A DNA stretch of 64,000 bases. Origin: Aquimarina macrocephali JAMB N27 (GTDB taxonomy: Bacteria; Bacteroidota; Bacteroidia; Flavobacteriales; Flavobacteriaceae). Where the stretch lies: contig NZ_JACA01000001.1 of assembly GCF_000520995.1 (NCBI RefSeq), positions 496,001 through 560,000 on the forward strand. The letters run 5' to 3'. The notes under the pieces were generated by a model. That model had not been told where the DNA came from. It ran no database searches and saw nothing but the letters and a program-made list of their open reading frames with translations. Position 1 is the stretch's first letter. Each line of letters opens with the position of its first letter. The position numbers and the translations under genes are program-made. This document shows positions 1-64,000 of this stretch, one piece after another.

Positions 1-140
1 GATTGTCCCAAAATATGGCTGTGCTCTAAATGATCCCAAGCCTTGGGTAAATCGTTATTGGATAATGCTGTTTTATAAAGCGACAATTCTTTATCATATT
101 CAATTTTAAGCTTTGACGGCATTGTTATATTAAACTTCAT
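1..140 (-). CDS. DUF3703-like protein, 3' end cut by window edge
   Basis: The minus strand from the ATG at 138-140 reads MKFNITMPSKLKIEYDKELS and continues with ...AWDHLEHSHILGQ up to the window edge, so only about 46 residues are visible. The pattern of a short helical start, a Lys/Glu-rich stretch and W-x-HLE-x-SHILGQ resembles DUF3703 proteins, which are often found beside heavy-metal efflux genes. No function is known for that family. It follows the Fur-family gene by about 55 nt on the same strand and could be the last gene of the efflux operon. A second possible start (MPSKLK) lies six codons downstream. The family name is from memory of the motif. Confidence 0.55.
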   Translation of the reverse strand, partial: MKFNITMPSKLKIEYDKELSLYKTALSNNDLPKAWDHLEHSHILGQ

Positions 141-195
141 ACGGTTATTTCTTTTGTACAAAAATATGTATAGTAGCCATGCAACAGAAGTGCAT

Positions 196-612
196 TTATT
201 GACCACTACAATGCTCACATATACCTTTTACTACCAAATTCATATCTTCGGCTACATATCCATCTGGTAAATTGATTTGAGGAATTTTATGTTCTGTAAG
301 ACATATCGTTTCTCTACAATTATTACAATGAAAATGTAAATGCAAATCTCTATCAATATCACAATTACAACCAGCTTCGCAAAGCGCATATTTTATAGTG
401 CCCGTTCCATCATCTATCTGGTGTACAATCCCTTTTTCTTCAAATGTCTTTAAGGTTCTATACAGTGTTGTTCTATCTGCTTTTGCAAAAGCATTTTCAA
501 TATCTCCAAGTGTTTTAGCTACATTACTCTGGGTCATATATTTATAGACCAGCATTCGCATCGCTGTTGGACGCACTTTCTTTGATTCTAAAAAAACTTC
601 AATGGTGTTCAT
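196..612 (-). CDS. Fur-family transcriptional regulator of the metal efflux operon
   Basis: A 138-residue protein of normal Fur-family length. Residues 1-80 form the winged helix (VRPTAMRMLVYKYM, then the recognition region ADRTTLYRTLKTFEEKGIVHQI). The C-terminal dimer/metal domain has the HLHFHCNNC motif near residue 95 and a second CEHC pair near the end, a typical structural zinc site. CEAGCNCD adds more cysteines around residue 80. It begins 2 nt after the stop of the CusB-like gene, so it is almost certainly co-transcribed with the pump. Likely role: metal-responsive repressor of this operon. Zn (Zur-like) versus another metal cannot be told from sequence. A dyad that could be its operator lies at 6665-6679. 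Confidence 0.88.
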   Translation of the reverse strand: MNTIEVFLESKKVRPTAMRMLVYKYMTQSNVAKTLGDIENAFAKADRTTLYRTLKTFEEKGIVHQIDDGTGTIKYALCEAGCNCDIDRDLHLHFHCNNCRETICLTEHKIPQINLPDGYVAEDMNLVVKGICEHCSGQ

Positions 613-614
613 TG

Positions 615-1808
615 CTAATGCCCGTGACCGTGACCTCCTTCTTCACTGTTTTTTGCCTTCCCCAATATGGTAAAAGCATCTTTTATTACTAATCGAGTAG
701 TACTAATGTCTTTATTTTTATCCTCTAATGTAATCGCTACAAATCCTTCTTCTTCGGTTCCTTTGGTAATAGGTATCATTTCAAAATCCGTAACTATTGC
801 TTCTCCCTCACTTCTTTTCTCACCTGCTGCAAAAACATAATGGTTTCCATCAAAACGCACTATGGCTTCCTCTGGAACAGCATAAGCTTCGTGAGCATCA
901 ACTTCAATTTTTGCGTTTACAAACATTCCCGGAAGCAACTCCTGGTTTTTCTCTTTTAAATGCCCATGAATAGTTATAGATCTATCATCACTAACATTGT
1001 TACCTATTAAGAAAATCTCTGCTTCCATCCATTTATCAGGTTCATTTGCTAAACGAAAACGAATACGTTGCTCATTTTTTATTAATGGGATATCATCTTC
1101 ATATACTTTGAGCTCGACATGCAAATCTTCAGCATTGGTAATATCCATTAATACATCTTCTGAACCAAAATATTTTCCGGTATTTACATATACTTCTCTC
1201 ACTACTCCATTAATAGGAGAATACACATTTACTATAGAAGATACTCTTCCGTTAGTTACATTAGAAGGGTTGATTCCTACCATTTTTAATTTACTTTCTA
1301 AAGCTTGAATATTTGCTTTATTAATCAAGTAATCGCTTTTTGCTTTTTGAAATACTTTTGTCGAAGAGACACTTTCTTTATTTAATGTTTCCTGACGTTC
1401 ATAATCTGCTTTCAGATATTCATTTTTTGCAACTGCTTCCAGATAATCTCTTTGAAATTCTATAAAATCAGGATTCTCTACTCGAGCTACAAGTTGTCCT
1501 TTTTTTAATCGTGTCCCGGGAAGCATATCGGTAAATTTCAAAAACCCACCATAAGGAACTGTAATAGAAAGGTTACTTTGAGGAGGAACATCGATCATTC
1601 CGTTTACACTTAACTCATTTCCTATTTTACGCTTCTGGGCTTTACCTATTTCTATTTGAGTTTGCTTCATTTGTTCATCTGTCAACTCGATATGATTTTC
1701 GTTAGCTTCTTCATGTTTTTCTTCAGAAGTTACTGCAGGTTTATTAGCACACCCTAAGATAAGCAGAAGTACGAATATGGCTATTAATTTATATATGTTT
1801 GTTTTCAT
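615..1808 (-). CDS. RND efflux periplasmic adaptor (CusB/CzcB-like lipoprotein)
   Basis: A 397-residue membrane-fusion protein for a heavy-metal RND pump. It begins with a lipoprotein signal (hydrophobic segment, then LILGC near residue 20). The barrel-sandwich segment around residues 75-110 has the typical VPYGGFL...GTRLKKGQLVARV wording. A coiled-coil hairpin follows (about 115-180), then the second lipoyl half (YSPINGVVREVYVNTGKY) and beta-barrel parts. The C-terminus ends in a His-rich GGHGHGH tail that may bind metal. It begins 2 nt after the pump gene's stop. It would link the inner-membrane pump to the fused TolC part in the periplasm. Confidence 0.92.
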   Translation of the reverse strand: MKTNIYKLIAIFVLLLILGCANKPAVTSEEKHEEANENHIELTDEQMKQTQIEIGKAQKRKIGNELSVNGMIDVPPQSNLSITVPYGGFLKFTDMLPGTRLKKGQLVARVENPDFIEFQRDYLEAVAKNEYLKADYERQETLNKESVSSTKVFQKAKSDYLINKANIQALESKLKMVGINPSNVTNGRVSSIVNVYSPINGVVREVYVNTGKYFGSEDVLMDITNAEDLHVELKVYEDDIPLIKNEQRIRFRLANEPDKWMEAEIFLIGNNVSDDRSITIHGHLKEKNQELLPGMFVNAKIEVDAHEAYAVPEEAIVRFDGNHYVFAAGEKRSEGEAIVTDFEMIPITKGTEEEGFVAITLEDKNKDISTTRLVIKDAFTILGKAKNSEEGGHGHGH

Positions 1809-1810
1809 TT

Positions 1811-4800
1811 TTATTGAATTGCGTTTATACTTTCAATTTCGATAAGAGTTTGATTGTAAGCGTTTATGAATTCTAAATATTTGGTTTGAATTTCTAGTGC
1901 CCGATTGAGTCCTTGTACATATTCTATATATCCAATAGCTCCTTCTGTAAAACCTCGCTGAGATTGTTTTAATAACAGTTCGGATTGTGAAAGCGCATTT
2001 TTCTCATAATATAACAAGTTCTTTTGGTTTTTTTCTAGTCGCCCCAAAAGCAAATTTAATTGAGTGGTGACTTCATTTTCAATCACATCCAACTGCGCCT
2101 GACTTTCTTTTTGACGGATTTTGGCAGCTTTTATTTTTGCTGTATGTGGTTTGCTCCAAATTGGAATCGCCAGACCTAACTTTACCCCGGTAAATCTGTT
2201 TCCAGAATCAAAAATCACATCGGATCCATTTACTGTTTGTCCCGGGCCATTAAAAGATTGATTAAAATACCCTAATGTGATATCAGGAAGCATTTTTGAC
2301 ACCTCCACCGATTTCTTAATATCGGCAATAGTTATTTGTTCTTTGTAAAAAGATAGTACAGGATTTTTCTCTACAGCTGTAGTATTTTGATCTACTGGCA
2401 GCAAATTTGATTTTACTTTTAAATCTCCTACATCAATATCAACTTTGTTTTCAGAATTTACCAATTTTTGCATAAGCAATTGATATCCCCTTATAGTTGC
2501 ATTATTCTCCTGTATTTTAATCTGTAAATCTGCAACTTCTGCATTGGCTGTTGCTTGTTCTAATGCATTACTTTCTCCTGTTTTAAATCGCAGGTTTGCA
2601 GCATAGACAAATCGCTGATAAATACTATCTTGTTTTTGAAGCAATTGTTGTTTACTCTTTAGAAACCACAATTGATAATACGTTGCTTTTAATTGCTTTA
2701 TCACCTTGTTTTGAACCACTTCCTCGTTCAATTCACTGGATTTTATCGTTGCTTTAGCCAACTTATTCTGGTTGGTGTAAAGCGTAGGAAAGGCAAATTT
2801 TTGGCTGATACTAAACCTAGTATCATTGTCAAAATCGCTATTCATTTGCCCATATTCTAGGTAAAAATCAGTTTTGGGTAGGTTAAAACTAGTTCCTTTT
2901 ATAGCATGTTCCTTCTCGGTTTGAAATGCAGCAACTTTTAGATTTGGATTATTTCTTAAAGCTGCGTCCATAACTTCTTCCAAATTTTGATATATGGTTT
3001 TTGCTTCACTAGTCTGAGCATTTATGCTAGTCATATTTCCTGCTACTCCAAGAAGTACTACTAGTAAAAGCATTGCTTTTTTTGGTTTCATTTGTACTCT
3101 TTTTTCAAAATAATAATAAAGAATAGGCAACACCACAAGGGTTAAAAAAGTAGCGGTAATCAATCCTCCTATGACTACTGTTGCAAGAGGTCGTTGTACC
3201 TCTGCTCCCGAGGTTTGAGAAATTGCCATTGGTAAAAACCCTAATGAAGCAACAGTTGCAGTCATAATTACCGGTCGTAATCGAGTTTTGGTTCCTTTAT
3301 AAATTCGTTCAAAAATATCGGTAATACCTTCTTTTTTTAATCTATTAAATTCTGCAATAAGTACAATTCCGTTTAATACTGCTACACCAAATAAGGCTAT
3401 AAAACCAACACCTGCAGAAATACTAAATGGCAAATCCCGAAGCCAAAGAGCAAAGACACCTCCTATAGCAGAAAGGGGAATCGCTGTAAATATTAAGACT
3501 CCTTGTTTTAAAGAACCAAAAGTAAAATACAATAGAATGAAAATAAGCAATAATGCTAAAGGAACTGCTATCCCAAGGCGTTGCTTAGCTTTGACCAGGT
3601 TTTCAAATTGACCTCCATAAGCAACGGTATATCCCGATGCAAAATTTATCTGATTGTCAATTTTAGTACTAATTTCTTCTACAACACTCTGGACATCTCG
3701 ATCCCGAACATTGAAAGCAATGATAATACGTCGTCTTGTATTATCCCGTTGTATTTGATAAGGGCCATCCTTGATAGATACTGTTGCCAGTTGTTGTAAT
3801 GGAATCTGTTCTCCTTTGTGTCCATTAATATAAAGATTCTGCACATCTGCAAGACTGGTTCTGTTACTATTATCCAAACGCACTACTAAATCAAAACGTT
3901 TTTCTCCTTCATAGACCAATCCTGTAGATGCCCCTGCAAAAGCTGCCTGAATTGTATTGTTAACTGTTTTAATATCCAAACCATACTTTGCTAATTGAGC
4001 TCTATTGTAATCTATTACAATTTGTGGTACTCCTGTTACTTCCTCAACATAAACATCGACTGCACCTTTGACTTTTCTGGCAATTTTACCAATTTGATTG
4101 GCATAAGAAGAAAGTCGGGCTAAATCCTCTCCATAAATTTTTATGGCCACATCCTGGCGCACCCCTGTCATTAATTCATTAAATCGCATCTGTATAGGTT
4201 GTTGAAAACCAAAAGCCACTCCTGGTATCACTTCTAAAGCTTCTGCCATTTTATTAGCCAATTCTGAACGATTGGAAGCAGATACCCATTTTGATTTATC
4301 TTTAAGAATAATCATCATGTCTGCAGCTTCTACGGGCATAGGATCGGTAGGTATTTCTCCCGAACCTATTTTTGAAACTACTTGTAATACTTCTGGAAAT
4401 TGATCGAGTACTATTTTCTCTGCTTTGGTTGTGGCTTTTATTGTATTAGAAAGAGAACTTCCTGTAAGTACCCTGGTTTCTACTGCAAAATCTCCTTCTT
4501 CTAGTGTTGGAATAAACTCTCCTCCAAGGTTATTAAATACCAGATATGCTATTATAAAAAGTCCTGATGTAATTGCCAGAATAAATATTCTGCTACGCAT
4601 TGACCATTTGATTATAGGCTCATATAGCTTATAGAAGAAATTCATGATTTTATCAGAAATATTTTCTTTATGGGTTCCTTTTTTGCTCAATACCAATGCA
4701 GACATCATAGGAACATAAGTGAGCGATAATATGAAAGCTCCCAGGATAGCAAAACCAACTGTCTGTGCCATTGGACCAAACATTTTTCCTTCTGTTCCTA

Positions 4801-6199
4801 CCAAGGCTAAAATGGGTAAATACACAATAAGAATAATGATTTCACCGAAAGCAGCAGAATTTCTGATTTTACTTGCTGATTTACAAACTTCTTCATCCAT
4901 CTCTTTCTGTGTCAACCTCTTGTTAAGTTTTAGGGCTCCAAGATGAAACAAGGTGGCTTCTACAATAATTACTGCTCCATCTACTATCAAGCCGAAATCA
5001 ATAGCTCCAAGGCTCATTAGATTTGCAGAAACATCAAAAAGATGCATCATACTAAAAGCAAACAAAAGTGATAATGGTATTACCGATGCTGTAATAAGTC
5101 CTGCACGCCAATTCCCTAGTAATATTAGTAGGATAAAAATGACAATCAATGCACCTTCTATGAGATTAGTGGTCACTGTACCAATTGCATTATTTACTAA
5201 TTTAGTCCGATCTAAGAAAGGTTCGATCATTACTCCTTCTGGAAGTGTTTTGGTAATAGATGTTATTTTATCTTTTACATTTTTAATTACCTCTGCAGAA
5301 TTTGCTCCTTTAAGCATCATTACAATAGCACTTACTACTTCTCCCTCTCCATTGCGAGTAGAAGCACCATAACGAATGGCTTTTCCGGTTTGCACCTTAG
5401 CTACATCACTAATTAGAACTGGTATCCCATCGGATGTTTGTTTAATGAGAATATTTTTTATATCCTCTATAGTTCCGATTAATCCTTCACTTCGTATAAA
5501 TAAGGCTTTATCATTCTTTTCTATATAAGCACCTCCTGTATTTTGATTATTAGTTTCTAATGCATTAAATATTTCTGAAATTGATATATTCATTGCATTT
5601 AATCGTTCGGGTCGTATGGCAATTTCATATTGTTTCAGATACCCTCCAAAACTACTTACATCTGCTACTCCTGGTGTACCTAATAGTTGACGTTTTATAA
5701 TCCAATCCTGAATAGTTCTTAACTCTGTTGCATCATATTGGTCTTCATAACCTGATTTTGTAGTAATGACATATTGGTAAATTTCTCCCAGACCAGTGGT
5801 CAAAGGAGCTATACCAGGTTTTCCTATATTTTCAGGAATTTGGGATTGTGCTTCGACAAGGCGTTCGCTAACTTGTTGTCTTGCCCAATACACGTCTACG
5901 TTTTCTTCAAAAACAATGGTTACTACTGATAATCCAAAACGTGAAAACGAGCGTATTTCCTCAATTTCGGGAATGGTAGCCATTGTAATTTCTACGGGAA
6001 AAGTGATTAGCCGCTCTATTTCTGGTGATGCCAATGTTGGAGAAGAGGTAATCACCTGTACTTGATTATTTGTAATATCGGGAACAGCATCCACTGGCAG
6101 CTGTTTTAATGAATATATTCCCAAAATAATCAATGCCAATGTTAGTAATCCAATAATCAATTTATGAGTTATGGAATACCTAATTATTTTATTAAGCAT
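1811..6199 (-). CDS. CusA/CzcA-type heavy-metal RND pump fused to a TolC-like outer-membrane channel
   Basis: A 1462-residue fusion. Residues 1 to about 1035 are a full CusA/CzcA proton-driven pump: TM1 with LPVDAVPDITNNQVQV, the large periplasmic loops, and the mid-protein TM block with SLGAIDFGLIVDGAVIIVEA, the heavy-metal RND signature with its acidic residues. A short linker then leads into a second signal-like segment (KAMLLLVVLLGVAGNMTSINAQ, about 1040-1062) and a roughly 400-residue TolC/CzcC domain with two coiled-coil repeats to the C-terminus. Such fusions are familiar in Bacteroidota, but how the channel reaches the outer membrane is not obvious; cleavage at the internal signal is plausible. 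Probable substrates are Cu/Ag or Zn/Co/Cd. Confidence 0.92.
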   Translation of the reverse strand: MLNKIIRYSITHKLIIGLLTLALIILGIYSLKQLPVDAVPDITNNQVQVITSSPTLASPEIERLITFPVEITMATIPEIEEIRSFSRFGLSVVTIVFEENVDVYWARQQVSERLVEAQSQIPENIGKPGIAPLTTGLGEIYQYVITTKSGYEDQYDATELRTIQDWIIKRQLLGTPGVADVSSFGGYLKQYEIAIRPERLNAMNISISEIFNALETNNQNTGGAYIEKNDKALFIRSEGLIGTIEDIKNILIKQTSDGIPVLISDVAKVQTGKAIRYGASTRNGEGEVVSAIVMMLKGANSAEVIKNVKDKITSITKTLPEGVMIEPFLDRTKLVNNAIGTVTTNLIEGALIVIFILLILLGNWRAGLITASVIPLSLLFAFSMMHLFDVSANLMSLGAIDFGLIVDGAVIIVEATLFHLGALKLNKRLTQKEMDEEVCKSASKIRNSAAFGEIIILIVYLPILALVGTEGKMFGPMAQTVGFAILGAFILSLTYVPMMSALVLSKKGTHKENISDKIMNFFYKLYEPIIKWSMRSRIFILAITSGLFIIAYLVFNNLGGEFIPTLEEGDFAVETRVLTGSSLSNTIKATTKAEKIVLDQFPEVLQVVSKIGSGEIPTDPMPVEAADMMIILKDKSKWVSASNRSELANKMAEALEVIPGVAFGFQQPIQMRFNELMTGVRQDVAIKIYGEDLARLSSYANQIGKIARKVKGAVDVYVEEVTGVPQIVIDYNRAQLAKYGLDIKTVNNTIQAAFAGASTGLVYEGEKRFDLVVRLDNSNRTSLADVQNLYINGHKGEQIPLQQLATVSIKDGPYQIQRDNTRRRIIIAFNVRDRDVQSVVEEISTKIDNQINFASGYTVAYGGQFENLVKAKQRLGIAVPLALLLIFILLYFTFGSLKQGVLIFTAIPLSAIGGVFALWLRDLPFSISAGVGFIALFGVAVLNGIVLIAEFNRLKKEGITDIFERIYKGTKTRLRPVIMTATVASLGFLPMAISQTSGAEVQRPLATVVIGGLITATFLTLVVLPILYYYFEKRVQMKPKKAMLLLVVLLGVAGNMTSINAQTSEAKTIYQNLEEVMDAALRNNPNLKVAAFQTEKEHAIKGTSFNLPKTDFYLEYGQMNSDFDNDTRFSISQKFAFPTLYTNQNKLAKATIKSSELNEEVVQNKVIKQLKATYYQLWFLKSKQQLLQKQDSIYQRFVYAANLRFKTGESNALEQATANAEVADLQIKIQENNATIRGYQLLMQKLVNSENKVDIDVGDLKVKSNLLPVDQNTTAVEKNPVLSFYKEQITIADIKKSVEVSKMLPDITLGYFNQSFNGPGQTVNGSDVIFDSGNRFTGVKLGLAIPIWSKPHTAKIKAAKIRQKESQAQLDVIENEVTTQLNLLLGRLEKNQKNLLYYEKNALSQSELLLKQSQRGFTEGAIGYIEYVQGLNRALEIQTKYLEFINAYNQTLIEIESINAIQ

Positions 6200-6325
6200 A
6201 TAATATTTTTAATTCAGTTAGACATCTCGATTCAATTCGATTAAACAGAATTTATCGATGTTAAATAACTGTTACTTTCTTTTAAAAAAGATAGCAACAA
6301 GACATAATTATCCTATAAAACTAAA

Positions 6326-6640
6326 TTAAACTTGGGGTGGTTGGAATGGCGTACTAGAGATTTCTTTACCAACACTATCAAAATGGGCAAATAATTCTGT
6401 AGAAATTTCTGGAGATATTAATTGATATGTATCAATACTAAAATCAATAACATGAACGTGGCAACAATGACATTGACAGAAAGGAGAGCATAAATCATTC
6501 TCTATACCATGATCGTGATTTTCACAAGAATCTGCAAAAGCTTCAATTTGAGAATCCTCTGTGATAGGTATACTATCATTACAAGGCATAAAATCGAGTG
6601 CCAGAAAATATATTGATAATATGAATGCTAAAATTTTCAC
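6326..6640 (-). CDS. small secreted Cys/His-rich protein (DUF6660-like)
   Basis: A 104-residue protein with an N-terminal hydrophobic segment (ILAFILSIYFLALDFMPCND) and a dense metal-ligand cluster, CENHDHGIENDLCSPFCQCHCCHVHV, near residues 39-64. The pattern matches the small DUF6660 family, which I recall beside Bacteroidota efflux pumps. It is the first gene of the leftward efflux operon, 126 nt ahead of the pump gene. The start codon is GTG at 6638-6640, only 4 nt after a -7 box, so the message may be almost leaderless. Metal binding or sensing in the periplasm is a fair guess from composition only. Confidence 0.65.
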   Translation of the reverse strand: MKILAFILSIYFLALDFMPCNDSIPITEDSQIEAFADSCENHDHGIENDLCSPFCQCHCCHVHVIDFSIDTYQLISPEISTELFAHFDSVGKEISSTPFQPPQV

Positions 6641-6644
6641 ATTA

Positions 6645-6679
6645 CAAAGATAGTAATATTGTAATGCAATGGTATTGCA
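6645..6679 (-). promoter_or_regulatory. efflux operon promoter with Fur-type palindrome
   Basis: On the minus strand a perfect Bacteroidota -7 box, TATCTTTG, lies at 6652-6645, just before the GTG start of the first efflux gene. A perfect inverted repeat, TGCAAT-N3-ATTGCA, occupies 6665-6679, 12 nt upstream of the box, where a bound repressor would block the promoter. It sits inside a longer imperfect 22-bp dyad. Its size and AT-rich symmetry suit a Fur-family dimer, and such a regulator is encoded in the same operon. Binding itself is inferred. Confidence 0.6.
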
Positions 6680-6802
6680 AAATTATCTAGATTCTAAATG
6701 TTACTAATTATTTTCTTTGGAAGTATGGATATTATTCATAAAAACAAAAAACAACAGGAATTGGGGTACGATTTTTAAGGCTTAATATTCAAAACCAGAT
6801 CA

Positions 6803-6839
6803 AAAAAAGCGACCCCCGGGTTAACTACTCCCAGGGGTC
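6803..6839 (-). terminator. intrinsic terminator
   Basis: Read leftward, GACCCC-t-GGG / CCC-g-GGGGTC forms a stem with one mismatch (6811-6839), followed after GC by seven T. No recognisable gene lies directly upstream before the lipoprotein gene ending at 7286, so it may be a second terminator for that operon. Confidence 0.65.
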
Positions 6840-6908
6840 TAAATTGAAACTTAATTGTATTTAACACAAACTCAACTTATACTAATTATGATAGTTTCAA
6901 TTTTATTG
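6811..6908. repeat. copy A of a duplicated hairpin-plus-leader module
   Basis: About 98 bp made of the GACCCC hairpin, then AATTGAAACTTAATTG, ACACAAACTCAACTTAT and AGTTTCAATT. The same order of elements recurs in copy B (7197-7290). AATTGAAACT and AGTTTCAATT form an inverted pair around the middle part. Copy A has no gene attached, which suggests a duplicated operon end whose gene was lost. The rest of the 645-nt gap 6641-7285 holds no convincing gene; the 73-codon plus-strand frame at 7078-7299 has no supporting features. Confidence 0.6.
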
Positions 6909-7196
6909 TTTGTTAGTCTAGGTTTATGGTATAAAGATACGCCCTATCCTATAAATTTTTTAACATTTTTTTGATGATAATTAACATTTAATGGTATGTT
7001 AATACATTGATAAAATCAATTGTACTAACCCATTAAAAGTCAATTTTCAAGCTACTTTTTTACTTTATGTAATAATTATGATTACTGTATTCCCAGTGTT
7101 TTTTAAACTTTTCCCTAACACTGCAGATTTTTTTATTACTGCAAAATTAATGCCAATTTTGTTTAGTTCACTTTTTTTTAACTTAAATTTAAGTAA

Positions 7197-7290
7197 ACCC
7201 TCGGGTAACTACTCCCGAGGGTATGAATTGAAACTAATTATGAAATTTTACACAAATTCAACTTACATAATTAATCGAGTTTCAATTATT
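7197..7290. repeat. copy B of the duplicated hairpin-plus-leader module
   Basis: It holds a perfect 9-bp hairpin (ACCCTCGGG / CCCGAGGGT, 7197-7222), then GAATTGAAACTAATTATG, ACACAAATTCAACTTA and GAGTTTCAATT. It runs into the stop codon of the lipoprotein gene at 7286. It corresponds element by element to copy A at 6811-6908. Unlike copy A, its minus-strand side lacks a good T tract (TTTACTTAAA), so copy A may supply real termination. Confidence 0.6.
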
Positions 7291-7888
7291 GTACTGTAAT
7301 ATCAAAAATTTGAGTAATGTCTGTATCACCACCTGCATTAGCAATATTACCTCCAACTACTCCATCTGCAGCTTTATTAGGTTGGTGTCTTAATGTTACG
7401 GTCAAGGTCCCGGTTCCTGCATCTGTTGTTGTTACTGTAAATGTTAGTCCAACAGGATTAGTTGTAGTAAAGGATGTTCCGTCTTCTTTTTTATAATCTG
7501 ATTCTTTATCAGTATACGCTGTTGTAATATTTAGTGCAGAACTTGTTGCATAAAAAAACTGATGTTCATCTGCTTCTGCTTCTATTTCTTCGTTAATTAA
7601 TTCGGCAGGGCTCTCAGATTCATTAAGTAATTCTACAGATCCATTATATGTTGTATTGGCAGTTAAATTACCAGAAACCGATACTACCGGTGCTACTGGT
7701 CCATCTGCTCCATCTTCATCTGTAACAATCAAAGTTACGGTTCCGCCTCCACTAACTAAAGATACTGTCATTTTGGTTATTAATTCCTCTTCATTAACTG
7801 GTACAGGATTATCATCGTCACTAGAGCAAGATGCGAATAAAATACCTCCTACGATAAGCATTGACAAAAGTTTACGTGTGTTCATCAT
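7286..7888 (-). CDS. lipoprotein partner of the TonB-dependent receptor
   Basis: A 200-residue protein with a lipoprotein signal ending in FASCSSDDD (Cys at about residue 21), then a Thr/Val-rich all-beta region. It contains VSVSGNLTANTTYNGSVELLNESESP, the acidic EEIEAEADEHQFFY segment, and the ending TLTVTLRHQPNKAADG...TDITQIFDITVQ. This pattern is common in flavobacteria as the gene directly after a TonB receptor, where databases often give it a vague periplasmic-binding-fold label. It starts 14 nt after the receptor's stop. A role as surface partner in substrate capture is inferred; the acidic/His segment could hold a metal. Confidence 0.75.
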   Translation of the reverse strand: MMNTRKLLSMLIVGGILFASCSSDDDNPVPVNEEELITKMTVSLVSGGGTVTLIVTDEDGADGPVAPVVSVSGNLTANTTYNGSVELLNESESPAELINEEIEAEADEHQFFYATSSALNITTAYTDKESDYKKEDGTSFTTTNPVGLTFTVTTTDAGTGTLTVTLRHQPNKAADGVVGGNIANAGGDTDITQIFDITVQ

Positions 7889-7902
7889 TTCTAAAATTTA
7901 AT

Positions 7903-10296
7903 TTAATAGTTAATTGATAATCTTAATAAAAAATTCCTACCCAAATCATCTGCAAAATATCGCTGACGATTTAAGTAATTTCTATAGCTTGTATTTAATA
8001 TATTGTTTATTGTTAACCCAACTTTTAGTTTGTTTCGTTCTCCTAGAGAAAACTCCATACTGGTATCTGCATTTAATAAATGATATGCATCTGGAGGTGT
8101 ATTAATTTCTAACAGCACATTTTCATTTTGCTGTGGAGAGAACACAGATATATTAGACGGGTATTCATTTTGTCTAAAAAAGTATTGACTTTCTAAAGAA
8201 ACATTAAGTCCGAACCAATTTTTGTTACTATAAGTAATACCGTTATTAAAAGTCGGCGCAGGGATATTAATCAACGCGATATCTTTTTCATTTTCTTTTC
8301 CTTTTACCATAGAAAAACTATGATCTGTTCTCCAATTCTGATGCCAATTAGCATAAAGTTTAGCATCAACACCTAATAACCTGATATTGGTTTGTCGATA
8401 TTCCCAAACAGGAAACGCTCCTCGTATAGATAACTGGACGCCTACAGGCTCTAGTAAAATATAATCATTAATAAAATTGGCATATGGTGCTATTTCCCAT
8501 CCCCATTTTTCTGTATTTTTTTGTGCGGTTAGAGATATTTTATGCGATGTTTCCTGATCCATCCTTAAATCTCCTAACTCAATTCTGGCAGCCGAGTGGT
8601 GTAAGCCATCACTAAATAACTCTGAAGGATTAGGAGCACGTTGTGCCAGTGCATAATTAAATCTAAATTCGTAATCTTCTCTAAAAGTATATTGTATTCC
8701 GGCAGTACCAGAAACGCTATGGTAATCAAAAACTGGATTAGTGAGCCATTGCGTATTAAAATCTTCAATGATCAGGTTAGAAAAATCTACGTCGTATCCT
8801 CTTTCGTCCCATCTGGTTTTTAAGTAAAATTTCTTAGCATCCATACGATTATAATCGTATCGAATACCTGCGTCTACAATGATATCATTTGTCACACTAT
8901 ATTCACCTGTAATAAATGCTCCGGCATCATACTTATCATAGTCAGGAATTAATCTTCTTACTCCTGTACTGGGATTTGCAAAATTATTCTGATATCTAAA
9001 TAACACTCCTACATTCCACAAAAAATCAGGATTCGAATCAAAACTAAAATCCGAAGTTAACGTATGTGTTTTTAATTCAAGATCTATACTGGGTAATTTG
9101 GTAAGTTCTTCTGTTCTTCGAATATCAAACTCAAATCGTTTGTTATATTGAAAATCATATTGTGTATTCCATTTCCCAAGTTCTTCAAAACGTTTAAAAT
9201 ACTTAAGGCGTCCCAAATGATGTGTAACTTCTTGTTTTGGATTATCAATCTCATAAGTAAAATCTCTAATGATTGCAGGCTGCTGCTCATTAATAGCATT
9301 TATAAGATCATCTACATTACCAATATGAGATGTTGCTAACACCCCTATTTCGTTATCAAAAAAAGAATAATATGCATCCCAACCGTGGGTAAATTTATTT
9401 ACTCCAAAAGATAGGGAAGCTCCTTTTTCGAATACTCCCGTATTAGAAAGAACATAGTCTGGTGCTTCTACATCTCCAAAGCGTTTTAATGATCCTTGTA
9501 CTTTAAAAAACCATCCATTTTTATATCCTTTTATCAATTCTGAAGAAACCGATCCTCCTCTGCCATTTACAGCTCCTGTTACCAAGGTCTTACCAAACAA
9601 AGTATCTTTTGAAGGTACTTTACGAGGTTCCATAATAATAACACCGCCAATTGCGTCTCCTCCATATTGTAGTGCAGAAGCTCCTTTGACAACAGTAACA
9701 TTTCCCGCTGTATTAATATCTACATTAGGGGCATGTTCATCACCCCATTCCATATCTTGCATGCGAACGCCATTATTCATAATCAATACACGACTTCCGC
9801 TAAGACCCTGAATAATGGGTTTTACTATCGTAGATCCAGTATTTAAAGACGAAACACCCGTAATTTCTCTAAGGGCATCTCCCAAAGAGGCACTCCCGTA
9901 TTTTTCTATGATATCAGAACCTATAGTTTCTTCTTGAGCAGAAGTTGTTTTAGTATCATTAGCTCCCGAAACTTTTACTTCTTCTAATTCATTAAGGTGA
10001 TGTTCTAAGGAGAAATCTTTTGAGGACGTTTTGCCTACATCAAGAGTTACTACCTGCGAATTACACTTTTCATGAGAAACAGTAAAAGCATATGCTGTTG
10101 CACATAAACCAGTAATAGAGTATCTACCAGAAGCGTCTGTCACGATTGTACGATTATTAAATGTTATTGTAGCGCCTTCAAGGGGTGCTCCGTCATGAAA
10201 ATCTATGACTCTGCCAGAAAGTGTTTTATCACATTCTTGTGCTGAAAGGAGATTTATCCCGAGAAGAAACACAAGTAACCAAGTGTGTCTTTTCAT
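7903..10296 (-). CDS. TonB-dependent outer-membrane receptor
   Basis: I place the start at the ATG at 10296 (MKRHTWLLVFLLGINLLSAQ, a clean signal peptide). An in-frame ATG at 10341 would add 15 residues ahead of the signal. The 797-residue protein has a carboxypeptidase-regulatory-like domain (GRVIDFHDGAPLEGATITF), a TonB-plug domain (EEVKVSGANDTK; GDALREITGVSSL; VLIMNNGVRMQDMEWGDEHAPNVD; VVKGASALQYGGDAIGGVI) and a 22-strand-type barrel ending in FLLRLSINY with a terminal aromatic. The substrate is unknown. The neighbouring metal operon and the Cys/His peptide upstream suggest a metal or metallophore, but this is inference. Confidence 0.9.
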   Translation of the reverse strand: MKRHTWLLVFLLGINLLSAQECDKTLSGRVIDFHDGAPLEGATITFNNRTIVTDASGRYSITGLCATAYAFTVSHEKCNSQVVTLDVGKTSSKDFSLEHHLNELEEVKVSGANDTKTTSAQEETIGSDIIEKYGSASLGDALREITGVSSLNTGSTIVKPIIQGLSGSRVLIMNNGVRMQDMEWGDEHAPNVDINTAGNVTVVKGASALQYGGDAIGGVIIMEPRKVPSKDTLFGKTLVTGAVNGRGGSVSSELIKGYKNGWFFKVQGSLKRFGDVEAPDYVLSNTGVFEKGASLSFGVNKFTHGWDAYYSFFDNEIGVLATSHIGNVDDLINAINEQQPAIIRDFTYEIDNPKQEVTHHLGRLKYFKRFEELGKWNTQYDFQYNKRFEFDIRRTEELTKLPSIDLELKTHTLTSDFSFDSNPDFLWNVGVLFRYQNNFANPSTGVRRLIPDYDKYDAGAFITGEYSVTNDIIVDAGIRYDYNRMDAKKFYLKTRWDERGYDVDFSNLIIEDFNTQWLTNPVFDYHSVSGTAGIQYTFREDYEFRFNYALAQRAPNPSELFSDGLHHSAARIELGDLRMDQETSHKISLTAQKNTEKWGWEIAPYANFINDYILLEPVGVQLSIRGAFPVWEYRQTNIRLLGVDAKLYANWHQNWRTDHSFSMVKGKENEKDIALINIPAPTFNNGITYSNKNWFGLNVSLESQYFFRQNEYPSNISVFSPQQNENVLLEINTPPDAYHLLNADTSMEFSLGERNKLKVGLTINNILNTSYRNYLNRQRYFADDLGRNFLLRLSINY

Positions 10297-10373
10297 TTGT
10301 AAAATAAATAATGGATAAACTGATCGGTATGGATATACCACAGTTAAGTTTCAGTAATAAAGTTTAGGTAAAA

Positions 10374-10658
10374 CTAAGCTGCAGGGGGAGCTTTGTTTAG
10401 AAAATTGTAAGCTGCAGATGAATCAAAATATCGATTCACATAAGTTGCTCGAACAACATCGGCAGGAACATGTACTGCTTCAGGAACAGTAATTGTATCT
10501 GCAGATATAAAATTATCATTATGATGATCAGAAGTAAATTTACAAAGAGTGCAATCTGCATCATTAGCATCATGACCCACAATATGTAAGTCTGCTAATT
10601 GAATGATACCAAAGAGTACCAAAAATACGGAAGCTAGTATTTGCCTATTAAACTTCAT
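10374..10658 (-). CDS. small secreted Cys/His-containing protein upstream of the TonB receptor
   Basis: A 94-residue protein starting MKFNRQILASVFLVLFGIIQLADL, a signal or anchor segment, followed by HIVGHDANDADCTLCKFTSDHHND (two Cys, several His and Asp). The rest has no recognised domain and ends in a Pro/Ala tail. Similar small proteins with an H-D-x-x-D-C-x-L-C core are often found just before TonB receptors in flavobacteria; I know no assigned function. It lies 77 nt before the receptor on the same strand, so one transcript is likely. Metal binding is suggested only by composition. Confidence 0.65.
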   Translation of the reverse strand: MKFNRQILASVFLVLFGIIQLADLHIVGHDANDADCTLCKFTSDHHNDNFISADTITVPEAVHVPADVVRATYVNRYFDSSAAYNFLNKAPPAA

Positions 10659-10793
10659 AACAGCAAATAAACGAAAAAAAATGATTGCTTATTATATTTT
10701 TTGGCTAAGAAAGTGTTAAAGACGTATAAAATCTATACTTTTTTGTGCTATTGCCTCCAGATGTTTTGATAAATCATTGTTTTAAAGAAGAAA

Positions 10794-10825
10794 ACTGCCT
10801 CTTTATAAAAAGTAAAAGAGACAGT
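10794..10825 (-). terminator. terminator of the small GG-leader peptide gene
   Basis: Read leftward, ACTGTCTCTTT / AAAGAGGCAGT form an 11-bp stem with one mismatch around a 10-nt A/T-rich loop, followed by TTTTC. It begins 11 nt after the stop of the 62-residue peptide gene. Confidence 0.7.
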
Positions 10826-10835
10826 TCTTTACTAG

Positions 10836-11024
10836 TTATCCTGCATTACAAGAGGTTACACATGCTGCCATATAATCCTGAGCTTCTTCTCCTGACCATC
10901 CTTTACCCATAAGAAATTCTGCTCGATCGTTACACATACCTACACATCCACCTCCACAAACAGTAAGTAAATTTTCTCTTTTAAGTCTTTTTACTCCTTC
11001 TAATTTTAAAATGTTTTTTAACAT
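10836..11024 (-). CDS. GG-leader bacteriocin-like / RiPP-like small peptide
   Basis: A 62-residue peptide. Residues 1-25 (MLKNILKLEGVKRLKRENLL...CGGG) follow the flavobacterial small-peptide leader pattern LKNIL-LEGVK-L-...-GG. The remainder has four cysteines (CVGMC near residues 27-31, AACVTSC near 54-60), so disulfides or thioethers are possible. It has its own terminator and stands alone between unrelated genes. No ABC transporter with a C39 peptidase or modification enzyme is visible nearby, so export would need machinery elsewhere. An 8-nt ATTACATT micro-repeat lies directly upstream. Toxin, signal or other role cannot be told. Confidence 0.6.
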   Translation of the reverse strand: MLKNILKLEGVKRLKRENLLTVCGGGCVGMCNDRAEFLMGKGWSGEEAQDYMAACVTSCNAG

Positions 11025-11133
11025 AATTACATTATTACATTATTACTTTGTTAAATCAACGTCCAAACTTTTAAAGGTACTTGGACTATATACCCACATT
11101 GTTATTAACGAATTATCTATTTAGTTATTACAC

Positions 11134-11982
11134 TTAGTTTCTCATAAATTTTATAGATTTTTCAGTAATTTCTTGTAAGTTTTTACTTAAATCATCTTTA
11201 TACCACGGATGTTTTACCCCAAATATATGATCGGCTCCTTCTACCAAGAAAATATCACTGTTAATGCTCCATTCATGTATATTTCTACTTTCCTGCATAT
11301 CAACTGTCGGATCATCTGTACCATGAATAATTAAATGTGGAATTTCAATTTTTTTGGCCGCATTAGCGATGGTTAATCTATCTTCATTTTCTATAAAAGA
11401 TGTATAAAATTGAAAATAATGTGGCATTTGCTGTTTAGTTCTTCCGTTTTCGATATACATTACTCCTTTCTTCTGCCAATATGCAAAGGCTTCTCCTTTT
11501 GGAAACCGGTTTTTGTAATCAGAAACACTTGCCCATGTTATTAATGTAGTGATTCTCTTATCTTCTGCGGCTTTAATAGTTACAATTCCACCACCACGAG
11601 AATGGCCTATCAAAGAAATGTTTGAAGTATTAATTTCATTTTTGAATTTAAAACCCGAAGAGGTTACCCAATTTATAATGGTTTCTAAATCATCTAATTC
11701 TTTGATATAATTATTATTACCAAAAGCTTCCAGATCAGGAAAATCAATAGGTTGTTTTGTAGTACCTCCGTTATGTGAGAAATTAAATTTTATAAAGAAA
11801 AACCCAGCGTTGGCAAAAGTTTCTGCCACCAAATCCCAAGCTCCCCAATCCTTAAAACCTTTATACCCATGACAAAAAATAATAATAGGTTTTTGCAACT
11901 CATTATTAGTATAAAAAACATCTGCCAAAATTGATTTTTGATGTCTTCCTGTTACTATTATATTTTTGCTTTTGGCCATCAT
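11134..11982 (-). CDS. alpha/beta hydrolase (dienelactone-hydrolase-like)
   Basis: A 282-residue cytosolic protein with the alpha/beta-hydrolase order. The oxyanion-side strand is IIIFCHGYKGFKDWG (about 35-50). The nucleophile elbow is GHSRGGG with Ser at about residue 127. The acid is in HGTDDPTVD (about 222), and the catalytic His is in VEGADHIFG (about 250). This layout fits small-ester or acyl hydrolases of the prolyl-oligopeptidase/dienelactone type; the substrate is not predictable. It lies 43 nt beyond the AddB-like gene on the same strand and may be read through from it. Confidence 0.85.
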   Translation of the reverse strand: MMAKSKNIIVTGRHQKSILADVFYTNNELQKPIIIFCHGYKGFKDWGAWDLVAETFANAGFFFIKFNFSHNGGTTKQPIDFPDLEAFGNNNYIKELDDLETIINWVTSSGFKFKNEINTSNISLIGHSRGGGIVTIKAAEDKRITTLITWASVSDYKNRFPKGEAFAYWQKKGVMYIENGRTKQQMPHYFQFYTSFIENEDRLTIANAAKKIEIPHLIIHGTDDPTVDMQESRNIHEWSINSDIFLVEGADHIFGVKHPWYKDDLSKNLQEITEKSIKFMRN

Positions 11983-12025
11983 AATTTTAAGTGTAACGTT
12001 TAATATCTACTCTATTATCTCGCAG

Positions 12026-14761
12026 CTATACTTCTTTTTCAATAAATGGGGTTTCAACATCAAAAATTTCCAGGATCAGTTTTTTTAACTGTAGCAGATA
12101 ATCATCGAACACTGCATTGGTGATTTCGTAATTTGCTTTCCCTCTTATGCTTTCTTTTGTCCCAAACCTAAGAAACCCTTCCTGAAGATTCTTAAATGAA
12201 ATTATACCTGCTTGAAAAGCTTCTGAAATTGGATTTTCATTATGTTGCATATATGCATATGCCAAAACCTGGATTACTTTGCTGTATTTATACTCATCGG
12301 TAATTATATCCCAATCCATAATAACGACATCATTTCGACCTACTCTTCCTGTCTTATAATCTATTATCCTTACTTGCCCATCTAGCTCATCGATACGATC
12401 TACTTTTCCTTTTATATAAATAGGAAAATCCAACTCAGGAATTCTCAGTTTTGTTTTTAGATTACTTTCTATGGCCAGAATTTTTAATCGGGCTCCACTC
12501 TTTATTAGTTTCTCCTCGGCTTTCAGGAAATTATATACATACTGCTTAGCTACTTCAAAAATCAAAAGATTTTTACCTTGCGTGATATTGAGCTTTGTAT
12601 ATTCTTGTTTAAACTGATCCCGAAGTTCGATGTCAATATGACCTCTCATCTTATTGATATCTTCTACAGTAAGAAATTTACCTTCTAATGGCTTATAAAA
12701 AGTTTCGAGCGTATTATGAATAACTGTCCCTAAAGTATTTGCAGCAATAGTTTCTTCTACCTGTTCGGTTTCAGTAACACCCAAAACATATTTATAATAG
12801 AAATCCATTGGGTTTCTTATATAAGCAGTTAGTGCAGAAGGGGATAACCCATAAGCACTTAGTTCTTTTAATTTTAGTAAAACAGCTTCATTTTTCTTTA
12901 TCTGTAATGGCTGGTTAGTTAACATAGGTACTTCTGCAGACACTACATATTTTGTGAGTTTATGTTTTGGTCTTTTGTCAATATCCAACTGAAGTAGAAA
13001 TCTGCTCTTTTCTCCACCACCTACTCCTTCGTCTTCCGTATTGTACAGTAGATATACTTTTTTGGCTCTTTGGATCAATCTATAAAAATGATACGTATAT
13101 ATAGCGTCTTTTTCTTTATATGTAGGGAGATTGTACGCTCTTTTCAGATCATAAGGAATAAAAGAATTCATGCTTTTCCCGGCAGGTAAAACTCCTTCAT
13201 TAACTGAAGTGATAATAACAGTTTCAAAATCAAGACATCGAGACTCTAACATCCCCATGAGTTGTAATCCACTAAATGGTTCACCAGAAAAATCGAGTGT
13301 CTCAGACATCATAATATCTTTATACAATGTATATAAAGATCCAATCGTTTCTAAATATTGATAGCTATTGTGTAGTGTAAAAACTTTATTAAAAACTAAA
13401 TGGAAATGGTATACATATTCTAATTCTAACTCATCGTTTTTCTTATCGAGATTATTCTTGAGCAATAGTATTATTTTTCTACAATTTTCTAAGGCTGTGG
13501 TAACATCTTTCCAGGGTTCAAATAGTAATGCAAGAGTTTCTTTTTCCTTATCTGAAGCTTTCTCCTGTAGTTTATCTAATGTTATGTAAACGATATTTTC
13601 TTTAGAAATGGTATTAATTAATCGTGTTGCTTCAAACCCTAATATCCTATGTGCTGGCAGGCTATTTAAAATTTCTAATACTAATTTATAATAGAATCCT
13701 TTGGAGTTAGAATTCTTATGAAGCCCAAATAAAAGTTCAAAAAATGCAGCTATTGGAACTTCTTTAAGAGGTAGTCCCATTGTAATATTTAGGGCTTCGA
13801 TTGTATTGGGCAAAGAATTAAGTAAAGGCTGCAATAGTGCTTCATCTGCAAGTACTAAAGCTGTTTTTTCGATCTCGGTCTTGGGTATCATAGTCAATAT
13901 TTGGCCAATGGATTTTGCTTGTCCAATATTTTTAGGTACTCCTATTAGAGTGATGTCTTTTTCTTCAGAAAAATTGTTTTGTACCCATTGAAATGGATTC
14001 TTTTTATAGTACCCCCATTGATTTTTATATGTTCGTAAGAATAAAGACGCTTCGTGGTAGGTGTTCTCCACAAAAAACTGATCCGCATCCCAATATACCT
14101 GAGCAATATCAGCCTCTAAGAGTGATTGAAAAATGATCTGTTCTGCATTATTAAGTGCATTAAATCCTACCAGAATATGTGTTCTATTTTCGGTATTAAT
14201 ATACGCTTGGATATCTTCTGATGCTTTTCTGTACAACAATCCTTGATATCCTATTTTTTTGGAAAGCAATTTATTTTTAAAATTGTCATAGTAATCCATT
14301 AGGTTTTCCCAAAACCTAATATAATTTTTAACCAATTCGGTTTTTTCTTTTTGTAAATACCAATGGTTTAAGTCTTGTATTCCTGATAAATAAGAAAAAA
14401 AGCTCTGATGATCTATACAATACCTGTCGATTTCATTAAAATCATAGATCAAGGTCTGGGCCCAATTGCTAAAGGTTTCAAAATCCTCTTTTTCTAGGTG
14501 GGTATGAGTGTTTAGGTACGTTTCATAAAACTCAAATAATGTCTGAACATTATCAATTTGTTGCAATCCTGATAGTCGAACAATAAATTCTTCAATACTA
14601 AGGATTACTGGAGCAAAAAGAGTTTGATCAGGATATGTTTCTAAAAGTTCTTTTTTAAGAAAAAGCCCTGCTCTTTTGCTAGGTACCAGAAAAATTAGAT
14701 CACTTATTTTTTCTGTAGTGCCTTGCACTTCTAGTATAACATCTTTTAGAAAACTTTTCAA
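12026..14761 (-). CDS. PD-(D/E)XK nuclease, AddB-like recombination protein
   Basis: A 911-residue protein with an inactive-helicase-like N-terminus (IFLVPSKRAGLFLKKELLE at residues 23-41), a long helical middle, and a C-terminal PD-(D/E)XK nuclease. The nuclease contains LSPSALTAYIRNPMDFYYKYVLG (about 640-662) and IDELDGQVRIIDYKTGRV (about 785), with the catalytic D and DYK. Length and order fit the AddB/RexB-like subunit of Bacteroidota double-strand-break repair nucleases. The partner AddA-like gene lies 1.8 kb upstream on the same strand, beyond an OmpA gene. It would resect DNA ends for RecA loading. Exact AddB orthology is probable rather than proven. Confidence 0.82.
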   Translation of the reverse strand: MKSFLKDVILEVQGTTEKISDLIFLVPSKRAGLFLKKELLETYPDQTLFAPVILSIEEFIVRLSGLQQIDNVQTLFEFYETYLNTHTHLEKEDFETFSNWAQTLIYDFNEIDRYCIDHQSFFSYLSGIQDLNHWYLQKEKTELVKNYIRFWENLMDYYDNFKNKLLSKKIGYQGLLYRKASEDIQAYINTENRTHILVGFNALNNAEQIIFQSLLEADIAQVYWDADQFFVENTYHEASLFLRTYKNQWGYYKKNPFQWVQNNFSEEKDITLIGVPKNIGQAKSIGQILTMIPKTEIEKTALVLADEALLQPLLNSLPNTIEALNITMGLPLKEVPIAAFFELLFGLHKNSNSKGFYYKLVLEILNSLPAHRILGFEATRLINTISKENIVYITLDKLQEKASDKEKETLALLFEPWKDVTTALENCRKIILLLKNNLDKKNDELELEYVYHFHLVFNKVFTLHNSYQYLETIGSLYTLYKDIMMSETLDFSGEPFSGLQLMGMLESRCLDFETVIITSVNEGVLPAGKSMNSFIPYDLKRAYNLPTYKEKDAIYTYHFYRLIQRAKKVYLLYNTEDEGVGGGEKSRFLLQLDIDKRPKHKLTKYVVSAEVPMLTNQPLQIKKNEAVLLKLKELSAYGLSPSALTAYIRNPMDFYYKYVLGVTETEQVEETIAANTLGTVIHNTLETFYKPLEGKFLTVEDINKMRGHIDIELRDQFKQEYTKLNITQGKNLLIFEVAKQYVYNFLKAEEKLIKSGARLKILAIESNLKTKLRIPELDFPIYIKGKVDRIDELDGQVRIIDYKTGRVGRNDVVIMDWDIITDEYKYSKVIQVLAYAYMQHNENPISEAFQAGIISFKNLQEGFLRFGTKESIRGKANYEITNAVFDDYLLQLKKLILEIFDVETPFIEKEV

Positions 14762-14869
14762 GTATTTATGATTTTATGTGCAAGATATTAAATCTGAAGG
14801 CAAACCTGAACCTCTTAAGAAGAATCGATCGTGTTAAGTCAAGATCTTTATTTAATTTTCTAAAAATAA

Positions 14870-14899
14870 AAAACGTCCCGAAAATTTCGGGACGTTTTT
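14870..14899 (-). terminator. strong intrinsic terminator after the OmpA gene
   Basis: AAAACGTCCCGAAA and TTTCGGGACGTTTT form a near-perfect 14-bp stem followed by a T-rich tract in the leftward direction. It lies 27 nt after the OmpA-family stop codon and separates that gene from the AddB-like gene. Confidence 0.88.
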
Positions 14900-14925
14900 A
14901 TTATTATGATTGAGAGACTTTATTC

Positions 14926-16329
14926 TTATTTCACTAAGTTGATCTCTACACGTCTGTTTTCTTTTCTACCTTTTCTAGTCTTATTAGAAGCGATAGGTCT
15001 GTCTTCACCATAACCAACAGCTGATAATCTGAACTGGTCGATACCATTTTCTGTCAAGTAGTTCTTAACAGAATTTGCTCTAGAATCAGATAATCTTTGA
15101 TTAAGTTTAGCACTTCCTACACTATCAGTATGTCCTTCTACAGTAAATTTAGCATTAGGGTACTCTTTTAATATCGCTATGATATCAGCAAGTGCTTGAT
15201 TAGACTCTGATTTAATGGTAGATTTACCAGAATCAAACAAGATAGTTTTTGCATAGTTATTAAGAGTCTTCTGTACTTCTTCAGTTACTTCTGGACAACC
15301 ATTGTTAGCAACAGTACCAGCAACGTCAGGACAGTTATCATCTTTATCTAATACACCATCACCATCTTTATCTTGGTAAGGACATCCATTATTAGCAGCT
15401 GGTCCAGCTTCATTAGGACAACCATCTTTACCATCAGCGATTCCATCACCGTCAGCATCAGGACATCCATTAAGAGCAGGTAATCCAGCTTCAGTAGGAC
15501 ACTCATCTTTAGGATCTGGAACTCCGTCACCGTCAGTATCAGGACATCCATTAAATTCAGCAGTACCTGCAGTATCAGGACACTCATCTTTAGCATCAGT
15601 GATTCCATCACCATCAGTATCAGGACATCCGTTGAATTCTTCTAAACCAGGAACGTCTGGACATTCGTCATCTTTGTCATATATTCCGTCACCATCAGTA
15701 TCTTTACCTCCAAATGCGAAAGTAAGTCCTGCAGAATGTTGGAAATGAGTTGGTGGGTAACTACCAGTCTCATAATCTTCAAATACGTGCTTGTAAGTTG
15801 TTTGAAGGTTAAATGCTAAGTTTTCAGTTAACCAAAAGTTGAATCCAAGAGAACCGTTTAATGTTCCAGCTCCTTTTTCATCAAGCCAAGTATAACCTCC
15901 ACCTACACCTAAGTAAGGATCGATCCAACTTGAACCAAATGCTTTCTTAAAGCTGTAGCTAATTCTACCATCTAAGGCATAATAAGATAGGTCATCAACT
16001 TTTAAATCTTCTCCTGTAGTAGGATTTTCTCCCCAGTTTTCTATTTTGTTAACCGATCCTGCCGCTGTAAAACTAAAACCATCTCCTATATATCTACCAA
16101 CAGATAATTTGGAAACAGATGGAAGGATGTTCCAGTGGTCACTAGCATTAAAATATTCATCGAAAATTTCTCCCTGACTGGTAAGGTCTCCCCCAGTAGG
16201 AAAGATGTCAACGGCATTAATGCCTATAGAAACCGCCCAAGGATTGTTTTCATCTTGTGCATTCGCCGTACTAAATCCAAGTACAAGTAACGAAGCCACT
16301 AAAAATCTGCTAAGATGTTTCATATTCAA
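14926..16329 (-). CDS. OmpA-family outer-membrane protein with thrombospondin type-3 repeats
   Basis: A 467-residue protein: signal peptide ([16 protein letters not shown], residues 9-24), an eight-stranded beta-barrel (about 30-205), a linker of five or six thrombospondin type-3 calcium-binding repeats (DxDGDGxxDxxDxCP units, about 210-340), and a C-terminal OmpA domain ([60 protein letters not shown]) that binds peptidoglycan. It is a typical abundant structural porin of flavobacteria. It has a textbook promoter at 16358-16388 and a strong terminator, so it is probably monocistronic and highly expressed. It splits the AddA/AddB-like pair. Confidence 0.93.
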
Positions 16330-16357
16330 TAATTTAATTTTTAAGTGTTAATTAGAG

Positions 16358-16388
16358 CAAATGTAATATGTTAAAAATAACTGTCAAA
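16358..16388 (-). promoter_or_regulatory. Bacteroidota promoter of the OmpA gene
   Basis: On the minus strand TTTG (16388-16385), 19 nt, then TACATTTG (16365-16358) match the consensus TTTG-N19-21-TAnnTTTG. The ATG follows about 28 nt later. This is the best match to the consensus that I found in the window. Confidence 0.8.
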
Positions 16389-16608
16389 GATAAATCTAAT
16401 AAATTTTTCTTAACAGGCCAGCATATATCGCAGCTTTGGAGAGTGTAGTCGTTTTTTCTTACAGTTTTCTAGCCCCAAAAAAAGCAATGATTTTAACCTT
16501 ATTAGAGAAAAATTAAAGTATCTATCTCAGCAATTACGTTACAATTATAAGATAAAAATACCTTTTATCCTTAAATTTCTTTTAGTAATTATAAAAATGA
16601 TAGTTTAT

Positions 16609-19600
16609 TTATACATGTTTTAAGGTGATATTATCATTAAAATAAATTAGAATTTTATCTTTTATAGTGTGTCCCATTTTTTCAAGAAGTGATGCATAGC
16701 CCTGTATTTGCATAGCATGAGAAGCATTATGAACTCCTGTTTTATAATCTATTATGGTCGTTAGATTATTTTTATCAATTACTATTCGATCAGGTCGAAA
16801 TAATCTTCCATTAGAAATTATATCTCTTTCATTATGCACTATATTGTCTAAAGAGAAGTATTGAGAAAGCTCTGGGTGGTCTACAATATCCTTTATTTCG
16901 TCATGAAGTATTTCTTTTTCAGAAATAGTAATTTCTCCTGTTTTGTATGCTTCCTCAACAACTCTTTTCACATCCTTATATGTATCTATAGAAGCCATAA
17001 GATCATGTATCAAATTTCCTTTTTCTATTGCACTCTGTTGAGATGTATCCCATAGTTTACCAGAATTAGTTACAATATTTACCTTATATTTTCTCGAGGA
17101 ATCCTCGAATCTAGAAAGTTTAACCACTTTTGGCTTGTCTTCTATATCTGTGTTTATAACCTCTGGTTTTAAAGAGTGACCAAAAGTATATTCCGTTTTT
17201 TGAGGATTCCATTGATCCAAATGTTTTAGATACGCAATTAATTTCCCAGAAAAAGTATTTGGATTACTTTCTCCTTTAGAATTTAATTTCAAATTAGAAA
17301 CAATATACAGCTGTTCTTTTGCACGAGTAAGTACTACATATAATAGATTAAATGCATCTAATTCTAATTGAGCTTGTCTGTTTAAAACAATTTCTTCTGC
17401 ATCTTTACCATACTCAGATATACCTTTATTATAGTTGATAAATACTTCTTCAAAATTGTCATATTTTTTGCTATCCACTGCTAACCATGTTTTGGGCTCT
17501 ATTTCTTCATAGATATCAATATTAGCATATGGATAAATAACACAAGGAAACTCCAGTCCTTTTGCCTTGTGTATTGTCATGATCTGAATTGCCTGCTCTG
17601 TTTCTGGAGCAACAATGCTTAATTTATCTTTTTTGACATGCCAATACCCTAAAAAACCTACAATACCTTCTGTATGTTTTTGAGTAAATGCAAACACAAC
17701 ATCCAGGAAAAATTGTATGTACGCTGTAGTTTTATCGGCAAGAGAAAAACTGGCTATAATATATTCTACTGCATCATAAAGAGGTTTTATAGCTACTTTG
17801 GTAAGATCAAAATCAAGACCTAGAGTTTTAAGCTCAGAGGAAAATGTATTCTTATTACTATTTATCATTTTTTCCAGAAATAAATGCTTTTCTTCTATTG
17901 AAAACTTCTCGGTCAAGAAATGTAATACGTTGATTTTTGATTGTAGATGATCTGGTTGTATACACCAGGTAAGTAGGTCAATAATAAATACAACTTGAGG
18001 AGCATTATTAATTAATAATGTCTCTGAAGAAATTATAGATAGTCCTTTCTGGGTAAGAAGATCTGCTATGGCAGCTCCTTCTTTTTGCTTTCTTACGATA
18101 ACACATATTTCATTGAGAGGATATCCCTTTTTGTTTAGTTCGAGTACAGTTTCATATACTTTCTCGGGGTATAAGTCATTCTCCTGAGCTACATTTTTAG
18201 CTTCAACAAATGATATATTAATATATCCATCTTTTTTGGAGTTAACTTCTTGTTTATTACCCAATACATATAATTCCCGATGTTTTTCATTTTTAAAATC
18301 ACCAGATAAAAAGGTAAATAGGCTATTATTGAATTTAATAATTTCTTCGTGACTACGATAGTTTCTAGGGAGATTAAGAACTTGTTTTTCTTGTATCGAA
18401 AAAGGGTTTTCATCAGAAGATAAATTGATAAATTGTTCTGCTTTCCCTCCTCTCCATCGATAAATTGCCTGTTTTGCATCTCCTACTATGGTAACTTGCC
18501 CTCTTTTACCTGTTAACGTTTCTGTTGAAACCGCATTATCAATAAGAGGGATCAAATTACTCCATTGTAATTCTGAAGTATCCTGAAATTCATCAATAAA
18601 ATAATCTCTATACCGCTCTCCTAAACGTTCGTATATAAACGGAGCTGGCTGATCCTTAATTGCATTACTTATAATCGTATTAAATTCTGATATCAATAGA
18701 ATTTTTCTTTCCTTTTTGATTTCGATTAACTCCTTATTAATTGCATTTAATACTGAAAGAGGGGTAAGGTTTTTGGTAATGTTCTGGAAAAAACCAATTC
18801 GTATTAATGATTGCTTTGTTTTTAGAAAGGCTTCTTCTATAGCGGGTCTAATGCTATCGATTATTTCTTTTTTATGAGAGTCTAACTTAGCATTATAGAA
18901 AGAAGCTTCTTGTATATTTTGTTTCCAGACTGCTTTAAAATCTGCTTTCACTTCACCTTCTACAAGTTTTAAAAAATGGTTAGGAATTGAGCTGCGAGTA
19001 AAATCTGCATATTCTACTCCTTGGGTTTTTATTAATTGTAAAATTGTATTCGACTCAGAAATAATATCTTTCTTACATTCGACAACTCTGTGATTCAACT
19101 GTTTTTTCAGGATCTCAAAATCAGTAATTGTTTTATGCGAAAGTTTATTGAGATGTTCTCTATCATTTTCACTAAACAACAATCTGGCTATCTTATTAAG
19201 CTCTATAGTGATATCCCAACTTTTATCATCCTCAAGCTTGCTGATTGCAAAATCAACAATCAACCTGGTCAACTCTTCGTTTAGTCCTATCTTGGCAACT
19301 ACTGCGTCTACAGCTTCTTCAATTAAAGAATCTGTATCCATTTCGATCTCAAAATTCATAGGAATCCCTAAATCATGTGCAAATGTCCTGATTACTCTAT
19401 GTGTAAATGTATCAATAGTAACAACATCAAATGCCGCATAATTATGAAGAATACTTCTAAGAATTCGTTTTGCTTTTTGTTTAAGTTCGAGTTCAGGAAT
19501 TTTGGTCTCTGCACTTAATTCATTTAGTAAACTCTGGTGTTTTGACGAAGTATCAAGAGCACTAATAGCAACAAGGTTCTCTAATATTCTGGATTTCATC

Positions 19601-19761
19601 TCGGCAACTGCTTTATTTGTAAAAGTAATTGCCAAGATATTCTTATAACTGTCCCTAAACTCTCCTTTTAAAAGAGCAATTAAATATGCTTTTACCAAAG
19701 TATAGGTTTTACCGGCACCAGCAGCAGCATTATAAACAATAAAAGCAGTAGTCGAATTCAA
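16609..19761 (-). CDS. UvrD/AddA-like helicase-nuclease
   Basis: A 1050-residue superfamily-1 helicase with a nuclease domain. Walker A is NAAAGAGKTYTLVKAYL (residues 10-26), followed by ITFTNKAVAEMKSRIL. Motif II is IDEFQDTSELQW near residue 393, then GDAKQAIYRWRGGKAEQF (motif III). UvrD C-terminal motifs are TIHKAKGLEFPCVIYP (about 730) and LLYVVLTRAKEQLYI (about 815). A PD-(D/E)XK-type end has TTIIDYKTGVH near 1012. This fits the AddA/RecB-like motor of break repair, partner to the AddB-like protein at 12026-14761. The ATG at 19761 gives Walker A its usual position near the N-terminus. Confidence 0.9.
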   Translation of the reverse strand: MNSTTAFIVYNAAAGAGKTYTLVKAYLIALLKGEFRDSYKNILAITFTNKAVAEMKSRILENLVAISALDTSSKHQSLLNELSAETKIPELELKQKAKRILRSILHNYAAFDVVTIDTFTHRVIRTFAHDLGIPMNFEIEMDTDSLIEEAVDAVVAKIGLNEELTRLIVDFAISKLEDDKSWDITIELNKIARLLFSENDREHLNKLSHKTITDFEILKKQLNHRVVECKKDIISESNTILQLIKTQGVEYADFTRSSIPNHFLKLVEGEVKADFKAVWKQNIQEASFYNAKLDSHKKEIIDSIRPAIEEAFLKTKQSLIRIGFFQNITKNLTPLSVLNAINKELIEIKKERKILLISEFNTIISNAIKDQPAPFIYERLGERYRDYFIDEFQDTSELQWSNLIPLIDNAVSTETLTGKRGQVTIVGDAKQAIYRWRGGKAEQFINLSSDENPFSIQEKQVLNLPRNYRSHEEIIKFNNSLFTFLSGDFKNEKHRELYVLGNKQEVNSKKDGYINISFVEAKNVAQENDLYPEKVYETVLELNKKGYPLNEICVIVRKQKEGAAIADLLTQKGLSIISSETLLINNAPQVVFIIDLLTWCIQPDHLQSKINVLHFLTEKFSIEEKHLFLEKMINSNKNTFSSELKTLGLDFDLTKVAIKPLYDAVEYIIASFSLADKTTAYIQFFLDVVFAFTQKHTEGIVGFLGYWHVKKDKLSIVAPETEQAIQIMTIHKAKGLEFPCVIYPYANIDIYEEIEPKTWLAVDSKKYDNFEEVFINYNKGISEYGKDAEEIVLNRQAQLELDAFNLLYVVLTRAKEQLYIVSNLKLNSKGESNPNTFSGKLIAYLKHLDQWNPQKTEYTFGHSLKPEVINTDIEDKPKVVKLSRFEDSSRKYKVNIVTNSGKLWDTSQQSAIEKGNLIHDLMASIDTYKDVKRVVEEAYKTGEITISEKEILHDEIKDIVDHPELSQYFSLDNIVHNERDIISNGRLFRPDRIVIDKNNLTTIIDYKTGVHNASHAMQIQGYASLLEKMGHTIKDKILIYFNDNITLKHV

Positions 19762-19908
19762 TTCTTTTTTTTACTAAAATACTAAAACCCGAAATTCTTA
19801 TACTATCGATTTCTATAAAATTATAATAACAAAAAGGTTGTTTTTACTATCCTGCGGGTTTTAATTAATTTATAACAATTATAAATTTTTATTCATCATT
19901 CGAATTGT

Positions 19909-19916
19909 TAAATTTG
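19909..19916 (+). promoter_or_regulatory. -7 box ahead of the superoxide dismutase gene
   Basis: TAAATTTG matches TAnnTTTG exactly and lies 39 nt before the sod ATG. The -33 region is only a T run without the usual G, so the promoter may be weak or regulated. Confidence 0.5.
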
Positions 19917-19954
19917 ATGTCGCTTTTATTTTTTATTAATTAAAATAATAACAT

Positions 19955-20563
19955 ATGTCATTCGAATTACCAAAATTAAACTACGCTTTTGATGCGTTAG
20001 AACCTCATATAGATGCTCGTACCATGGAAATTCATCATGATAAACATCATGCTGGATATACTAGTAAATTAAATGCTGCACTTGAAGGAACTGATCTTGA
20101 GGGTAAAACCATTGAAAATATTCTTATTAATCTAGATATGTCAAACGGTGCTGTTAGAAATAACGGTGGTGGATATTATAATCATAATTTATTTTGGGAG
20201 ATAATGTCACCTAATGGTGGAGAAAAACCTTCTGGTGAGATTGCAGATGCAATTAATGCTGCATATGGATCTTTTGATGCTTTTAAAGAAGCATTCTCAA
20301 AAGCAGCTGCGACCAGATTTGGATCTGGATGGGCTTGGTTATGTGTACATCAAGGAGGGAAAGTAGAAATCTGCTCTACACCTAATCAAGATAATCCTCT
20401 AATGCCAGGTATTGGATGCGGAGGAACTCCTATCCTTGCACTAGATGTTTGGGAACATGCATATTATTTAAACTATCAAAACCGTCGTCCGGATTATGTT
20501 TCAGCATTTTTTAATGTAATTGACTGGAACGAAGTGGCTAGCCGATATGCTCAAGGAAAATAA
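19955..20563 (+). CDS. superoxide dismutase (Fe/Mn family)
   Basis: A 202-residue cytosolic enzyme that converts superoxide to peroxide and oxygen. The N-terminal helix has [17 protein letters not shown] with the first metal His at residue 27. [11 protein letters not shown] near 80 supplies the second His, and [18 protein letters not shown] near 165 supplies the Asp and last His. [17 protein letters not shown] is the usual strand region. No signal peptide is present. Fe versus Mn cannot be decided here. It has its own promoter and terminator and is monocistronic. Confidence 0.95.
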
Positions 20564-20588
20564 GTGATATTATATATTTAACAAAAAG

Positions 20589-20619
20589 AAAAAGAGTTGC
20601 AGTATTGTGACTCTTTTTT
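20589..20619 (+). terminator. terminator after superoxide dismutase
   Basis: AAAAAGAGT and ACTCTTTTTT pair around a 12-nt loop, 26 nt after the sod stop codon, with the T run on the plus strand. Confidence 0.75.
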
Positions 20620-20650
20620 ATGTGAAAGTGTTACGAAATGTTGGAAAATA

Positions 20651-20678
20651 AAAAAAGGTGGAAGAACCACCTTTTTTT
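20651..20678. terminator. bidirectional terminator between sod and the PurF gene
   Basis: AAAAAAGGTGG-AAGAA-CCACCTTTTTTT is a compact stem with A/T runs on both sides, so it can stop transcripts from either direction of this convergent pair. The 150 nt from here to the PurF stop at 20832 show no other feature. Confidence 0.8.
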
Positions 20679-20831
20679 GCCCCAAATCTACCATGAACTT
20701 AACCTACTTATGCTATGGCTTTGCTAATATAGAACGTTATTTCATAGTGAAAAAATGTTTTAGACGAAAGGTCAAAATACTTGTTGAAATACACAAATTA
20801 ACCCTTTTTAATAACAAACATTTTTGTTTTT

Positions 20832-22730
20832 TTAATAAGCTCTTTCATTTTTACCTTCAAAGAAGTTTATAAAAGCCTTATTTACAACTCTGTTTCCTCC
20901 TATTGTTGGATAATCTCCTGTAAAATACCAATCTCCAAGGTTCTTAGGACACGCCTGATGAAGGTTATCAACGGTCTGATAAATAATCTTTACTTTAGCT
21001 TTTACTGATGTATCACTTAACAATTCTGATATTTTATCACTTATTTCCTGATCAGAAAATCCGCTATAGATTTCTTTTACAAAATTTTGCACCTCTGAGT
21101 CCACTAGATTTTCTTGAGCTTTACATTTTTCATAAACCTGCTCTACCAAATCATAATTCCCATTTTCTTTTAAAAGCTCTAATGTTGCTTTAAATGCGAT
21201 TAAACCTTCTAATCTTGCCATATCAATTCCGTAACAATCAGGATAACGAATTTGCGGTGCCGAAGAAACAATAACGATTTTCTTTGGCTTCAATCTATCC
21301 ATCATCTTGATAATACTCTTTTTCAGCGTTGTTCCTCTAACGATACTATCATCAATTATGACTAAATTATCTTCTTGTTTTACTACACCATAAGTCACAT
21401 CATAGACATGAGCTACCAAATCATCTCTACTACGATCTTCTGTAATAAAGGTACGAAGCTTAGCATCTTTGATTGCAATTTTCTCTGTTCTTAATCTGTA
21501 TGAGAGAATTTCTGATAGACGCTCATCTGTTAATGTTTCTTTTTCTGAAAGTATAGTTTCGTTCTTCTGCTTATTTAATTCATCCTGAGCAGCTTCAACC
21601 ATACCGTAGAAAGAGGTTTCGGCTGTGTTCGGAATAAAAGAAAAAACAGTATTTACTGTATCATGATTAATTTCTTTTAAGACCTGAGGCATAATCAACC
21701 TTCCCAAACTCTTTCTTTCCTCATAAATCTCAGCATCACTTCCACGTGAAAAATAAATACGTTCAAAAGAACATGCTTTCCGTTCTAGTGGATCAATAAT
21801 TCTATCTACAGAAGTATCTCCGTTCTTTTTGACGATAATTGCTTTTCCCGGATCAAGCTCTAGTACATCATCAAAAGCAACATTAAATACTGTTTGAATA
21901 ACAGGCCTTTCTGATGCTACAACTACCACTTCATCGTCTTTATAATAGTATGTTGGCCTGATTCCTGCAGGATCTCTTAAAACAAAAGCATCACCATGTC
22001 CAAGCATTCCTGCCATGGCATAACCTCCATCCCAGTCTCTTGATGATTTTTTAAGGATTTTAGCCACATTTAATCGTTCTGCAATTTGCGGAGAGGCTTC
22101 ATTTTTATTAAACCCTTCTTTCTTTAATTTCTTATATAACTTGGCTACTTCAGAATCCAAAAAGTGGCCGATTTTTTCCATTACAGTAACGGTATCTACC
22201 TTATCTTTTGGGTGCTGTCCTAATCTTACAAGATTATTAAATAACACATCATTGTTAGTCATATTGAAGTTACCTGCTACAATAAGATTACGATGCATCC
22301 AATTGTTCTGTCTTAAAAAAGGATGAACACTCTCTACACTATTCTTGCCAAATGTCCCGTAACGCACATGTCCCAGAAGTACTTCTCCTATATAAGGAAT
22401 ATTCTTTTTCTGTAGTTCGACATCATCAGCATATTCTGGATGATCCACCAATTCTTTATTAATTCTATCATTAATCTGAGAAAAAATATCTTGTATTGGC
22501 TGTGATTCACTAGATCGAACCCTGCTTATGTATCGTTCACCAGGAGCCGTGTCTAATTTAATACTTGCAAATCCAGCACCATCTTGACCGCGATTATGTT
22601 GTTTTTCCATCATTAGATACATTTTATTTACTCCATAAAATGCACTACCGTATTTTTCTTTATAATACTCTAATGGTTTTAGTAGTCTGATAAATGCTAT
22701 ACCGCATTCGTGTTTTAACGCATCACTCAT
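20832..22730 (-). CDS. purF: amidophosphoribosyltransferase
   Basis: A 632-residue enzyme of the long Bacteroidota form; it makes 5-phosphoribosylamine from PRPP and glutamine, the first step of purine synthesis. The class-II glutamine amidotransferase domain begins after a short propeptide (MSDALKHECGIAF), with Cys9 as the nucleophile. NRGQDGAG (46-53) and GHVRYGTFG (120-128) are further glutaminase motifs. The phosphoribosyltransferase half carries RDPAGIRP (252-259) and the PRPP loop VIIDDSIVRGTTLKKS (457-472). The C-terminal extension beyond about 540 is usual in this phylum. It lies just downstream of the PfkB kinase gene's terminator region on the same strand. Confidence 0.88.
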   Translation of the reverse strand: MSDALKHECGIAFIRLLKPLEYYKEKYGSAFYGVNKMYLMMEKQHNRGQDGAGFASIKLDTAPGERYISRVRSSESQPIQDIFSQINDRINKELVDHPEYADDVELQKKNIPYIGEVLLGHVRYGTFGKNSVESVHPFLRQNNWMHRNLIVAGNFNMTNNDVLFNNLVRLGQHPKDKVDTVTVMEKIGHFLDSEVAKLYKKLKKEGFNKNEASPQIAERLNVAKILKKSSRDWDGGYAMAGMLGHGDAFVLRDPAGIRPTYYYKDDEVVVVASERPVIQTVFNVAFDDVLELDPGKAIIVKKNGDTSVDRIIDPLERKACSFERIYFSRGSDAEIYEERKSLGRLIMPQVLKEINHDTVNTVFSFIPNTAETSFYGMVEAAQDELNKQKNETILSEKETLTDERLSEILSYRLRTEKIAIKDAKLRTFITEDRSRDDLVAHVYDVTYGVVKQEDNLVIIDDSIVRGTTLKKSIIKMMDRLKPKKIVIVSSAPQIRYPDCYGIDMARLEGLIAFKATLELLKENGNYDLVEQVYEKCKAQENLVDSEVQNFVKEIYSGFSDQEISDKISELLSDTSVKAKVKIIYQTVDNLHQACPKNLGDWYFTGDYPTIGGNRVVNKAFINFFEGKNERAY

Positions 22731-22770
22731 TGTATTCCAAAATTCTAAATGTTGTTGTGTTAATCATAAT

Positions 22771-22801
22771 TAAAAAAGCCCCAAACAATTGCTTTAGGGC
22801 T
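22771..22801 (-). terminator. terminator after the PfkB kinase gene
   Basis: Leftward, AGCCC-TAAA and TTTG-GGGCT pair around GCAATTG, followed by TTTTTT. It lies 11 nt after the kinase stop and before the PurF start at 22730. Confidence 0.8.
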
Positions 22802-22811
22802 ATACTTTATA

Positions 22812-23741
22812 TCAAGACAATTCTATCTCGAATTGTGTTAACTCTCTAAACTGCTGAAGTCGCTTCTGGACCTCATCGCGATTTAAATTTTCCATTCGCT
22901 CTGTACCAAATTTCTCTACACAAAAAGATGCGAGGTTTGAAGCATGAATAATTGCTTTTTTCATATTCTCAAATGAAATATCATCTGTCTTGGTTAGATA
23001 TCCCGAGAAACCTCCTGCAAATGTATCTCCAGCACCGGTAGGATCAAAAACTTCTTCTAATGGTAGTGCAGGAGCAAAGAAAATCTGTTCTTTATGAAAT
23101 AATAAAGCTCCATGTTCTCCTTTTTTAATCACAACATACTTTGGACCCATCTTTTCGATTGCTCTGGCTGCTTTTACCAAAGAATATTCTCCGCTTAATT
23201 GTCTAGCCTCTTCATCATTGATAGTAATTACATCTACTTTTGAAATCACTTTTAGAAGATCTCCTAAAAAAGCATCTTCCATCCAAAAATTCATAGTATC
23301 TAATATCGTAAGTTTTGGGGTAGTAGTAAGTTGTTCTAAAACACCAAGTTGTACTAACGGGTTTAGATTTCCTAGCATCACAATGTCAGCACCTTTGTAA
23401 TCATCAGGAACCACAGGATTAAAATCAGCAAGTACATTAAGTTGTGTATCTAATGTATCTCTTGAATTTAAATCATTATGATATCGACCACTCCAGAAAA
23501 AAGTCTTTCCTCCTTTTACGATTTCTACAGCAGACGTGTCAATATTTTTTTCCTGAAGGAGAGAAAGATAATCCAAAGGGAAATCTTCTCCAACTACAGA
23601 GACAACTGCTGAAGAAACATTGAAATTTGAGGCAGAAAGCGCAATATAAGGCGCTGCTCCTCCTAATATCTTATCTGTTTTACCAAAAGGCGTTTCAATA
23701 GCATCAAAGGCAATAGAACCTACAATAAGTAATTTACTCAT
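22812..23741 (-). CDS. PfkB-family sugar or nucleoside kinase
   Basis: A 309-residue ribokinase-fold kinase. The N-terminus has the substrate-side GGAAPYIALSASNF segment (about 28-41). The ATP/anion-hole signature DPTGAGDTFAGGFSGYL sits near residue 236 with the catalytic Asp. TINDEEARQLSG near 180 is also typical. It phosphorylates a sugar or nucleoside; the place beside purF hints at ribose or adenosine, but this is only context. A clean promoter lies directly upstream (23765-23793) and a terminator follows. Confidence 0.88.
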   Translation of the reverse strand: MSKLLIVGSIAFDAIETPFGKTDKILGGAAPYIALSASNFNVSSAVVSVVGEDFPLDYLSLLQEKNIDTSAVEIVKGGKTFFWSGRYHNDLNSRDTLDTQLNVLADFNPVVPDDYKGADIVMLGNLNPLVQLGVLEQLTTTPKLTILDTMNFWMEDAFLGDLLKVISKVDVITINDEEARQLSGEYSLVKAARAIEKMGPKYVVIKKGEHGALLFHKEQIFFAPALPLEEVFDPTGAGDTFAGGFSGYLTKTDDISFENMKKAIIHASNLASFCVEKFGTERMENLNRDEVQKRLQQFRELTQFEIELS

Positions 23742-23764
23742 ACAACTAGCGTAATAATTTTTTG

Positions 23765-23793
23765 CAAATATACGTTTTACTTTTAAGTACCAA
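23765..23793 (-). promoter_or_regulatory. promoter of the PfkB kinase gene
   Basis: Minus strand TTG (23793-23791), 18 nt, then TATATTTG (23772-23765), 24 nt before the ATG. This fits the Bacteroidota consensus with a spacer one base short. Confidence 0.6.
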
Positions 23794-24184
23794 GAAGATT
23801 AATACAAAGGTTATTTTCTATCAGAATCTACAAGTATTTTTCTTTATAATTTTACTTGCTGTTTGATAAATTTAAATCAAGAAATCTAAATTTTATTACT
23901 CATTACAGAAATGGTAAGCACGTAATACTCCTTTTACAAATTGCTATATGATTTTGGTCTTTTCAATTTCAACCACAACATGCTTTAAATCAGAATTTAA
24001 CCTCTACATTCTATTCTATTGAAAATAATTTCGATTTATGCTTATTAATTTATGAAAATGATAATTTTTTGGCGCTAAAATTTAGAAAAAACTATAATAT
24101 CCAAAAAAAAAATTAAAAAATGCTAAAATAATCTTAAAAAAATAACGTTATTTACCCAATACAAACTCAAACTTATAATTAATT
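23794..24184. other. intergenic region before the astacin gene, no gene seen
   Basis: AT-rich sequence between divergent genes. I see no plausible coding frame and no full promoter consensus for the astacin gene. Directly before its ATG is TACAAACTCAAACTTATAAT, a leader wording close to ACACAAACTCAACTTAT in the repeat modules at 6.8 and 7.2 kb. Confidence 0.5.
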
Positions 24185-25261
24185 ATGAAAAAATTAAATT
24201 TAGCTAAACTCGTTTTAGTTACATCGCTTTCGGTTTTATTCTTCAATTGCGAAAAAGATTCTGAAGACATTATCGAAACAAATCAACATGCAGATGCAAA
24301 AGCTGCTCATGTATGTGTCGAAAAATGGAATACTAACGAGAATGATTCAAAAGCTGCCAGTGTTAAAGCAAAAGAATGGCAAGCCGGTCAAACTATTCGA
24401 GTGAAATTCTTAAATGGTAATAATTTTGTACAATCCAAAGTTAAGCAATATGCTGTAGCGTGGGAAAGTCATGCGAATATTAAATTTGAATGGGTTTCTT
24501 CAAACAGCAGTGCTAACATCAAAATTGGTTTTAAAGAAGGTCAATTTGCAAACGATGGTGGATCTTGGTCTTATTTAGGAACTGATTCTAATGACCATGC
24601 ACATAGTATGCATTTTGGATGGTTTAACAACAACACTTCTGATACAGAGTTTAGAAGAACTACAATTCACGAATTTGGACATGCTCTTGGTTTAATTCAC
24701 GAACATCAAAATCCTGTAGCTGGAATTAACTGGGATAAAGAGGCAGTTTATGCATACTATGCTGGACCACCAAACAACTGGAGTAGAGCACAGGTAGATA
24801 ACAACCTATTCAGACGTTATGAAGCAAATATTTCTAACTACAGTGCATACGATCCATTATCAATAATGCATTACCCTATTCCTGCAGCACATACTACAGA
24901 TGGTGTTTCCGTAGGAAGTAATTCTCAATTATCTGCAACAGATAAATCTTTTATAGCTACTATATATCCTGGTTCTAATACTGGTGGTGGTAACTGTGAT
25001 GGTGTAGCAGCATATAATAGTAATACTTCTTATTCTACTGGAGATAAAGTAACATATAATGGAGATTTATACCAAAAAACTGCTACTTCATGGAATAACC
25101 TTGGAGCTTGTGATAGCGCTCCTAGTACTGATATTTGTGCTGGTGTAGCAGCATATAATAGTAATGCTTCTTATTCTGTTGGAGATAAAGTAACATATCA
25201 AGGAACTTTATACCAAAGAACTGCAACATCATGGAATAATCTTGGTGCATGTGGTAACTAA
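24185..25261 (+). CDS. astacin-family (M12A) zinc metalloprotease lipoprotein with two C-terminal binding repeats
   Basis: A 358-residue exported protease. The signal ends in SVLFFNC (lipobox Cys at residue 23), so it is probably membrane-anchored. The catalytic domain (about 60-265) has the zinc site HEFGHALGLIHEH near 160-172, with Glu as base and three His ligands, and the Met-turn SIMHYP near 223. The C-terminus carries two nearly identical 40-residue modules (C-x-GVAAYNSN-x-SY-x-x-GDKVTY...ATSWNNLGAC) of the small chitin/cellulose-binding CBM5/12-like type, which may hold it on a glycan. It is monocistronic with a terminator. Confidence 0.9.
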   Translation: MKKLNLAKLVLVTSLSVLFFNCEKDSEDIIETNQHADAKAAHVCVEKWNTNENDSKAASVKAKEWQAGQTIRVKFLNGNNFVQSKVKQYAVAWESHANIKFEWVSSNSSANIKIGFKEGQFANDGGSWSYLGTDSNDHAHSMHFGWFNNNTSDTEFRRTTIHEFGHALGLIHEHQNPVAGINWDKEAVYAYYAGPPNNWSRAQVDNNLFRRYEANISNYSAYDPLSIMHYPIPAAHTTDGVSVGSNSQLSATDKSFIATIYPGSNTGGGNCDGVAAYNSNTSYSTGDKVTYNGDLYQKTATSWNNLGACDSAPSTDICAGVAAYNSNASYSVGDKVTYQGTLYQRTATSWNNLGACGN

Positions 25262-25324
25262 AAGAAAAGGTAACCACAAACCTAGTTTGTTCGATACATT
25301 AGATTAAAAAATCTTATTTATATA

Positions 25325-25355
25325 AAAATGCTCCGGAAGAATACCGGAGCATTTT
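25325..25355. terminator. bidirectional terminator between astacin and RNase H genes
   Basis: AAAATGCTCCGG and CCGGAGCATTTT form a perfect 12-bp stem around AAGAATA, between two convergent genes. Confidence 0.88.
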
Positions 25356-25390
25356 GCATATACATTATTATCCTAAAAATCTTTTTAAAA

Positions 25391-26026
25391 CTATTTTCTA
25401 CCAAAATCTGCAGGTATTTCTCCCCATGCTTTGGTTTCCCATTTTACAATTGTAGTCATATATGTATTTTCTTTGAGCCATTGTGTTGCTCGATCTACCA
25501 AATCAAAGACTTCTTTGTTTTTTGCAGTTCGTTTTAGCTTTGTTCTACATGTCTTTTGTTTTACCCATCCTATTGCTATCTTAGAATCAGAATAAATAAT
25601 ACGATCACTATTTTTCTTTTTAAGATATGCTAGACCATGCACAAGTGCCAAAAACTCTCCTATATTATTTGTTCCTTGTCTAAAAGGCCCCTGGTGAAAA
25701 AGCTGTTTTTCGGTTTGGGTATCTACTCCCCGGTATTCCATCTTACCAGGATTACCACTAGAAGCAGCATCTACCGCTATTGAATATAAATTAGGTTCTC
25801 CTATTTTTGATAATTGTGCTGCAGTAAGTGTTTTTTTAGGTTTACTCTTTCCTTTATAGTCCTCATAATCTCCATTATATGCTTTTTTTGCAATATCAAA
25901 AGAATCAAAAGATTTATACTTTGCGCCGGCATACCCCTTAACAGCCGCTTTACAATCATCCCACTTGGTGTAAATCCCAGGCTTGTGTCCTTCCCAAACC
26001 ACATAAAATTTTTCTTTCTTAGCCAT
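25391..26026 (-). CDS. ribonuclease H with viroplasmin-type N-terminal domain
   Basis: A 211-residue RNase H1-type protein that cuts RNA in RNA-DNA hybrids. Residues 3-45 are the hybrid-binding viroplasmin-like domain (FYVVWEGHKPGIYTKWDDC...KSFDSFDIAKKAY). The catalytic domain from about residue 80 shows the four acids: SIAVDAASSGNPG (Asp), NIGEFLALVHGL (Glu), IIYSDSKIAIGW (Asp), and Asp in EIPADFGRK at the C-terminus. The fused form is common in Bacteroidota. It overlaps no neighbour. Confidence 0.92.
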   Translation of the reverse strand: MAKKEKFYVVWEGHKPGIYTKWDDCKAAVKGYAGAKYKSFDSFDIAKKAYNGDYEDYKGKSKPKKTLTAAQLSKIGEPNLYSIAVDAASSGNPGKMEYRGVDTQTEKQLFHQGPFRQGTNNIGEFLALVHGLAYLKKKNSDRIIYSDSKIAIGWVKQKTCRTKLKRTAKNKEVFDLVDRATQWLKENTYMTTIVKWETKAWGEIPADFGRK

Positions 26027-26082
26027 TCTTATTAATTGATCGTTGTTGGTTGATAGAAATTTTTCTTTTTAAGCGGTTTTTT

Positions 26083-26160
26083 GCGTTAGGGATAGTAGTG
26101 AAAATACCGCATCCCGAGTACTCGGGAGAGGAATTGTAACGTATAGCCCGCTCGAACGCT
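26083..26160. repeat. REP-like palindromic intergenic element
   Basis: The stretch is bounded by GCGTT (26083-26087) and AACGC (26155-26159) as an inverted pair. It contains a perfect 16-bp palindrome, TCCCGAGTACTCGGGA (26112-26127), and the string GTATAGCCCGCTCGAACGC. It is much richer in GC than its surroundings. Similar GCGTTAGGGAT...CCCG...GAACGC intergenic elements are, from memory, frequent in flavobacterial genomes. It lies between purN and the RNase H gene with no coding potential seen. Confidence 0.6.
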
Positions 26161-26223
26161 ATAATAAACAATTAAATTAATAGTATATACAATATTCCTT
26201 TCGTTTCTAACTAATAAGCATCA

Positions 26224-26808
26224 CTACTCATTACTTTTTTTATTATCAAAAAGCAGTTCTTCTATAACGATTGGAAAATATTTATATTCTAATTTATGGA
26301 TTGCCTGTGCTACATCATCGGCAGAATCTCCTTCAGAAATTGATGTTTTAGCCTGAAAAACTATCGCTCCCTCGTCATAATGTTCGTTTACATAATGGAT
26401 TGTAATACCACTTTCTTTTTCTTTATTTCTAATTACAGCTTCATGTACATGGTGCCCATACATTCCTTTTCCACCATATTTTGGTAATAATGCAGGATGA
26501 ACATTTATCACTTTATCAGGGAAGGTCTCGATGATTTTTTTAGGGAAAATCCATAAGAACCCAGCTAGTACAATAATGTCAGGTTTGGCATCTTTTAAGA
26601 TATTAAGCACCTCATTTGTGTCATAAAATGACTCTTTGTCAAAGTGTAACGCCTTTACTTTCAGGGCGTGAGCTCTTTTTAATACTTTGGCACGCAGGTT
26701 GTTAGAGAACACATGTGTAACCTCGGCAATTTTTCGCTCGTGGAAGTACTTAATTATATTTTCGGCATTGGTACCTGAGCCGGAAGCAAAAATTATAATA
26801 CGCTTCAT
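26224..26808 (-). CDS. purN: phosphoribosylglycinamide formyltransferase
   Basis: A 194-residue enzyme that transfers formyl from 10-formyl-THF to GAR in purine synthesis. I start it at 26808 (MKRIIIFASGSGTNAENI), the normal PurN N-terminus with the phosphate-binding SGSGTN; an upstream ATG at 26844 would add 12 unrelated residues. PDIIVLAGFLWIFPKKI, VINVHPALLPKYGGKGMYG (with the catalytic Asn-His pair) and ESGITIHYVNEHYDEGAIVFQ complete the signature. It diverges from acpP-fabF and shares the promoter region with it. Confidence 0.93.
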   Translation of the reverse strand: MKRIIIFASGSGTNAENIIKYFHERKIAEVTHVFSNNLRAKVLKRAHALKVKALHFDKESFYDTNEVLNILKDAKPDIIVLAGFLWIFPKKIIETFPDKVINVHPALLPKYGGKGMYGHHVHEAVIRNKEKESGITIHYVNEHYDEGAIVFQAKTSISEGDSADDVAQAIHKLEYKYFPIVIEELLFDNKKSNE

Positions 26809-26954
26809 AGATAGTATGATAAAGTTGTTAATTAGAGAGCACAAAAAAAATAATTATTATTCAATTTTAGGCAGCAAAAAGGCAATACTTCGCTATATTT
26901 GATAAAATACAAATACATTTTTATGGGATTGTGGGGTTTTAAAATAAAGTTTTT

Positions 26955-26962
26955 TATTTTTG
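26955..26962 (+). promoter_or_regulatory. -7 box of the acpP-fabF-rnc operon
   Basis: TATTTTTG matches TAnnTTTG and lies 31 nt before the acpP ATG; a TTG lies 23 nt further upstream, slightly long. A second perfect box, TATATTTG, is at 26894-26901 and could give a longer leader. Confidence 0.5.
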
Positions 26963-26993
26963 CCACCTAATTAAAAAATTAAAATTAAACATT

Positions 26994-27227
26994 ATGTCAG
27001 ACATTGCATCAAGAGTAAAAGCGATAATCGTTGACAAATTAGGAGTAGACGAAAACGAAGTTGTAAATGAAGCTAGTTTCACAAACGATTTAGGCGCTGA
27101 TTCATTAGACACTGTAGAATTGATTATGGAATTCGAAAAAGAGTTCGATATTCAGATTCCAGACGATCAAGCTGAAAACATCGCAACAGTAGGTCAAGCA
27201 ATATCTTATATTGAAGACGCAAAGTAA
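26994..27227 (+). CDS. acpP: acyl carrier protein
   Basis: A 77-residue acidic four-helix protein that carries fatty-acyl chains. The phosphopantetheine site is [18 protein letters not shown] with Ser at about residue 37. Length and sequence are standard for bacterial ACP. fabF follows 17 nt later on the same strand, the usual pair, and the two feed the fatty-acid elongation cycle. Confidence 0.97.
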
Positions 27228-27244
27228 TAACTTCACGACAAAAT

Positions 27245-28498
27245 ATGAATCTTAAGCGAGTTGTAGTCACAGGACTAGGTGCATTAACACCTATAGGTAA
27301 CAATATTGATGAATATTGGGATGGATTAGTAAATGGAAAAAGCGGTTGTGCTCCCATTACTTATTTCGATACCGAAAATTTCAAGACTAAATTTGCTTGC
27401 GAAGTCAAAAATTATTCTCCCACAGACTATTTTGATAGAAAAGAAGCACGAAAACTTGATAAATTTGCGCAGTATGCTATTGTATCTTCTGAAGAAGCTA
27501 TAAAAGATGCCGCTATTGACCTAGAAAAGGTTGATAAATTTAGAGTTGGTGTGATCTGGGGTGCAGGAATTGGCGGAATAGAAACTTTTCAGGAAGAAGT
27601 AATTGGCTATGCCAATGGAAATGGAACACCTCGTTTCAATCCTTTCTTTATCCCGAAAATGATCGCCGATATTGCTCCTGGTCATATTTCTATCCGAAAT
27701 GGTTTTATGGGACCTAACTATACCACAGTTTCTGCTTGTGCTTCTTCTGCAAATGCAATGATCGATGCGCTAAACTATATTCGTTTGGGCCATTGTGACA
27801 TTATCATTACAGGAGGAAGTGAAGCTGCTGTTACTATAGCTGGTATGGGAGGATTTAATGCGATGCACGCTTTGTCTACAAGAAATGAAAGCCCGGAAAC
27901 TGCCTCCAGACCATTTGACGCAACCAGAGATGGTTTCGTTCTTGGAGAAGGTAGTGGAGCTCTTATTCTTGAAGAATATGAACATGCAAAAGCACGAGGT
28001 GCTAAAATCTATGCCGAAGTCGTTGGTGGTGGAATGTCTAGTGATGCATATCACATGACAGCTCCGCATCCAGATGGAATAGGTGTAGAACGCGTGATGC
28101 TTAATTGTTTAAAAGATGCAGGTATATCACCAGAACAGGTAGACGCTATAAACACTCATGGAACATCCACTCCATTAGGAGATGTTGCAGAATTGAAAGC
28201 TATTACCAAGGTTTTTGGAGATCATGCACCTAACATCAATATCAATTCAACGAAATCTATGACAGGACACTTACTTGGTGCAGCTGGAGCTATAGAAGCT
28301 ATTTCTTCTATTTTGGCTATGCAAAAAAGTATAGTACCTCCTACTATCAATCACACTACTGTGGATGAAAACATAGATTCTTCATTGAATTTGACATTAA
28401 ACAAAGCTCAAAAACGTGAAATCACATACGCAATGAGTAATACTTTTGGTTTCGGAGGTCATAATGCTTGTGTGTTATTTAAAAAACTGAACGAATAA
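27245..28498 (+). CDS. fabF: beta-ketoacyl-ACP synthase II
   Basis: A 417-residue condensing enzyme of fatty-acid elongation. The active-site Cys lies in TVSACASSANAM (about 165), the two His in NTHGTSTPLGD (about 303) and STKSMTGHLLGAAGAIE (about 338), and the C-terminal NTFGFGGHNA loop is present. Its stop TAA is followed directly by the ATG of rnc, so translation is probably coupled. Confidence 0.97.
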   Translation: MNLKRVVVTGLGALTPIGNNIDEYWDGLVNGKSGCAPITYFDTENFKTKFACEVKNYSPTDYFDRKEARKLDKFAQYAIVSSEEAIKDAAIDLEKVDKFRVGVIWGAGIGGIETFQEEVIGYANGNGTPRFNPFFIPKMIADIAPGHISIRNGFMGPNYTTVSACASSANAMIDALNYIRLGHCDIIITGGSEAAVTIAGMGGFNAMHALSTRNESPETASRPFDATRDGFVLGEGSGALILEEYEHAKARGAKIYAEVVGGGMSSDAYHMTAPHPDGIGVERVMLNCLKDAGISPEQVDAINTHGTSTPLGDVAELKAITKVFGDHAPNININSTKSMTGHLLGAAGAIEAISSILAMQKSIVPPTINHTTVDENIDSSLNLTLNKAQKREITYAMSNTFGFGGHNACVLFKKLNE

Positions 28499-29233
28499 AT
28501 GAATGTTATTCGAAACATACTAAATTCCCGCTCTGAAAAGAACGGGAATTTTTTTTCCAAAATTCAAAAAATACTAAATTTTAAGCCCAAAAACATTAAG
28601 CCTTATGAAAAAGCATTTACGCACAGGTCTTTAAATTTAAAAGACAATAAAGGAAATGCTGTTAATTTTGAAAGGCTAGAGTTTCTAGGTGATGCTATGT
28701 TAAGTAGTGTTATTGCGGCGCACTTATTTAAAGAAGTACCAGAAGGCAATGAAGGGTATTTGACCAAAATGAGAGCCAAAGTAGTAAGCAGAAAACACCT
28801 TAATGAACTAGGTAAAGATCTTAAACTAATTGAATTGGTACGTACCAATATTCCTAAATCTCAATTTGGAATAAATATACATGGAAATCTTTTTGAAGCA
28901 CTAATAGGTGCCATTTACCTGGATCGTGGCTTTGTATATTGTGAACGATTTATTAAAGAAGCTGTAATCGATCCATATGTTGATATCGAAAGCCTCGAAG
29001 GACAAATCATTAGTTATAAAAGCTTATTGATAGAATGGTGTCAAAAAGAGAAAAAAGTATTTAGCTACGAAGTATATGAAGATACCGGTAAGGATGAAAT
29101 GAAACATTTTGCCGTAAAATTATGGATAGATGACAAAGTAGTCGCAAAAGCGAGAGCTACTTCAAAAAAGAAAGCAGAAGAAAAAGCTTCAAAAAGAGCT
29201 TATTTTGCATTTCAATCTAAAATAAACATCTAA
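28499..29233 (+). CDS. rnc: ribonuclease III
   Basis: A 244-residue double-strand RNA endonuclease. The catalytic signature is NFERLEFLGDAMLSSV (about 55-70), with Glu and Asp metal ligands; GNLFEALIGAIYLDRG near 130 holds the second acidic pair. A dsRNA-binding domain fills the C-terminus (SYKSLLIEWCQKEKK...AKARATSKKKAEEKASKRAYFAF). It lies directly after fabF with no gap. It processes rRNA and structured mRNAs. Confidence 0.95.
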   Translation: MNVIRNILNSRSEKNGNFFSKIQKILNFKPKNIKPYEKAFTHRSLNLKDNKGNAVNFERLEFLGDAMLSSVIAAHLFKEVPEGNEGYLTKMRAKVVSRKHLNELGKDLKLIELVRTNIPKSQFGINIHGNLFEALIGAIYLDRGFVYCERFIKEAVIDPYVDIESLEGQIISYKSLLIEWCQKEKKVFSYEVYEDTGKDEMKHFAVKLWIDDKVVAKARATSKKKAEEKASKRAYFAFQSKINI

Positions 29234-29413
29234 ATAGCATTAGAATTTTTCTTATCAAATTAGGCAAAATATACACATCTTAGAAAAACTATTTTTTTTA
29301 TAGTTAAAAGATACTAACTCAATCGTTTTCGTAAAATAACTTTATCTCTAATTAAACTTGTTAGGTTAATTTATTTGTATATTTCGCGTTAAATCGGAAA
29401 CAAAAAAATCAAA

Positions 29414-29905
29414 GTGGCTGTTCAACGGTTAGTATTAGATGCCTTTGCCGATGATGATTATGAACTCATTGCCATTCATTGTTCATTAGCTTCATATCGG
29501 TTGGCTTTTTTATTGAATAAAAACCTGAATTTAAAGCTCTATAGAAAAAAAGAAGATATTAATTTTGAGTATAATGATCTCACTGCAAATTTTCCTTTGT
29601 ACCAGTATGATGATCATTTTCAATATAGCACATATAGTCTTATAGGAAATAAATTTCAATCCCAAATAAAATCAGAAAATAAGATTTCTGAAGGGCTATT
29701 TACAACTATAGAGAATACATATACCACAAAATATTTAATTCCAGAATTAAAAAATGTAGATTATTTTCTAAAAATTGAAACTGAAGCATCAAATTTTTCA
29801 AGTAAATCTTTACTTATAGACATGCTTACCATTTCACAAATTATAACAGCATATCCTTTAGAATATGCTACACTTAAATCAAAGAACAACCTAATATTCG
29901 AATAA
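29414..29905 (+). CDS. IPExxxVDY-family protein
   Basis: A 163-residue protein of a Bacteroidota-specific family of unknown function, recognised by IPELKNVDYFLKI near residue 111 (the family's naming motif) and IAIHCSLASYRLAFLLNKNL near the start. The GTG at 29414 gives the family's normal N-terminus. Its stop overlaps the start of pyk by one base (TAATG), so the two are translationally coupled, and the place between rnc and pyk is conserved in the phylum. Confidence 0.85.
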   Translation: MAVQRLVLDAFADDDYELIAIHCSLASYRLAFLLNKNLNLKLYRKKEDINFEYNDLTANFPLYQYDDHFQYSTYSLIGNKFQSQIKSENKISEGLFTTIENTYTTKYLIPELKNVDYFLKIETEASNFSSKSLLIDMLTISQIITAYPLEYATLKSKNNLIFE

Positions 29906-31332
29906 TGCCAAAACGTAAAAGAACTAAAATAGTCGCTACTCTTGGACCCGCGACCAGTAGTGAAGAGATATTAAAAAAAATGTTGGAAGCAGGTGTAAAT
30001 GTTTTCAGAATAAATTTCTCTCATGCTGATTATAGTGATGTGAAAGAGCGCATAAAGATTATACGAAAACTAAGTAAAGAACATGGCTACAATGCATCTA
30101 TACTTGGAGACTTACAAGGCCCTAAATTGCGTGTAGGTGTTATGAAAAGAGATATTATTGCTAATGATGGTGATATAATCAGTTTTGTAACCGGTAAACC
30201 TTTTGAAGGCACCTCTAAAGAGGTCTATATGAATTATGAAAGTTTCCCAAAAGATGTAAAAGCAGGCGAAAGAATATTATTAGACGATGGTAAATTAATT
30301 TTTGAAGTTATCTCTTCTAACAAAAAAGATACGGTTAAGACCAAAGTAATACAAGGAGGTCCTCTAAAATCTAAAAAAGGAGTGAACCTTCCTAATACTA
30401 GCATTTCTTTACCGGCACTAACGGAAAAAGATATAAAAGATGCAATTTTTGCATGCGAACAAGGAGTTGACTGGATGGCATTATCTTTTGTGCGACATGC
30501 CCAGGATTTAATAGAATTACAAGATCTCATAAAGGAACATAGTGAGCATAAAATTCCAATTATTGCTAAAATAGAGAAGCCCGAAGGAGTAGAAAATATT
30601 GATAAGATTGTAGCTTATTGCGATGGATTGATGGTGGCAAGAGGAGATCTTGGAGTAGAAATTCCTGCTCAGGAAGTACCGTTAATTCAGAAAAATTTAG
30701 TGCTCAAAGCTAAAACTGCAAGAATACCTGTCATTATTGCTACACAGATGATGGAAACAATGATCGATAGCCTTACGCCAACACGTGCCGAGGTAAATGA
30801 TGTAGCCAATTCTGTAATGGATGGAGCTGATGCCGTTATGCTATCAGGAGAAACTTCTGTAGGGAAATATCCTGTACAGGTGATTGAAACTATGTCTAAT
30901 ATCATTAAAAGTGTAGAAAATTCTGATTTAATAACGGTTCCTCAAAACCCTCCTCACATCAGAACAAATAGATTTATTACAAAATCTATTTGTTACCACG
31001 CTGCAACAATGGCTAATGAAATTGAGGCAAAAGCAATCTGTACTCTTACTAATAGTGGCTATACAGCATTTCAAATCTCTGCTTGGAGACCAGATGCTCA
31101 TATTTTGGTCTTTACCAGTAATCATAGAATCTTATCTCAATTTAGTCTTTTATGGGGAGTTAAGGCTTTTTTCTATGATAGATTTGTAAGTACCGACGAA
31201 ACTGTAGAAGATATTAATAAAATTGCACTGGAACGTGGGTTTGTAGAGCAGGGAGATATGTTGATTAATCTCGCAGCAATGCCTATCACCGCAAAAGGAA
31301 TGGTAAATACGCTTAGGGTTTCGCAAATCTAA
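29905..31332 (+). CDS. pyk: pyruvate kinase
   Basis: A 475-residue glycolytic enzyme that transfers phosphate from PEP to ADP. KRTKIVATLGPATSSEEIL is the N-terminus. IIAKIEKPEGVENID carries the catalytic Lys. The ADP/metal signature is MVARGDLGVEIPAQEVPLIQK (about 233), followed by TQMMETMIDSLTPTRAEVNDVANSVMDGADAVMLSGETSVGKYP. A normal C-terminal allosteric domain is present. It overlaps the preceding gene by one base and is closed by a hairpin terminator. Confidence 0.96.
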   Translation: MPKRKRTKIVATLGPATSSEEILKKMLEAGVNVFRINFSHADYSDVKERIKIIRKLSKEHGYNASILGDLQGPKLRVGVMKRDIIANDGDIISFVTGKPFEGTSKEVYMNYESFPKDVKAGERILLDDGKLIFEVISSNKKDTVKTKVIQGGPLKSKKGVNLPNTSISLPALTEKDIKDAIFACEQGVDWMALSFVRHAQDLIELQDLIKEHSEHKIPIIAKIEKPEGVENIDKIVAYCDGLMVARGDLGVEIPAQEVPLIQKNLVLKAKTARIPVIIATQMMETMIDSLTPTRAEVNDVANSVMDGADAVMLSGETSVGKYPVQVIETMSNIIKSVENSDLITVPQNPPHIRTNRFITKSICYHAATMANEIEAKAICTLTNSGYTAFQISAWRPDAHILVFTSNHRILSQFSLLWGVKAFFYDRFVSTDETVEDINKIALERGFVEQGDMLINLAAMPITAKGMVNTLRVSQI

Positions 31333-31356
31333 GAAATTCCTTTAATAGAATATTTT

Positions 31357-31391
31357 AAAAAAAAGCTTCTCTATACGTGAAGCTTTTTTTA
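31357..31391. terminator. bidirectional terminator between pyk and response regulator
   Basis: AAAAAAAAGCTTC and GAAGCTTTTTTT pair around TCTATACGT, between convergent genes. The stop codon of the response regulator (31389-31391) overlaps its edge. Confidence 0.85.
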
Positions 31392-31802
31392 TAAAGTTTG
31401 TTTTAAAAAGATAGTCTCTAAGTCTTCTATTGTAACTGGTTTTATAAGATAATCTTTTACTGTATTAATGCTTTTTGCCCTTTCTATATCCACTGGATTA
31501 ATTGAGGAACTTACAATGTATAGTGTAATTGTTTTTCCGAGTTTGTTTTTGATTTTAGTGAAGTTGTCCAAAAACTCCCATCCGTCCATTACTGGCATAT
31601 TTAAATCAAGAAATATTATTTCGGGAATTGTTCTTTTATTTAAATTAGTCAAAATAGCCTCAAAATAATTAAGAGCATCCTTACCATTTTGAAATACCAT
31701 TAAGTTTTTACAAAGGTTTTTTGCTTCTACAATCCTTTTTACAAGATTTACATACATATTGTCGTCATCAATAATACAAGCTAATCCTATTTTATGACTC
31801 AT
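31389..31802 (-). CDS. single-domain response regulator
   Basis: A 137-residue receiver domain with no output domain. The acidic pocket is IIDDDN (about 11-16), the phospho-acceptor Asp is in EIIFLDLNMPVMDGWEFLDN (about 67), YIVSSSI has the switch Ser, and KDYLIKP the conserved Lys. It is expressed after the PAS histidine kinase with a 21-nt gap and is presumably its phosphorylation partner. Output must be by protein contact. Confidence 0.9.
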   Translation of the reverse strand: MSHKIGLACIIDDDNMYVNLVKRIVEAKNLCKNLMVFQNGKDALNYFEAILTNLNKRTIPEIIFLDLNMPVMDGWEFLDNFTKIKNKLGKTITLYIVSSSINPVDIERAKSINTVKDYLIKPVTIEDLETIFLKQTL

Positions 31803-31823
31803 GATCTGTGGGGTTATTTATTT

Positions 31824-33275
31824 TTAAAATTCAATTATAAAAGTTGTTCCTTTATCTACTTCGCTCTCTACAGTAATTTTTCCATCTAATGATTCTACCT
31901 GATTTTTTGTTAAAAACAACCCGATTCCTACCGCATCCTTATTGTAATGAAATGTTTTATACATACCAAATATTTTATCCTTGAACAGTTTCATATCAAT
32001 TCCGCGACCATTATCTGTGACTTTTAAGCACTCTTTACTACCTATAGAATAGCTTTTGATTTCTACTACCGGGTCTCTGTCCTTATGTTTATATTTTATA
32101 GCATTTGTTATTAAGTTTAATAGGATACTCTCTAAATACGCAGAAATATAATTAATCGTATTTAATTCACTAAAATCTGTCTTGATTTTAGTCTTACTCA
32201 TAGAAATCATTTGTCCTATTCCACTTTTAACCAAATTAAAAGCATCCTGAAATTTGACGGGTTTTTTTTCCTGATCCTTATTTGTATGTATCGCTACAAT
32301 CTCATTAAGGTGTTCAATAGTTGTATTTAGACTATATGATATCTGTTTAATTTCTTTGATCAATCCAATCTTTTCCTCGGGGTTATCTATATCTTCAATC
32401 AATTGTACTAATAAAGACAGGTTACTGGTATGCGACCTAAGATTGTGAGATACGATATGAGCAAAATTGAAAAGTCTAGAATTCTGAGATGCGATAATAT
32501 CCATTGACTTTTGCAGACTTAATTCTTTCCTTTTGATTTCATCTATGTCCTGAAAAACACCTCTAATCCCAACTATTTCTTTATTTTCATTATATACCGG
32601 TTTTCCTATAGCTCGCACCCAAAACACTCTATTGTTAGCGGTTACCATCTTTATTTCGGTATTAAAAGGTGTACCCACCATCGCACAATTAAAAAACAAA
32701 TCTGCTGCTTGTTGCCTCGAATCCTCTGCGTAGTAGTTGGCAGAATCCTTAAGAGAAGGAATATAGTCATCGGCATATTCTAAAATTCTTCTGGTTTCAA
32801 AATCCCAGAAACTTTTCCTTTCCTCAAAATCTACATACCAACTCCCCGTAGCTGTCATTTGGGCAGTTTCTTTATAGTAGAAATTATCTTTTGTAATATC
32901 CTGCTCAGGTTCTAGTTTGATTTCAATAAAAAAGATAAGGTTAATCTTAGATTTTATATTTACTGGTAACTCATCATTAGTTGCACATCTATATAGCTTA
33001 TAATTTCCTTTTTTATCGAGAATTTTTATATGCTGCTTAAAATTTACAGCATTACGTCGATAGCTAAAAAAATTATCTCTAAATAACTCAATATCCTCCT
33101 GATGTATCAAGTGTTCTAAAAAATAATCTATTTTTGACTCAAATTCATCTTTTGTATATCCTAAACTATCATAAAACTTTTCTGACCAAACTTCTCTTTC
33201 TGGATCATCATACAGCTCCCAATATCCAGCATTGAAATCTTGAATTACATTATTAAAAAGTTCATTTTGAAGCAT
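31824..33275 (-). CDS. PAS-domain sensor histidine kinase
   Basis: A 483-residue soluble kinase with no membrane segment. Two PAS/PAC units precede the kinase (GYWELYDDPEREVWSEKFYDSLGYT at the start; TATGSWYVDFEERKSFWDFETRRILEY with PAC wording ...VGIRGVFQDIDEIKRKEL, about 140-250). The phospho-acceptor His is in FAHIVSHNLRSHTSN near residue 275. The ATPase has LITNAIKYKH (N box), VTDNGRGIDM (G1) and GIGLFLTKNQVESLDGKI (G2). It pairs with the receiver downstream. Confidence 0.9.
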   Translation of the reverse strand: MLQNELFNNVIQDFNAGYWELYDDPEREVWSEKFYDSLGYTKDEFESKIDYFLEHLIHQEDIELFRDNFFSYRRNAVNFKQHIKILDKKGNYKLYRCATNDELPVNIKSKINLIFFIEIKLEPEQDITKDNFYYKETAQMTATGSWYVDFEERKSFWDFETRRILEYADDYIPSLKDSANYYAEDSRQQAADLFFNCAMVGTPFNTEIKMVTANNRVFWVRAIGKPVYNENKEIVGIRGVFQDIDEIKRKELSLQKSMDIIASQNSRLFNFAHIVSHNLRSHTSNLSLLVQLIEDIDNPEEKIGLIKEIKQISYSLNTTIEHLNEIVAIHTNKDQEKKPVKFQDAFNLVKSGIGQMISMSKTKIKTDFSELNTINYISAYLESILLNLITNAIKYKHKDRDPVVEIKSYSIGSKECLKVTDNGRGIDMKLFKDKIFGMYKTFHYNKDAVGIGLFLTKNQVESLDGKITVESEVDKGTTFIIEF

Positions 33276-33309
33276 TCGGTACTATTTATCATAACAAGAT
33301 AAGGATTTC

Positions 33310-33705
33310 TTACGTATCCTCTTCGATTCTATTAAGCCTAATAGCAAGTGCTTTGGTAGAGATTTGAACTTCTATAAATGATAAAAAAAGTGAAATCATA
33401 AGTAAAAAAAGACTAATACCAAATACTATATTGGCCCAAGATATCTTTTCTACATACAATAAAAACATGGTAATTACACTGGTGAGAAAGCTAGCAATAG
33501 CTATGGCTTGCATATTTCTAATCAACCATAATCGTTTTCTTAAATTTTTGATCTGTAATACGATGTTTTTTGATCGTGAAGTCAAATATTCCTTATGTAA
33601 TTGCCGTATCAATGCTGCAATAGCCAAATATCTCGCATTATAGGCTAACATAGTTAGTGATATTGCAGGAAATAACAAGGCTGGAATACTCATAGTAAGT
33701 GTCAT
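33310..33705 (-). CDS. DUF2721 membrane protein
   Basis: A 131-residue protein with three hydrophobic segments (about 3-25, 65-85, 92-113) and a basic loop RSKNIVLQIKNLRKRLWLIRN between the first two. Pattern and size match DUF2721 proteins, which have no known function. It precedes the histidine kinase by 34 nt and may be co-transcribed. Confidence 0.8.
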   Translation of the reverse strand: MTLTMSIPALLFPAISLTMLAYNARYLAIAALIRQLHKEYLTSRSKNIVLQIKNLRKRLWLIRNMQAIAIASFLTSVITMFLLYVEKISWANIVFGISLFLLMISLFLSFIEVQISTKALAIRLNRIEEDT

Positions 33706-33812
33706 AAAAAAGAATTTAGGACTACTAATTTAGACTAAAAAAATAGAGCACAAATGATAAATCATATCTCAGCATTATTTATATCATTCAAATTTTCAGA
33801 ATTTATTCATAT

Positions 33813-33844
33813 AAAAAAGTGAGCAATACAAGGGCATTGCTCAC
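33813..33844 (-). terminator. terminator of the first collagen-like lipoprotein gene
   Basis: Leftward, GTGAGCAAT and ATTGCTCAC pair around a short loop and are followed by TTTTTT. It lies 36 nt after the stop codon at 33880. Confidence 0.85.
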
Positions 33845-33879
33845 TATACATAATTCAAATTAATGATTGGTTATAAAGA

Positions 33880-34512
33880 TTATTCTGGGATATTAAATAA
33901 AGTTATGATTTCATCATAGGACATAGATGAATAGTCTTTTGCAGATTTTGTAGCGGAAGAAGTAGGGTTTGTTGCAACTCCTCCAGGTATAATTACATAT
34001 CTAAAATCATCAAAAAACCCAAACGCTTTTAAAAGTCCATCGGTTGTTCTGGCCTCAACCCGCAAAGATTCGAAACCAAATCCTTCGCCCAATACCATAT
34101 TATAAAATTCTTCATTATCTATATTAAAATAAGGAAGTTTATATACATTAAAAAACAAGGCATTGGCTGGATTACGACCATACACCAAAATGGCATCAGT
34201 ATCTTTATCGAATGCAGTTAGACTACTTAATAATAACATACTTTTATCAGTAGCTCCTCCTCCTGGAAAATCAGCAGGAATCCAATCAGAATAAATGACA
34301 TTGGCTGTTCCTGGCTGCCCATCTTCACCATTTTGGCCATCGGTGCCATCTCCACCATCATTACCGTCTGTTCCATTAGTACCATCAACTCCGTTAATTC
34401 CATCCTGACCCGCAGGTCCAATTGCTCCATCTTCCCCATCAGAACATGAAAAGACCAATAGCGATACCATCACTATCATCATTCCCTTTACTAAATTTGT
34501 TATTGCTTTCAT
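33880..34512 (-). CDS. collagen-like-repeat lipoprotein (copy 1)
   Basis: A 210-residue exported lipoprotein. The signal ends in LLVFSCSDGEDG (Cys about residue 23). A short collagen-like Gly-x-y run follows (about 28-70: GAIGPAGQDGINGVDG..., 14 or so triplets), then a globular region that begins GTANVIYSDWI and ends RYVIIPGG...MSYDEIITLFNIPE. The same head, YSDWI joint and tail occur in the paralogue at 42538-43167. A collagen-like stalk holding a small domain off the surface is a reasonable model. Its promoter carries the shared dyad (34540-34603). Confidence 0.85.
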   Translation of the reverse strand: MKAITNLVKGMMIVMVSLLVFSCSDGEDGAIGPAGQDGINGVDGTNGTDGNDGGDGTDGQNGEDGQPGTANVIYSDWIPADFPGGGATDKSMLLLSSLTAFDKDTDAILVYGRNPANALFFNVYKLPYFNIDNEEFYNMVLGEGFGFESLRVEARTTDGLLKAFGFFDDFRYVIIPGGVATNPTSSATKSAKDYSSMSYDEIITLFNIPE

Positions 34513-34539
34513 TTTTATAATTTTTAAAAGTTAATGGCA

Positions 34540-34603
34540 CAAACCTAGTATGGGTAAGAATATGTACTATCCGAAAAGTTTGAAATTCAAAGAATTCGGA
34601 CAT
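34540..34603 (-). promoter_or_regulatory. regulon site 1: 33-bp dyad plus -7 box
   Basis: Minus strand: GTCC-GAATTC-TTTGAATTTCAAA-CTTTTC-GGAT (35-nt block 34603-34569), 21 nt, then TAGGTTTG (34547-34540), 28 nt before the ATG of the collagen-like lipoprotein. The dyad covers the -33 region and there is no good TTTG there, as expected for an activator-dependent promoter. Confidence 0.8.
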
Positions 34604-34741
34604 TTTTTAAGGGGTTTGACTGTGTTTTTACTCTAAAAACACTTAGAGTACTTTAAATACTATACTTTTTCTATATAATTTAGATATTTATGTTGATGTA
34701 TGATGTATGATAATTGATGTAGTAAAAACTCTTTAGGTTCT

Positions 34742-35362
34742 TCAATCTTTACCTCTCATTTCTCTACATTCAATAACCTGTTTTACCTCTGCCTCTAAAC
34801 CATAGTTTTTCCATAAAGTCACATCCTTTTTTAGCTCTAATGCATTTTGACCAGACTGAATATATCTTTTAACGGATAGTAAAATAGGATCATTACTATC
34901 TTCTATTTTTAACATCGACTTTCCTCCCGGAATGCTATAATTATCTTCATACTCATAACAGAATACCAATACCTGATCATCTTTTTTTACATCTTGCTTA
35001 TAGAAGTAATCTGAAACAAAGAATTTCTGTTTACTATACGTATTCTTCTTAAGACCTCTTGAAGTTAATACTTTATCAATTTTTATAATTCCTTTTTGAG
35101 AAGTATACGCTCTATCATCATCCTCGACTGGTTTATCAATATGTTGAATAGTGCCTAAAAAAACGAATGCATATCTATCACCACAATTACCAATAAAAGG
35201 TCCTGATTGTGGCCACCAGTATGTATATCCAACCTTAAGCGTATCGGATACTTTAGGTGTCGATTGATCCTTTTTTATATCTATTTCTTTTTTCTGTGCA
35301 TAACTTGTACTACAAAAAAGAAAACCAAAAACTACTATCACTTTTGTCACTATATGGTACAT
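34742..35362 (-). CDS. secreted protein of unknown function
   Basis: A 206-residue protein with a signal peptide (VIVVFGFLFCSTSYAQ, cleaved about residue 22). The mature part has TYWWPQSGPFIGNCGDRYAFVFLGTI and a KKDDQVLVFCYEYEDNYSIPGGKSM segment; I recognise no family. It is the last of five closely spaced leftward genes (38814 to 34742), most with 5-60 nt gaps, and is likely co-transcribed. Confidence 0.7.
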   Translation of the reverse strand: MYHIVTKVIVVFGFLFCSTSYAQKKEIDIKKDQSTPKVSDTLKVGYTYWWPQSGPFIGNCGDRYAFVFLGTIQHIDKPVEDDDRAYTSQKGIIKIDKVLTSRGLKKNTYSKQKFFVSDYFYKQDVKKDDQVLVFCYEYEDNYSIPGGKSMLKIEDSNDPILLSVKRYIQSGQNALELKKDVTLWKNYGLEAEVKQVIECREMRGKD

Positions 35363-35387
35363 TTTTATTCTTAAATTTAATTCGTTT

Positions 35388-35858
35388 TTACTCTCCTAGA
35401 ATACGTTTAAATACTATTCCCTCTTTTTGATATATTATGATAAACGTATTACTTTCTTCTCTTTTATAGACTTCTGGTGTTGATTTTATTTCCCAGTTTT
35501 GCTTTCTATGGATAACTAAACTATTAGTCCAATCAGAAGTATATTCTTTAGCGTCAATTTTAGTAAAATCTGCGATCCAGTGCTTAACTTCTAACTGTTC
35601 TACTTTTATTGCAAACTGATAATCCCAAGATGATGGTCCAGGAATGCTTGTTATTCTAGAGTTAGTAAACCCATTTACATTAAACAATAAAAATTCGGCA
35701 TCATAAAACTCTGATTTGCTTACTATTTCTCTTTTCAGCATTGCTATTCTATCTTCTGCGCTTTCTGTTTCTATACTTGTAAGCGTATTGTTTTTATGTG
35801 AATTCACACAAGAAACAAGAACAAAGCATAAAACTATAATCTTATATACTGATCTCAT
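35388..35858 (-). CDS. lipoprotein of unknown function
   Basis: I start it at the ATG at 35858 (MRSVYKIIVLCFVLVSCVNS, a lipoprotein signal); a frame open to 35903 would add 15 residues ahead of it. The mature protein of about 140 residues has no recognised domain. It follows the neighbouring lipoprotein gene after only 5 nt, so they are surely one operon. Confidence 0.7.
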   Translation of the reverse strand: MRSVYKIIVLCFVLVSCVNSHKNNTLTSIETESAEDRIAMLKREIVSKSEFYDAEFLLFNVNGFTNSRITSIPGPSSWDYQFAIKVEQLEVKHWIADFTKIDAKEYTSDWTNSLVIHRKQNWEIKSTPEVYKREESNTFIIIYQKEGIVFKRILGE

Positions 35859-35863
35859 ACATG

Positions 35864-36325
35864 TTATTTTAACTCTTCTATAGAGGATATATATACCAAA
35901 CAAAATTCGGCATTAGCTTCTCCATATTCTTTTAATTCTGAAGATGTAACTAGAAACATTTCATTTCTAAACTCAAAAAAACCTTTCAGATCATATTCTT
36001 TGCCTCCACTGCTTCCTGGATTATCGGCAACAAAAGTTTCATAAAATATACTGATCCCGTTTTCCAATTCTGCATATTTTGAATATTGTTTTTTTGGGAT
36101 ATCCAAATTCATTTTTTTGATAGTAAAACCTTTATTATATCTTTTATCCGGATTTAAAATTACATTAACATAATTCTCTCCCTTAAATAGAGAGTGTTCC
36201 TTCGGAACCCAAATTCTAATATTTAATTCCTGTAATTCTAGTTTAACTAATTTCTCTTTATCACCTTTTGATTTACAACCAAATAGAACACCTATTAGTA
36301 TTAATGCAATGAATATTGATTTCAT
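35864..36325 (-). CDS. lipoprotein of unknown function
   Basis: Starting at 36325 gives MKSIFIALILIGVLFGCKSKG, a clear lipoprotein signal; the frame is open 17 codons further up but without a signal-like start. The mature part of about 135 residues is rich in Glu/Lys and includes ELNIRIWVPKEHSLFKGENYVN. No family recognised. It belongs to the same leftward operon. Confidence 0.7.
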   Translation of the reverse strand: MKSIFIALILIGVLFGCKSKGDKEKLVKLELQELNIRIWVPKEHSLFKGENYVNVILNPDKRYNKGFTIKKMNLDIPKKQYSKYAELENGISIFYETFVADNPGSSGGKEYDLKGFFEFRNEMFLVTSSELKEYGEANAEFCLVYISSIEELK

Positions 36326-36455
36326 TCTAAATATATGATAACTTCTCGTTGTGTACTCTGGTTTTTTTATAATCAAACAAATCTTGTTCTAGTTTTCTTT
36401 TTTCCGTTTAATTCTTTAACCAAATTAATCATTTTCATTTTAGTATGTCTGCGGA

Positions 36456-37400
36456 TTAATTAACGAATTCAAATGTATCTCCATTAAATTTAAAGGAATA
36501 GGCACATCTTTGGACTTTATTTTCTTTTCCATATGATTTAATAGCGTCTTCATCATCACAATAACAATCTGTTGATGCAGCATATTTTCTATTTGGTATA
36601 TATAAGACATCTATAACATGATTTATCTTGTCATACTTGATTGTATATTCATCCCCTTCATGAGCCAAAGAATGATTGAATTTATTAACAAGTTTGCCCT
36701 TATCATAAACATAAAGACTAATATGATCCATAAAGTTATTCCCTCGTACCTTATCATGCCCAATTAGTACATATTTGACTCCTGTACCAGTATTAATTGT
36801 ATCTATGGTATTATAGCTGTTTGGATAGAATTCATACAGGGTTTTCTTCTCTTTATCGACACGAATACTTTGATGTTCACTCCAATCAGAATCGTCATAG
36901 TACAGTATAGAAACTTGTTCTCTAAATAATACCCCAAATACCTTTGCGTCAAATGAAAAATGAAATAATTTATTGTCCTCTGATTTTACCATTTTAATCA
37001 AATCATCATCTAGCAATGCCATGATATCTTTCTTTGTAAATGTTTGGTGATTTATTATCTTTTGAAGGTTATCGATAATTCGATCTTTATAATACCTAAT
37101 GATAGAATATGCTATAATAGAATCTTTATCGGCTGACAAGTCTTCTCTATGATATGAATTCTTAATTTTATGAATCTCTTTGTTTGTTAGCCCAACATCA
37201 TTAAGAGCATAATACTCTTTATATTCTTGTAATTTATGATATTGCGATAAGTCATAATTTGTTTGTCTTACCAACTTTTCAAAATCACTTTGCGGAAACA
37301 CCATCATCATAGACACCACAATCATAGGAAGAGCCAAAGACCCAAAACATCTTTTTACCCATTGTTTTTTAGTGTTATAATTTTTTACTTTTTTATACAT
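36456..37400 (-). CDS. membrane-anchored or secreted protein of unknown function, parent of a nearby remnant
   Basis: A 314-residue protein with a basic N-terminus and one hydrophobic segment (GSLALPMIVVSMMMVF, about 20-36), then a Lys/Asp/Tyr-rich region and a C-terminal beta-rich part (KYVLIGHDKVRGNNFMDHISLYVYDKGKL; STDCYCDDEDAIKSYGKE). No known domain. A decayed copy of its central part (about residues 60-145) lies at 38895-39082, on the other side of the beta-helix gene, so this region was duplicated. It starts 40 nt after that gene's stop. Confidence 0.65.
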   Translation of the reverse strand: MYKKVKNYNTKKQWVKRCFGSLALPMIVVSMMMVFPQSDFEKLVRQTNYDLSQYHKLQEYKEYYALNDVGLTNKEIHKIKNSYHREDLSADKDSIIAYSIIRYYKDRIIDNLQKIINHQTFTKKDIMALLDDDLIKMVKSEDNKLFHFSFDAKVFGVLFREQVSILYYDDSDWSEHQSIRVDKEKKTLYEFYPNSYNTIDTINTGTGVKYVLIGHDKVRGNNFMDHISLYVYDKGKLVNKFNHSLAHEGDEYTIKYDKINHVIDVLYIPNRKYAASTDCYCDDEDAIKSYGKENKVQRCAYSFKFNGDTFEFVN

Positions 37401-37440
37401 TTATTTTTATGGGATCATTCTTTGTCAATTTAAAGACTAC

Positions 37441-38814
37441 TCATTCAAATTCGTAAGCTCCAATATCGACTGTAGCATTGAAAATCCTATTATTAAGCAG
37501 TATATCAGTAGAGATCACTCCGGCATTATTTCCTGTGTCAATACATGGTGATAGACTTTGTAACTTCAACCCATCATCATTAGTTCTCCAAATTCCATCA
37601 CTTCCCGGACCAATATCGATATTCGAAAATAATGGATTGGCATTAATATTTCCCGTTGTTGCACCCGCAATTATGTGCGGAGAAGTTTGTCCAATTAGAT
37701 CTATATCAGAATAGGTTGCTAAAACCTGTGCTCCTTGCCCTCGCACATAAAATTGTGGACTTATTTCTGTAGCGGTGTTACCCCAGACAATACAATTCTG
37801 TAAGGTTACTGTGCATGAACCAGAAGATGTGGTTCCGTTTTCATCTAAATTATCTGCTATAAAAGCTCCTCCATATCCATTAAGAGCTCTGTTATTGACA
37901 AATACACAATTAATCAATTGTGGATTACAATTTCCTCCCGGACCACCTCCCCAGGCATACATGGCTCCTACATTTGAGGCAGAAGTGTTTTCATAAAAAA
38001 TTGAATTAATAACTGTAGGACTCGCATTTCCTCGAACTCCGTAGCTATCCATACCTCCTGCTTCATTTAATGCATGATTTTGATAAAAAATACAATTTAT
38101 ATAAGTGGGTTCTGTATGTCCTCCATTATAACCATTATTGAAGGCTCCCGCACCAAAAGATGCTGTATTTTGAGTAAATAAGCAGTTTCGTATGATAGGG
38201 CTACAAAATCCGCCTGAGCCATATCCATGATTGTAAATACCACCACCTAGTCCGTTTCCACCAGATGTTGGTTGGCGGTCGTCATTACCGCCCTTAATTT
38301 CAAATCCATCTATAACTGCTGTATCATCCAGTTGTTCGTTATAAATTACAGTATAGCTATTATCGACCGCTCCTACAATACCAATTTCGCCGCTTAATAT
38401 ACTAGTAATCCCATTAGTCAAATTTCGCTCAGAAAGCATTGTCTCGGTGCCTGCAAAGCTTCCATAAATCGCTATACCATTTTTCATATTAAATGATATT
38501 GTTCTATCCGTAGTTGGGGTTGTAACATATACTCCTGTTGCTACCCAAACCTCATCACCAGTTTCTGAGACATCTATAGCATCTTGTAATGAGGTTCCTG
38601 GATAAGCGTTTTCCCAACTTGTTCCATCTAAGGCACCAGATCCTGTAGGGGTTACATAATGAATTATATCATCAGTACTCACTGGATCAATCGGAGCAGG
38701 AGGAGTATCACTTCCTGTGGTATCACTATCATTATTTTCTATAGTATCATCTTTTGAACAACTAATTAATAGCCCAAAAAACAACACAAAGCAAATACAT
38801 ATTGATTTTTTCAT
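37441..38814 (-). CDS. right-handed parallel beta-helix lipoprotein (choice-of-anchor-Q type)
   Basis: A 457-residue lipoprotein (signal ending FGLLISCSKDD). After an Asp/Pro-rich spacer comes VTPTGSGALDGTSWENAYPGTSLQDAID, the usual opening of pectate-lyase-like helices. Many short coils follow (NCLFTQNTASFGAGAFNN, NCIFYQNHALNEAGG, SIFYENTSASNVGAM, NCVFVNNRALNGYGGAF), and the end NNRIFNATVDIGAYEF is the choice-of-anchor-Q ending. No catalytic residues are evident; surface glycan binding or adhesion is likely. It is the first gene of the 38.8-34.7 kb operon. Confidence 0.85.
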   Translation of the reverse strand: MKKSICICFVLFFGLLISCSKDDTIENNDSDTTGSDTPPAPIDPVSTDDIIHYVTPTGSGALDGTSWENAYPGTSLQDAIDVSETGDEVWVATGVYVTTPTTDRTISFNMKNGIAIYGSFAGTETMLSERNLTNGITSILSGEIGIVGAVDNSYTVIYNEQLDDTAVIDGFEIKGGNDDRQPTSGGNGLGGGIYNHGYGSGGFCSPIIRNCLFTQNTASFGAGAFNNGYNGGHTEPTYINCIFYQNHALNEAGGMDSYGVRGNASPTVINSIFYENTSASNVGAMYAWGGGPGGNCNPQLINCVFVNNRALNGYGGAFIADNLDENGTTSSGSCTVTLQNCIVWGNTATEISPQFYVRGQGAQVLATYSDIDLIGQTSPHIIAGATTGNINANPLFSNIDIGPGSDGIWRTNDDGLKLQSLSPCIDTGNNAGVISTDILLNNRIFNATVDIGAYEFE

Positions 38815-38894
38815 TTTCTTGATCTTTTTAAATTCAACTAATACAGGTTTTCAATTATACTTCGATAAGTTCTGGTCATATCTAAGTTTTTAGC

Positions 38895-39082
38895 ATCTGA
38901 TTTTACCGTTTTAATCAAATTATCATCTAGCAATGCTGTGCTATCTTTTTTTTTGTAAAAGTTTGACGATTCGTTATCCTTTGACGGTTATTAAAAATCC
39001 TATCTTTATAATACCCAATAATAGAATCTTTATTGGTTGACAAATCCTCCCTATGATATGAATTTTTAGTCTTTTTGAATCA
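38895..39082 (-). pseudogene. decayed partial copy of the 36456-37400 gene
   Basis: About 190 bp match, with scattered substitutions, the stretch around 36976-37180 inside the gene at 36456-37400 (for example ATCATCTAGCAATGC, CTTTATAATACC, TAGAATCTTTAT, CTATGATATGAATT). The copy has lost about a dozen bases around ATAGAATATGCTATAATAG and has a T-run frameshift where the parent reads TTTCTTTGTAAATG. No open frame remains. It fills most of the 300-nt gap before the beta-helix gene. Confidence 0.8.
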
Positions 39083-39114
39083 TCTTAGAAACCGGTTTTG
39101 TGATTAGGCTTTAT

Positions 39115-39657
39115 TTAGTTCAAATGTATAATTGGAGGAGGAGGAGATAGTTCGAATGTTTTAGCATACTCTATAATACCATCTTTATATTCATACTTTA
39201 CTCCTTTAGAAAAAGGCCCTTCTGTACAAAAACTATACTTTGCCCCTTTTGGAATTCGGTGTATAGTAGTTTCAAAATTATAATTATTATTCATATCTAA
39301 AGGCTTCTCAATTTTGATAAAAAGCCCTTCAAGTTTAAGACCGTATTTATACAACATATAAAAACGATTATTCTTCCAAAAATTCAGGACTACATTAGAA
39401 ACAGGATAAACAACTTCAGGATAGTTTATTTCATCAAAAAAATCAGGTGATGGAGATTGCATTAACATCGGATTAGGAACCCCACGAGAATATCTGTTTC
39501 CTAAAGAATCAACTAATGTTACTTTTAGATCATCTACTATTTTATTATCGAATCTTACATCAATAATAATTAGAGTTGTCATATCATTTGCGCAATGTTG
39601 TCCATGTCCTATACCTGTTATAAATCCAAAAAAGACAAGTACTACAAATTTTTTCAT
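39115..39657 (-). CDS. secreted protein of unknown function
   Basis: A 180-residue protein with a signal peptide (VVLVFFGFITGIGHGQ). The mature part begins HCANDMTTLIIIDVRFDNKIVDDLKVTLVDSLGNRY, which could be a carboxypeptidase-regulatory-like beta sandwich, and ends in ELSPPPPIIHLN. No family assigned. It follows the SIMPL-domain gene by 21 nt and is likely in its operon. Confidence 0.65.
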   Translation of the reverse strand: MKKFVVLVFFGFITGIGHGQHCANDMTTLIIIDVRFDNKIVDDLKVTLVDSLGNRYSRGVPNPMLMQSPSPDFFDEINYPEVVYPVSNVVLNFWKNNRFYMLYKYGLKLEGLFIKIEKPLDMNNNYNFETTIHRIPKGAKYSFCTEGPFSKGVKYEYKDGIIEYAKTFELSPPPPIIHLN

Positions 39658-39678
39658 GTCTGATTTTTTTTAAAAGAA

Positions 39679-40287
39679 CTACTCCAAAACAAAAGTTACT
39701 TGTACATAATGTTTATGTAGTTCGTTAGGTTTAGCTGTATTAAAATATAAATATGATTTATTACTGGAAGTTTCTATTTTTTGGATGGCTCCAATCTTTT
39801 TATTGATACTAGTGGCTGTTATCTTGGCTCTATTCATCGCATCTTGTATTGCCATTTTATCCAATGCTGCAAGATCTGTATTGGTATTTTCCTCGGCAAA
39901 TATTTCTACCCAAGTAATTGTTACACCTTTCATTTGTTGTCCAAACATCTTTTCTACTTCTCCAAAAGATGTAGTTGTATAAGTATAATACGAAGTTGTA
40001 CGATACGTTAAAGCAGTGATTCCGTACAATTTATTTTGCTTAAACTCTTTAAAATCTATACCTATCTCTTTTATTTTATTTTTGTATTCTTCGATAATTT
40101 GAGATCTGCTTTTGGCTTCTATATTTTGATATCCATCAGCTACAAGATCTTTAAATTCTATATTAACAATATACTCCTTGATATCAACTTTTTTAGAAGC
40201 CTCGCCTCTTACTGTTATTGTATTATTTTGTTGCTGTCCAAAAATTGGAGCTGTACATAGTAATAATCCTATAATTAATTTCTTCAT
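39679..40287 (-). CDS. SIMPL-domain (DUF541) periplasmic protein
   Basis: I start it at 40287 (MKKLIIGLLLCTAPIFGQQ, signal peptide), not at an in-frame ATG 26 codons upstream. The 202-residue protein opens with NTITVRGEASKKVDIKEYIVNIEF, the SIMPL/DUF541 start (TVxGxAxxxVxPDxA pattern). The middle is long and helical, and the end ALDKMAIQDAMNRAKITATSINKKIGAIQKIE is also typical. Function of the family is poorly known. It lies 92 nt after the Kelch-like gene. Confidence 0.8.
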   Translation of the reverse strand: MKKLIIGLLLCTAPIFGQQQNNTITVRGEASKKVDIKEYIVNIEFKDLVADGYQNIEAKSRSQIIEEYKNKIKEIGIDFKEFKQNKLYGITALTYRTTSYYTYTTTSFGEVEKMFGQQMKGVTITWVEIFAEENTNTDLAALDKMAIQDAMNRAKITATSINKKIGAIQKIETSSNKSYLYFNTAKPNELHKHYVQVTFVLE

Positions 40288-40379
40288 GTTCTCATTTTTA
40301 TAAATTTGATGCGTACATTCGTCTAAATCGAAGCACAAAATTTTTGTATATTTTAGTATTCTCATTCTTTCTTCTTTTT

Positions 40380-41390
40380 TTATTCAAAAGACCAGATATC
40401 GGTATAAAAATCATAATAGTTTCCTTGATCCAAACCGTATCCATTAATGACCCATAATTTTTTATCGTAGTGTACAGATGTATGTTCTGTTCTTTCTGGA
40501 AAGTTTTTGGATACTTTTATTTGTGCCCAGGTTACACCATCGTTACTAAACCACACATCATTAAAATATTTAAAATCATTATTTCTGGTTCCTGCCGTTA
40601 ACCACATTCCTTTTTCGTTAACAGTTAATGAGTGACTTCTTCTTGGAAGGAAATCTGCATTTGATGTAGCAAGAAACCATTGAAAACCATTTGGAGAATA
40701 CCACACATCATTTAGAAAATTATTATTGATATCATAGCCACCAATAACCCAGATCTTATTATCATACACTACGGCCGCATGATCCCTTCGTTCTCCAAAA
40801 GGTGCCAGATTAGTCGCTAAATTCCATTTAACTCCATCACTGCTCACCCAAACATCTCCTTTTTCAACATCATTTTCATGACCTCCAATCACAAACATTC
40901 TTCCATTTAGATCTACCATAGCATGCCCGGATCGTGGTGAAAAAGAAGCATTACTGATAGCTTCTTTCCAAGTCTTGCCATCTGTACTATACCAAACATC
41001 ATTCATTTCATTAACAAAATTACCGCCTGTTATCCACATTTTGCCATTAGAAACTGTTGTAGCATGATTTGTTCTCTCTGAAAAAGCTGCATTTTTTGTA
41101 GCTGCAATCCAGTTGACTCCATCACTACTAGACCATGCATCGTTATAATAAATACCTGGTCCATTGCCCGCTATTACCCACATCTTTTTATCAAATATTA
41201 ATGAGGTATGATTAGCACGACCACCAAAAGAGGGTTTTTTGGTAACTAATGTAGATTTCAGTTTTTTCTTTGTTAGAGATAGCATCTTTGTAGATGTAGC
41301 TTCTACTTCTTCTATCTGATTGTCATCGGTGTCGCATGATAGCACTATCAAAGACAAAAATGCCAATATTATATATACATGTTTTTTCAT
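40380..41390 (-). CDS. Kelch-like beta-propeller lipoprotein
   Basis: A 336-residue lipoprotein (LSLIVLSCDTDDN at about residues 13-25) made of six near-identical units of about 48 residues (for example GERRDHAAVVYDNKIWVIGGYDINNNFLNDVWYSPNGFQW). Each unit has an R-x-x-H, a W-V-I-G-G core and a DVW-x-S segment, that is, Kelch-like blades. Six units would close a six-bladed propeller. Ligand unknown. Its promoter holds regulon site 2 (41492-41555), with an unusually long leader of about 95 nt. Confidence 0.85.
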   Translation of the reverse strand: MKKHVYIILAFLSLIVLSCDTDDNQIEEVEATSTKMLSLTKKKLKSTLVTKKPSFGGRANHTSLIFDKKMWVIAGNGPGIYYNDAWSSSDGVNWIAATKNAAFSERTNHATTVSNGKMWITGGNFVNEMNDVWYSTDGKTWKEAISNASFSPRSGHAMVDLNGRMFVIGGHENDVEKGDVWVSSDGVKWNLATNLAPFGERRDHAAVVYDNKIWVIGGYDINNNFLNDVWYSPNGFQWFLATSNADFLPRRSHSLTVNEKGMWLTAGTRNNDFKYFNDVWFSNDGVTWAQIKVSKNFPERTEHTSVHYDKKLWVINGYGLDQGNYYDFYTDIWSFE

Positions 41391-41491
41391 TTCAATTTGT
41401 TTTATTCTGTTTTAATAAAAACCTTTCAATCATTAACTATCTAATTATTTTTTTCATCGCTTTCATTGTTTAAATTTTAAAAGTTATATGA

Positions 41492-41555
41492 CAAATGTAG
41501 ATATAGGTTGCTTTTTAAATGTCCCATATATTTGATATTCAAAATATTCGGACAT
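41492..41555 (-). promoter_or_regulatory. regulon site 2: 33-bp dyad plus -7 box
   Basis: Minus strand: GTCC-GAATAT-TTTGAATATCAAA-TATATG-GGAC (block 41555-41521), 21 nt, then TACATTTG (41499-41492). The inner palindrome has changed at several bases while the outer GTCC/GGAC arms and the spacing are intact, which speaks for selection on the arms. Target: Kelch-like lipoprotein. Confidence 0.8.
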
Positions 41556-41556
41556 T

Positions 41557-41706
41557 TTACTTCTTAGGAACAGACTCTTTTTTCTTTAGAAATACGATCC
41601 CAACAATACGCCAATCACTTGAAACAGTTAATGCATCAAATAAAAAGTAGAAATATTGTTTCTCCTTTTTGACATGCTTAAAATGCCCTGAGCTATTTAT
41701 TTTATG
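41557..41706 (-). pseudogene. 3' coding remnant of an unidentified gene
   Basis: The minus strand has an open frame of 49 codons without a start codon, preceded by an in-frame TAA, with protein-like wording such as HFKHVKKEKQYFYFLFDALT and SDWRIVGIVFLKKK. It ends one base before regulon site 2. It looks like the C-terminus of a lost gene; I do not recognise the family. The rest of the 41391-41797 gap holds only the promoter described and AT-rich sequence. Confidence 0.4.
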
Positions 41707-41797
41707 TTATTCTTGTTATCAAATCAGGTTACGTTTTTAAATTATAGCTCTGTTTTATAGTTAAAATTTGCTCCAAAATATCCTAAGTGGTAAATCG

Positions 41798-42400
41798 TTA
41801 TCTATTTATATCAAAAATTTCTCCGGAATGATACATCTCTTTTAGCTTGCTCTTTGATATTCCATAGGACAATTCAGAATAGTTTTCGGGTTTATTAATT
41901 CTATATATTCTACTCTTTTTACTTATTTCATATTCATTTGGAGATACAAATACACTATCCTTCGAGACACTAATTACTTTTAATGTAGAATAGCTACTTG
42001 TTTCAATTTTGTATTCATATATGTCGCCATTTATAGGAGATGCTATATACTCCAACTCTAGCTTTTTATCTTCACCACTAGCATAACTACTCCAAGCAAT
42101 CAAAACTGCAATAATACCCAATCCTGAAAATTGCCATATAGGCCCTTTAGCTTTATTTTTCAAGTTATTGTACTCCCTTCTAATTGATTCTGACATCTCC
42201 TTAGTTTCAAGAACATTTTTACAATGCTGACACTGAGACATTCCTTTTTTACCAATTGGAAATAAAGGAATCCAGAAAATATGAGCATGTCTTCTGAATA
42301 CCTGTAACGTCAGAGAACCTTGAGTTCCACAACTTGGACAAATGGATGTTTTGGATTGTTCAGATTTTATATGAACTGCTTTACTTCCATAGATTATCAT
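41798..42400 (-). CDS. zinc-ribbon membrane protein of unknown function
   Basis: A 200-residue protein. Residues 1-62 are a zinc-ribbon of the kind CPSCG...FWIPLFPIGKKG...CQHC (two Cys pairs), familiar from small zinc-ribbon proteins. A single membrane segment follows (WQFSGLGIIAVLIAWSSYASG, about 92-112), then an outside domain of about 85 residues with no known family. The Cys pairs at the cytosolic side suggest a metal-binding or protein-contact module. Confidence 0.7.
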   Translation of the reverse strand: MIIYGSKAVHIKSEQSKTSICPSCGTQGSLTLQVFRRHAHIFWIPLFPIGKKGMSQCQHCKNVLETKEMSESIRREYNNLKNKAKGPIWQFSGLGIIAVLIAWSSYASGEDKKLELEYIASPINGDIYEYKIETSSYSTLKVISVSKDSVFVSPNEYEISKKSRIYRINKPENYSELSYGISKSKLKEMYHSGEIFDINR

Positions 42401-42488
42401 ACTCTTTTTCTTTTAATAATTTATAACAAAATGATTACTATAATATCTTTCTATAAAGGGGAATACAAATTTCAAAATTTCACAAAAC

Positions 42489-42507
42489 CTCAAGACATTG
42501 TCTTGAG
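42489..42507 (-). terminator. terminator of the second collagen-like lipoprotein gene
   Basis: CTCAAGAC-AAT-GTCTTGAG hairpin followed leftward by GTTTTG. It lies about 30 nt after the stop at 42538. Confidence 0.65.
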
Positions 42508-42537
42508 ATTTGTTTAAAGATGAACGTTCTAGGGGAA

Positions 42538-43167
42538 TTATTGTATATTAAAAAGCTCGGTAATTTCTTTGTAAGACATTGTAGTATAATCCACCGTAGA
42601 TTTTGCAGAAGCAGATTTGATAAGTTGTCCACCAGGTATAATTACGTAACGATAACGCTGAAGATAGTTACCTGTATCTATATTTGTACCATCATTAGTA
42701 TCTAGGCGAATTCTTACAACTGCAACCCCTTTATCTGAAGCCGACGGAGATAGAATCTGTGCACGGTAAATACCATTGGAAATAAAAGTAACAGGCAATT
42801 GAAAGTTGGTGGATAAAATTGCCCCCGTTGCTCCGTCAGCTACTCGTCGTTGTCCAAAAACTAAAATAACTGCTCTATCTAAATGTTCGGTAGTAATTTC
42901 TGGAGCTTCAATATCAAATACCGTATTCGGGCTAGCTACCAAAACAGGAATTTCAGTATCTATCCAATCTGAATACATCACATTTGCGGTTCCTGGATCT
43001 CCTGAATCCCCCGGATTACCCTGTGTTCCTTGATCTCCTTGTGTTCCGGCTGGTCCCTCTGATCCTGCTGGACCTATGGCACCATCTTCTCCATCAGAAC
43101 AGGAGAATATAGATACAGATAATAGTAGTACCAAACTCAATTTCACTAAATCTTTGATTACTTTCAT
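42538..43167 (-). CDS. collagen-like-repeat lipoprotein (copy 2)
   Basis: A 209-residue paralogue of the protein at 33880-34512. It has a lipoprotein signal (SVSIFSCSDGEDG), about 12 Gly-x-y triplets (AIGPAGSEGPAGTQGDQG...), the same GTANVMYSDWI joint, a beta-rich globular part, and the shared ending RYVIIPGG...KSTVDYTTMSYKEITELFNIQ. The promoter is also shared: the same -7 box TAGGTTTG and the same dyad (43196-43259), so gene and promoter were duplicated together. The middle part has diverged strongly, which points to different ligands. Confidence 0.85.
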   Translation of the reverse strand: MKVIKDLVKLSLVLLLSVSIFSCSDGEDGAIGPAGSEGPAGTQGDQGTQGNPGDSGDPGTANVMYSDWIDTEIPVLVASPNTVFDIEAPEITTEHLDRAVILVFGQRRVADGATGAILSTNFQLPVTFISNGIYRAQILSPSASDKGVAVVRIRLDTNDGTNIDTGNYLQRYRYVIIPGGQLIKSASAKSTVDYTTMSYKEITELFNIQ

Positions 43168-43195
43168 TTTTTGTTATTTTTAAAATTTTAGAGTA

Positions 43196-43259
43196 CAAAC
43201 CTAGTGAGAGCAAGAGTTTTGAATATCCGAAAAGTTTGAATTTCAATGAATTCGGACAT
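43196..43259 (-). promoter_or_regulatory. regulon site 3: 33-bp dyad plus -7 box
   Basis: Minus strand: GTCC-GAATTC-ATTGAAATTCAAA-CTTTTC-GGAT (block 43259-43225), 21 nt, then TAGGTTTG (43203-43196), 29 nt before the ATG of collagen-like copy 2. It differs from site 1 at only a few bases. Confidence 0.8.
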
Positions 43260-43322
43260 CTTAAATAGGTTTTGTCAAAATATGAGTATCATTCGTTTTT
43301 CTGGGAGTTCTTTCCTATCATA

Positions 43323-43619
43323 TTATCCCAAGTGTCTAAAAAATGTTTTTACATTTCTTTTATTTTTTCCCCAATCAACTATTTGGGTTGAAAGATAACA
43401 TTCACTTGTCATCGTTACATTTCTATTTTCTTCGATTCTTATGCTTATTTTTTCAAACCAAGACCAAATATTTAATGATGACTTTGCATAGATGGTTCTA
43501 TTTTCTTTATCAATATTTTCTATCTCAAACTTAGATTTGTCAATGGCAGTTTTGATGTTATGAATTAATTCAATCTTGCTTGAATCGTACTTTTTTGAAG
43601 CTTCGAATTTTACTCCCAT
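43323..43619 (-). CDS. small protein of unknown function
   Basis: A 98-residue protein without signal or membrane segment, starting MGVKFEASKKYDSSKIELIHNIKTAIDKS. The pattern of two amphipathic helices and a beta-rich middle (RTIYAKSSLNIWSWFEKISIRIEENRN) reads like a small bacterial domain of the SCP/START size range, but I cannot assign it. It overlaps the end of the upstream gene by 50 bases, so they are translationally linked. Confidence 0.6.
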   Translation of the reverse strand: MGVKFEASKKYDSSKIELIHNIKTAIDKSKFEIENIDKENRTIYAKSSLNIWSWFEKISIRIEENRNVTMTSECYLSTQIVDWGKNKRNVKTFFRHLG

Positions 43620-44184
43620 TTCTTAATTTTTTAAATAATTTGAAAACCTTATATACAATTCTTAACTCTGCATTATATCCATCCCATATTGGCGGGAATT
43701 CGTCATTATATCCTTTTTCAGAAATACTTTTACCCACTTTTATCCATAATAATACATCACCTTTTTTCTTTTTGTTTAGCTTGATTCGAATTCCCAAATT
43801 AATATTTTCATTACTAAACTTTCTTACCACTTCATCATCTTGTGTCTTATAAGAATTTGTACTATAATCAATAGTCATAAACCGATAGTTTATTCCCGCT
43901 TCAAAATGAAAAAATACTACAGGAGCAATTCCTCCTGTTAATCCAGGTAAAGCATATACTGATGTTTTTCCTATGGCATACTCTACACCAGCAGACAATT
44001 TATAGGTAAAAGGAGGTATGGATACACCTTGTATTCCGTAAGCTATTCCATACGCAAGATTAATATTGAATTTTTTAGGTATCTGATCGGCATTATAATT
44101 TTGTTGCCCAAATAAAAGAGGTAGGCTTATAAAATATATTAATACGATACTTAACAGCCTTATTCCTCTATCCCTATGAAACAT
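43570..44184 (-). CDS. outer-membrane beta-barrel-like protein
   Basis: I start it at 44184 (MFHRDRGIRLLSIVLIYFISLPLLFGQQ, signal peptide); the frame is open 22 codons further up. About 200 residues of alternating-pattern strands follow (FNINLAYGIAYGIQG, YKLSAGVEYAIGKTSVYALPG, FFHFEAGINYRFMTIDYS, INLGIRIKLN), resembling a small outer-membrane barrel. The C-terminus is very basic, unlike a normal barrel end. It follows the M23-like lipoprotein gene by 76 nt. Confidence 0.6.
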   Translation of the reverse strand: MFHRDRGIRLLSIVLIYFISLPLLFGQQNYNADQIPKKFNINLAYGIAYGIQGVSIPPFTYKLSAGVEYAIGKTSVYALPGLTGGIAPVVFFHFEAGINYRFMTIDYSTNSYKTQDDEVVRKFSNENINLGIRIKLNKKKKGDVLLWIKVGKSISEKGYNDEFPPIWDGYNAELRIVYKVFKLFKKLRNGSKIRSFKKVRFKQD

Positions 44185-44260
44185 GAAAAATTCGTTTAGA
44201 TTAATTGTATTACTAATGATTATTAGCCGAGCTTTTAGAGGTATTGACAATAATATTTTA

Positions 44261-44800
44261 TCAGGGAATTACGGTTTCTACAACACACCAATTCTCAAAA
44301 AAACTAGTATGCTGTATAACAAAGTTCTGAGTGCCAAAGTTTAATGGACAATGGGCTATATTATTCTTATCATTGATTCTGTTGATTTGAAGTTCAGTTC
44401 TGTTTCCCAAACCTATTCTTCCCAATATTTGACCTGCATTCACTCGGTCACCTAAAGAAACATTAACATCTACTACATGATCCTGTATGATAAGCCATGT
44501 AGAATTATCATTTGGTTTTATCCATATTTCAAAATCATCAATATTTGAATTCATTCTGATATCTTCTACAATTCCATCTGAAACCGATCTAACCTGTATA
44601 TTTGATTGCTTAGTAAAATATTCAATTGCAGGGTTTTGTTGAGTGGGTGTTAGTGACTCACCAAATGCGATAAATGAATCCACCTGATCAATTGCTAATG
44701 GTGTAACCATAAAAGATGGTGGAGTAGGATCTAACAAAACATCATCATCTGTGCACGCAATACATAACAAAACAAGAATCAAAAACAACATACTTTTCAT
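44261..44800 (-). CDS. M23-like (LytM fold) lipoprotein, probably inactive
   Basis: A 179-residue lipoprotein (LVLLCIACTDDD). The core VRSVSDGIVEDIRMNSNIDDFEIWIKP...VVDVNVSLGDRVNAGQILGRIG has the order of an M23 peptidase (SDGIV, the V-x-x-GD-x-V-x-x-GQ-x-IG turn). But the H-x-x-x-D and H-x-H zinc ligands are missing: the last motif reads ELQINRIN where active enzymes have HLHFE. So it is likely a binding protein, not an enzyme. Regulon site 4 lies upstream; the leader is about 95 nt. Confidence 0.7.
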   Translation of the reverse strand: MKSMLFLILVLLCIACTDDDVLLDPTPPSFMVTPLAIDQVDSFIAFGESLTPTQQNPAIEYFTKQSNIQVRSVSDGIVEDIRMNSNIDDFEIWIKPNDNSTWLIIQDHVVDVNVSLGDRVNAGQILGRIGLGNRTELQINRINDKNNIAHCPLNFGTQNFVIQHTSFFENWCVVETVIP

Positions 44801-44898
44801 AATAACTCTTATTCAATACTAGTTTCCAGAGTTATTATTTATATCCCCATACATCCTAAATGTATTTTTCATAGCAATTATTTTCAATATTATGTAAT

Positions 44899-44962
44899 CA
44901 AAAGTAGGTAGAGGTGTTCATCTAAGTGTCCAAGAAATTTGAATTTCAAAGAATTCGGACAT
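44899..44962 (-). promoter_or_regulatory. regulon site 4: 33-bp dyad plus -7 box
   Basis: Minus strand: GTCC-GAATTC-TTTGAAATTCAAA-TTTCTT-GGAC (block 44962-44928), 21 nt, then TACTTTTG (44906-44899). Inner 13-mer and both outer arms are perfectly symmetric here. Target: M23-like lipoprotein and perhaps the two genes after it. Confidence 0.82.
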
Positions 44963-45050
44963 ATTTTAAGAGGTTTACCAAAAAACACTTCATGCTAAAT
45001 TGAAGAAAGTAAAATGTCTAGGTTTGAGTAGAAACTCTGATACTTGCTTT

Positions 45051-45371
45051 TTAAATTGAAAAAAGCAACTCTTTTTTTGCAATAATAATCAGATCCTTTG
45101 TAGTAGTACCTTCGTATTGGGGATGTGTTTTTCGTCTTTCATCCAAAATTGTAAAGCGTCTTCTTTTGATAAATATGTTGAAATCCGGACGTTTTTGAAG
45201 GATGTATTTTGTAATATTCCCAGGGCCGAAGCCAAGTTCTAAAACTTCTGCATTATCTTTTTTTATAGATTTGCAAAACAAATCAAAAGTATCATGGTAC
45301 ATCTCCAAATTCATAAATTTATCCTGATACACCTTAGCAAATTTGTCAAAATCTCTATTGCGATTTTGGTT
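45051..45371 (-). pseudogene. internally deleted class-I SAM methyltransferase remnant
   Basis: The minus-strand frame reads NRDFDKFAKVYQDKFMNLEMYHDTFD, then AEVLELGFGPGNITKYILQKRPDFNI, the N-terminal part and SAM-binding loop of a flavobacterial methyltransferase. It then jumps to a C-terminus-like ...THPQYEGTTTKDLIIIAKKELL. The family is normally about 200 residues or more; here the middle of the Rossmann fold is missing. There is no good ATG start for the full N-terminus (an in-frame TAA precedes it). Only a GTG-initiated 93-codon frame (45051-45332) stays open. Confidence 0.7.
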
Positions 45372-45394
45372 TTATCCTTAGCTAATCTGTTTTT

Positions 45395-46744
45395 CTATCT
45401 ATTTGGTGTTCTCCTTTTCAATATCCAAATCCCAACTCCAATACAACCTAATATTAACCATACAATCATCCAATAATCGGTCTCTTCACTTTTTCCCTTT
45501 TTTTGTGAATCATTAGCAGTCTCAATTACCCTTTCTTCTTTTACTAATTCTTTTTTAAACAGGCTATCGATGTGTTTTTTGAATGTACTATCTAGTAGAA
45601 CGTTTTGTTTTGGAATAGGCCTATAATCTATAATTTTTCCAATTGTAGTATCTCTGGCATATTTTCTGTCAAGATCCAACTGATTTCCTTTTCCCTGTTG
45701 AATTCTTACTCCGATTTTGGGTTCTTTGTAGTATTTTGTTGTAAACTCATGTTCTGGATTTATTCCTGATCGTATCCATGTCATTTCATCATCACGTATT
45801 TTTTGATAAAATCTATTTCCTTCATTAATTTCTTCTATTAGCAATTCTTCTAACTCATATAAAGTAAATTTTTTTCCTCGTCTTTTTGTATACTGATGAA
45901 AAAGAGTAAATACGATTTTTTTCTTATACACTTCTTTTACTATATCGTCTTCAATACTATAAGCTGCTTTAAAATACGCTCGTGCTGCGAGTTGCCTTGC
46001 GCCTTCTTTCCAACCTGTTCCCATTAGTAAGTCTCCTAAAACTTCTAATAAAACAGGGGAATCATAATTTCCAAATTTCATCATGCCCATAATACCGATA
46101 ATGGCATTTTCTAATTCTTTTGGAGGTAATTTTCTTATTGAGCTTTCCTTTTTCTCTTTATATTTATTTAAAAGAAATGTATAAAAATTATGCTCAAGCT
46201 CTGGTTTGGGAGGACAATCGAGACACCTTCTAAATTTGGAAGATATGGGTAACGGAATCTTGCCGTTTTTCATTTTACCGAAGACATACTCTGCAACATG
46301 TCGTTGATATATTTCTCTACCAAAATGCGCCTCAGGATTAATTGCTACAGCTTTATCGATGTATTCTATTCCTTTTTTAAATTGGCCATCATGTAGATAA
46401 AATGTACCTAAATTAGCATATGTTTTATATTCTCCAGGCTTGATCCGCTCTTTTTTGAGAATAACTTTGATTGCCTTTTTATCATCCCCTATTTTTGAAT
46501 ATGAAACAGCAAGGTCATCTAAAAGACCAAGGCTATCTGGGAATTTTTCAAGTTTTTCTTCTCGATCTTTTATTCTCCAATAATGAAACTCTGATGAGTG
46601 TCGAAGGAATTTTCCTGAAATCAATTCGATTATACTAGGAAATTGTTGTCTTTCCATTTCAATAGTATCATAATCCCAAAAGCATGGGAAAACGGTAAAA
46701 AAACCTATAAAAAAAACTATGATTGTGAGTCTGGTGCGTTTCAT
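45395..46744 (-). CDS. TPR protein with N- and C-terminal membrane segments
   Basis: A 449-residue protein: N-terminal hydrophobic segment (LTIIVFFIGFFTVFPCFW), tetratricopeptide repeats in residues 65-150 (LGLLDDLAVSYSKIGDDKKAIKVI; YKTYANLGTFYLHDGQFKKGIEYIDKAVAINPEA), a long helical region, and a C-terminal membrane helix (YWMIVWLILGCIGVGIWIL) followed by KRRTPNR. Protein-protein contact in the periplasm is probable. It is just upstream of the methyltransferase remnant. Confidence 0.78.
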   Translation of the reverse strand: MKRTRLTIIVFFIGFFTVFPCFWDYDTIEMERQQFPSIIELISGKFLRHSSEFHYWRIKDREEKLEKFPDSLGLLDDLAVSYSKIGDDKKAIKVILKKERIKPGEYKTYANLGTFYLHDGQFKKGIEYIDKAVAINPEAHFGREIYQRHVAEYVFGKMKNGKIPLPISSKFRRCLDCPPKPELEHNFYTFLLNKYKEKKESSIRKLPPKELENAIIGIMGMMKFGNYDSPVLLEVLGDLLMGTGWKEGARQLAARAYFKAAYSIEDDIVKEVYKKKIVFTLFHQYTKRRGKKFTLYELEELLIEEINEGNRFYQKIRDDEMTWIRSGINPEHEFTTKYYKEPKIGVRIQQGKGNQLDLDRKYARDTTIGKIIDYRPIPKQNVLLDSTFKKHIDSLFKKELVKEERVIETANDSQKKGKSEETDYWMIVWLILGCIGVGIWILKRRTPNR

Positions 46745-46786
46745 TTCTTAAATATAAGTATTCTTGTTTTTTAATTATACCATGTT

Positions 46787-46833
46787 CAAAAAAAGGATCC
46801 TCATTACTGTTGTTAGGTTAGCTAATGAGGATC
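46787..46833 (-). terminator. strong terminator of the FN3/propeller lipoprotein gene
   Basis: Leftward, GGATCCTCATTA and TAATGAGGATCC form a perfect 12-bp stem around a 16-nt loop, followed by TTTTTTT, 72 nt after the stop at 46905. Confidence 0.88.
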
Positions 46834-46904
46834 CAGGGTAATGAAAAGCAATTGGACAAAAAAACCTAATCATTACGTTACTATTGTTATATGAGTATAC
46901 CTGT

Positions 46905-48485
46905 TTATTCTAGTTTTATAATCCAATAATTGAAATCGCCTGTTGTACCTTCGCCAGCCCCCATAATATTTGTATACCATGTTCCTGCAACGATATATCC
47001 ATTATCCGCAGTTTGTTGTATCGAAAATCCATAATCATCCCCAGGTCCTCCTAAACTCTCTTGCCAAATGATATTACCAAATGTATCTAATCTTAAAATC
47101 CAAAAATCTCTCGCCCCATTATTAGAAGTCAAGTCTCCATCTAATGAATTTGTACTACCAACAGCTATGTATCCTCCTCCTACTTCCTTAATTTCACCTA
47201 CTCCATCAGAACCAGAACCACCGAGTGTTTTCTCCCAAAGTAAGTCTCCAGTAACATTAAGCTTTATAATCCAGGCATCTGCAGATCCTTTATTTTCTCC
47301 TACATCACCATCTACAGATGTAGAATATCCTCCAATAATATAACCGCTATCTATGGTTTGTTCTACCGAAACGGCTTCTTCATTTTCAGATCCTCCTAAC
47401 GTTTTTTGCCAATCTAAATTCCCTGTATCATCTAATTTTGCAATCCACAAATCTCTTTTATTTTCTGTTGTTGTATACCCCGCTACAATGAATCCCAAAT
47501 CAATCGTTTGATCTATAGAACCCATAAAATCGTTCTCAGGTCCTCCAAGATTAGTCTCCCATACTAAATTTCCAGTTTCATCAAGTCTTACAATCCAGGC
47601 ATCAGCTTTACCATTATTTCCTGTAACATTTCCATTACCTGACAATGAAAAACCAACTGCTACATAACCTCCATCTGATGTTTGTTGAATAGATTCTAAA
47701 ATATCATCACTAGTACCTCCCAAGTTAGTTTCCCACACCAGATTTCCTGAGGCATTTAGTTTTACAATCCAAAAATCCCGCATTCCATTATTACCTCCAA
47801 CATCACCATCACTTGATGTAGAAAATGCTCCAACGATGTAACCTCCATCCATAGTTTGTTGTATCCCATGGATGGTCTCATTATTTGATCCTCCCAAGTT
47901 TGTTTCCCATTCTATATTTCCAAGGCTATCCAACTTTATAATCCAGCAATCTTTACCTCCTTTATTTCCTCCAACATCCCCATCTGTAGATTCTGATGAA
48001 CCTCCTATTATGTATCCGCCATCACTTGTTTGTTCTATCTCATATGCTTCATCATCAAATGTTCCTCCAAGGGATTTCTGCCATGCTATAGAAACTTCTT
48101 CATTGATGATCTCACCTCCCTCTGTTATAAAAGTAAAAGTATTTTCTGATTCATTCTCATTACCATCAGAAGCTACTACTTTACCATTATAATTAGTTTC
48201 AGCTATAAGACCTTCTAAAAGGAACTCTGTCGTTTCCAGATTTGACTGTACTTCGTTATCTCCCAGAAATACAGAATATGTCACTTTATCATCATCTGGG
48301 TCAACTGCCGCAGTCCATTCTAGTAATGCACTATTATCGGTTATCTGACTAACCTGTATTGTAAAATCTCCTGGTACCTGATTCTCGACAGACGCAGGTG
48401 GTATAACTTTATCGTCGTCGTTATTACATCCTACTATTGATAAGCAAAGGATAATTAAACTATACAAAAACGGTTGTTTTTTCAT
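46905..48485 (-). CDS. lipoprotein with fibronectin-III domain and seven-unit propeller-like repeat
   Basis: A 526-residue lipoprotein (LCLSIVGCNNDDD). Residues 38-125 form an FN3 domain (PGDFTIQVSQITDNSALLEWTAAVDPDDDKVTYSVFLGDN). Seven units of about 52 residues follow, each with ...QTSDGGYIIGG...DCWIIKLD-x-x-GN-x-x-W-x-x-x-LGG, ending NYWIIKLE. Seven units would suit a seven-bladed propeller. Similar repeats in this phylum occur in surface proteins of unknown ligand. Regulon site 5 lies in its promoter, and a strong terminator follows. Confidence 0.85.
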   Translation of the reverse strand: MKKQPFLYSLIILCLSIVGCNNDDDKVIPPASVENQVPGDFTIQVSQITDNSALLEWTAAVDPDDDKVTYSVFLGDNEVQSNLETTEFLLEGLIAETNYNGKVVASDGNENESENTFTFITEGGEIINEEVSIAWQKSLGGTFDDEAYEIEQTSDGGYIIGGSSESTDGDVGGNKGGKDCWIIKLDSLGNIEWETNLGGSNNETIHGIQQTMDGGYIVGAFSTSSDGDVGGNNGMRDFWIVKLNASGNLVWETNLGGTSDDILESIQQTSDGGYVAVGFSLSGNGNVTGNNGKADAWIVRLDETGNLVWETNLGGPENDFMGSIDQTIDLGFIVAGYTTTENKRDLWIAKLDDTGNLDWQKTLGGSENEEAVSVEQTIDSGYIIGGYSTSVDGDVGENKGSADAWIIKLNVTGDLLWEKTLGGSGSDGVGEIKEVGGGYIAVGSTNSLDGDLTSNNGARDFWILRLDTFGNIIWQESLGGPGDDYGFSIQQTADNGYIVAGTWYTNIMGAGEGTTGDFNYWIIKLE

Positions 48486-48602
48486 CTGTTTATCTTTTTT
48501 TGTGATCTATTTATGAAATATATTATCATTATTTAGCTTGCCATGAAATAGCAAACAGCTTAAGCAAATACCATGTTTGCAATCGTATAATACTTAGGGT
48601 GA

Positions 48603-48666
48603 TAAAATTAATTAGGGTGAAGTGTACGAATGTCCAGAAAGTTTGAATTTCAAAGAATCCGGACGT
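48603..48666 (-). promoter_or_regulatory. regulon site 5: 33-bp dyad plus -7 box, 5 nt beyond the GAF-AraC gene
   Basis: Minus strand: GTCC-GGATTC-TTTGAAATTCAAA-CTTTCT-GGAC (block 48666-48632), 21 nt, then TAATTTTA (48610-48603), a -7 box with the last base changed. The dyad begins 5 nt after the stop codon of the GAF-AraC gene and drives the FN3/propeller lipoprotein. Confidence 0.78.
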
Positions 48667-48671
48667 TTTTT

Positions 48672-49952
48672 TTAGGGGATTTTCCTGTATTCTTTTGGCG
48701 AGATACCAGTTAGTTTTTTAAAAGCACTGTAAAAAGTAGATTTCGAATTAAACCCAGATTCCAAAGCGATCGCTATAATGGTGTAGTTTATAAAATTAGG
48801 GTTTCTTAATTTAGATTTTGCATCCTCTACTCTATATCTATTTACATAATCGGTAAAATTATGCTCGCTCAATTTATTAACTAGTTGTGACAGGTAATTA
48901 CCACTTATGTTTAGTTTTTTGGCCATACTATCTAATCCCAGATTTTGATCTCGATATATTTTGGCTTCTTTCATTAAAAAATCAAGTTCCTTAAAATACA
49001 CATTATCATTTGTAATGTGGGATTCGTTTTTTATGTGAATTTGTTTTAGTTTTTTTCCAGTTAGCCTGGCAATTAAATGAAACAAAAACACATGATTGTT
49101 GCTAAAAAAATCTTTTTGAGAATGCTCAGAATCCAGAACTCCTACTACCTCATCATCGATAAAAATAGGAATAGACAATTCAGACATTCTATGATCATCG
49201 TCTATGATATACCCAGGATCATTAGTCACATCGGACACATACTCAAATATTCCTGATTGTGCCACTCTACCAACAATACCTTCTCCTAATGGGATTTGGA
49301 TAGGGCTTATGACTTTTCTTTCTCCATTATTTTTATGACCAAATGCTGCTTTTTGTATCAAAACCTTATTTTGGGTATCCAACATATAGATCACACAATC
49401 CTCTAGTTCTAGTTGCGAAATGCAATTCTCTACGATATCCCACAATACTTCTTCGAGCTTATTTTTTTCAAATAGTGATGATGCAAAATAGCTTAGTATT
49501 CCTATTGTTTCATTTGATGTATTTTGATGTTTTATATGTTCTTTTTCAGAAAAAATCTGATCCTGTCCATGTATACCAAAATTTGAAATTGAACTTCGTA
49601 TCAAATCTTTTTTACTCTTTACTTTATCAAACTCTGGTGTTAACTGTTTTGTAGTAGTAAATACACCATTATACGCTACGGCAAATACTTGATTAAAAAA
49701 AAGAGGTATCCTAAAATAGAAATTAGAAAAATTCTTTAGGACTATACTCGAAAAGAAAAAAGTAAATACCATGATAAGTAATACTATATTTAATACAATC
49801 AGCATTGTAAACATATGCCTTGTATTAAATAAGAAAACATCTGTACTTAGCATCTTATAACACATGGCCATAAAGAGAAATACAATCCCACATATTAAAA
49901 TTGCTGAAACCTTTATTGCTATTTTATCACCTATATATTTCTTGATATTCAT
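48672..49952 (-). CDS. membrane GAF-AraC transcription regulator (1)
   Basis: I prefer the ATG at 49952 because an ATG at 49979 would lie inside the -7 box. The 426-residue protein has two hydrophobic segments (KVSAILICGIVFLFMAM; MLIVLNIVLLIMVFTFFFSS), a GAF domain (about 150-290: ILSYFASSLFEKNKLEEVLWDIVENCISQ ... IPLGEGIVGRVAQSG ... LSIPIFIDDEVVGVLDSEH), and a C-terminal AraC-type HTH pair (LGLDSMAKKLNISGNYLSQLVNKL; YTIIAIALESGFNSKSTFYSAFKKLTGISPKEY). It likely binds DNA as a membrane-tethered dimer and senses a small ligand. Candidate target: the regulon dyads, one of which lies directly after it. Confidence 0.87.
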   Translation of the reverse strand: MNIKKYIGDKIAIKVSAILICGIVFLFMAMCYKMLSTDVFLFNTRHMFTMLIVLNIVLLIMVFTFFFSSIVLKNFSNFYFRIPLFFNQVFAVAYNGVFTTTKQLTPEFDKVKSKKDLIRSSISNFGIHGQDQIFSEKEHIKHQNTSNETIGILSYFASSLFEKNKLEEVLWDIVENCISQLELEDCVIYMLDTQNKVLIQKAAFGHKNNGERKVISPIQIPLGEGIVGRVAQSGIFEYVSDVTNDPGYIIDDDHRMSELSIPIFIDDEVVGVLDSEHSQKDFFSNNHVFLFHLIARLTGKKLKQIHIKNESHITNDNVYFKELDFLMKEAKIYRDQNLGLDSMAKKLNISGNYLSQLVNKLSEHNFTDYVNRYRVEDAKSKLRNPNFINYTIIAIALESGFNSKSTFYSAFKKLTGISPKEYRKIP

Positions 49953-49976
49953 GATGATTGATTTTTTTGTCCAATT

Positions 49977-50009
49977 CAAATATATACTGACAACACCTTT
50001 GAAAACAAA
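49977..50009 (-). promoter_or_regulatory. promoter of the first GAF-AraC gene
   Basis: Minus strand TTTG (50009-50006), 21 nt, then TATATTTG (49984-49977); ATG at 49952. A full match to the Bacteroidota consensus. Confidence 0.7.
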
Positions 50010-50015
50010 CGAAAT

Positions 50016-50042
50016 ATCTCGATATTCTGAGAATTTCGAGAT
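50016..50042. promoter_or_regulatory. palindrome family 2, site A (between divergent regulator genes)
   Basis: ATCTCGATATTCT-G-AGAATTTCGAGAT: 12 of 13 positions symmetric. It lies 6 nt upstream of the -33 box of the GAF-AraC gene and 111 nt before the TPR-AraC start. Its core, TCGATATTC-TGA-GAATTTCGA, recurs with two changes at 51892-51912. Either divergent gene could be controlled from it. Confidence 0.65.
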
Positions 50043-50153
50043 TAATTCACGTATGCAATTTGCTTATTATCAACTACTTATGCCGATTTTGTTTTAAAAC
50101 CTTATAAAACCAGAAAATAGTATCTTTATAGCTAAATAAATCGATAAAACCCC

Positions 50154-51887
50154 TTGAGCACAAAAAAGACATATCTCTTTTTCACTTTCTTTTATAAAAG
50201 GATAACTATTGTTTTTTTACTGTACTGTATACAAATTACTACGGGGCAGGAAGAAGATTTTGTAATTCCCGATTCTTTAAAAACCTTGGATTATGATAGT
50301 ATCTATAAAATCCATATGAAAACCTATAGAGATACTCTAATTTCAAAAACTTATTTATATACTTATTTAAAGAAAGCCATTTCAGAAAACAATACTCTAG
50401 AAATGGCTAAAGCCTATAGTTGGTTGTTTTATTATGCTGAAGAAGAATCGGAAAAAATAAGATTAATTGATCGCTCTATAGCTTTAAGTAAAAATTTAGA
50501 AGGTAATATCACAATTAAAGGATATTCTTTTAAAGGAGGATATTATTTAAATAATGGTCAGTATACTTTAGCATTAGATAATTATTTACAAGCATTAGCA
50601 TTAGCCGAAAAAGAAAATAGTACCGAATATATTTCTATTACCGAACATAATATTGCTTGTATTAAAACCGAAATAGGAAAGCATCAGGAGGCCTTACCTC
50701 TTTTTAAAGAAAACTTTACTCATATTATTACAAAACATGCTACTGATACGGTTCGATATTTAAATTCTATAATCCCTCTAGCAGAATCTTATCGCTATAA
50801 TAACCTTCTGGATTCTGCTTCAGTGTATCATTATAAAGCAATTAAACGATCTCAAAAACCGGAGCATTATTATAATAGGTTTTATGGCAGGGTTATCATT
50901 AATGAGGGTATCAATCTCTTCTATAAAGAGAAATTTAAGAACGCTTATGATAGCATTGCTAAGGGTATACCTATCCTTGATAAAACCCGATCTGAAAACA
51001 GAAAAGCATATATTTTGGGTGAGTTTTATTTGGGAAAACTACAGCTTCTAAAACAAGACGCCATAGCAGCTAAAAAACACTTTCTTACTGTAGATTCTAT
51101 CCTGCAAAAAGAAAAAATTACTCCCCTGGAAATTCGGGAAAGCTATGAGTTTATGATAAACTTTTATAAGACGAATCATAAAAAGGAAAAACAACTCGAA
51201 TATATCAACAAACTACTACAATTTGATAGCATCGTTAACCAGGAAGCTTCTTTTGTATCCTCGCGCTTATTCAAAGAATTTGATACTCCCTTATTATTAA
51301 AAGAAAAAGAAACCCTAATCAATGAACTAAAAGGGAATAATAAAAACCTAAACCTTTTAGTAGTTTTTCTCTCATTACTTACTCTTGTTGCCATTGCTTT
51401 TTTATATCGTCAATACCAAAAGAGAAAAACCTATCAGGAAAAATTTGAACAATTGATTGCTGAAGACAAGTTAGCCCAAACTATACAGAGGAAACAGCAA
51501 AGTGATAGTGATATTGGGGTGGCTGATGATATCGTTGAAGAAATTCTTAATAAGCTGGTCCTATTTGAACAAAATCATCATTATCTAAAAAAGAATATTA
51601 GCACTACCTCTTTGGCCAAAGACATTAAAACCAATACAAAGTATTTATCAAAAGTCATTAATCATCATAAACAAAAGAATTTTGCCAATTATATCAACGA
51701 TCTTAGGATTGCACATGCAGTAACCCAGTTAAAAGAAAACAAAACTCTTAAACACTATACTATACAGGGTATTGCAGAAGAAATGGGGTTTAATACCGCT
51801 GAATCTTTTTCATCTGCCTTTAAAAAGAGTACCGGTATCAAAACTTCTTATTTTATTAAGAAGCTACATGACTTAGATACTATGTAA
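50154..51887 (+). CDS. TPR-AraC transmembrane transcription regulator
   Basis: A 577-residue regulator beginning at a TTG (50154). A hydrophobic signal/anchor (TIVFLLYCIQITTGQ) is followed by a periplasmic region of tetratricopeptide repeats (residues about 60-370: GYSFKGGYYLNNGQYTLALDNYLQALALAEKEN). A membrane helix (LNLLVVFLSLLTLVAIAFLYRQY, near 410) and coiled coil lead to a C-terminal AraC-type HTH pair (ISTTSLAKDIKTNTKYLSKVIN; YTIQGIAEEMGFNTAESFSSAFKKSTGIKTSYFIKKL). This architecture is well known in Bacteroidota for sensing outside signals. It transcribes away from the GAF-AraC gene; family-2 palindromes lie on both sides of it. Confidence 0.87.
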   Translation: MSTKKTYLFFTFFYKRITIVFLLYCIQITTGQEEDFVIPDSLKTLDYDSIYKIHMKTYRDTLISKTYLYTYLKKAISENNTLEMAKAYSWLFYYAEEESEKIRLIDRSIALSKNLEGNITIKGYSFKGGYYLNNGQYTLALDNYLQALALAEKENSTEYISITEHNIACIKTEIGKHQEALPLFKENFTHIITKHATDTVRYLNSIIPLAESYRYNNLLDSASVYHYKAIKRSQKPEHYYNRFYGRVIINEGINLFYKEKFKNAYDSIAKGIPILDKTRSENRKAYILGEFYLGKLQLLKQDAIAAKKHFLTVDSILQKEKITPLEIRESYEFMINFYKTNHKKEKQLEYINKLLQFDSIVNQEASFVSSRLFKEFDTPLLLKEKETLINELKGNNKNLNLLVVFLSLLTLVAIAFLYRQYQKRKTYQEKFEQLIAEDKLAQTIQRKQQSDSDIGVADDIVEEILNKLVLFEQNHHYLKKNISTTSLAKDIKTNTKYLSKVINHHKQKNFANYINDLRIAHAVTQLKENKTLKHYTIQGIAEEMGFNTAESFSSAFKKSTGIKTSYFIKKLHDLDTM

Positions 51888-51891
51888 TTTA

Positions 51892-51912
51892 TCGAAATTC
51901 TGTGAATTTCGA
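51892..51912. promoter_or_regulatory. palindrome family 2, site B
   Basis: TCGAAATTC-TGT-GAATTTCGA, a perfect 9-3-9 inverted repeat, begins 5 nt after the stop of the TPR-AraC gene and about 210 nt before the small precursor peptide gene at 52120. It differs at two positions from site A (50019-50039). I could not find a -7 box at a shared distance, so its target is open. Confidence 0.65.
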
Positions 51913-52119
51913 CTAATAACTCTCTCATTTATAAGGTTTATGCTATTTTTTACCCTATATTTATTCTTGGAATTCAAAAAAAGTAACTTACATATCCTTT
52001 TATACTGTTAGGCATTTTTTATCGTCACTTTGAGTGATTTTTGATAAAAAATTGTATCAGTAATGTTCTGATGCTGGTAGAAAAGGTATGTGTATAATAA
52101 TCTTTAAAAACTAAAAATT

Positions 52120-52305
52120 ATGAGAAAAGCAAAGGGAAAAAAATTACATCTCAAAAAATTGAATGTTACAAAATTGGAAAATTTGTCATCTATCCAAGGT
52201 GGAAATGAAGGTCCAATAAAAAGTCAGGTACATACAAGATGTCCAATATTCTATAAACCGATATTTACCATTATTACTTGCCCAACTAATTTTGGATGGG
52301 GTTAA
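52120..52305 (+). CDS. lanthipeptide-like RiPP precursor peptide
   Basis: A 61-residue peptide. The leader MRKAKGKKLHLKKLNVTKLENLSSIQGG has the Lys/Leu-rich wording (K-KL-LKKL-VTKL-x-x-L-x-x-I-x-GG) of Bacteroidota class-I lanthipeptide precursors. The core after GG (NEGPIKSQVHTRCPIFYKPI...ITCPTNFGWG) has two CP pairs and several Thr/Ser. No dehydratase, cyclase or transporter is seen in the window, so maturation would have to come from elsewhere. It stands between the TPR-AraC gene and two secreted lipoprotein paralogues, with a terminator after it. Confidence 0.65.
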   Translation: MRKAKGKKLHLKKLNVTKLENLSSIQGGNEGPIKSQVHTRCPIFYKPIFTIITCPTNFGWG

Positions 52306-52344
52306 ACAAGGTTATATAATCATTGTAGAATACTAATAAAGAAT

Positions 52345-52390
52345 AAAAACCCTCAAACTATAAAAATGGGAAAACATAGTTTGAGGGTGT
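52345..52390. terminator. bidirectional terminator between precursor peptide and lipoprotein gene
   Basis: ACCCTCAAACTAT and ATAGTTTGAGGGT form a perfect 13-bp stem around a 14-nt loop, between the convergent genes ending at 52305 and 52421. Confidence 0.85.
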
Positions 52391-52420
52391 ATTAATTTAG
52401 CCCTTCAGTCTATAACCATA

Positions 52421-53206
52421 TCAGTTTCTATAGTCAACCCAACCCCGCCAATGAATAGGATAGTCATCATTGTGAGGTCTACGGATTACTTTTCTTATTC
52501 TTTTCGATACTCCAGGATATGTTATTCTTTTCCAATATCCTCTTTTTATTGTATGAGCTGTTTTAAAAATAATCCTCCAACTCCCGGACGAATTTTTATA
52601 TCTAGATTGAACATTCATCCCTTTTGTTTTACTATTAGTATCAGAGAAAACTTGTGAAAAAATTTGCACTATTCTTTTTCTACTCGAAGATGTCACTTCA
52701 TTTCTCCTCATCCATTCACCTGGGTGACAAAAATCTGCACTCACATCATCACAAAAACCACGATTAGCTGGGTGTTTTTGTAACAATGATTCAGGAATTT
52801 TTGTCATTTCTATAGTAACAGGAGTATTCAAAGTATATACCACCTTCCTTTTTTCTAATAATTTCTGATTTTTAGCAGATTTAGACAGATCCATTAATAT
52901 CTGGGGAATGGGATATTCTTCAGAAGTAAGTCCTAGATATATATCTAACATAGAATGCGTATCAAAATCAATGAATGTTTTATTATTTTCAGGCCCTGAT
53001 TCCATAGCAATGATGATAGGATCGCCTTCTTCATCACCTTTGATGAGTTGTAGTTTGTTGCCATTGGCAAAGGTAAAGACAGCAAATTCTCCATCGTTAG
53101 TTTCCAGTAGAACCTCTTGTGTAGACTCTGCTTCATTTTCACATGAAGAAGTAAAGAGTAAGATGCAAATAATGCATAAAGCTTGTATGAGTTTAATACG
53201 TTTCAT
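52421..53206 (-). CDS. lipoprotein of unknown function, basic C-terminus (paralogue 1)
   Basis: A 261-residue lipoprotein (IICILLFTSSCENE). The N-terminal half shares its plan with the protein at 53463-54266: EFAVFTFANGNKLQLIKGDEEGDPIIIAMESG, FIDFDTHSMLDIYLGL, IPESLLQKHPANRGFCDDV. After a Ser/Arg patch (VTSSSRKRIVQI) the C-terminus is strongly basic and Trp/Tyr-rich (RYKNSSGSWRIIF; YWKRITYPGVSKRIRKVIRR; WRGWVDYRN). No family is known to me. It has no regulon dyad upstream, but a weak hairpin lies in its leader. Confidence 0.7.
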   Translation of the reverse strand: MKRIKLIQALCIICILLFTSSCENEAESTQEVLLETNDGEFAVFTFANGNKLQLIKGDEEGDPIIIAMESGPENNKTFIDFDTHSMLDIYLGLTSEEYPIPQILMDLSKSAKNQKLLEKRKVVYTLNTPVTIEMTKIPESLLQKHPANRGFCDDVSADFCHPGEWMRRNEVTSSSRKRIVQIFSQVFSDTNSKTKGMNVQSRYKNSSGSWRIIFKTAHTIKRGYWKRITYPGVSKRIRKVIRRPHNDDYPIHWRGWVDYRN

Positions 53207-53341
53207 AAAATTTGTTTAAAAAGATTTATGTGATAAAAATTACCCGAACCTTTTTAAGACACCCGGGTTTATGTCTACTCTTGCAAGAATGTTTTAGAAA
53301 ATTAAATGTGCTTTGAGGGTTCGGATCATATCCATTTTGAT

Positions 53342-53380
53342 AAAAAAGCAGCAAGAGAATCAAAAGTTTCTACCTGCTGC
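53342..53380 (-). terminator. terminator of the second lipoprotein paralogue
   Basis: Leftward, GCAGCA...TTTCT / AGAA...TGCTGC form an interrupted stem, followed by TTTTTT. It lies 82 nt after the stop at 53463 and separates the two paralogues. Confidence 0.65.
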
Positions 53381-53462
53381 CTACCAAACCATCATTTCAA
53401 ACTGCTGAATTACTAGCTAATAAAATTCTCATTATAAAATCATAATTCCTGTGCTAACAATT

Positions 53463-54266
53463 TTATTTCGAGTTTCGAAAATCAGTATACCCTTTCCAAT
53501 ACAAATATTCTGTTCCAAGGCCAGTTGATTCATTAACCCCACTACGTGCTGCTCTTCTGTATCTTTTCATTTTTCCCGGTATTGCTAATCTTTTCCACCT
53601 TCCGGGATATACCTTGTATTTCCCTTTGGTGTGTGTCACCCATCCTCCAGATGCTTTTCTATATCTATGTCTTACTTCCATATACTTCCCTTCATTGTAT
53701 GATTCTTTAAACACAGAGGTATAATTTTCCATTGTTTTACATCGACTACTAGATGTAATATTAGACACTTTACTTTTTTCTCGGTTATAACAATAATTAT
53801 AGCTCTCAGGAATATTATCACAAAAATCTGCTTTATTATTACTCTTCATTTTAAGTGTTTCAGGTATTTTTTCAACACTAAAATTTAGTGCCGTATCAAA
53901 ATCCTTAACAACACTTCTATGATGCAAATGGTCTTTGTCTTTTGAGATGTCTGCAATTATTTTAGGGAGAGGAGAATCATCAGGAGTTAACTTGAGATAT
54001 ATATCTAATATAGAATTAGAGTCAAAATCTATGAATTCTATATTTTTATTTGACCCAGATTCGATAGCTAAGATAACCGGGGCTCCTTCTTCATCACTTT
54101 CAATTAATTGTAGCGTATTGCCATTAGAGAATGTAAAGATCGCTAATTCTTCATTTTTATTTTCCTGTAGTGTTTCATTATTAACTCTCTCACAAGAGAA
54201 TGTTGCAAATGCCAAAAGCGAAATGTATTCGATTAGTCCGATTCTTGTAGGGATAAGATTTTTCAT
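53463..54266 (-). CDS. lipoprotein of unknown function, basic C-terminus (paralogue 2)
   Basis: A 267-residue paralogue of the 52421-53206 protein. Signal with SLLAFATFSCERV; then ELAIFTFSNGNTLQLIESDEEGAPVILAIESG, FIDFDSNSILDIYLKL, PETLKMKSNNKADFCDNI, the VSNITSSSRC patch and the basic, aromatic end (RYRKASGGWVTHTKGKYKVYPGRWKRLAIPGKMKRYRRAARS). Its promoter carries regulon site 6 and its leader an unusual terminator-like hairpin. Its function is unknown; the conserved SSSR patch and basic domain could bind a polyanion. Confidence 0.72.
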   Translation of the reverse strand: MKNLIPTRIGLIEYISLLAFATFSCERVNNETLQENKNEELAIFTFSNGNTLQLIESDEEGAPVILAIESGSNKNIEFIDFDSNSILDIYLKLTPDDSPLPKIIADISKDKDHLHHRSVVKDFDTALNFSVEKIPETLKMKSNNKADFCDNIPESYNYCYNREKSKVSNITSSSRCKTMENYTSVFKESYNEGKYMEVRHRYRKASGGWVTHTKGKYKVYPGRWKRLAIPGKMKRYRRAARSGVNESTGLGTEYLYWKGYTDFRNSK

Positions 54267-54294
54267 GTTAGTTAGTTTTTTAAATATTTGAAAA

Positions 54295-54332
54295 AGGTGA
54301 GTATATTTTAAGGGTTTAAAACCTACTCACCT
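54295..54332 (-). promoter_or_regulatory. terminator-like hairpin in the leader of the 53463-54266 gene
   Basis: Leftward, AGGTGAGTA and TACTCACCT form a perfect 9-bp stem around a 20-nt loop, followed by TTTTTC, 28 nt before the ATG and after the promoter. It can act as an attenuator, or it may be the leftover terminator of a lost gene. Confidence 0.55.
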
Positions 54333-54370
54333 CATACACAAACTCAACTGTATAAAATACAAGTGAGATG

Positions 54371-54434
54371 CAATTCTAATAACATTAAAAAATATAAGTG
54401 TCCTTAAAGTTTGAATTTCAAGAAATCAGGACAC
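54371..54434 (-). promoter_or_regulatory. regulon site 6: 33-bp dyad overlapping the stop of the second GAF-AraC gene
   Basis: Minus strand: GTCC-TGATTT-CTTGAAATTCAAA-CTTTAA-GGAC (block 54434-54400), 21 nt, then TAGAATTG (54378-54371), a -7 box with one mismatch. The left arm lies inside the last codons of the GAF-AraC gene, whose TGA is at 54428-54426. Target: paralogue 2 lipoprotein. Confidence 0.75.
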
Positions 54435-56129
54435 AATTTGTTGCTGTTGTCTATATTCTTTGGGAGAGACCCCTGTGTGTTTTTTAAAAGCAGAATAAAA
54501 AGGTGACTTCGAATTAAATCCACATTCCATAGCAATACCAAGTACGGTATAGTTATCATAATCAGGATCATTTAGTTTGGATTTTACTTCCTCGACTCTA
54601 TAGCTATTTATATAGTCAGAAAAATTGCAGCCTCCTAGTTTATTGATCAATTGGGATAGATAGTTACTGCTTATTTGTAATCTTTTTGAAATATTTTCTA
54701 AACCTAAATTAGGATCGACATAAATTTTTTCTTCTTTCATTAAAAAATCCAGCTCTTTAAAATAGGCATTATCATTTGTAATATTGCTAAGTACTACCGT
54801 ATTGGTACTGGTATTGATTTGAGAAAGTTTTATTTCTGTTAATTTAGCTATCAATAAAAATAATGCGATATGATGTGATTTAAAATATGCTTTCCCATCA
54901 TGTTCGGCATCTAAAACTCCTACCACTTTCTCTCTTACAAATATAGGAACAGAAAGCTTTGATTTTCTTGCTATATCCTTCTTCTTATCACCAATAATTC
55001 CACTTAAATTTTCTATACATTGATATTTCCCCAACCGCACTACTTTACCTAAGATTCCTTCTCCAATTGGGATAGGTGTTTGTTTTTTTCTTTTTGTGAT
55101 TTCACAACTGTTCTTGTTACTGTATGTTGCTTTAGGAATTAATATTTTATTTTCTTTACATATCATATAGATACTGCATTCCTGCAGTTGTAATTGAGAA
55201 ATACAATTCTCTACAATATCTGATAGAACATCATCTCTCTTATTTTTATCAAACAAAGAAGTAGCAAAATAACTTAATATCCCCGTAATAGATATGGGAT
55301 TAGAGTGTACTAATTGAAGTTCTCTTTCTGAGAAAATATGACCTAGTCCTGATAGTTGAAAATTAGTAATCTTTTTCTGTATTGGATCTTCTAAATTATT
55401 AACGCTACCAGATACTTTCTTTAAATGTTTCATCCCCAAAAACAGAAAGACATAACAAAATATCATGTATAACATCCAAATCGGGTAATATGCAGAATGG
55501 CCGGTTATTTCTTCTTTAATAAAAAACAAAGTAATAGTAAGCATCCATAATACGGATAGGAGTACTAGTACAACAAAAATATTCTTTATCCATTTTGTTT
55601 TTTTCCTAACATAAACAAAAGATAATCTTCCCAAAGAATTCTCATATTTCTGTATTATACGATAATTCCATATCGAGAGTAGAAAACAAAAAATAACAGT
55701 AAAATTTTCATCTACTTCATTAAGAAGAAAGGAAACTGTACTTTTTGAAAAAATAGAATAATCTATCAGAATATTAATCTTTATTAATGAATATACAACA
55801 AAAAATACCGTAAACGGAATCAAAAGATAGTGCCGATATCTATTATATATTTCTTCTTTTTCAAGATAGTAGCACGTAAATGCTGTAAAAAAAACGGGAG
55901 ATAAAAATTCGAATGGAGTATACAGTATAAGAATCCAGGGATATAATTTTGTAATTCTAAAATCTATTAGTAGTATTTGAATAATTACCAAGTTGGCAGT
56001 AATCAAGAAATAATAAAAAAATCTAAATGTCTTTTCTTTTTTTTTGCAACAGCATAATTTAAGGACTGCAAAAACTACAATGCCCAGACACCCTATAAGC
56101 AAAATAATATTGTATGGGTTTATTTTCAT
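54426..56129 (-). CDS. polytopic membrane GAF-AraC transcription regulator (2)
   Basis: A 567-residue protein. The N-terminal 240 residues hold six or seven membrane helices (NIILLIGCLGIVVFAVLKL; FFYYFLITANLVIIQILLI; WILILYTPFEFLSPVFF; HYLLIPFTVFFVVYSLI; IFVVLVLLSVLWMLTITLFF; IWMLYMIFCYVFLFLGM), which look like a sensor domain. GAF domain about 280-425 (ILSYFATSLFDKNKRDDVLSDIVENCISQ ... IPIGEGILGKVVRLG ... VPIFVREKVVGVLDAEHDGKAYF), then the AraC HTH pair (LGLENISKRLQISSNYLSQLINKL; YTVLGIAMECGFNSKSPFYSAFKKHTGVSPKEY). GAF and HTH are close to those at 48672, so both may bind the same dyad. Confidence 0.88.
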   Translation of the reverse strand: MKINPYNIILLIGCLGIVVFAVLKLCCCKKKEKTFRFFYYFLITANLVIIQILLIDFRITKLYPWILILYTPFEFLSPVFFTAFTCYYLEKEEIYNRYRHYLLIPFTVFFVVYSLIKINILIDYSIFSKSTVSFLLNEVDENFTVIFCFLLSIWNYRIIQKYENSLGRLSFVYVRKKTKWIKNIFVVLVLLSVLWMLTITLFFIKEEITGHSAYYPIWMLYMIFCYVFLFLGMKHLKKVSGSVNNLEDPIQKKITNFQLSGLGHIFSERELQLVHSNPISITGILSYFATSLFDKNKRDDVLSDIVENCISQLQLQECSIYMICKENKILIPKATYSNKNSCEITKRKKQTPIPIGEGILGKVVRLGKYQCIENLSGIIGDKKKDIARKSKLSVPIFVREKVVGVLDAEHDGKAYFKSHHIALFLLIAKLTEIKLSQINTSTNTVVLSNITNDNAYFKELDFLMKEEKIYVDPNLGLENISKRLQISSNYLSQLINKLGGCNFSDYINSYRVEEVKSKLNDPDYDNYTVLGIAMECGFNSKSPFYSAFKKHTGVSPKEYRQQQQIVS

Positions 56130-56706
56130 TGATTACATAAATGTATTCCTACTACAATATCTATAACGTCTAATAACGTACAGACCCCACCCTTTATTTT
56201 AGGTTATTTTTGCGGTTTATTATAAAATTATATTAATATGATAAGGTTTCTTGTTAATTTATCATAAAAACCCCTACTAAATTTAGAATTATCCACTTTT
56301 AGTGCTCTTTTCTTCCTGAATAATATTCTGTTTTTGATGATAAAACATAATGCCATTCGAATTGTTTTCATTTTATGAAAAATAAAACAGTCTTGTTAAA
56401 TAATTATCAAAATTTATCTACAAAATTTGAAATATCAACATTTAATTCTTTTTGATGATGTTAGACTGAATATAGGGAAAACAAGTACTTAACAGCATTA
56501 CTAAAAAATATAATATAACGGTAGATACATCTATATCAATAGATGTGTCAAGCTCAACCTATACCAAAAAACAGAGCATGTAATTAATATTAATACAAAT
56601 TTAAAACAACACTTTATGGAATAAAATCAGACTCTACGAAGTATTAGAGTAATCTTCTCAAACAAGGGGAAAAGAACAAAAAAATCAATTTTTAGAAAAA
56701 CGAATT
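56130..56706. other. long leader/promoter region between GAF-AraC and SusC genes
   Basis: 577 nt of AT-rich sequence with no convincing gene. It holds a -7-like box, TATTTTTG, near 56213 on the plus strand and a perfect 8-bp hairpin, ACATCTAT-ATCA-ATAGATGT (56527-56546), about 160 nt before the SusC start. This may be a regulated leader; no dyad of family 1 or 2 was found here. Confidence 0.45.
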
Positions 56707-59700
56707 ATGAATAAAAAAATCAATACATATTTTTTGAATTCAGCAGAAATTATTAAAAATCAATTATTTACAACCACAACAATTTTTATGTTATGTTTAT
56801 CTGTGGGGCTGTTTAGTGCATATGGAAATACTCACAAAATAAATAAAATTGGTGATGTTCTGCAAGAAAGAGAAATAAAAGGAAAAGTAACAGATGATAG
56901 TGGTATACCACTACCTGGGGTAGCAGTAATCATCAAAGGATCAAACCAGGGAGCGCAAACTGATTTTGATGGAAACTATATCATTAATGCCAAGGCTGGT
57001 GAGGTATTAATGTTTTCTTATATCGGAATGAAAACAGAGGAGAGAATAATCGATACCATATCAGACACTATCAATATTGAAATGGTATCTGATACTCAGG
57101 AGCTTGAAGAAATCGTTGTACTTGGGTACACTACAAGAGGTAAAAATGAAATTACCGGTAGTACTGTACAAGTCGTTGCCAATGAAATTAATGATGTACC
57201 AGTAGTAACTGTAGATCAAGCATTGCAAGGTAAAGTAGCTGGTTTAAATATAGCTTCTTCTTCGGGAACACCCGGATCGACACAACAAATCAGAATTCGG
57301 GGAGTAGGTTCTATTACTTCATCAAATGCCCCACTTTTTGTAATCGATGGTGTGCCTATGGTTAATTATAATACTTCTGGTAGCAGTTCTGCCAGTTCTT
57401 TGAGTTCTCTATCCAGTATTAATAGTAGAGATGTAGAAAGTATTACTGTTCTTAAGGACGCTTCTGCAACTGCAGCTTACGGGGCAAGAGGATCCAATGG
57501 GGTTATCGTAATTACTACAAAGAATGGTAAAAAAAATAGAAAGACGACATTTAATTTTACCTCTACTTATGGATATCAGAAGCAAGCTGTAGAAGGATCT
57601 AAAGTGTTAACTGCTGCACAGCGGGAAGAACTTTTTTATGATGCTGTGTTTAATACATATGGAGAAACGTATAGTATAGACAGATCAGAAGCCAAAGACA
57701 TTTATGAACGATTCCCTGGATTCTGGGGTACCTCATATACCGATTGGAACGCAAATGGAAGACCCGAAGCAAACTGGCAGGAAGAAATCAAAACTCCAAA
57801 TCCAACTTTGATGACTTATGATTTTTCTGCCACAGGAGGAAGTGAAACATCCACATTCTACACATCTTTAGGATATAATAAAACTGAAGGTATTGTTAAA
57901 GGAACCGAATACGAACGAATCACAGCTAAGTTCAATTTTACCAAGGACATGACTAAAACACTAAAATTTACAAATAATATTAGTGTTTCTAATTTAAATC
58001 AAGATGGGTTATTTGAGCAAGGAGCGTTTTATGCCAGTGGACTTTCTGTTCAATTTTTTGTGCCGCCAACACTACCACCATATAATGCTGATGGAACCCT
58101 GAATCTTACTGATTTTGGAAGCACTACCAACTACTTCAATTATCTTTATTTAATTGAGAATGATATCATTAATAATGACGTTACTCGTGCAATGAATAGC
58201 TCGTCTTTAGAATGGAAAATTCTTGATGGTTTAAAATTTAAAACCAATTTTAGTATCGATTATACTCTGGCTAATTACAAACGTTTTGCCAATAGAGTCC
58301 ATGGTGGAGGTGTCGAAGAAGGAGGTGTTTCTGCCGCTGCGACCGCTCGTAATTTTAACTGGGTCACTCAAAATTCTTTAAATTATAAAACCAGCATAGA
58401 CAAACATAATTTTGATATTACCGTATTACAAGAATTTCAAAAGAATAAAAATGATCTTATCAGTGCTCAGGGAGAAAAATTTGCAAAAGAAGGATTGACC
58501 TATATAGCAGAAGCTAGTACTAATTTTTCAGCAAGCACTTCTTTTGCCGATTGGAAAAACCTTTCTTACTTGGGGATGTTAAATTATAATTATGATGATA
58601 CTTATATTTTTGATGCTACATATCGAAAAGAGGCTTCTTCTCGTTTTTCACCAGAGCAACGATTTGGTGACTTCTGGTCTGTAGGTGCAGCATGGAATAT
58701 CACCTCAGAAGAATTCTTATATGATAATGCTATATTTAATAACCTGAGATTAAGAGCTTCTTACGGGACCAGTGGTAGTGCAGGTGTAGCAATTAACAGC
58801 TATCAGTCATTATTAGCCTATAATGCAGATTATAATGCTAATCCAGGAATATATCCCATAGGATATGGTAACGATGCTTTATCCTGGGAAAAAAATAACA
58901 CACTAGATATAGGAATCGACTTTGGCCTTTTTAATGATAAAATATCGGGATCTGTTGCCTATTACAATAAAAAGACCTTTGATATTTTACAAAGTGTAGG
59001 GCTATCTCGTACTACAGGGTTCTCATCTATTAACAGAAACATAGGAGAAGTAATAAATAAAGGGATTGAAATAGAACTAAATTATGATATCATTAGTACT
59101 GATGATTTTAACTGGAGTGTTTTCGGAAATTTTGCCACAGTAGATAATGAAGTAACAAAATTGGCTAAAGACGCTAATGGAGAAGATATTCTACTTACTT
59201 CAGGAACCAAGAGAACAGAAGTAGGACATCCGATTGGTGAATGGTATATGAGAAAATGGGCAGGTGTAGATCCCGAAAATGGTGATCCTTTATGGTTTAT
59301 TAATGGAGTAGATGGTGAAACAACCAATACGTATAGTGATGCAGAAGTAGCATATCAGGGAGCAAGTGCTATACCAACCTATAGTGGTGGTTTTGGAACA
59401 CATATTGATTACAAAGGGTTCTTTATGGATGCTAACTTGTACTTTACAGGTGGTAACAAAGTATACGAAAGCTGGTCATATTATACCAAAAGTAACGGAT
59501 TAAACAGTACCCTATATTTTAATGGTACCGAAGAACTCTTACAAAGCTGGAAACAACCAGGTGATATTACAGATTACCCTGCATTACAATCTAATACAGC
59601 AGCAGGAAACCAAGCTTCTTCTACATCAACAAGATTTTTATATGATGGAGATTTCATCCGATTAAGAGAGTTGGTACTAGGATACAATCTTACTAACAAT

Positions 59701-59877
59701 ACACTAGATACTATAGGTATTGACGGAATCACATTTACTCTAAGAGGTACTAACCTATTTACCTGGGTAAAAGATGATCGATTAAAACACGATCCGGAAG
59801 TAAGAACTGATGGATTTACCAGATTAACTACACCTCCTGTAAAATCATTTGTATTTGGTGTTAACCTAAAATTTTAA
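56707..59877 (+). CDS. SusC/RagA-type TonB-linked outer-membrane protein
   Basis: A 1056-residue SusC. N-terminal signal (TTTIFMLCLSVGLFSAYGN), carboxypeptidase-regulatory-like domain (EIKGKVTDDSGIPLPGVAVIIKG ... GEVLMFSYIGMKTEE), TonB plug (VTVDQALQGKVAGLNIASSSGTPGSTQQIRIRGVGSI; PLFVIDGVPM; SITVLKDASATAAYGARGSNGVIVITTKNGK) and a large barrel ending SFVFGVNLKF. Together with SusD it imports oligomers across the outer membrane. No CAZyme is next to it, so the substrate is open. The SusD gene starts 3 nt after the stop. Confidence 0.93.
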   Translation: MNKKINTYFLNSAEIIKNQLFTTTTIFMLCLSVGLFSAYGNTHKINKIGDVLQEREIKGKVTDDSGIPLPGVAVIIKGSNQGAQTDFDGNYIINAKAGEVLMFSYIGMKTEERIIDTISDTINIEMVSDTQELEEIVVLGYTTRGKNEITGSTVQVVANEINDVPVVTVDQALQGKVAGLNIASSSGTPGSTQQIRIRGVGSITSSNAPLFVIDGVPMVNYNTSGSSSASSLSSLSSINSRDVESITVLKDASATAAYGARGSNGVIVITTKNGKKNRKTTFNFTSTYGYQKQAVEGSKVLTAAQREELFYDAVFNTYGETYSIDRSEAKDIYERFPGFWGTSYTDWNANGRPEANWQEEIKTPNPTLMTYDFSATGGSETSTFYTSLGYNKTEGIVKGTEYERITAKFNFTKDMTKTLKFTNNISVSNLNQDGLFEQGAFYASGLSVQFFVPPTLPPYNADGTLNLTDFGSTTNYFNYLYLIENDIINNDVTRAMNSSSLEWKILDGLKFKTNFSIDYTLANYKRFANRVHGGGVEEGGVSAAATARNFNWVTQNSLNYKTSIDKHNFDITVLQEFQKNKNDLISAQGEKFAKEGLTYIAEASTNFSASTSFADWKNLSYLGMLNYNYDDTYIFDATYRKEASSRFSPEQRFGDFWSVGAAWNITSEEFLYDNAIFNNLRLRASYGTSGSAGVAINSYQSLLAYNADYNANPGIYPIGYGNDALSWEKNNTLDIGIDFGLFNDKISGSVAYYNKKTFDILQSVGLSRTTGFSSINRNIGEVINKGIEIELNYDIISTDDFNWSVFGNFATVDNEVTKLAKDANGEDILLTSGTKRTEVGHPIGEWYMRKWAGVDPENGDPLWFINGVDGETTNTYSDAEVAYQGASAIPTYSGGFGTHIDYKGFFMDANLYFTGGNKVYESWSYYTKSNGLNSTLYFNGTEELLQSWKQPGDITDYPALQSNTAAGNQASSTSTRFLYDGDFIRLRELVLGYNLTNNTLDTIGIDGITFTLRGTNLFTWVKDDRLKHDPEVRTDGFTRLTTPPVKSFVFGVNLKF

Positions 59878-59880
59878 ATC

Positions 59881-61251
59881 ATGAAGAAAAAAATAGTATA
59901 CCTCGTATGTAGTGCTTTATTTATAGCATCAATATCTTCTTGTAGTAATGATGATTTAGAGCCTACTTTACTTCAAAATCAAAACTTAGAAGGTAATATT
60001 AGTACCATAGAAGATTTATCTAATCTTCTAAATGGCACCTATAGTTGGATGACTCAATCTACCTATTATGGAAGAGATATCATCGTATATGGAGAAGCAA
60101 GATCAGATAATGCGTATTCTACTGGTAAATCAGGTCGTTTTATTAGTGTTAGCGATATGAACATGTTAGAATCAGACGGCTACACTTTAAATACCTGGTC
60201 AGTAATCTATACTGCGATATCCACAGCCAATATCGCTATTAATGTCGAAGGGGTTGAAGGAGATGAAGATCAAATCAATCATACTAAAGGTCAGGCTTAT
60301 GTCATAAGGGCTTTAGGTCATTTTGATTTATTACGTTTATATGGTCAACAACATGTGGATAACGGAGGGCTAAGTGCTTTAGGAGTTCCTTATATTGATA
60401 AATTTAAAGACGATGATGATCTTCTTCCAAGTAGAAAAACTGTAGGGGAAGTAAAAAATTTAATTCTTGCTGATCTTGACAAAGCATCATCTTTAATGTC
60501 TGAAACTCTTAATGGTACATCTACCTACATAACCACTTATGCTGCTAATGCAGTTAAGGCAAGAGTAGCCTTATATTTTGAAGAATATGGTATAGCCAAA
60601 GATGCAGCTAAAGCTGTAATTGACTCGGGGCAATTTACAATATTAGATTCTGCTTCATATGTAGAGAGTTGGTCTAAGGATAATGAGCCTAACTCGATCT
60701 TTGAACTAGCTTATGACAAAGATGACAATCAAGGCATAAACGGTTTGGCAAATATCTACCGATTTGGGTATGGTGATATTGTAGCATATGATGATTTTAC
60801 TTCTATTTTTGATGCTGGAGATATTAGAAGAACTACCAGTATGATTGATATTGACGGAGATAAATTGAGAAATATTGGTAAATATCCTTCTCAATCTTTT
60901 GATGATAATATTAGTTTAATAAGATATGAAGAAATCATTTTAATTTATGCAGAAGCATTACTAGAAACAGGAGCCACGGGCGATGCTTTAATCTGGTTAA
61001 ATATGATTCCTGATAATAGAGATGCTAACTTATATACAGAGGCTACCAAAGAAAATATTCTTTTAGAGAGAAGAAAAGAATTATGTTTTGAAGGGTTTAG
61101 ATTTGATGATTTGGCTCGTACAAAGCAAGATATCCCAAAACTAAATGTAGTTTCTCAAGGGCCAGTATACGGTAGCTATAATTATGCCTTTCCTATTCCT
61201 TTAGCCGAGTTAAATGCAAACTCTAATATGGTACCCAATAAAGGATATTAA
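59881..61251 (+). CDS. SusD/RagB-type substrate-binding lipoprotein
   Basis: A 456-residue lipoprotein (LFIASISSCSNDD) of SusD length. It has the TPR-like helical pattern (LNTWSVIYTAISTANIAINVEG; GQAYVIRALGHFDLLRLYGQ; YAANAVKARVALYFEEYGIAKDAAKAVID) and the C-terminal family wording RYEEIILIYAEALLETGATGDALIWLNMI and ERRKELCFEGFRFDDLARTK. It caps the SusC channel and binds the substrate at the surface. It forms an operon with SusC and ends in a strong terminator. Confidence 0.93.
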   Translation: MKKKIVYLVCSALFIASISSCSNDDLEPTLLQNQNLEGNISTIEDLSNLLNGTYSWMTQSTYYGRDIIVYGEARSDNAYSTGKSGRFISVSDMNMLESDGYTLNTWSVIYTAISTANIAINVEGVEGDEDQINHTKGQAYVIRALGHFDLLRLYGQQHVDNGGLSALGVPYIDKFKDDDDLLPSRKTVGEVKNLILADLDKASSLMSETLNGTSTYITTYAANAVKARVALYFEEYGIAKDAAKAVIDSGQFTILDSASYVESWSKDNEPNSIFELAYDKDDNQGINGLANIYRFGYGDIVAYDDFTSIFDAGDIRRTTSMIDIDGDKLRNIGKYPSQSFDDNISLIRYEEIILIYAEALLETGATGDALIWLNMIPDNRDANLYTEATKENILLERRKELCFEGFRFDDLARTKQDIPKLNVVSQGPVYGSYNYAFPIPLAELNANSNMVPNKGY

Positions 61252-61294
61252 AGAAAATGTGATTTGTTTTATATCATAAATGTTTGAATTGCTT

Positions 61295-61324
61295 AAACCC
61301 CATCAAAATATTCTGATGGGGTTT
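61295..61324. terminator. terminator after SusD
   Basis: AAACCCCATCA and TGATGGGGTTT form a perfect 11-bp stem around AAATATTC, between the convergent SusD and propeller genes. Confidence 0.85.
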
Positions 61325-61359
61325 ATACAGTAAAAGTGTAAGCTATTAAGAATCTTTTT

Positions 61360-64000
61360 TTATTTAATTTTCCATATAGTTTTTGCTTTTTGCTTTCCAG
61401 CAGAAACTTCTACTGAATATCTTCCTGTAGGAAGGTAATATTTTCCATTTTTTCTTTTCGAAACTTCTTCATCAGGAAATTCTTTTTCAAGTATATTTTT
61501 CCCTTTTTCTGTGATCGTAAGATCATATTCTACATAGTTAAGCCCTTTATCAGCTTTTGTAGAAAATTCCTGAAGTACTTTTCCTTCTTCGGTAGTAATT
61601 TTAATAGAAAAACCTCCTGGTTTTCCAGAATAAAATTTAATGGTAGTTGTCGGTTCATATGGTGTAGACCATTTACTCCAAGAAACACCCCATCGATCTG
61701 ACCACTGCATTGCAGGTGTGTCAAAAACATAAAGTCCTTTATTTATTACATTATCATCAAGAAGCTGCACTTCTTCTATATTTGTTTTGTATATACTTCT
61801 ACCATGTGTTCCTAATAACAAGTCATTAGCCTCTGGTTGGATTACAATATCATGAACCGCCACATTAGGCAATCCATTAGAAAAAACTTGCCAGCTTGCT
61901 CCTTTATCTAATGAAACATAAGCTCCATTATCTGTTCCTATATATACTACGTTTTCATTTTTAGGATCTTCTTTAATCACATTTATTGCAGATACAGGTA
62001 AACCGTTTCCTATATTCTTCCAACTCTGTCCATAGTTTTCACTTACATAGATATAAGGTTTAAAATCATCCCATCGATATCCATTTAATGTTACATATAC
62101 TCTTCCCTTTTTATGAGAAGAAGCAATCACTCTTGACACCCAAAGATCTTTAGGAAAAGATTCCGAAATCTTACTCCAACTTCCTCCAGAATTTTTAGTT
62201 ACATATACTAATCCATCATCACTACCTGTGTAGATCAGTCCAAATTGAAATATCGATTCGGCAATAGTAGATAATGTTCCATAAGCTACATTTCCTTTTT
62301 TACCACCATTCGTTAAATCGTTAGATATAGTAGTCCAGTCATCACCCTGGTTCATAGAGCGCATTAACTTATTACCTCCTAAATATAAAATGTCTTGATT
62401 GTGTGGCGACAGTAAAATTGGTGTTTGCCAATTAAATCGATAAGGAGATTCTCCTAGCTCATGCTTAGGTTGAATATAGGTTTGTTTGTTTTTTGCACGA
62501 TGTATTCTAAAATAATTACCAAACTGAAATCCAGTATATACAATATTTGCATCCCGATCATCAATCTGCACCTGCATACCATCACCTCCCATAATACTTT
62601 CCCAGGGGTAATGACCATTTTGATGCCAGGAATCATCTTCTTTAGCATTATGCGCTCCTACCCAAACTCCATTATCTTGCAATCCGCCATATACATTATA
62701 TGGTTTCTCATGATCAATATTAATTGCATAAAACTGTCCCACACTAGGTTGATTTGCTTTTATCCAGTTTTCTCCATCATCGTAAGAGATATTTAGTCCC
62801 CCATCATTACCATTTATCAAGTGCATAGGGTTTTTAGGATTGATCCACAATGAATGATGATCGGCATGAACGTTTTGTCCATTAATATTGGTAAATGTTT
62901 TTCCGGCATCTTTAGATTTCAAAATAGGGACTCCAGAAATATATATATGATCCTTATTAGCTGGGTTTACCTGTATTTGAGCAAAGTAATATCCATAACT
63001 ATAAAATAGATCATCTATATAGTCTTTATGGGTTTTTGTCCAAGATTTCCCGCCATCATTGCTTCTGTATACTTCTGCTCCTATAACCGGAGTATCAAAT
63101 AACATTGCATTAGCGTTTTCGAGGTATTTCGAGAGGTCTATTGGTTTTACTGTACCTCCACGCACAAGTTGCTTTACATTATCTGCTCTATATTTTTCTT
63201 GAAACCCATTAGTTTTTAAAAATGCATTTAGCTTTTTATTTTCCAGTTTTAAAAAAGCTTCTGATGACATCGTTTTAAAATCCTCTTTGGTTAATCCGGT
63301 ACCGCTTTTTTTGGTATCGTTTTCCTTTCTTCTATACTGGCTATCATGTACAGCATATATTGTGTTTTCATCAAAAACGGCAAGGCCAATTCGACCTACT
63401 CCTTCTCCTGTAGGAAAACCACTTCCTTCTATAGATATTTTATTCCAGGTAGTTCCAGCATCAATACTTTTATAAATCCCTGACCCTAATCCATTACCTT
63501 CAAAATTCCAGGCTTTACGATCTTTATCCCATGCAGCTGCGTACATAATATTATAGTTGCCAGGCGCATATGCCAAATCAATGATACCCGTTCGATCGTT
63601 AATAAACAACGTTTTTTTCCAGGTAGTCCCTCCATCTGTTGTTTTATAGACTCCACGTTCTTGATTAGAAGAATATAAGTGCCCTGTTACTCCCACGACT
63701 ACCTCATCTGGATTATTAGGGTTAATAACGATTCTACCTATATGATGTGAATCGAGTAGTCCTACATTTTTCCATGTCTTACCATTATCTGTAGATTTTA
63801 GAATTCCTATTCCTGCATAGGATGACCTAGACGAATTATTTTCACCGGTTCCTACCCAAATAATATTATTTTTCCAGTCTACTGCAATATCACCTACATT
63901 AATTGTCTCTGCCGAATCCAGAACAGGTTCAAAAATAGTTCCATTATTTACTGTATGCCACAACCCTCCAGAAGCATATCCTACATAAAACTCTGTAGTA
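61360..64000 (-). CDS. sortilin/BNR-type beta-propeller protein (5' end beyond window)
   Basis: The frame stays open through the right edge (the codons before 63963 read TTEFYVGYASGG, then LWHTVNNG), so the gene starts outside the window. The 879 or so visible residues hold many BNR/Asp-box repeats (S-x-D-x-G-x-T-W: STDNGKTW, KTTDGGTTW, SIDAGTTW, SNDGGKSW, SKDAGKTF, SLDKGASW) as in sortilin-like VPS10 propellers and the glycosyl-hydrolase-like exo-proteins of this phylum. The C-terminal 130 residues form a beta domain (TIKFYSGKPGGFSIKI...TGRYSVEVSAGKQKAKTIWKIK). No type-IX sorting tail is evident. It converges on SusD. Confidence 0.85.
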   Translation of the reverse strand, partial: TTEFYVGYASGGLWHTVNNGTIFEPVLDSAETINVGDIAVDWKNNIIWVGTGENNSSRSSYAGIGILKSTDNGKTWKNVGLLDSHHIGRIVINPNNPDEVVVGVTGHLYSSNQERGVYKTTDGGTTWKKTLFINDRTGIIDLAYAPGNYNIMYAAAWDKDRKAWNFEGNGLGSGIYKSIDAGTTWNKISIEGSGFPTGEGVGRIGLAVFDENTIYAVHDSQYRRKENDTKKSGTGLTKEDFKTMSSEAFLKLENKKLNAFLKTNGFQEKYRADNVKQLVRGGTVKPIDLSKYLENANAMLFDTPVIGAEVYRSNDGGKSWTKTHKDYIDDLFYSYGYYFAQIQVNPANKDHIYISGVPILKSKDAGKTFTNINGQNVHADHHSLWINPKNPMHLINGNDGGLNISYDDGENWIKANQPSVGQFYAINIDHEKPYNVYGGLQDNGVWVGAHNAKEDDSWHQNGHYPWESIMGGDGMQVQIDDRDANIVYTGFQFGNYFRIHRAKNKQTYIQPKHELGESPYRFNWQTPILLSPHNQDILYLGGNKLMRSMNQGDDWTTISNDLTNGGKKGNVAYGTLSTIAESIFQFGLIYTGSDDGLVYVTKNSGGSWSKISESFPKDLWVSRVIASSHKKGRVYVTLNGYRWDDFKPYIYVSENYGQSWKNIGNGLPVSAINVIKEDPKNENVVYIGTDNGAYVSLDKGASWQVFSNGLPNVAVHDIVIQPEANDLLLGTHGRSIYKTNIEEVQLLDDNVINKGLYVFDTPAMQWSDRWGVSWSKWSTPYEPTTTIKFYSGKPGGFSIKITTEEGKVLQEFSTKADKGLNYVEYDLTITEKGKNILEKEFPDEEVSKRKNGKYYLPTGRYSVEVSAGKQKAKTIWKIK

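Follow-up and report, generated by a model that had tools for sequence, protein, structure and literature searches.

A 33-bp dyad at predominantly lipoprotein promoters of Aquimarina points to an apparently undescribed regulon with a GAF-AraC protein as its likely regulator

Why does one chromosomal region of an Aquimarina strain (Flavobacteriaceae) carry nearly the same long dyad six times, each time upstream of a leftward gene? The window considered here is the whole stretch of 64,000 nucleotides that was analyzed, and it was searched with the pattern GTCC-N6-TTTGAAATTCAAA-N6-GGAC, allowing up to 3 mismatches. Twelve matches were found, corresponding to six sites each counted on both strands, and 100 dinucleotide shuffles of the window gave no match at this threshold. 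The starts of all six sites were correct in the preliminary description, but each site is 33 bp long and the ends had been set 2 bases too far. The arms were as it described them: on the gene strand, four sites have GTCC/GGAC and two (34569 and 43225) have GTCC/GGAT.

34569-34601, minus strand: dyad 1 (GTCC...GGAT), upstream of the collagen-like lipoprotein gene 33880-34512
41521-41553, minus strand: dyad 2, pattern match
43225-43257, minus strand: dyad 3 (GTCC...GGAT), pattern match
44928-44960, minus strand: dyad 4, pattern match
48632-48664, minus strand: dyad 5, beginning 7 nt past the stop codon of regulator A (see below)
54400-54432, minus strand: dyad 6, its first 7 bases shared with the 3' end of the regulator B gene, stop codon included (see below)

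A genome-wide scan with the core pattern TCC-N6-TTTGAAWTTCAAA-N6-GGA identified nine dyads, the six in the window and three more (C1:596849, C15:52745 and C40:79017). All nine had 0 or 1 mismatch; none was found at 2 mismatches and 11 at 3, against 4 for a reversed control pattern in the same scan, so that the motif is not scattered at random through the genome. At the window sites the mean pairwise identity was 0.80 within the dyad versus 0.38 in the preceding 40 nt; it was 0.43 in the 21-nt spacer that follows and 0.35 in the 40 nt past the -7 box described below. The two collagen-like paralogues had more similar flanks (0.57-0.60 in the spacer and the 40 nt past the box). The differing flanks agree with the earlier view that the sites are not copies of one duplicated gene. 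An origin as random or repeated elements was likewise rejected, given these flanks and the location of nearly all sites with at most 1 mismatch at one promoter position. The conserved blocks of the dyad lie at positions 1-4, 11-13, 21-23 and 30-33, a spacing of about 10 bp that would fit AraC-type subunits contacting two successive major grooves.

That promoter position was defined by the -7 box of the Bacteroidota sigma-A promoter, for which the available text of PMC9723704 gives the consensus TANNTTTG. A box with 0 or 1 change from this consensus followed all nine dyads of the genome, starting exactly 21 nt past the dyad in eight cases and 20 nt past it in the ninth.

34540-34547, minus strand: -7 box TAGGTTTG, 21 nt past dyad 1
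41492-41499, minus strand: -7 box TACATTTG, 21 nt past dyad 2
43196-43203, minus strand: -7 box TAGGTTTG, 21 nt past dyad 3
44899-44906, minus strand: -7 box TACTTTTG, 21 nt past dyad 4
48603-48610, minus strand: -7-like box TAATTTTA, one change, 21 nt past dyad 5
54371-54378, minus strand: -7-like box TAGAATTG, one change, 21 nt past dyad 6

The same geometry was seen in the full set of 143 sites, where the exact consensus stood at offset 21 in 60 cases and the other classes of offset and mismatch had means of 0.05-0.13 each. A box with at most 1 mismatch was present at offset 20-22 in 109 of the 117 sites having no more than 1 motif mismatch. Nine of the 143 sites (eight with two motif mismatches and one with a single mismatch) lacked a -7 box even when 2 mismatches were allowed in it, and look like chance matches; omission of the box-less one among the 117 (in genome G332) left the set of 116 sites used below. 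Because the -7 box starts at a fixed 21 nt, the dyad is predicted to span about -66 to -34 relative to start sites deduced from the box, which is an activator position. A scan for E. coli-type sigma-70 promoters, uninformative for this phylum, found 72 against 83.2 expected.

Each of the six window dyads precedes a leftward gene whose product, judged by eye, begins with a lipobox-like segment, as the preliminary description had proposed; the weakest of these N termini is that of 53463-54266 (..ATFSC).

33880-34512, minus strand: collagen-like lipoprotein, 210 aa, CSDGEDG...GTANVIYSDWI (Pfam Collagen, 29.2 bits, cut-off 27.2)
40380-41390, minus strand: Kelch-repeat lipoprotein, 336 aa (Pfam Kelch families above cut-off)
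42538-43167, minus strand: second collagen-like lipoprotein, 209 aa (Pfam Collagen, 28.4 bits, cut-off 27.2)
44261-44800, minus strand: lipoprotein, 179 aa, with a weak M23-like stretch (Pfam Peptidase_M23, 26.0 bits, cut-off 28.7)
46905-48485, minus strand: FN3/propeller-like lipoprotein, 526 aa (Pfam fn3, 36.3 bits, cut-off 25)
53463-54266, minus strand: putative lipoprotein, 267 aa, with a lipobox-like N terminus

The two collagen-like lipoproteins are 42% identical in alignment; an AlphaFold model of the collagen-like lipoprotein from a 7-row alignment (mean pLDDT 45.6) was too poor for use. The M23-like label originally given to 44261-44800 holds as a resemblance, but not as a Pfam assignment. 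Propeller matches of 46905-48485 in Pfam were weak, and 53463-54266 matched no family in Pfam or NCBIfam. Eight of the genome's nine targets are lipoprotein-like genes and the ninth encodes a 51-residue peptide with a GG leader, so the proposed surface-lipoprotein regulon has nine sites rather than six, and one target is not a lipoprotein. An ORF fitting a lipobox pattern was found downstream of 109 of the 116 sites, the pattern being a permissive one that accepts any fitting ORF beginning within 420 bp; 99 of these 109 ORFs had at least two D/E residues at +2 to +8. For two or more sites, among them G342 C5:65696 and G348 C1:898719, the fitting ORF was about 400 bp distant.

Two genes of the window encode candidate regulators, which are paralogues, and a dyad adjoins or overlaps the stop codon of each.

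48672-49979, minus strand: regulator A, GAF + AraC (Pfam HTH_18), 435 aa, 2 predicted hydrophobic helices
54426-56129, minus strand: regulator B, GAF + AraC (Pfam HTH_18), 567 aa, with predicted hydrophobic helices numbering about 5

The C-terminal AraC domain is complete in both, covering HTH_18 profile positions 1-79 and 2-80 of 80 with scores of 69.8 and 69.0 bits (cut-off 33.6). At E<=0.01 only GAF and AraC families were matched, together with a sub-threshold TFIIE_alpha match in A; matches to NCBIfam models such as RhaS, RhaR and MelR were far under their cut-offs. Among solved structures, the AraC-type proteins 3oou (Lin2118), 3lsg (YesN) and 7w5w (SoxS) were closest to residues 340-434 of regulator A, and the GAF proteins 3ksg and 3e0y to residues from about 164 to 313; the resemblance is confined to single domains (best E 1.4e-12), and no solved structure combines GAF with AraC.

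The distribution of sites and regulators was compared in 52 Aquimarina genomes, regulator presence being defined as a GAF-AraC protein at E<1e-90. At least two sites were present in 26 of the 29 genomes with the regulator versus none of the 23 without it (Fisher p=1.5e-11). Single matches mean little, since the reversed control pattern occurs once or twice at up to 2 mismatches in 20 of the 52 genomes. Both site(s) and GAF-AraC were present in 28 genomes; G309 carries a homologue of the regulator but lacks any site, while G313 has a perfect site yet no GAF-AraC orthologue. Among 56 rows of regulator homologues, some of them duplicate records of one genome, the dyad was at the regulator stop codon in 41; in the other 15, mostly second copies, no site abutted the regulator. 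Outside Aquimarina the motif alone gave four matches, two of them beside a GAF-AraC gene. At GAF-AraC loci of other genera the dyad is diverged and mostly precedes a collagen-like lipoprotein gene, and a composite of dyad, 21 nt and box was found with up to 2 mismatches at 15 of 15 such loci in 14 genera, a pattern drawn after inspection of these loci, so that matches there are not independent. Exact composites were present in 8 of 397 genomes of the family, all 8 among the 17 carrying the regulator; none was found in the 380 without it, an absence that is independent of how the pattern was drawn. With one mismatch the composite was found in 13 of the 17 versus 17 of the 380.

The letters of the operator also varied with the neighboring protein. 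Symmetric outer arms TCC/GGA accompanied Asn..Ser in the second recognition helix in 42 of 42 cases, and TTC/GAA accompanied Lys or Ser..Thr in 7 of 7, in statistics that ignore phylogeny. These cases come from 82 regulators, the remainder having asymmetric arms (10), no dyad near the stop codon (22) or, in a single row that was set aside, symmetric TTT/AAA arms. A dyad near the stop was thus seen for 60 of 82, a figure biased upward because the set includes loci fetched for having the motif, against 7 of 760 control windows further downstream of the same genes. Among AraC genes outside the GAF group, 16 of 21 distinct genes had a dyad near the stop at a shuffle p<=0.01, the others being L222, L226, L227, L233 (p=0.023) and L234. 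One pattern of this wider search was set up with four of its seven matches already known (G000, G302, G313 and G323); G318, G338 and G341 were new. From these comparisons, the window motif appears to be one specificity in a wider set of AraC-associated dyads. HTH sequences within the AraC clade are about 50% identical.

Very probably, then, the dyad is an inverted-repeat operator at which a dimer of a GAF+AraC-family protein binds and activates mostly surface-lipoprotein promoters, and A and/or B is the likely regulator. A dimer of A and/or its paralogue B would occupy two inverted 16-bp half-sites (GTCC-N6-TTTGAA), with contact blocks GTCC, TTT, AAA and GGAC recurring about every 10 bp, so that each helical turn presents one block on the same DNA face. 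Within each subunit, the outer arm would be read by the second HTH and the inner block by the first. Since the operator ends at about -34, where a -33 element would be expected, the bound dimer would probably recruit sigma-A RNA polymerase to the -7 box in class II-type activation. A set of mostly surface-exposed lipoproteins would be switched on, the collagen-like one most commonly, and in Aquimarina the operator would have spread to unlinked lipoprotein genes and to the GG-leader peptide gene.

The same protein might instead bind the dyad as a repressor that blocks the promoter until a signal frees it, and a dimer on the proximal arm, which adjoins the -33 region, could block polymerase there. 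AraC-family proteins bound just upstream of the core promoter are mostly activators, however, and the dyad takes the place of the -33 element without overlapping the -7 box or the start; its distance to the box is fixed to the base, as expected for polymerase contact. Repression therefore seems improbable. We consider it quite improbable that another DNA-binding protein regulates these promoters and that GAF-AraC is a mere neighbor. Other AraC-type proteins with similar HTHs (about 50% identity in the clade) could bind the same sites, G313 has its perfect site without GAF-AraC, and a TPR+AraC gene (50154-51887) lies inside the cluster, divergent from regulator A. Close syntenic orthologues of that gene (at least 61% identity) were listed for only 10 of the 52 genomes, against the 28 with sites and GAF-AraC, and it was set aside; moreover, 14 other genera also have the dyad with GAF-AraC, and the letters of its arms vary with the recognition helix of the neighboring protein. 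That the dyads act as RNA hairpins, either terminators or other elements at the 3' end of the preceding gene, is highly improbable. In favor of it, many lie directly 3' of a co-directional gene (the count of 106 of 116 is too high, as small divergent FeoA genes fell under the ORF cut-off), the 33-mers fold with a mean energy of -9.4 versus -2.5 kcal/mol for shuffles, and 14-16 of 16 arm positions pair in 17 of 116 sites. Against it, just 10-13 positions pair in 97 of 116, and the two N6 spacers show a consistent difference, GAATTC on the left as opposed to GAAAAG on the right when read as reverse complement. The -7 box also stands at a constant distance, a divergent FeoA-like gene (one checked in Pfam) is the other neighbor at 14 sites, none of the five dyads in 34000-50000 was among nine terminator-like sites there, intrinsic terminators being G+C-rich hairpins with a T run behind them (dyad 6 was outside that scan), and Rfam gave no match at the gathering threshold in 30000-60000.

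The proposed activator can be set beside known systems. RhaS/RhaR-type activators of the AraC family use inverted repeats beside the -35 region with a long spacer between half-sites. The dyad resembles these in having two inverted half-sites of about 16-17 bp with the proximal one adjoining the core promoter, but its half-sites meet at the center, the promoter is of the Bacteroidota sigma-A type, and the sensor is a GAF domain with or without membrane helices. The hybrid two-component system (HTCS) proteins of Bacteroides, as far as the available text of PMC3878776 describes them, share an AraC-type DNA-binding domain, an often membrane-anchored sensor, half-sites of 14-16 bp and a regulon of outer-membrane or surface proteins partly adjoining the regulator gene. 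Their motifs are described there as direct repeats with a spacer, whereas the half-sites of the dyad are inverted, and HTCS have a periplasmic sensor, histidine kinase and receiver where A and B have GAF and AraC only. The targets themselves would be surface-exposed, judging by the N-terminal resemblance to the lipoprotein export signal of F. johnsoniae, for which the accessible part of PMC5080379 gives the consensus SDDFE: the lipid-anchored Cys is followed first by a polar residue and next by acidic ones (CSDGEDG, CNNDDD, CKDDDD), although the match is approximate.

No published description of the dyad or regulon was found in a literature search that left subscription papers and preprints mostly outside, and repeat terms had no match in PMC11253607. 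The sequence evidence thus supports the proposal of an undescribed regulon, apparently an undescribed way of jointly turning on a set of surface proteins. It provides a precise, genome-searchable candidate operator made up of the 33-bp dyad, the 21-nt spacer and the -7 box. To this it adds a candidate regulator family identified by name, a proposed two-residue specificity rule open to test by mutation, and a target list of collagen-like, Kelch, FN3/propeller and other lipoproteins and a GG-leader peptide. The way in which non-gut Bacteroidota select the surface lipoproteins that they display is, in our judgement, poorly understood. The finding would add an inverted-repeat operator type to a phylum whose described AraC-type motifs, as found in the available part of the HTCS source, are direct repeats.

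We are evenly divided on a broader reading, in which flavobacteria carry a large collection of modular cassettes, each made of an AraC-family gene, an inverted-repeat operator, a fixed-spacing promoter and a surface-lipoprotein or secreted-protein gene. Each cassette would have its own operator letters, and specificity could therefore diverge cassette by cassette; the operator would begin within about 15 bp of the AraC-gene stop codon, and two residues in the regulator's second recognition helix would be enough to read off its letters. In Aquimarina one such cassette would have developed into a regulon acting in trans, with a pair of sensor paralogues and up to nine promoters, serving as a coordinated surface-remodelling switch. 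A GG-leader peptide was seen within the regulon in three genomes, and the switch may be tied to a secreted peptide signal.

All six 33-bp dyads proposed in the preliminary description are present in the window: 12 matches were found, each of the six sites being read on both strands, versus none in 100 shuffles. Pairwise identity among these sites is 0.80 in the dyad and 0.35-0.43 in the flanks. The 6.06-Mb genome, in which the window is C1:496001-560000, was scanned with the pattern TCC-N6-TTTGAAWTTCAAA-N6-GGA; nine sites had at most one mismatch, none had two and eleven had three, and a reversed control pattern gave four matches in the same genome scan. The genome-wide comparison with lipoprotein genes proposed earlier rests on nine sites, not six; at eight the target looks like a lipoprotein gene, and the ninth precedes a GG-leader peptide. 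The two regulator genes and the genes following the nine sites are:

48672-49979, minus strand: regulator A, GAF + AraC
54426-56129, minus strand: regulator B, a paralogue of A
Window, minus strand: two collagen-like lipoproteins
Window, minus strand: Kelch lipoprotein
Window, minus strand: lipoprotein with a weak M23-like stretch
Window, minus strand: FN3/propeller-like lipoprotein
Window, minus strand: putative 267-aa lipoprotein
Outside the window: 159-aa lipoprotein
Outside the window: 256-aa lipoprotein
Outside the window, contig C40: 51-aa GG-leader peptide

On the gene strand, the Bacteroidota -7 box, TANNTTTG with at most one change, begins exactly 21 nt past each window dyad; at the three additional sites the gap is 21, 20 and 21 nt. 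For the genus, 143 sites with at most two mismatches (72 with none, 45 with one, 26 with two) were collected from the 33 of 52 Aquimarina genomes having any. An exact box stood at offset 21 in 60 cases (34, 18 and 8 by mismatch class 0, 1 and 2); at any other offset the mean was 0.13, 0.05 and 0.05 for the same classes. The putative contact blocks occupy dyad positions 1-4, 11-13, 21-23 and 30-33. AraC proteins have a two-groove geometry, and the block spacing of about 10 bp fits two inverted AraC subunits on the dyad, each of which would place its two HTHs at adjacent blocks. Since the left N6 (GAATTC) and the right N6 (GAAAAG, as reverse complement) differ consistently, the complex would be oriented towards the promoter. 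In Flavobacterium psychrophilum, the box occupies -12 to -5 (PMC9723704), which would put the dyad at about -66 to -34, with its centre at -50.

The window cluster contains two GAF+AraC genes. Dyad 5 begins 7 nt beyond the regulator A stop codon, and dyad 6 overlaps the 3' end of regulator B by its first 7 bases. Six contigs of named genomes encode relatives of the regulator protein: four are Aquimarina, one is a 'Bacteroidia' MAG and one a Croceivirga MAG. Protein identity to Aquimarina sp. Aq78 is 94%. A Croceivirga homologue has a 4-mismatch version of the dyad at the same place. In the 52-genome Aquimarina survey (regulator at E<1e-90, sites at up to two mismatches), the regulator was present in 29 genomes, 28 of which had at least one site and 26 at least two. 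Among the 23 regulator-free genomes, five had one match each and none had two; four of these five matches appear chance-like, with no box (at most one mismatch) at 20-22 or with poor symmetry. The reversed control matched 20 of the 52 genomes, once or twice each. One genome, G309, has a regulator homologue and no site. The fifth match in the regulator-free set is in G313, which has no GAF-AraC orthologue: a perfect dyad there precedes a 159-aa lipoprotein (L167, C9:116949). A site with at most two mismatches was found at the regulator stop codon in 41 of 56 homologue rows, which include duplicate genome records; the other 15 are mostly second copies or fragments.

By a simple hydropathy scan, regulator A has two hydrophobic helices and regulator B about five. 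Such helices are absent from 8 of 15 homologues in other genera, and GAF+AraC is therefore the conserved core, with a variable membrane part. The second recognition helix has the letters Asn..Ser in both A and B, which suggests that the two may be separate inputs onto one regulon. Divergent from regulator A is a TPR + AraC (HTH_18) regulator (50154-51887, plus strand). It has many paralogues in the genus, and for 10 of the 52 genomes a close orthologue in conserved synteny is listed. A TonB-dependent receptor and SusD-like pair (56707-61251, plus strand) is divergent from regulator B; the window scan found no dyad between them.

Genus-wide, 116 sites with no more than one mismatch were oriented, and an ORF fitting a permissive lipoprotein pattern follows 109 of them. 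The seven exceptions are three GG-leader peptides; a 485-aa ORF in G308 with, by eye, an ordinary signal peptide; a site (G331 C2:948027) whose closest ORF among those listed is 246 nt from the dyad; an acyltransferase-like membrane protein, also by eye (G341 C203); and a protein (G331 C2:944832) that is lipoprotein-like (IHAC), yet outside the pattern. When the pattern was tightened as a control, a lipoprotein ORF flanked 99 of 117 sites on one side or both, and 95 of these on one side only. The 51-aa C40 peptide clears the NF047798 and TIGR01847 cut-offs (GG leader), and G300 and G302 too have such a GG-leader peptide after a site. The C40 peptide is bacteriocin-like and begins MKNLKNFKKLDRKELSKINGG; it lies on the plus strand just 3' to the dyad at 9018-9048 of its locus, L024, within which no same-strand ORF of at least 100 aa was found after it. 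In the collagen-like lipoproteins (e.g. window 33880-34512), the collagen repeats are followed by a C-terminal part, GTANVIYSDWI ... RYVIIPGG, conserved in all seven aligned; Pfam searches of the two window members found nothing beyond the Collagen match. Of the 143 dyads, 14 separate a lipoprotein gene (or similar ORF) from a divergent FeoA-like gene (at L148 and 13 loci like it, Pfam having been run on one), a hint of some connection with iron.

In a scan of 299 family genomes, the motif alone (at most one mismatch) matched four genomes that lie outside Aquimarina, two of these matches (G096, G129) adjoining a GAF-AraC gene. The regulator itself was found at E<=1e-70 in 17 of 397 family genomes, two of them Aquimarina and the remaining 15 spread over 14 other genera. 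All 15 other-genus loci have a diverged dyad followed by a box at the right spacing (composite at up to two mismatches). Ten of these dyads are close to the stop codon (offsets -29 to +15; G288 from coordinates), and five lie 187 to about 860 bp downstream. The gene that follows encodes a collagen-like lipoprotein at 11 loci, one type of secreted protein at three and another lipoprotein at one; G001 has a second, unlinked site, again before a collagen-like lipoprotein. The secreted, non-lipoprotein targets are at L171, L173 and L175, and the one tested, at L171, combines BTRD1 repeats with a beta-lactamase-fold domain. Exact composites occurred in eight of the 397 genomes, all eight having the regulator (Fisher p=1.7e-12).

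AraC genes that resemble regulator A in the HTH region only have a variant-letter dyad near the stop codon (offsets about -14 to +13), followed by the box and mostly by lipoproteins; for 16 of 21 distinct genes this dyad was found at shuffle p<=0.01. Across the 52 genomes, the GTTC...GAAC form plus its box matched seven times, three of them at previously unseen loci; each match lies between an AraC gene, which it directly follows, and a lipoprotein-like ORF. One target tested has a peptidase S41 domain. Symmetric TCC/GGA arms went with Asn..Ser (F-N-S-K-S) in the second recognition helix at 42 of 42 regulators, and TTC/GAA arms with Lys..Thr or Ser..Thr at 7 of 7, counts that ignore shared descent. 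A TTT/AAA, Asn..Ser row was left out as a wrong pick at L193, where the true dyad is 275 bp downstream; the arms were asymmetric at ten regulators, and 22 had no dyad near the stop. Judged from sequence, the pairing is as predicted if the second HTH reads the outer arm directly.

Activation by AraC-type proteins is known. The motif had been claimed as undescribed, and our literature searches likewise found no published account of it or of the regulon. The AraC-type motifs found described in Bacteroidota, those of the hybrid two-component systems (HTCS) of Bacteroides, differ in being direct repeats (PMC3878776). The operator, its promoter geometry, the regulator-target cassette and the regulon appear to be undescribed.
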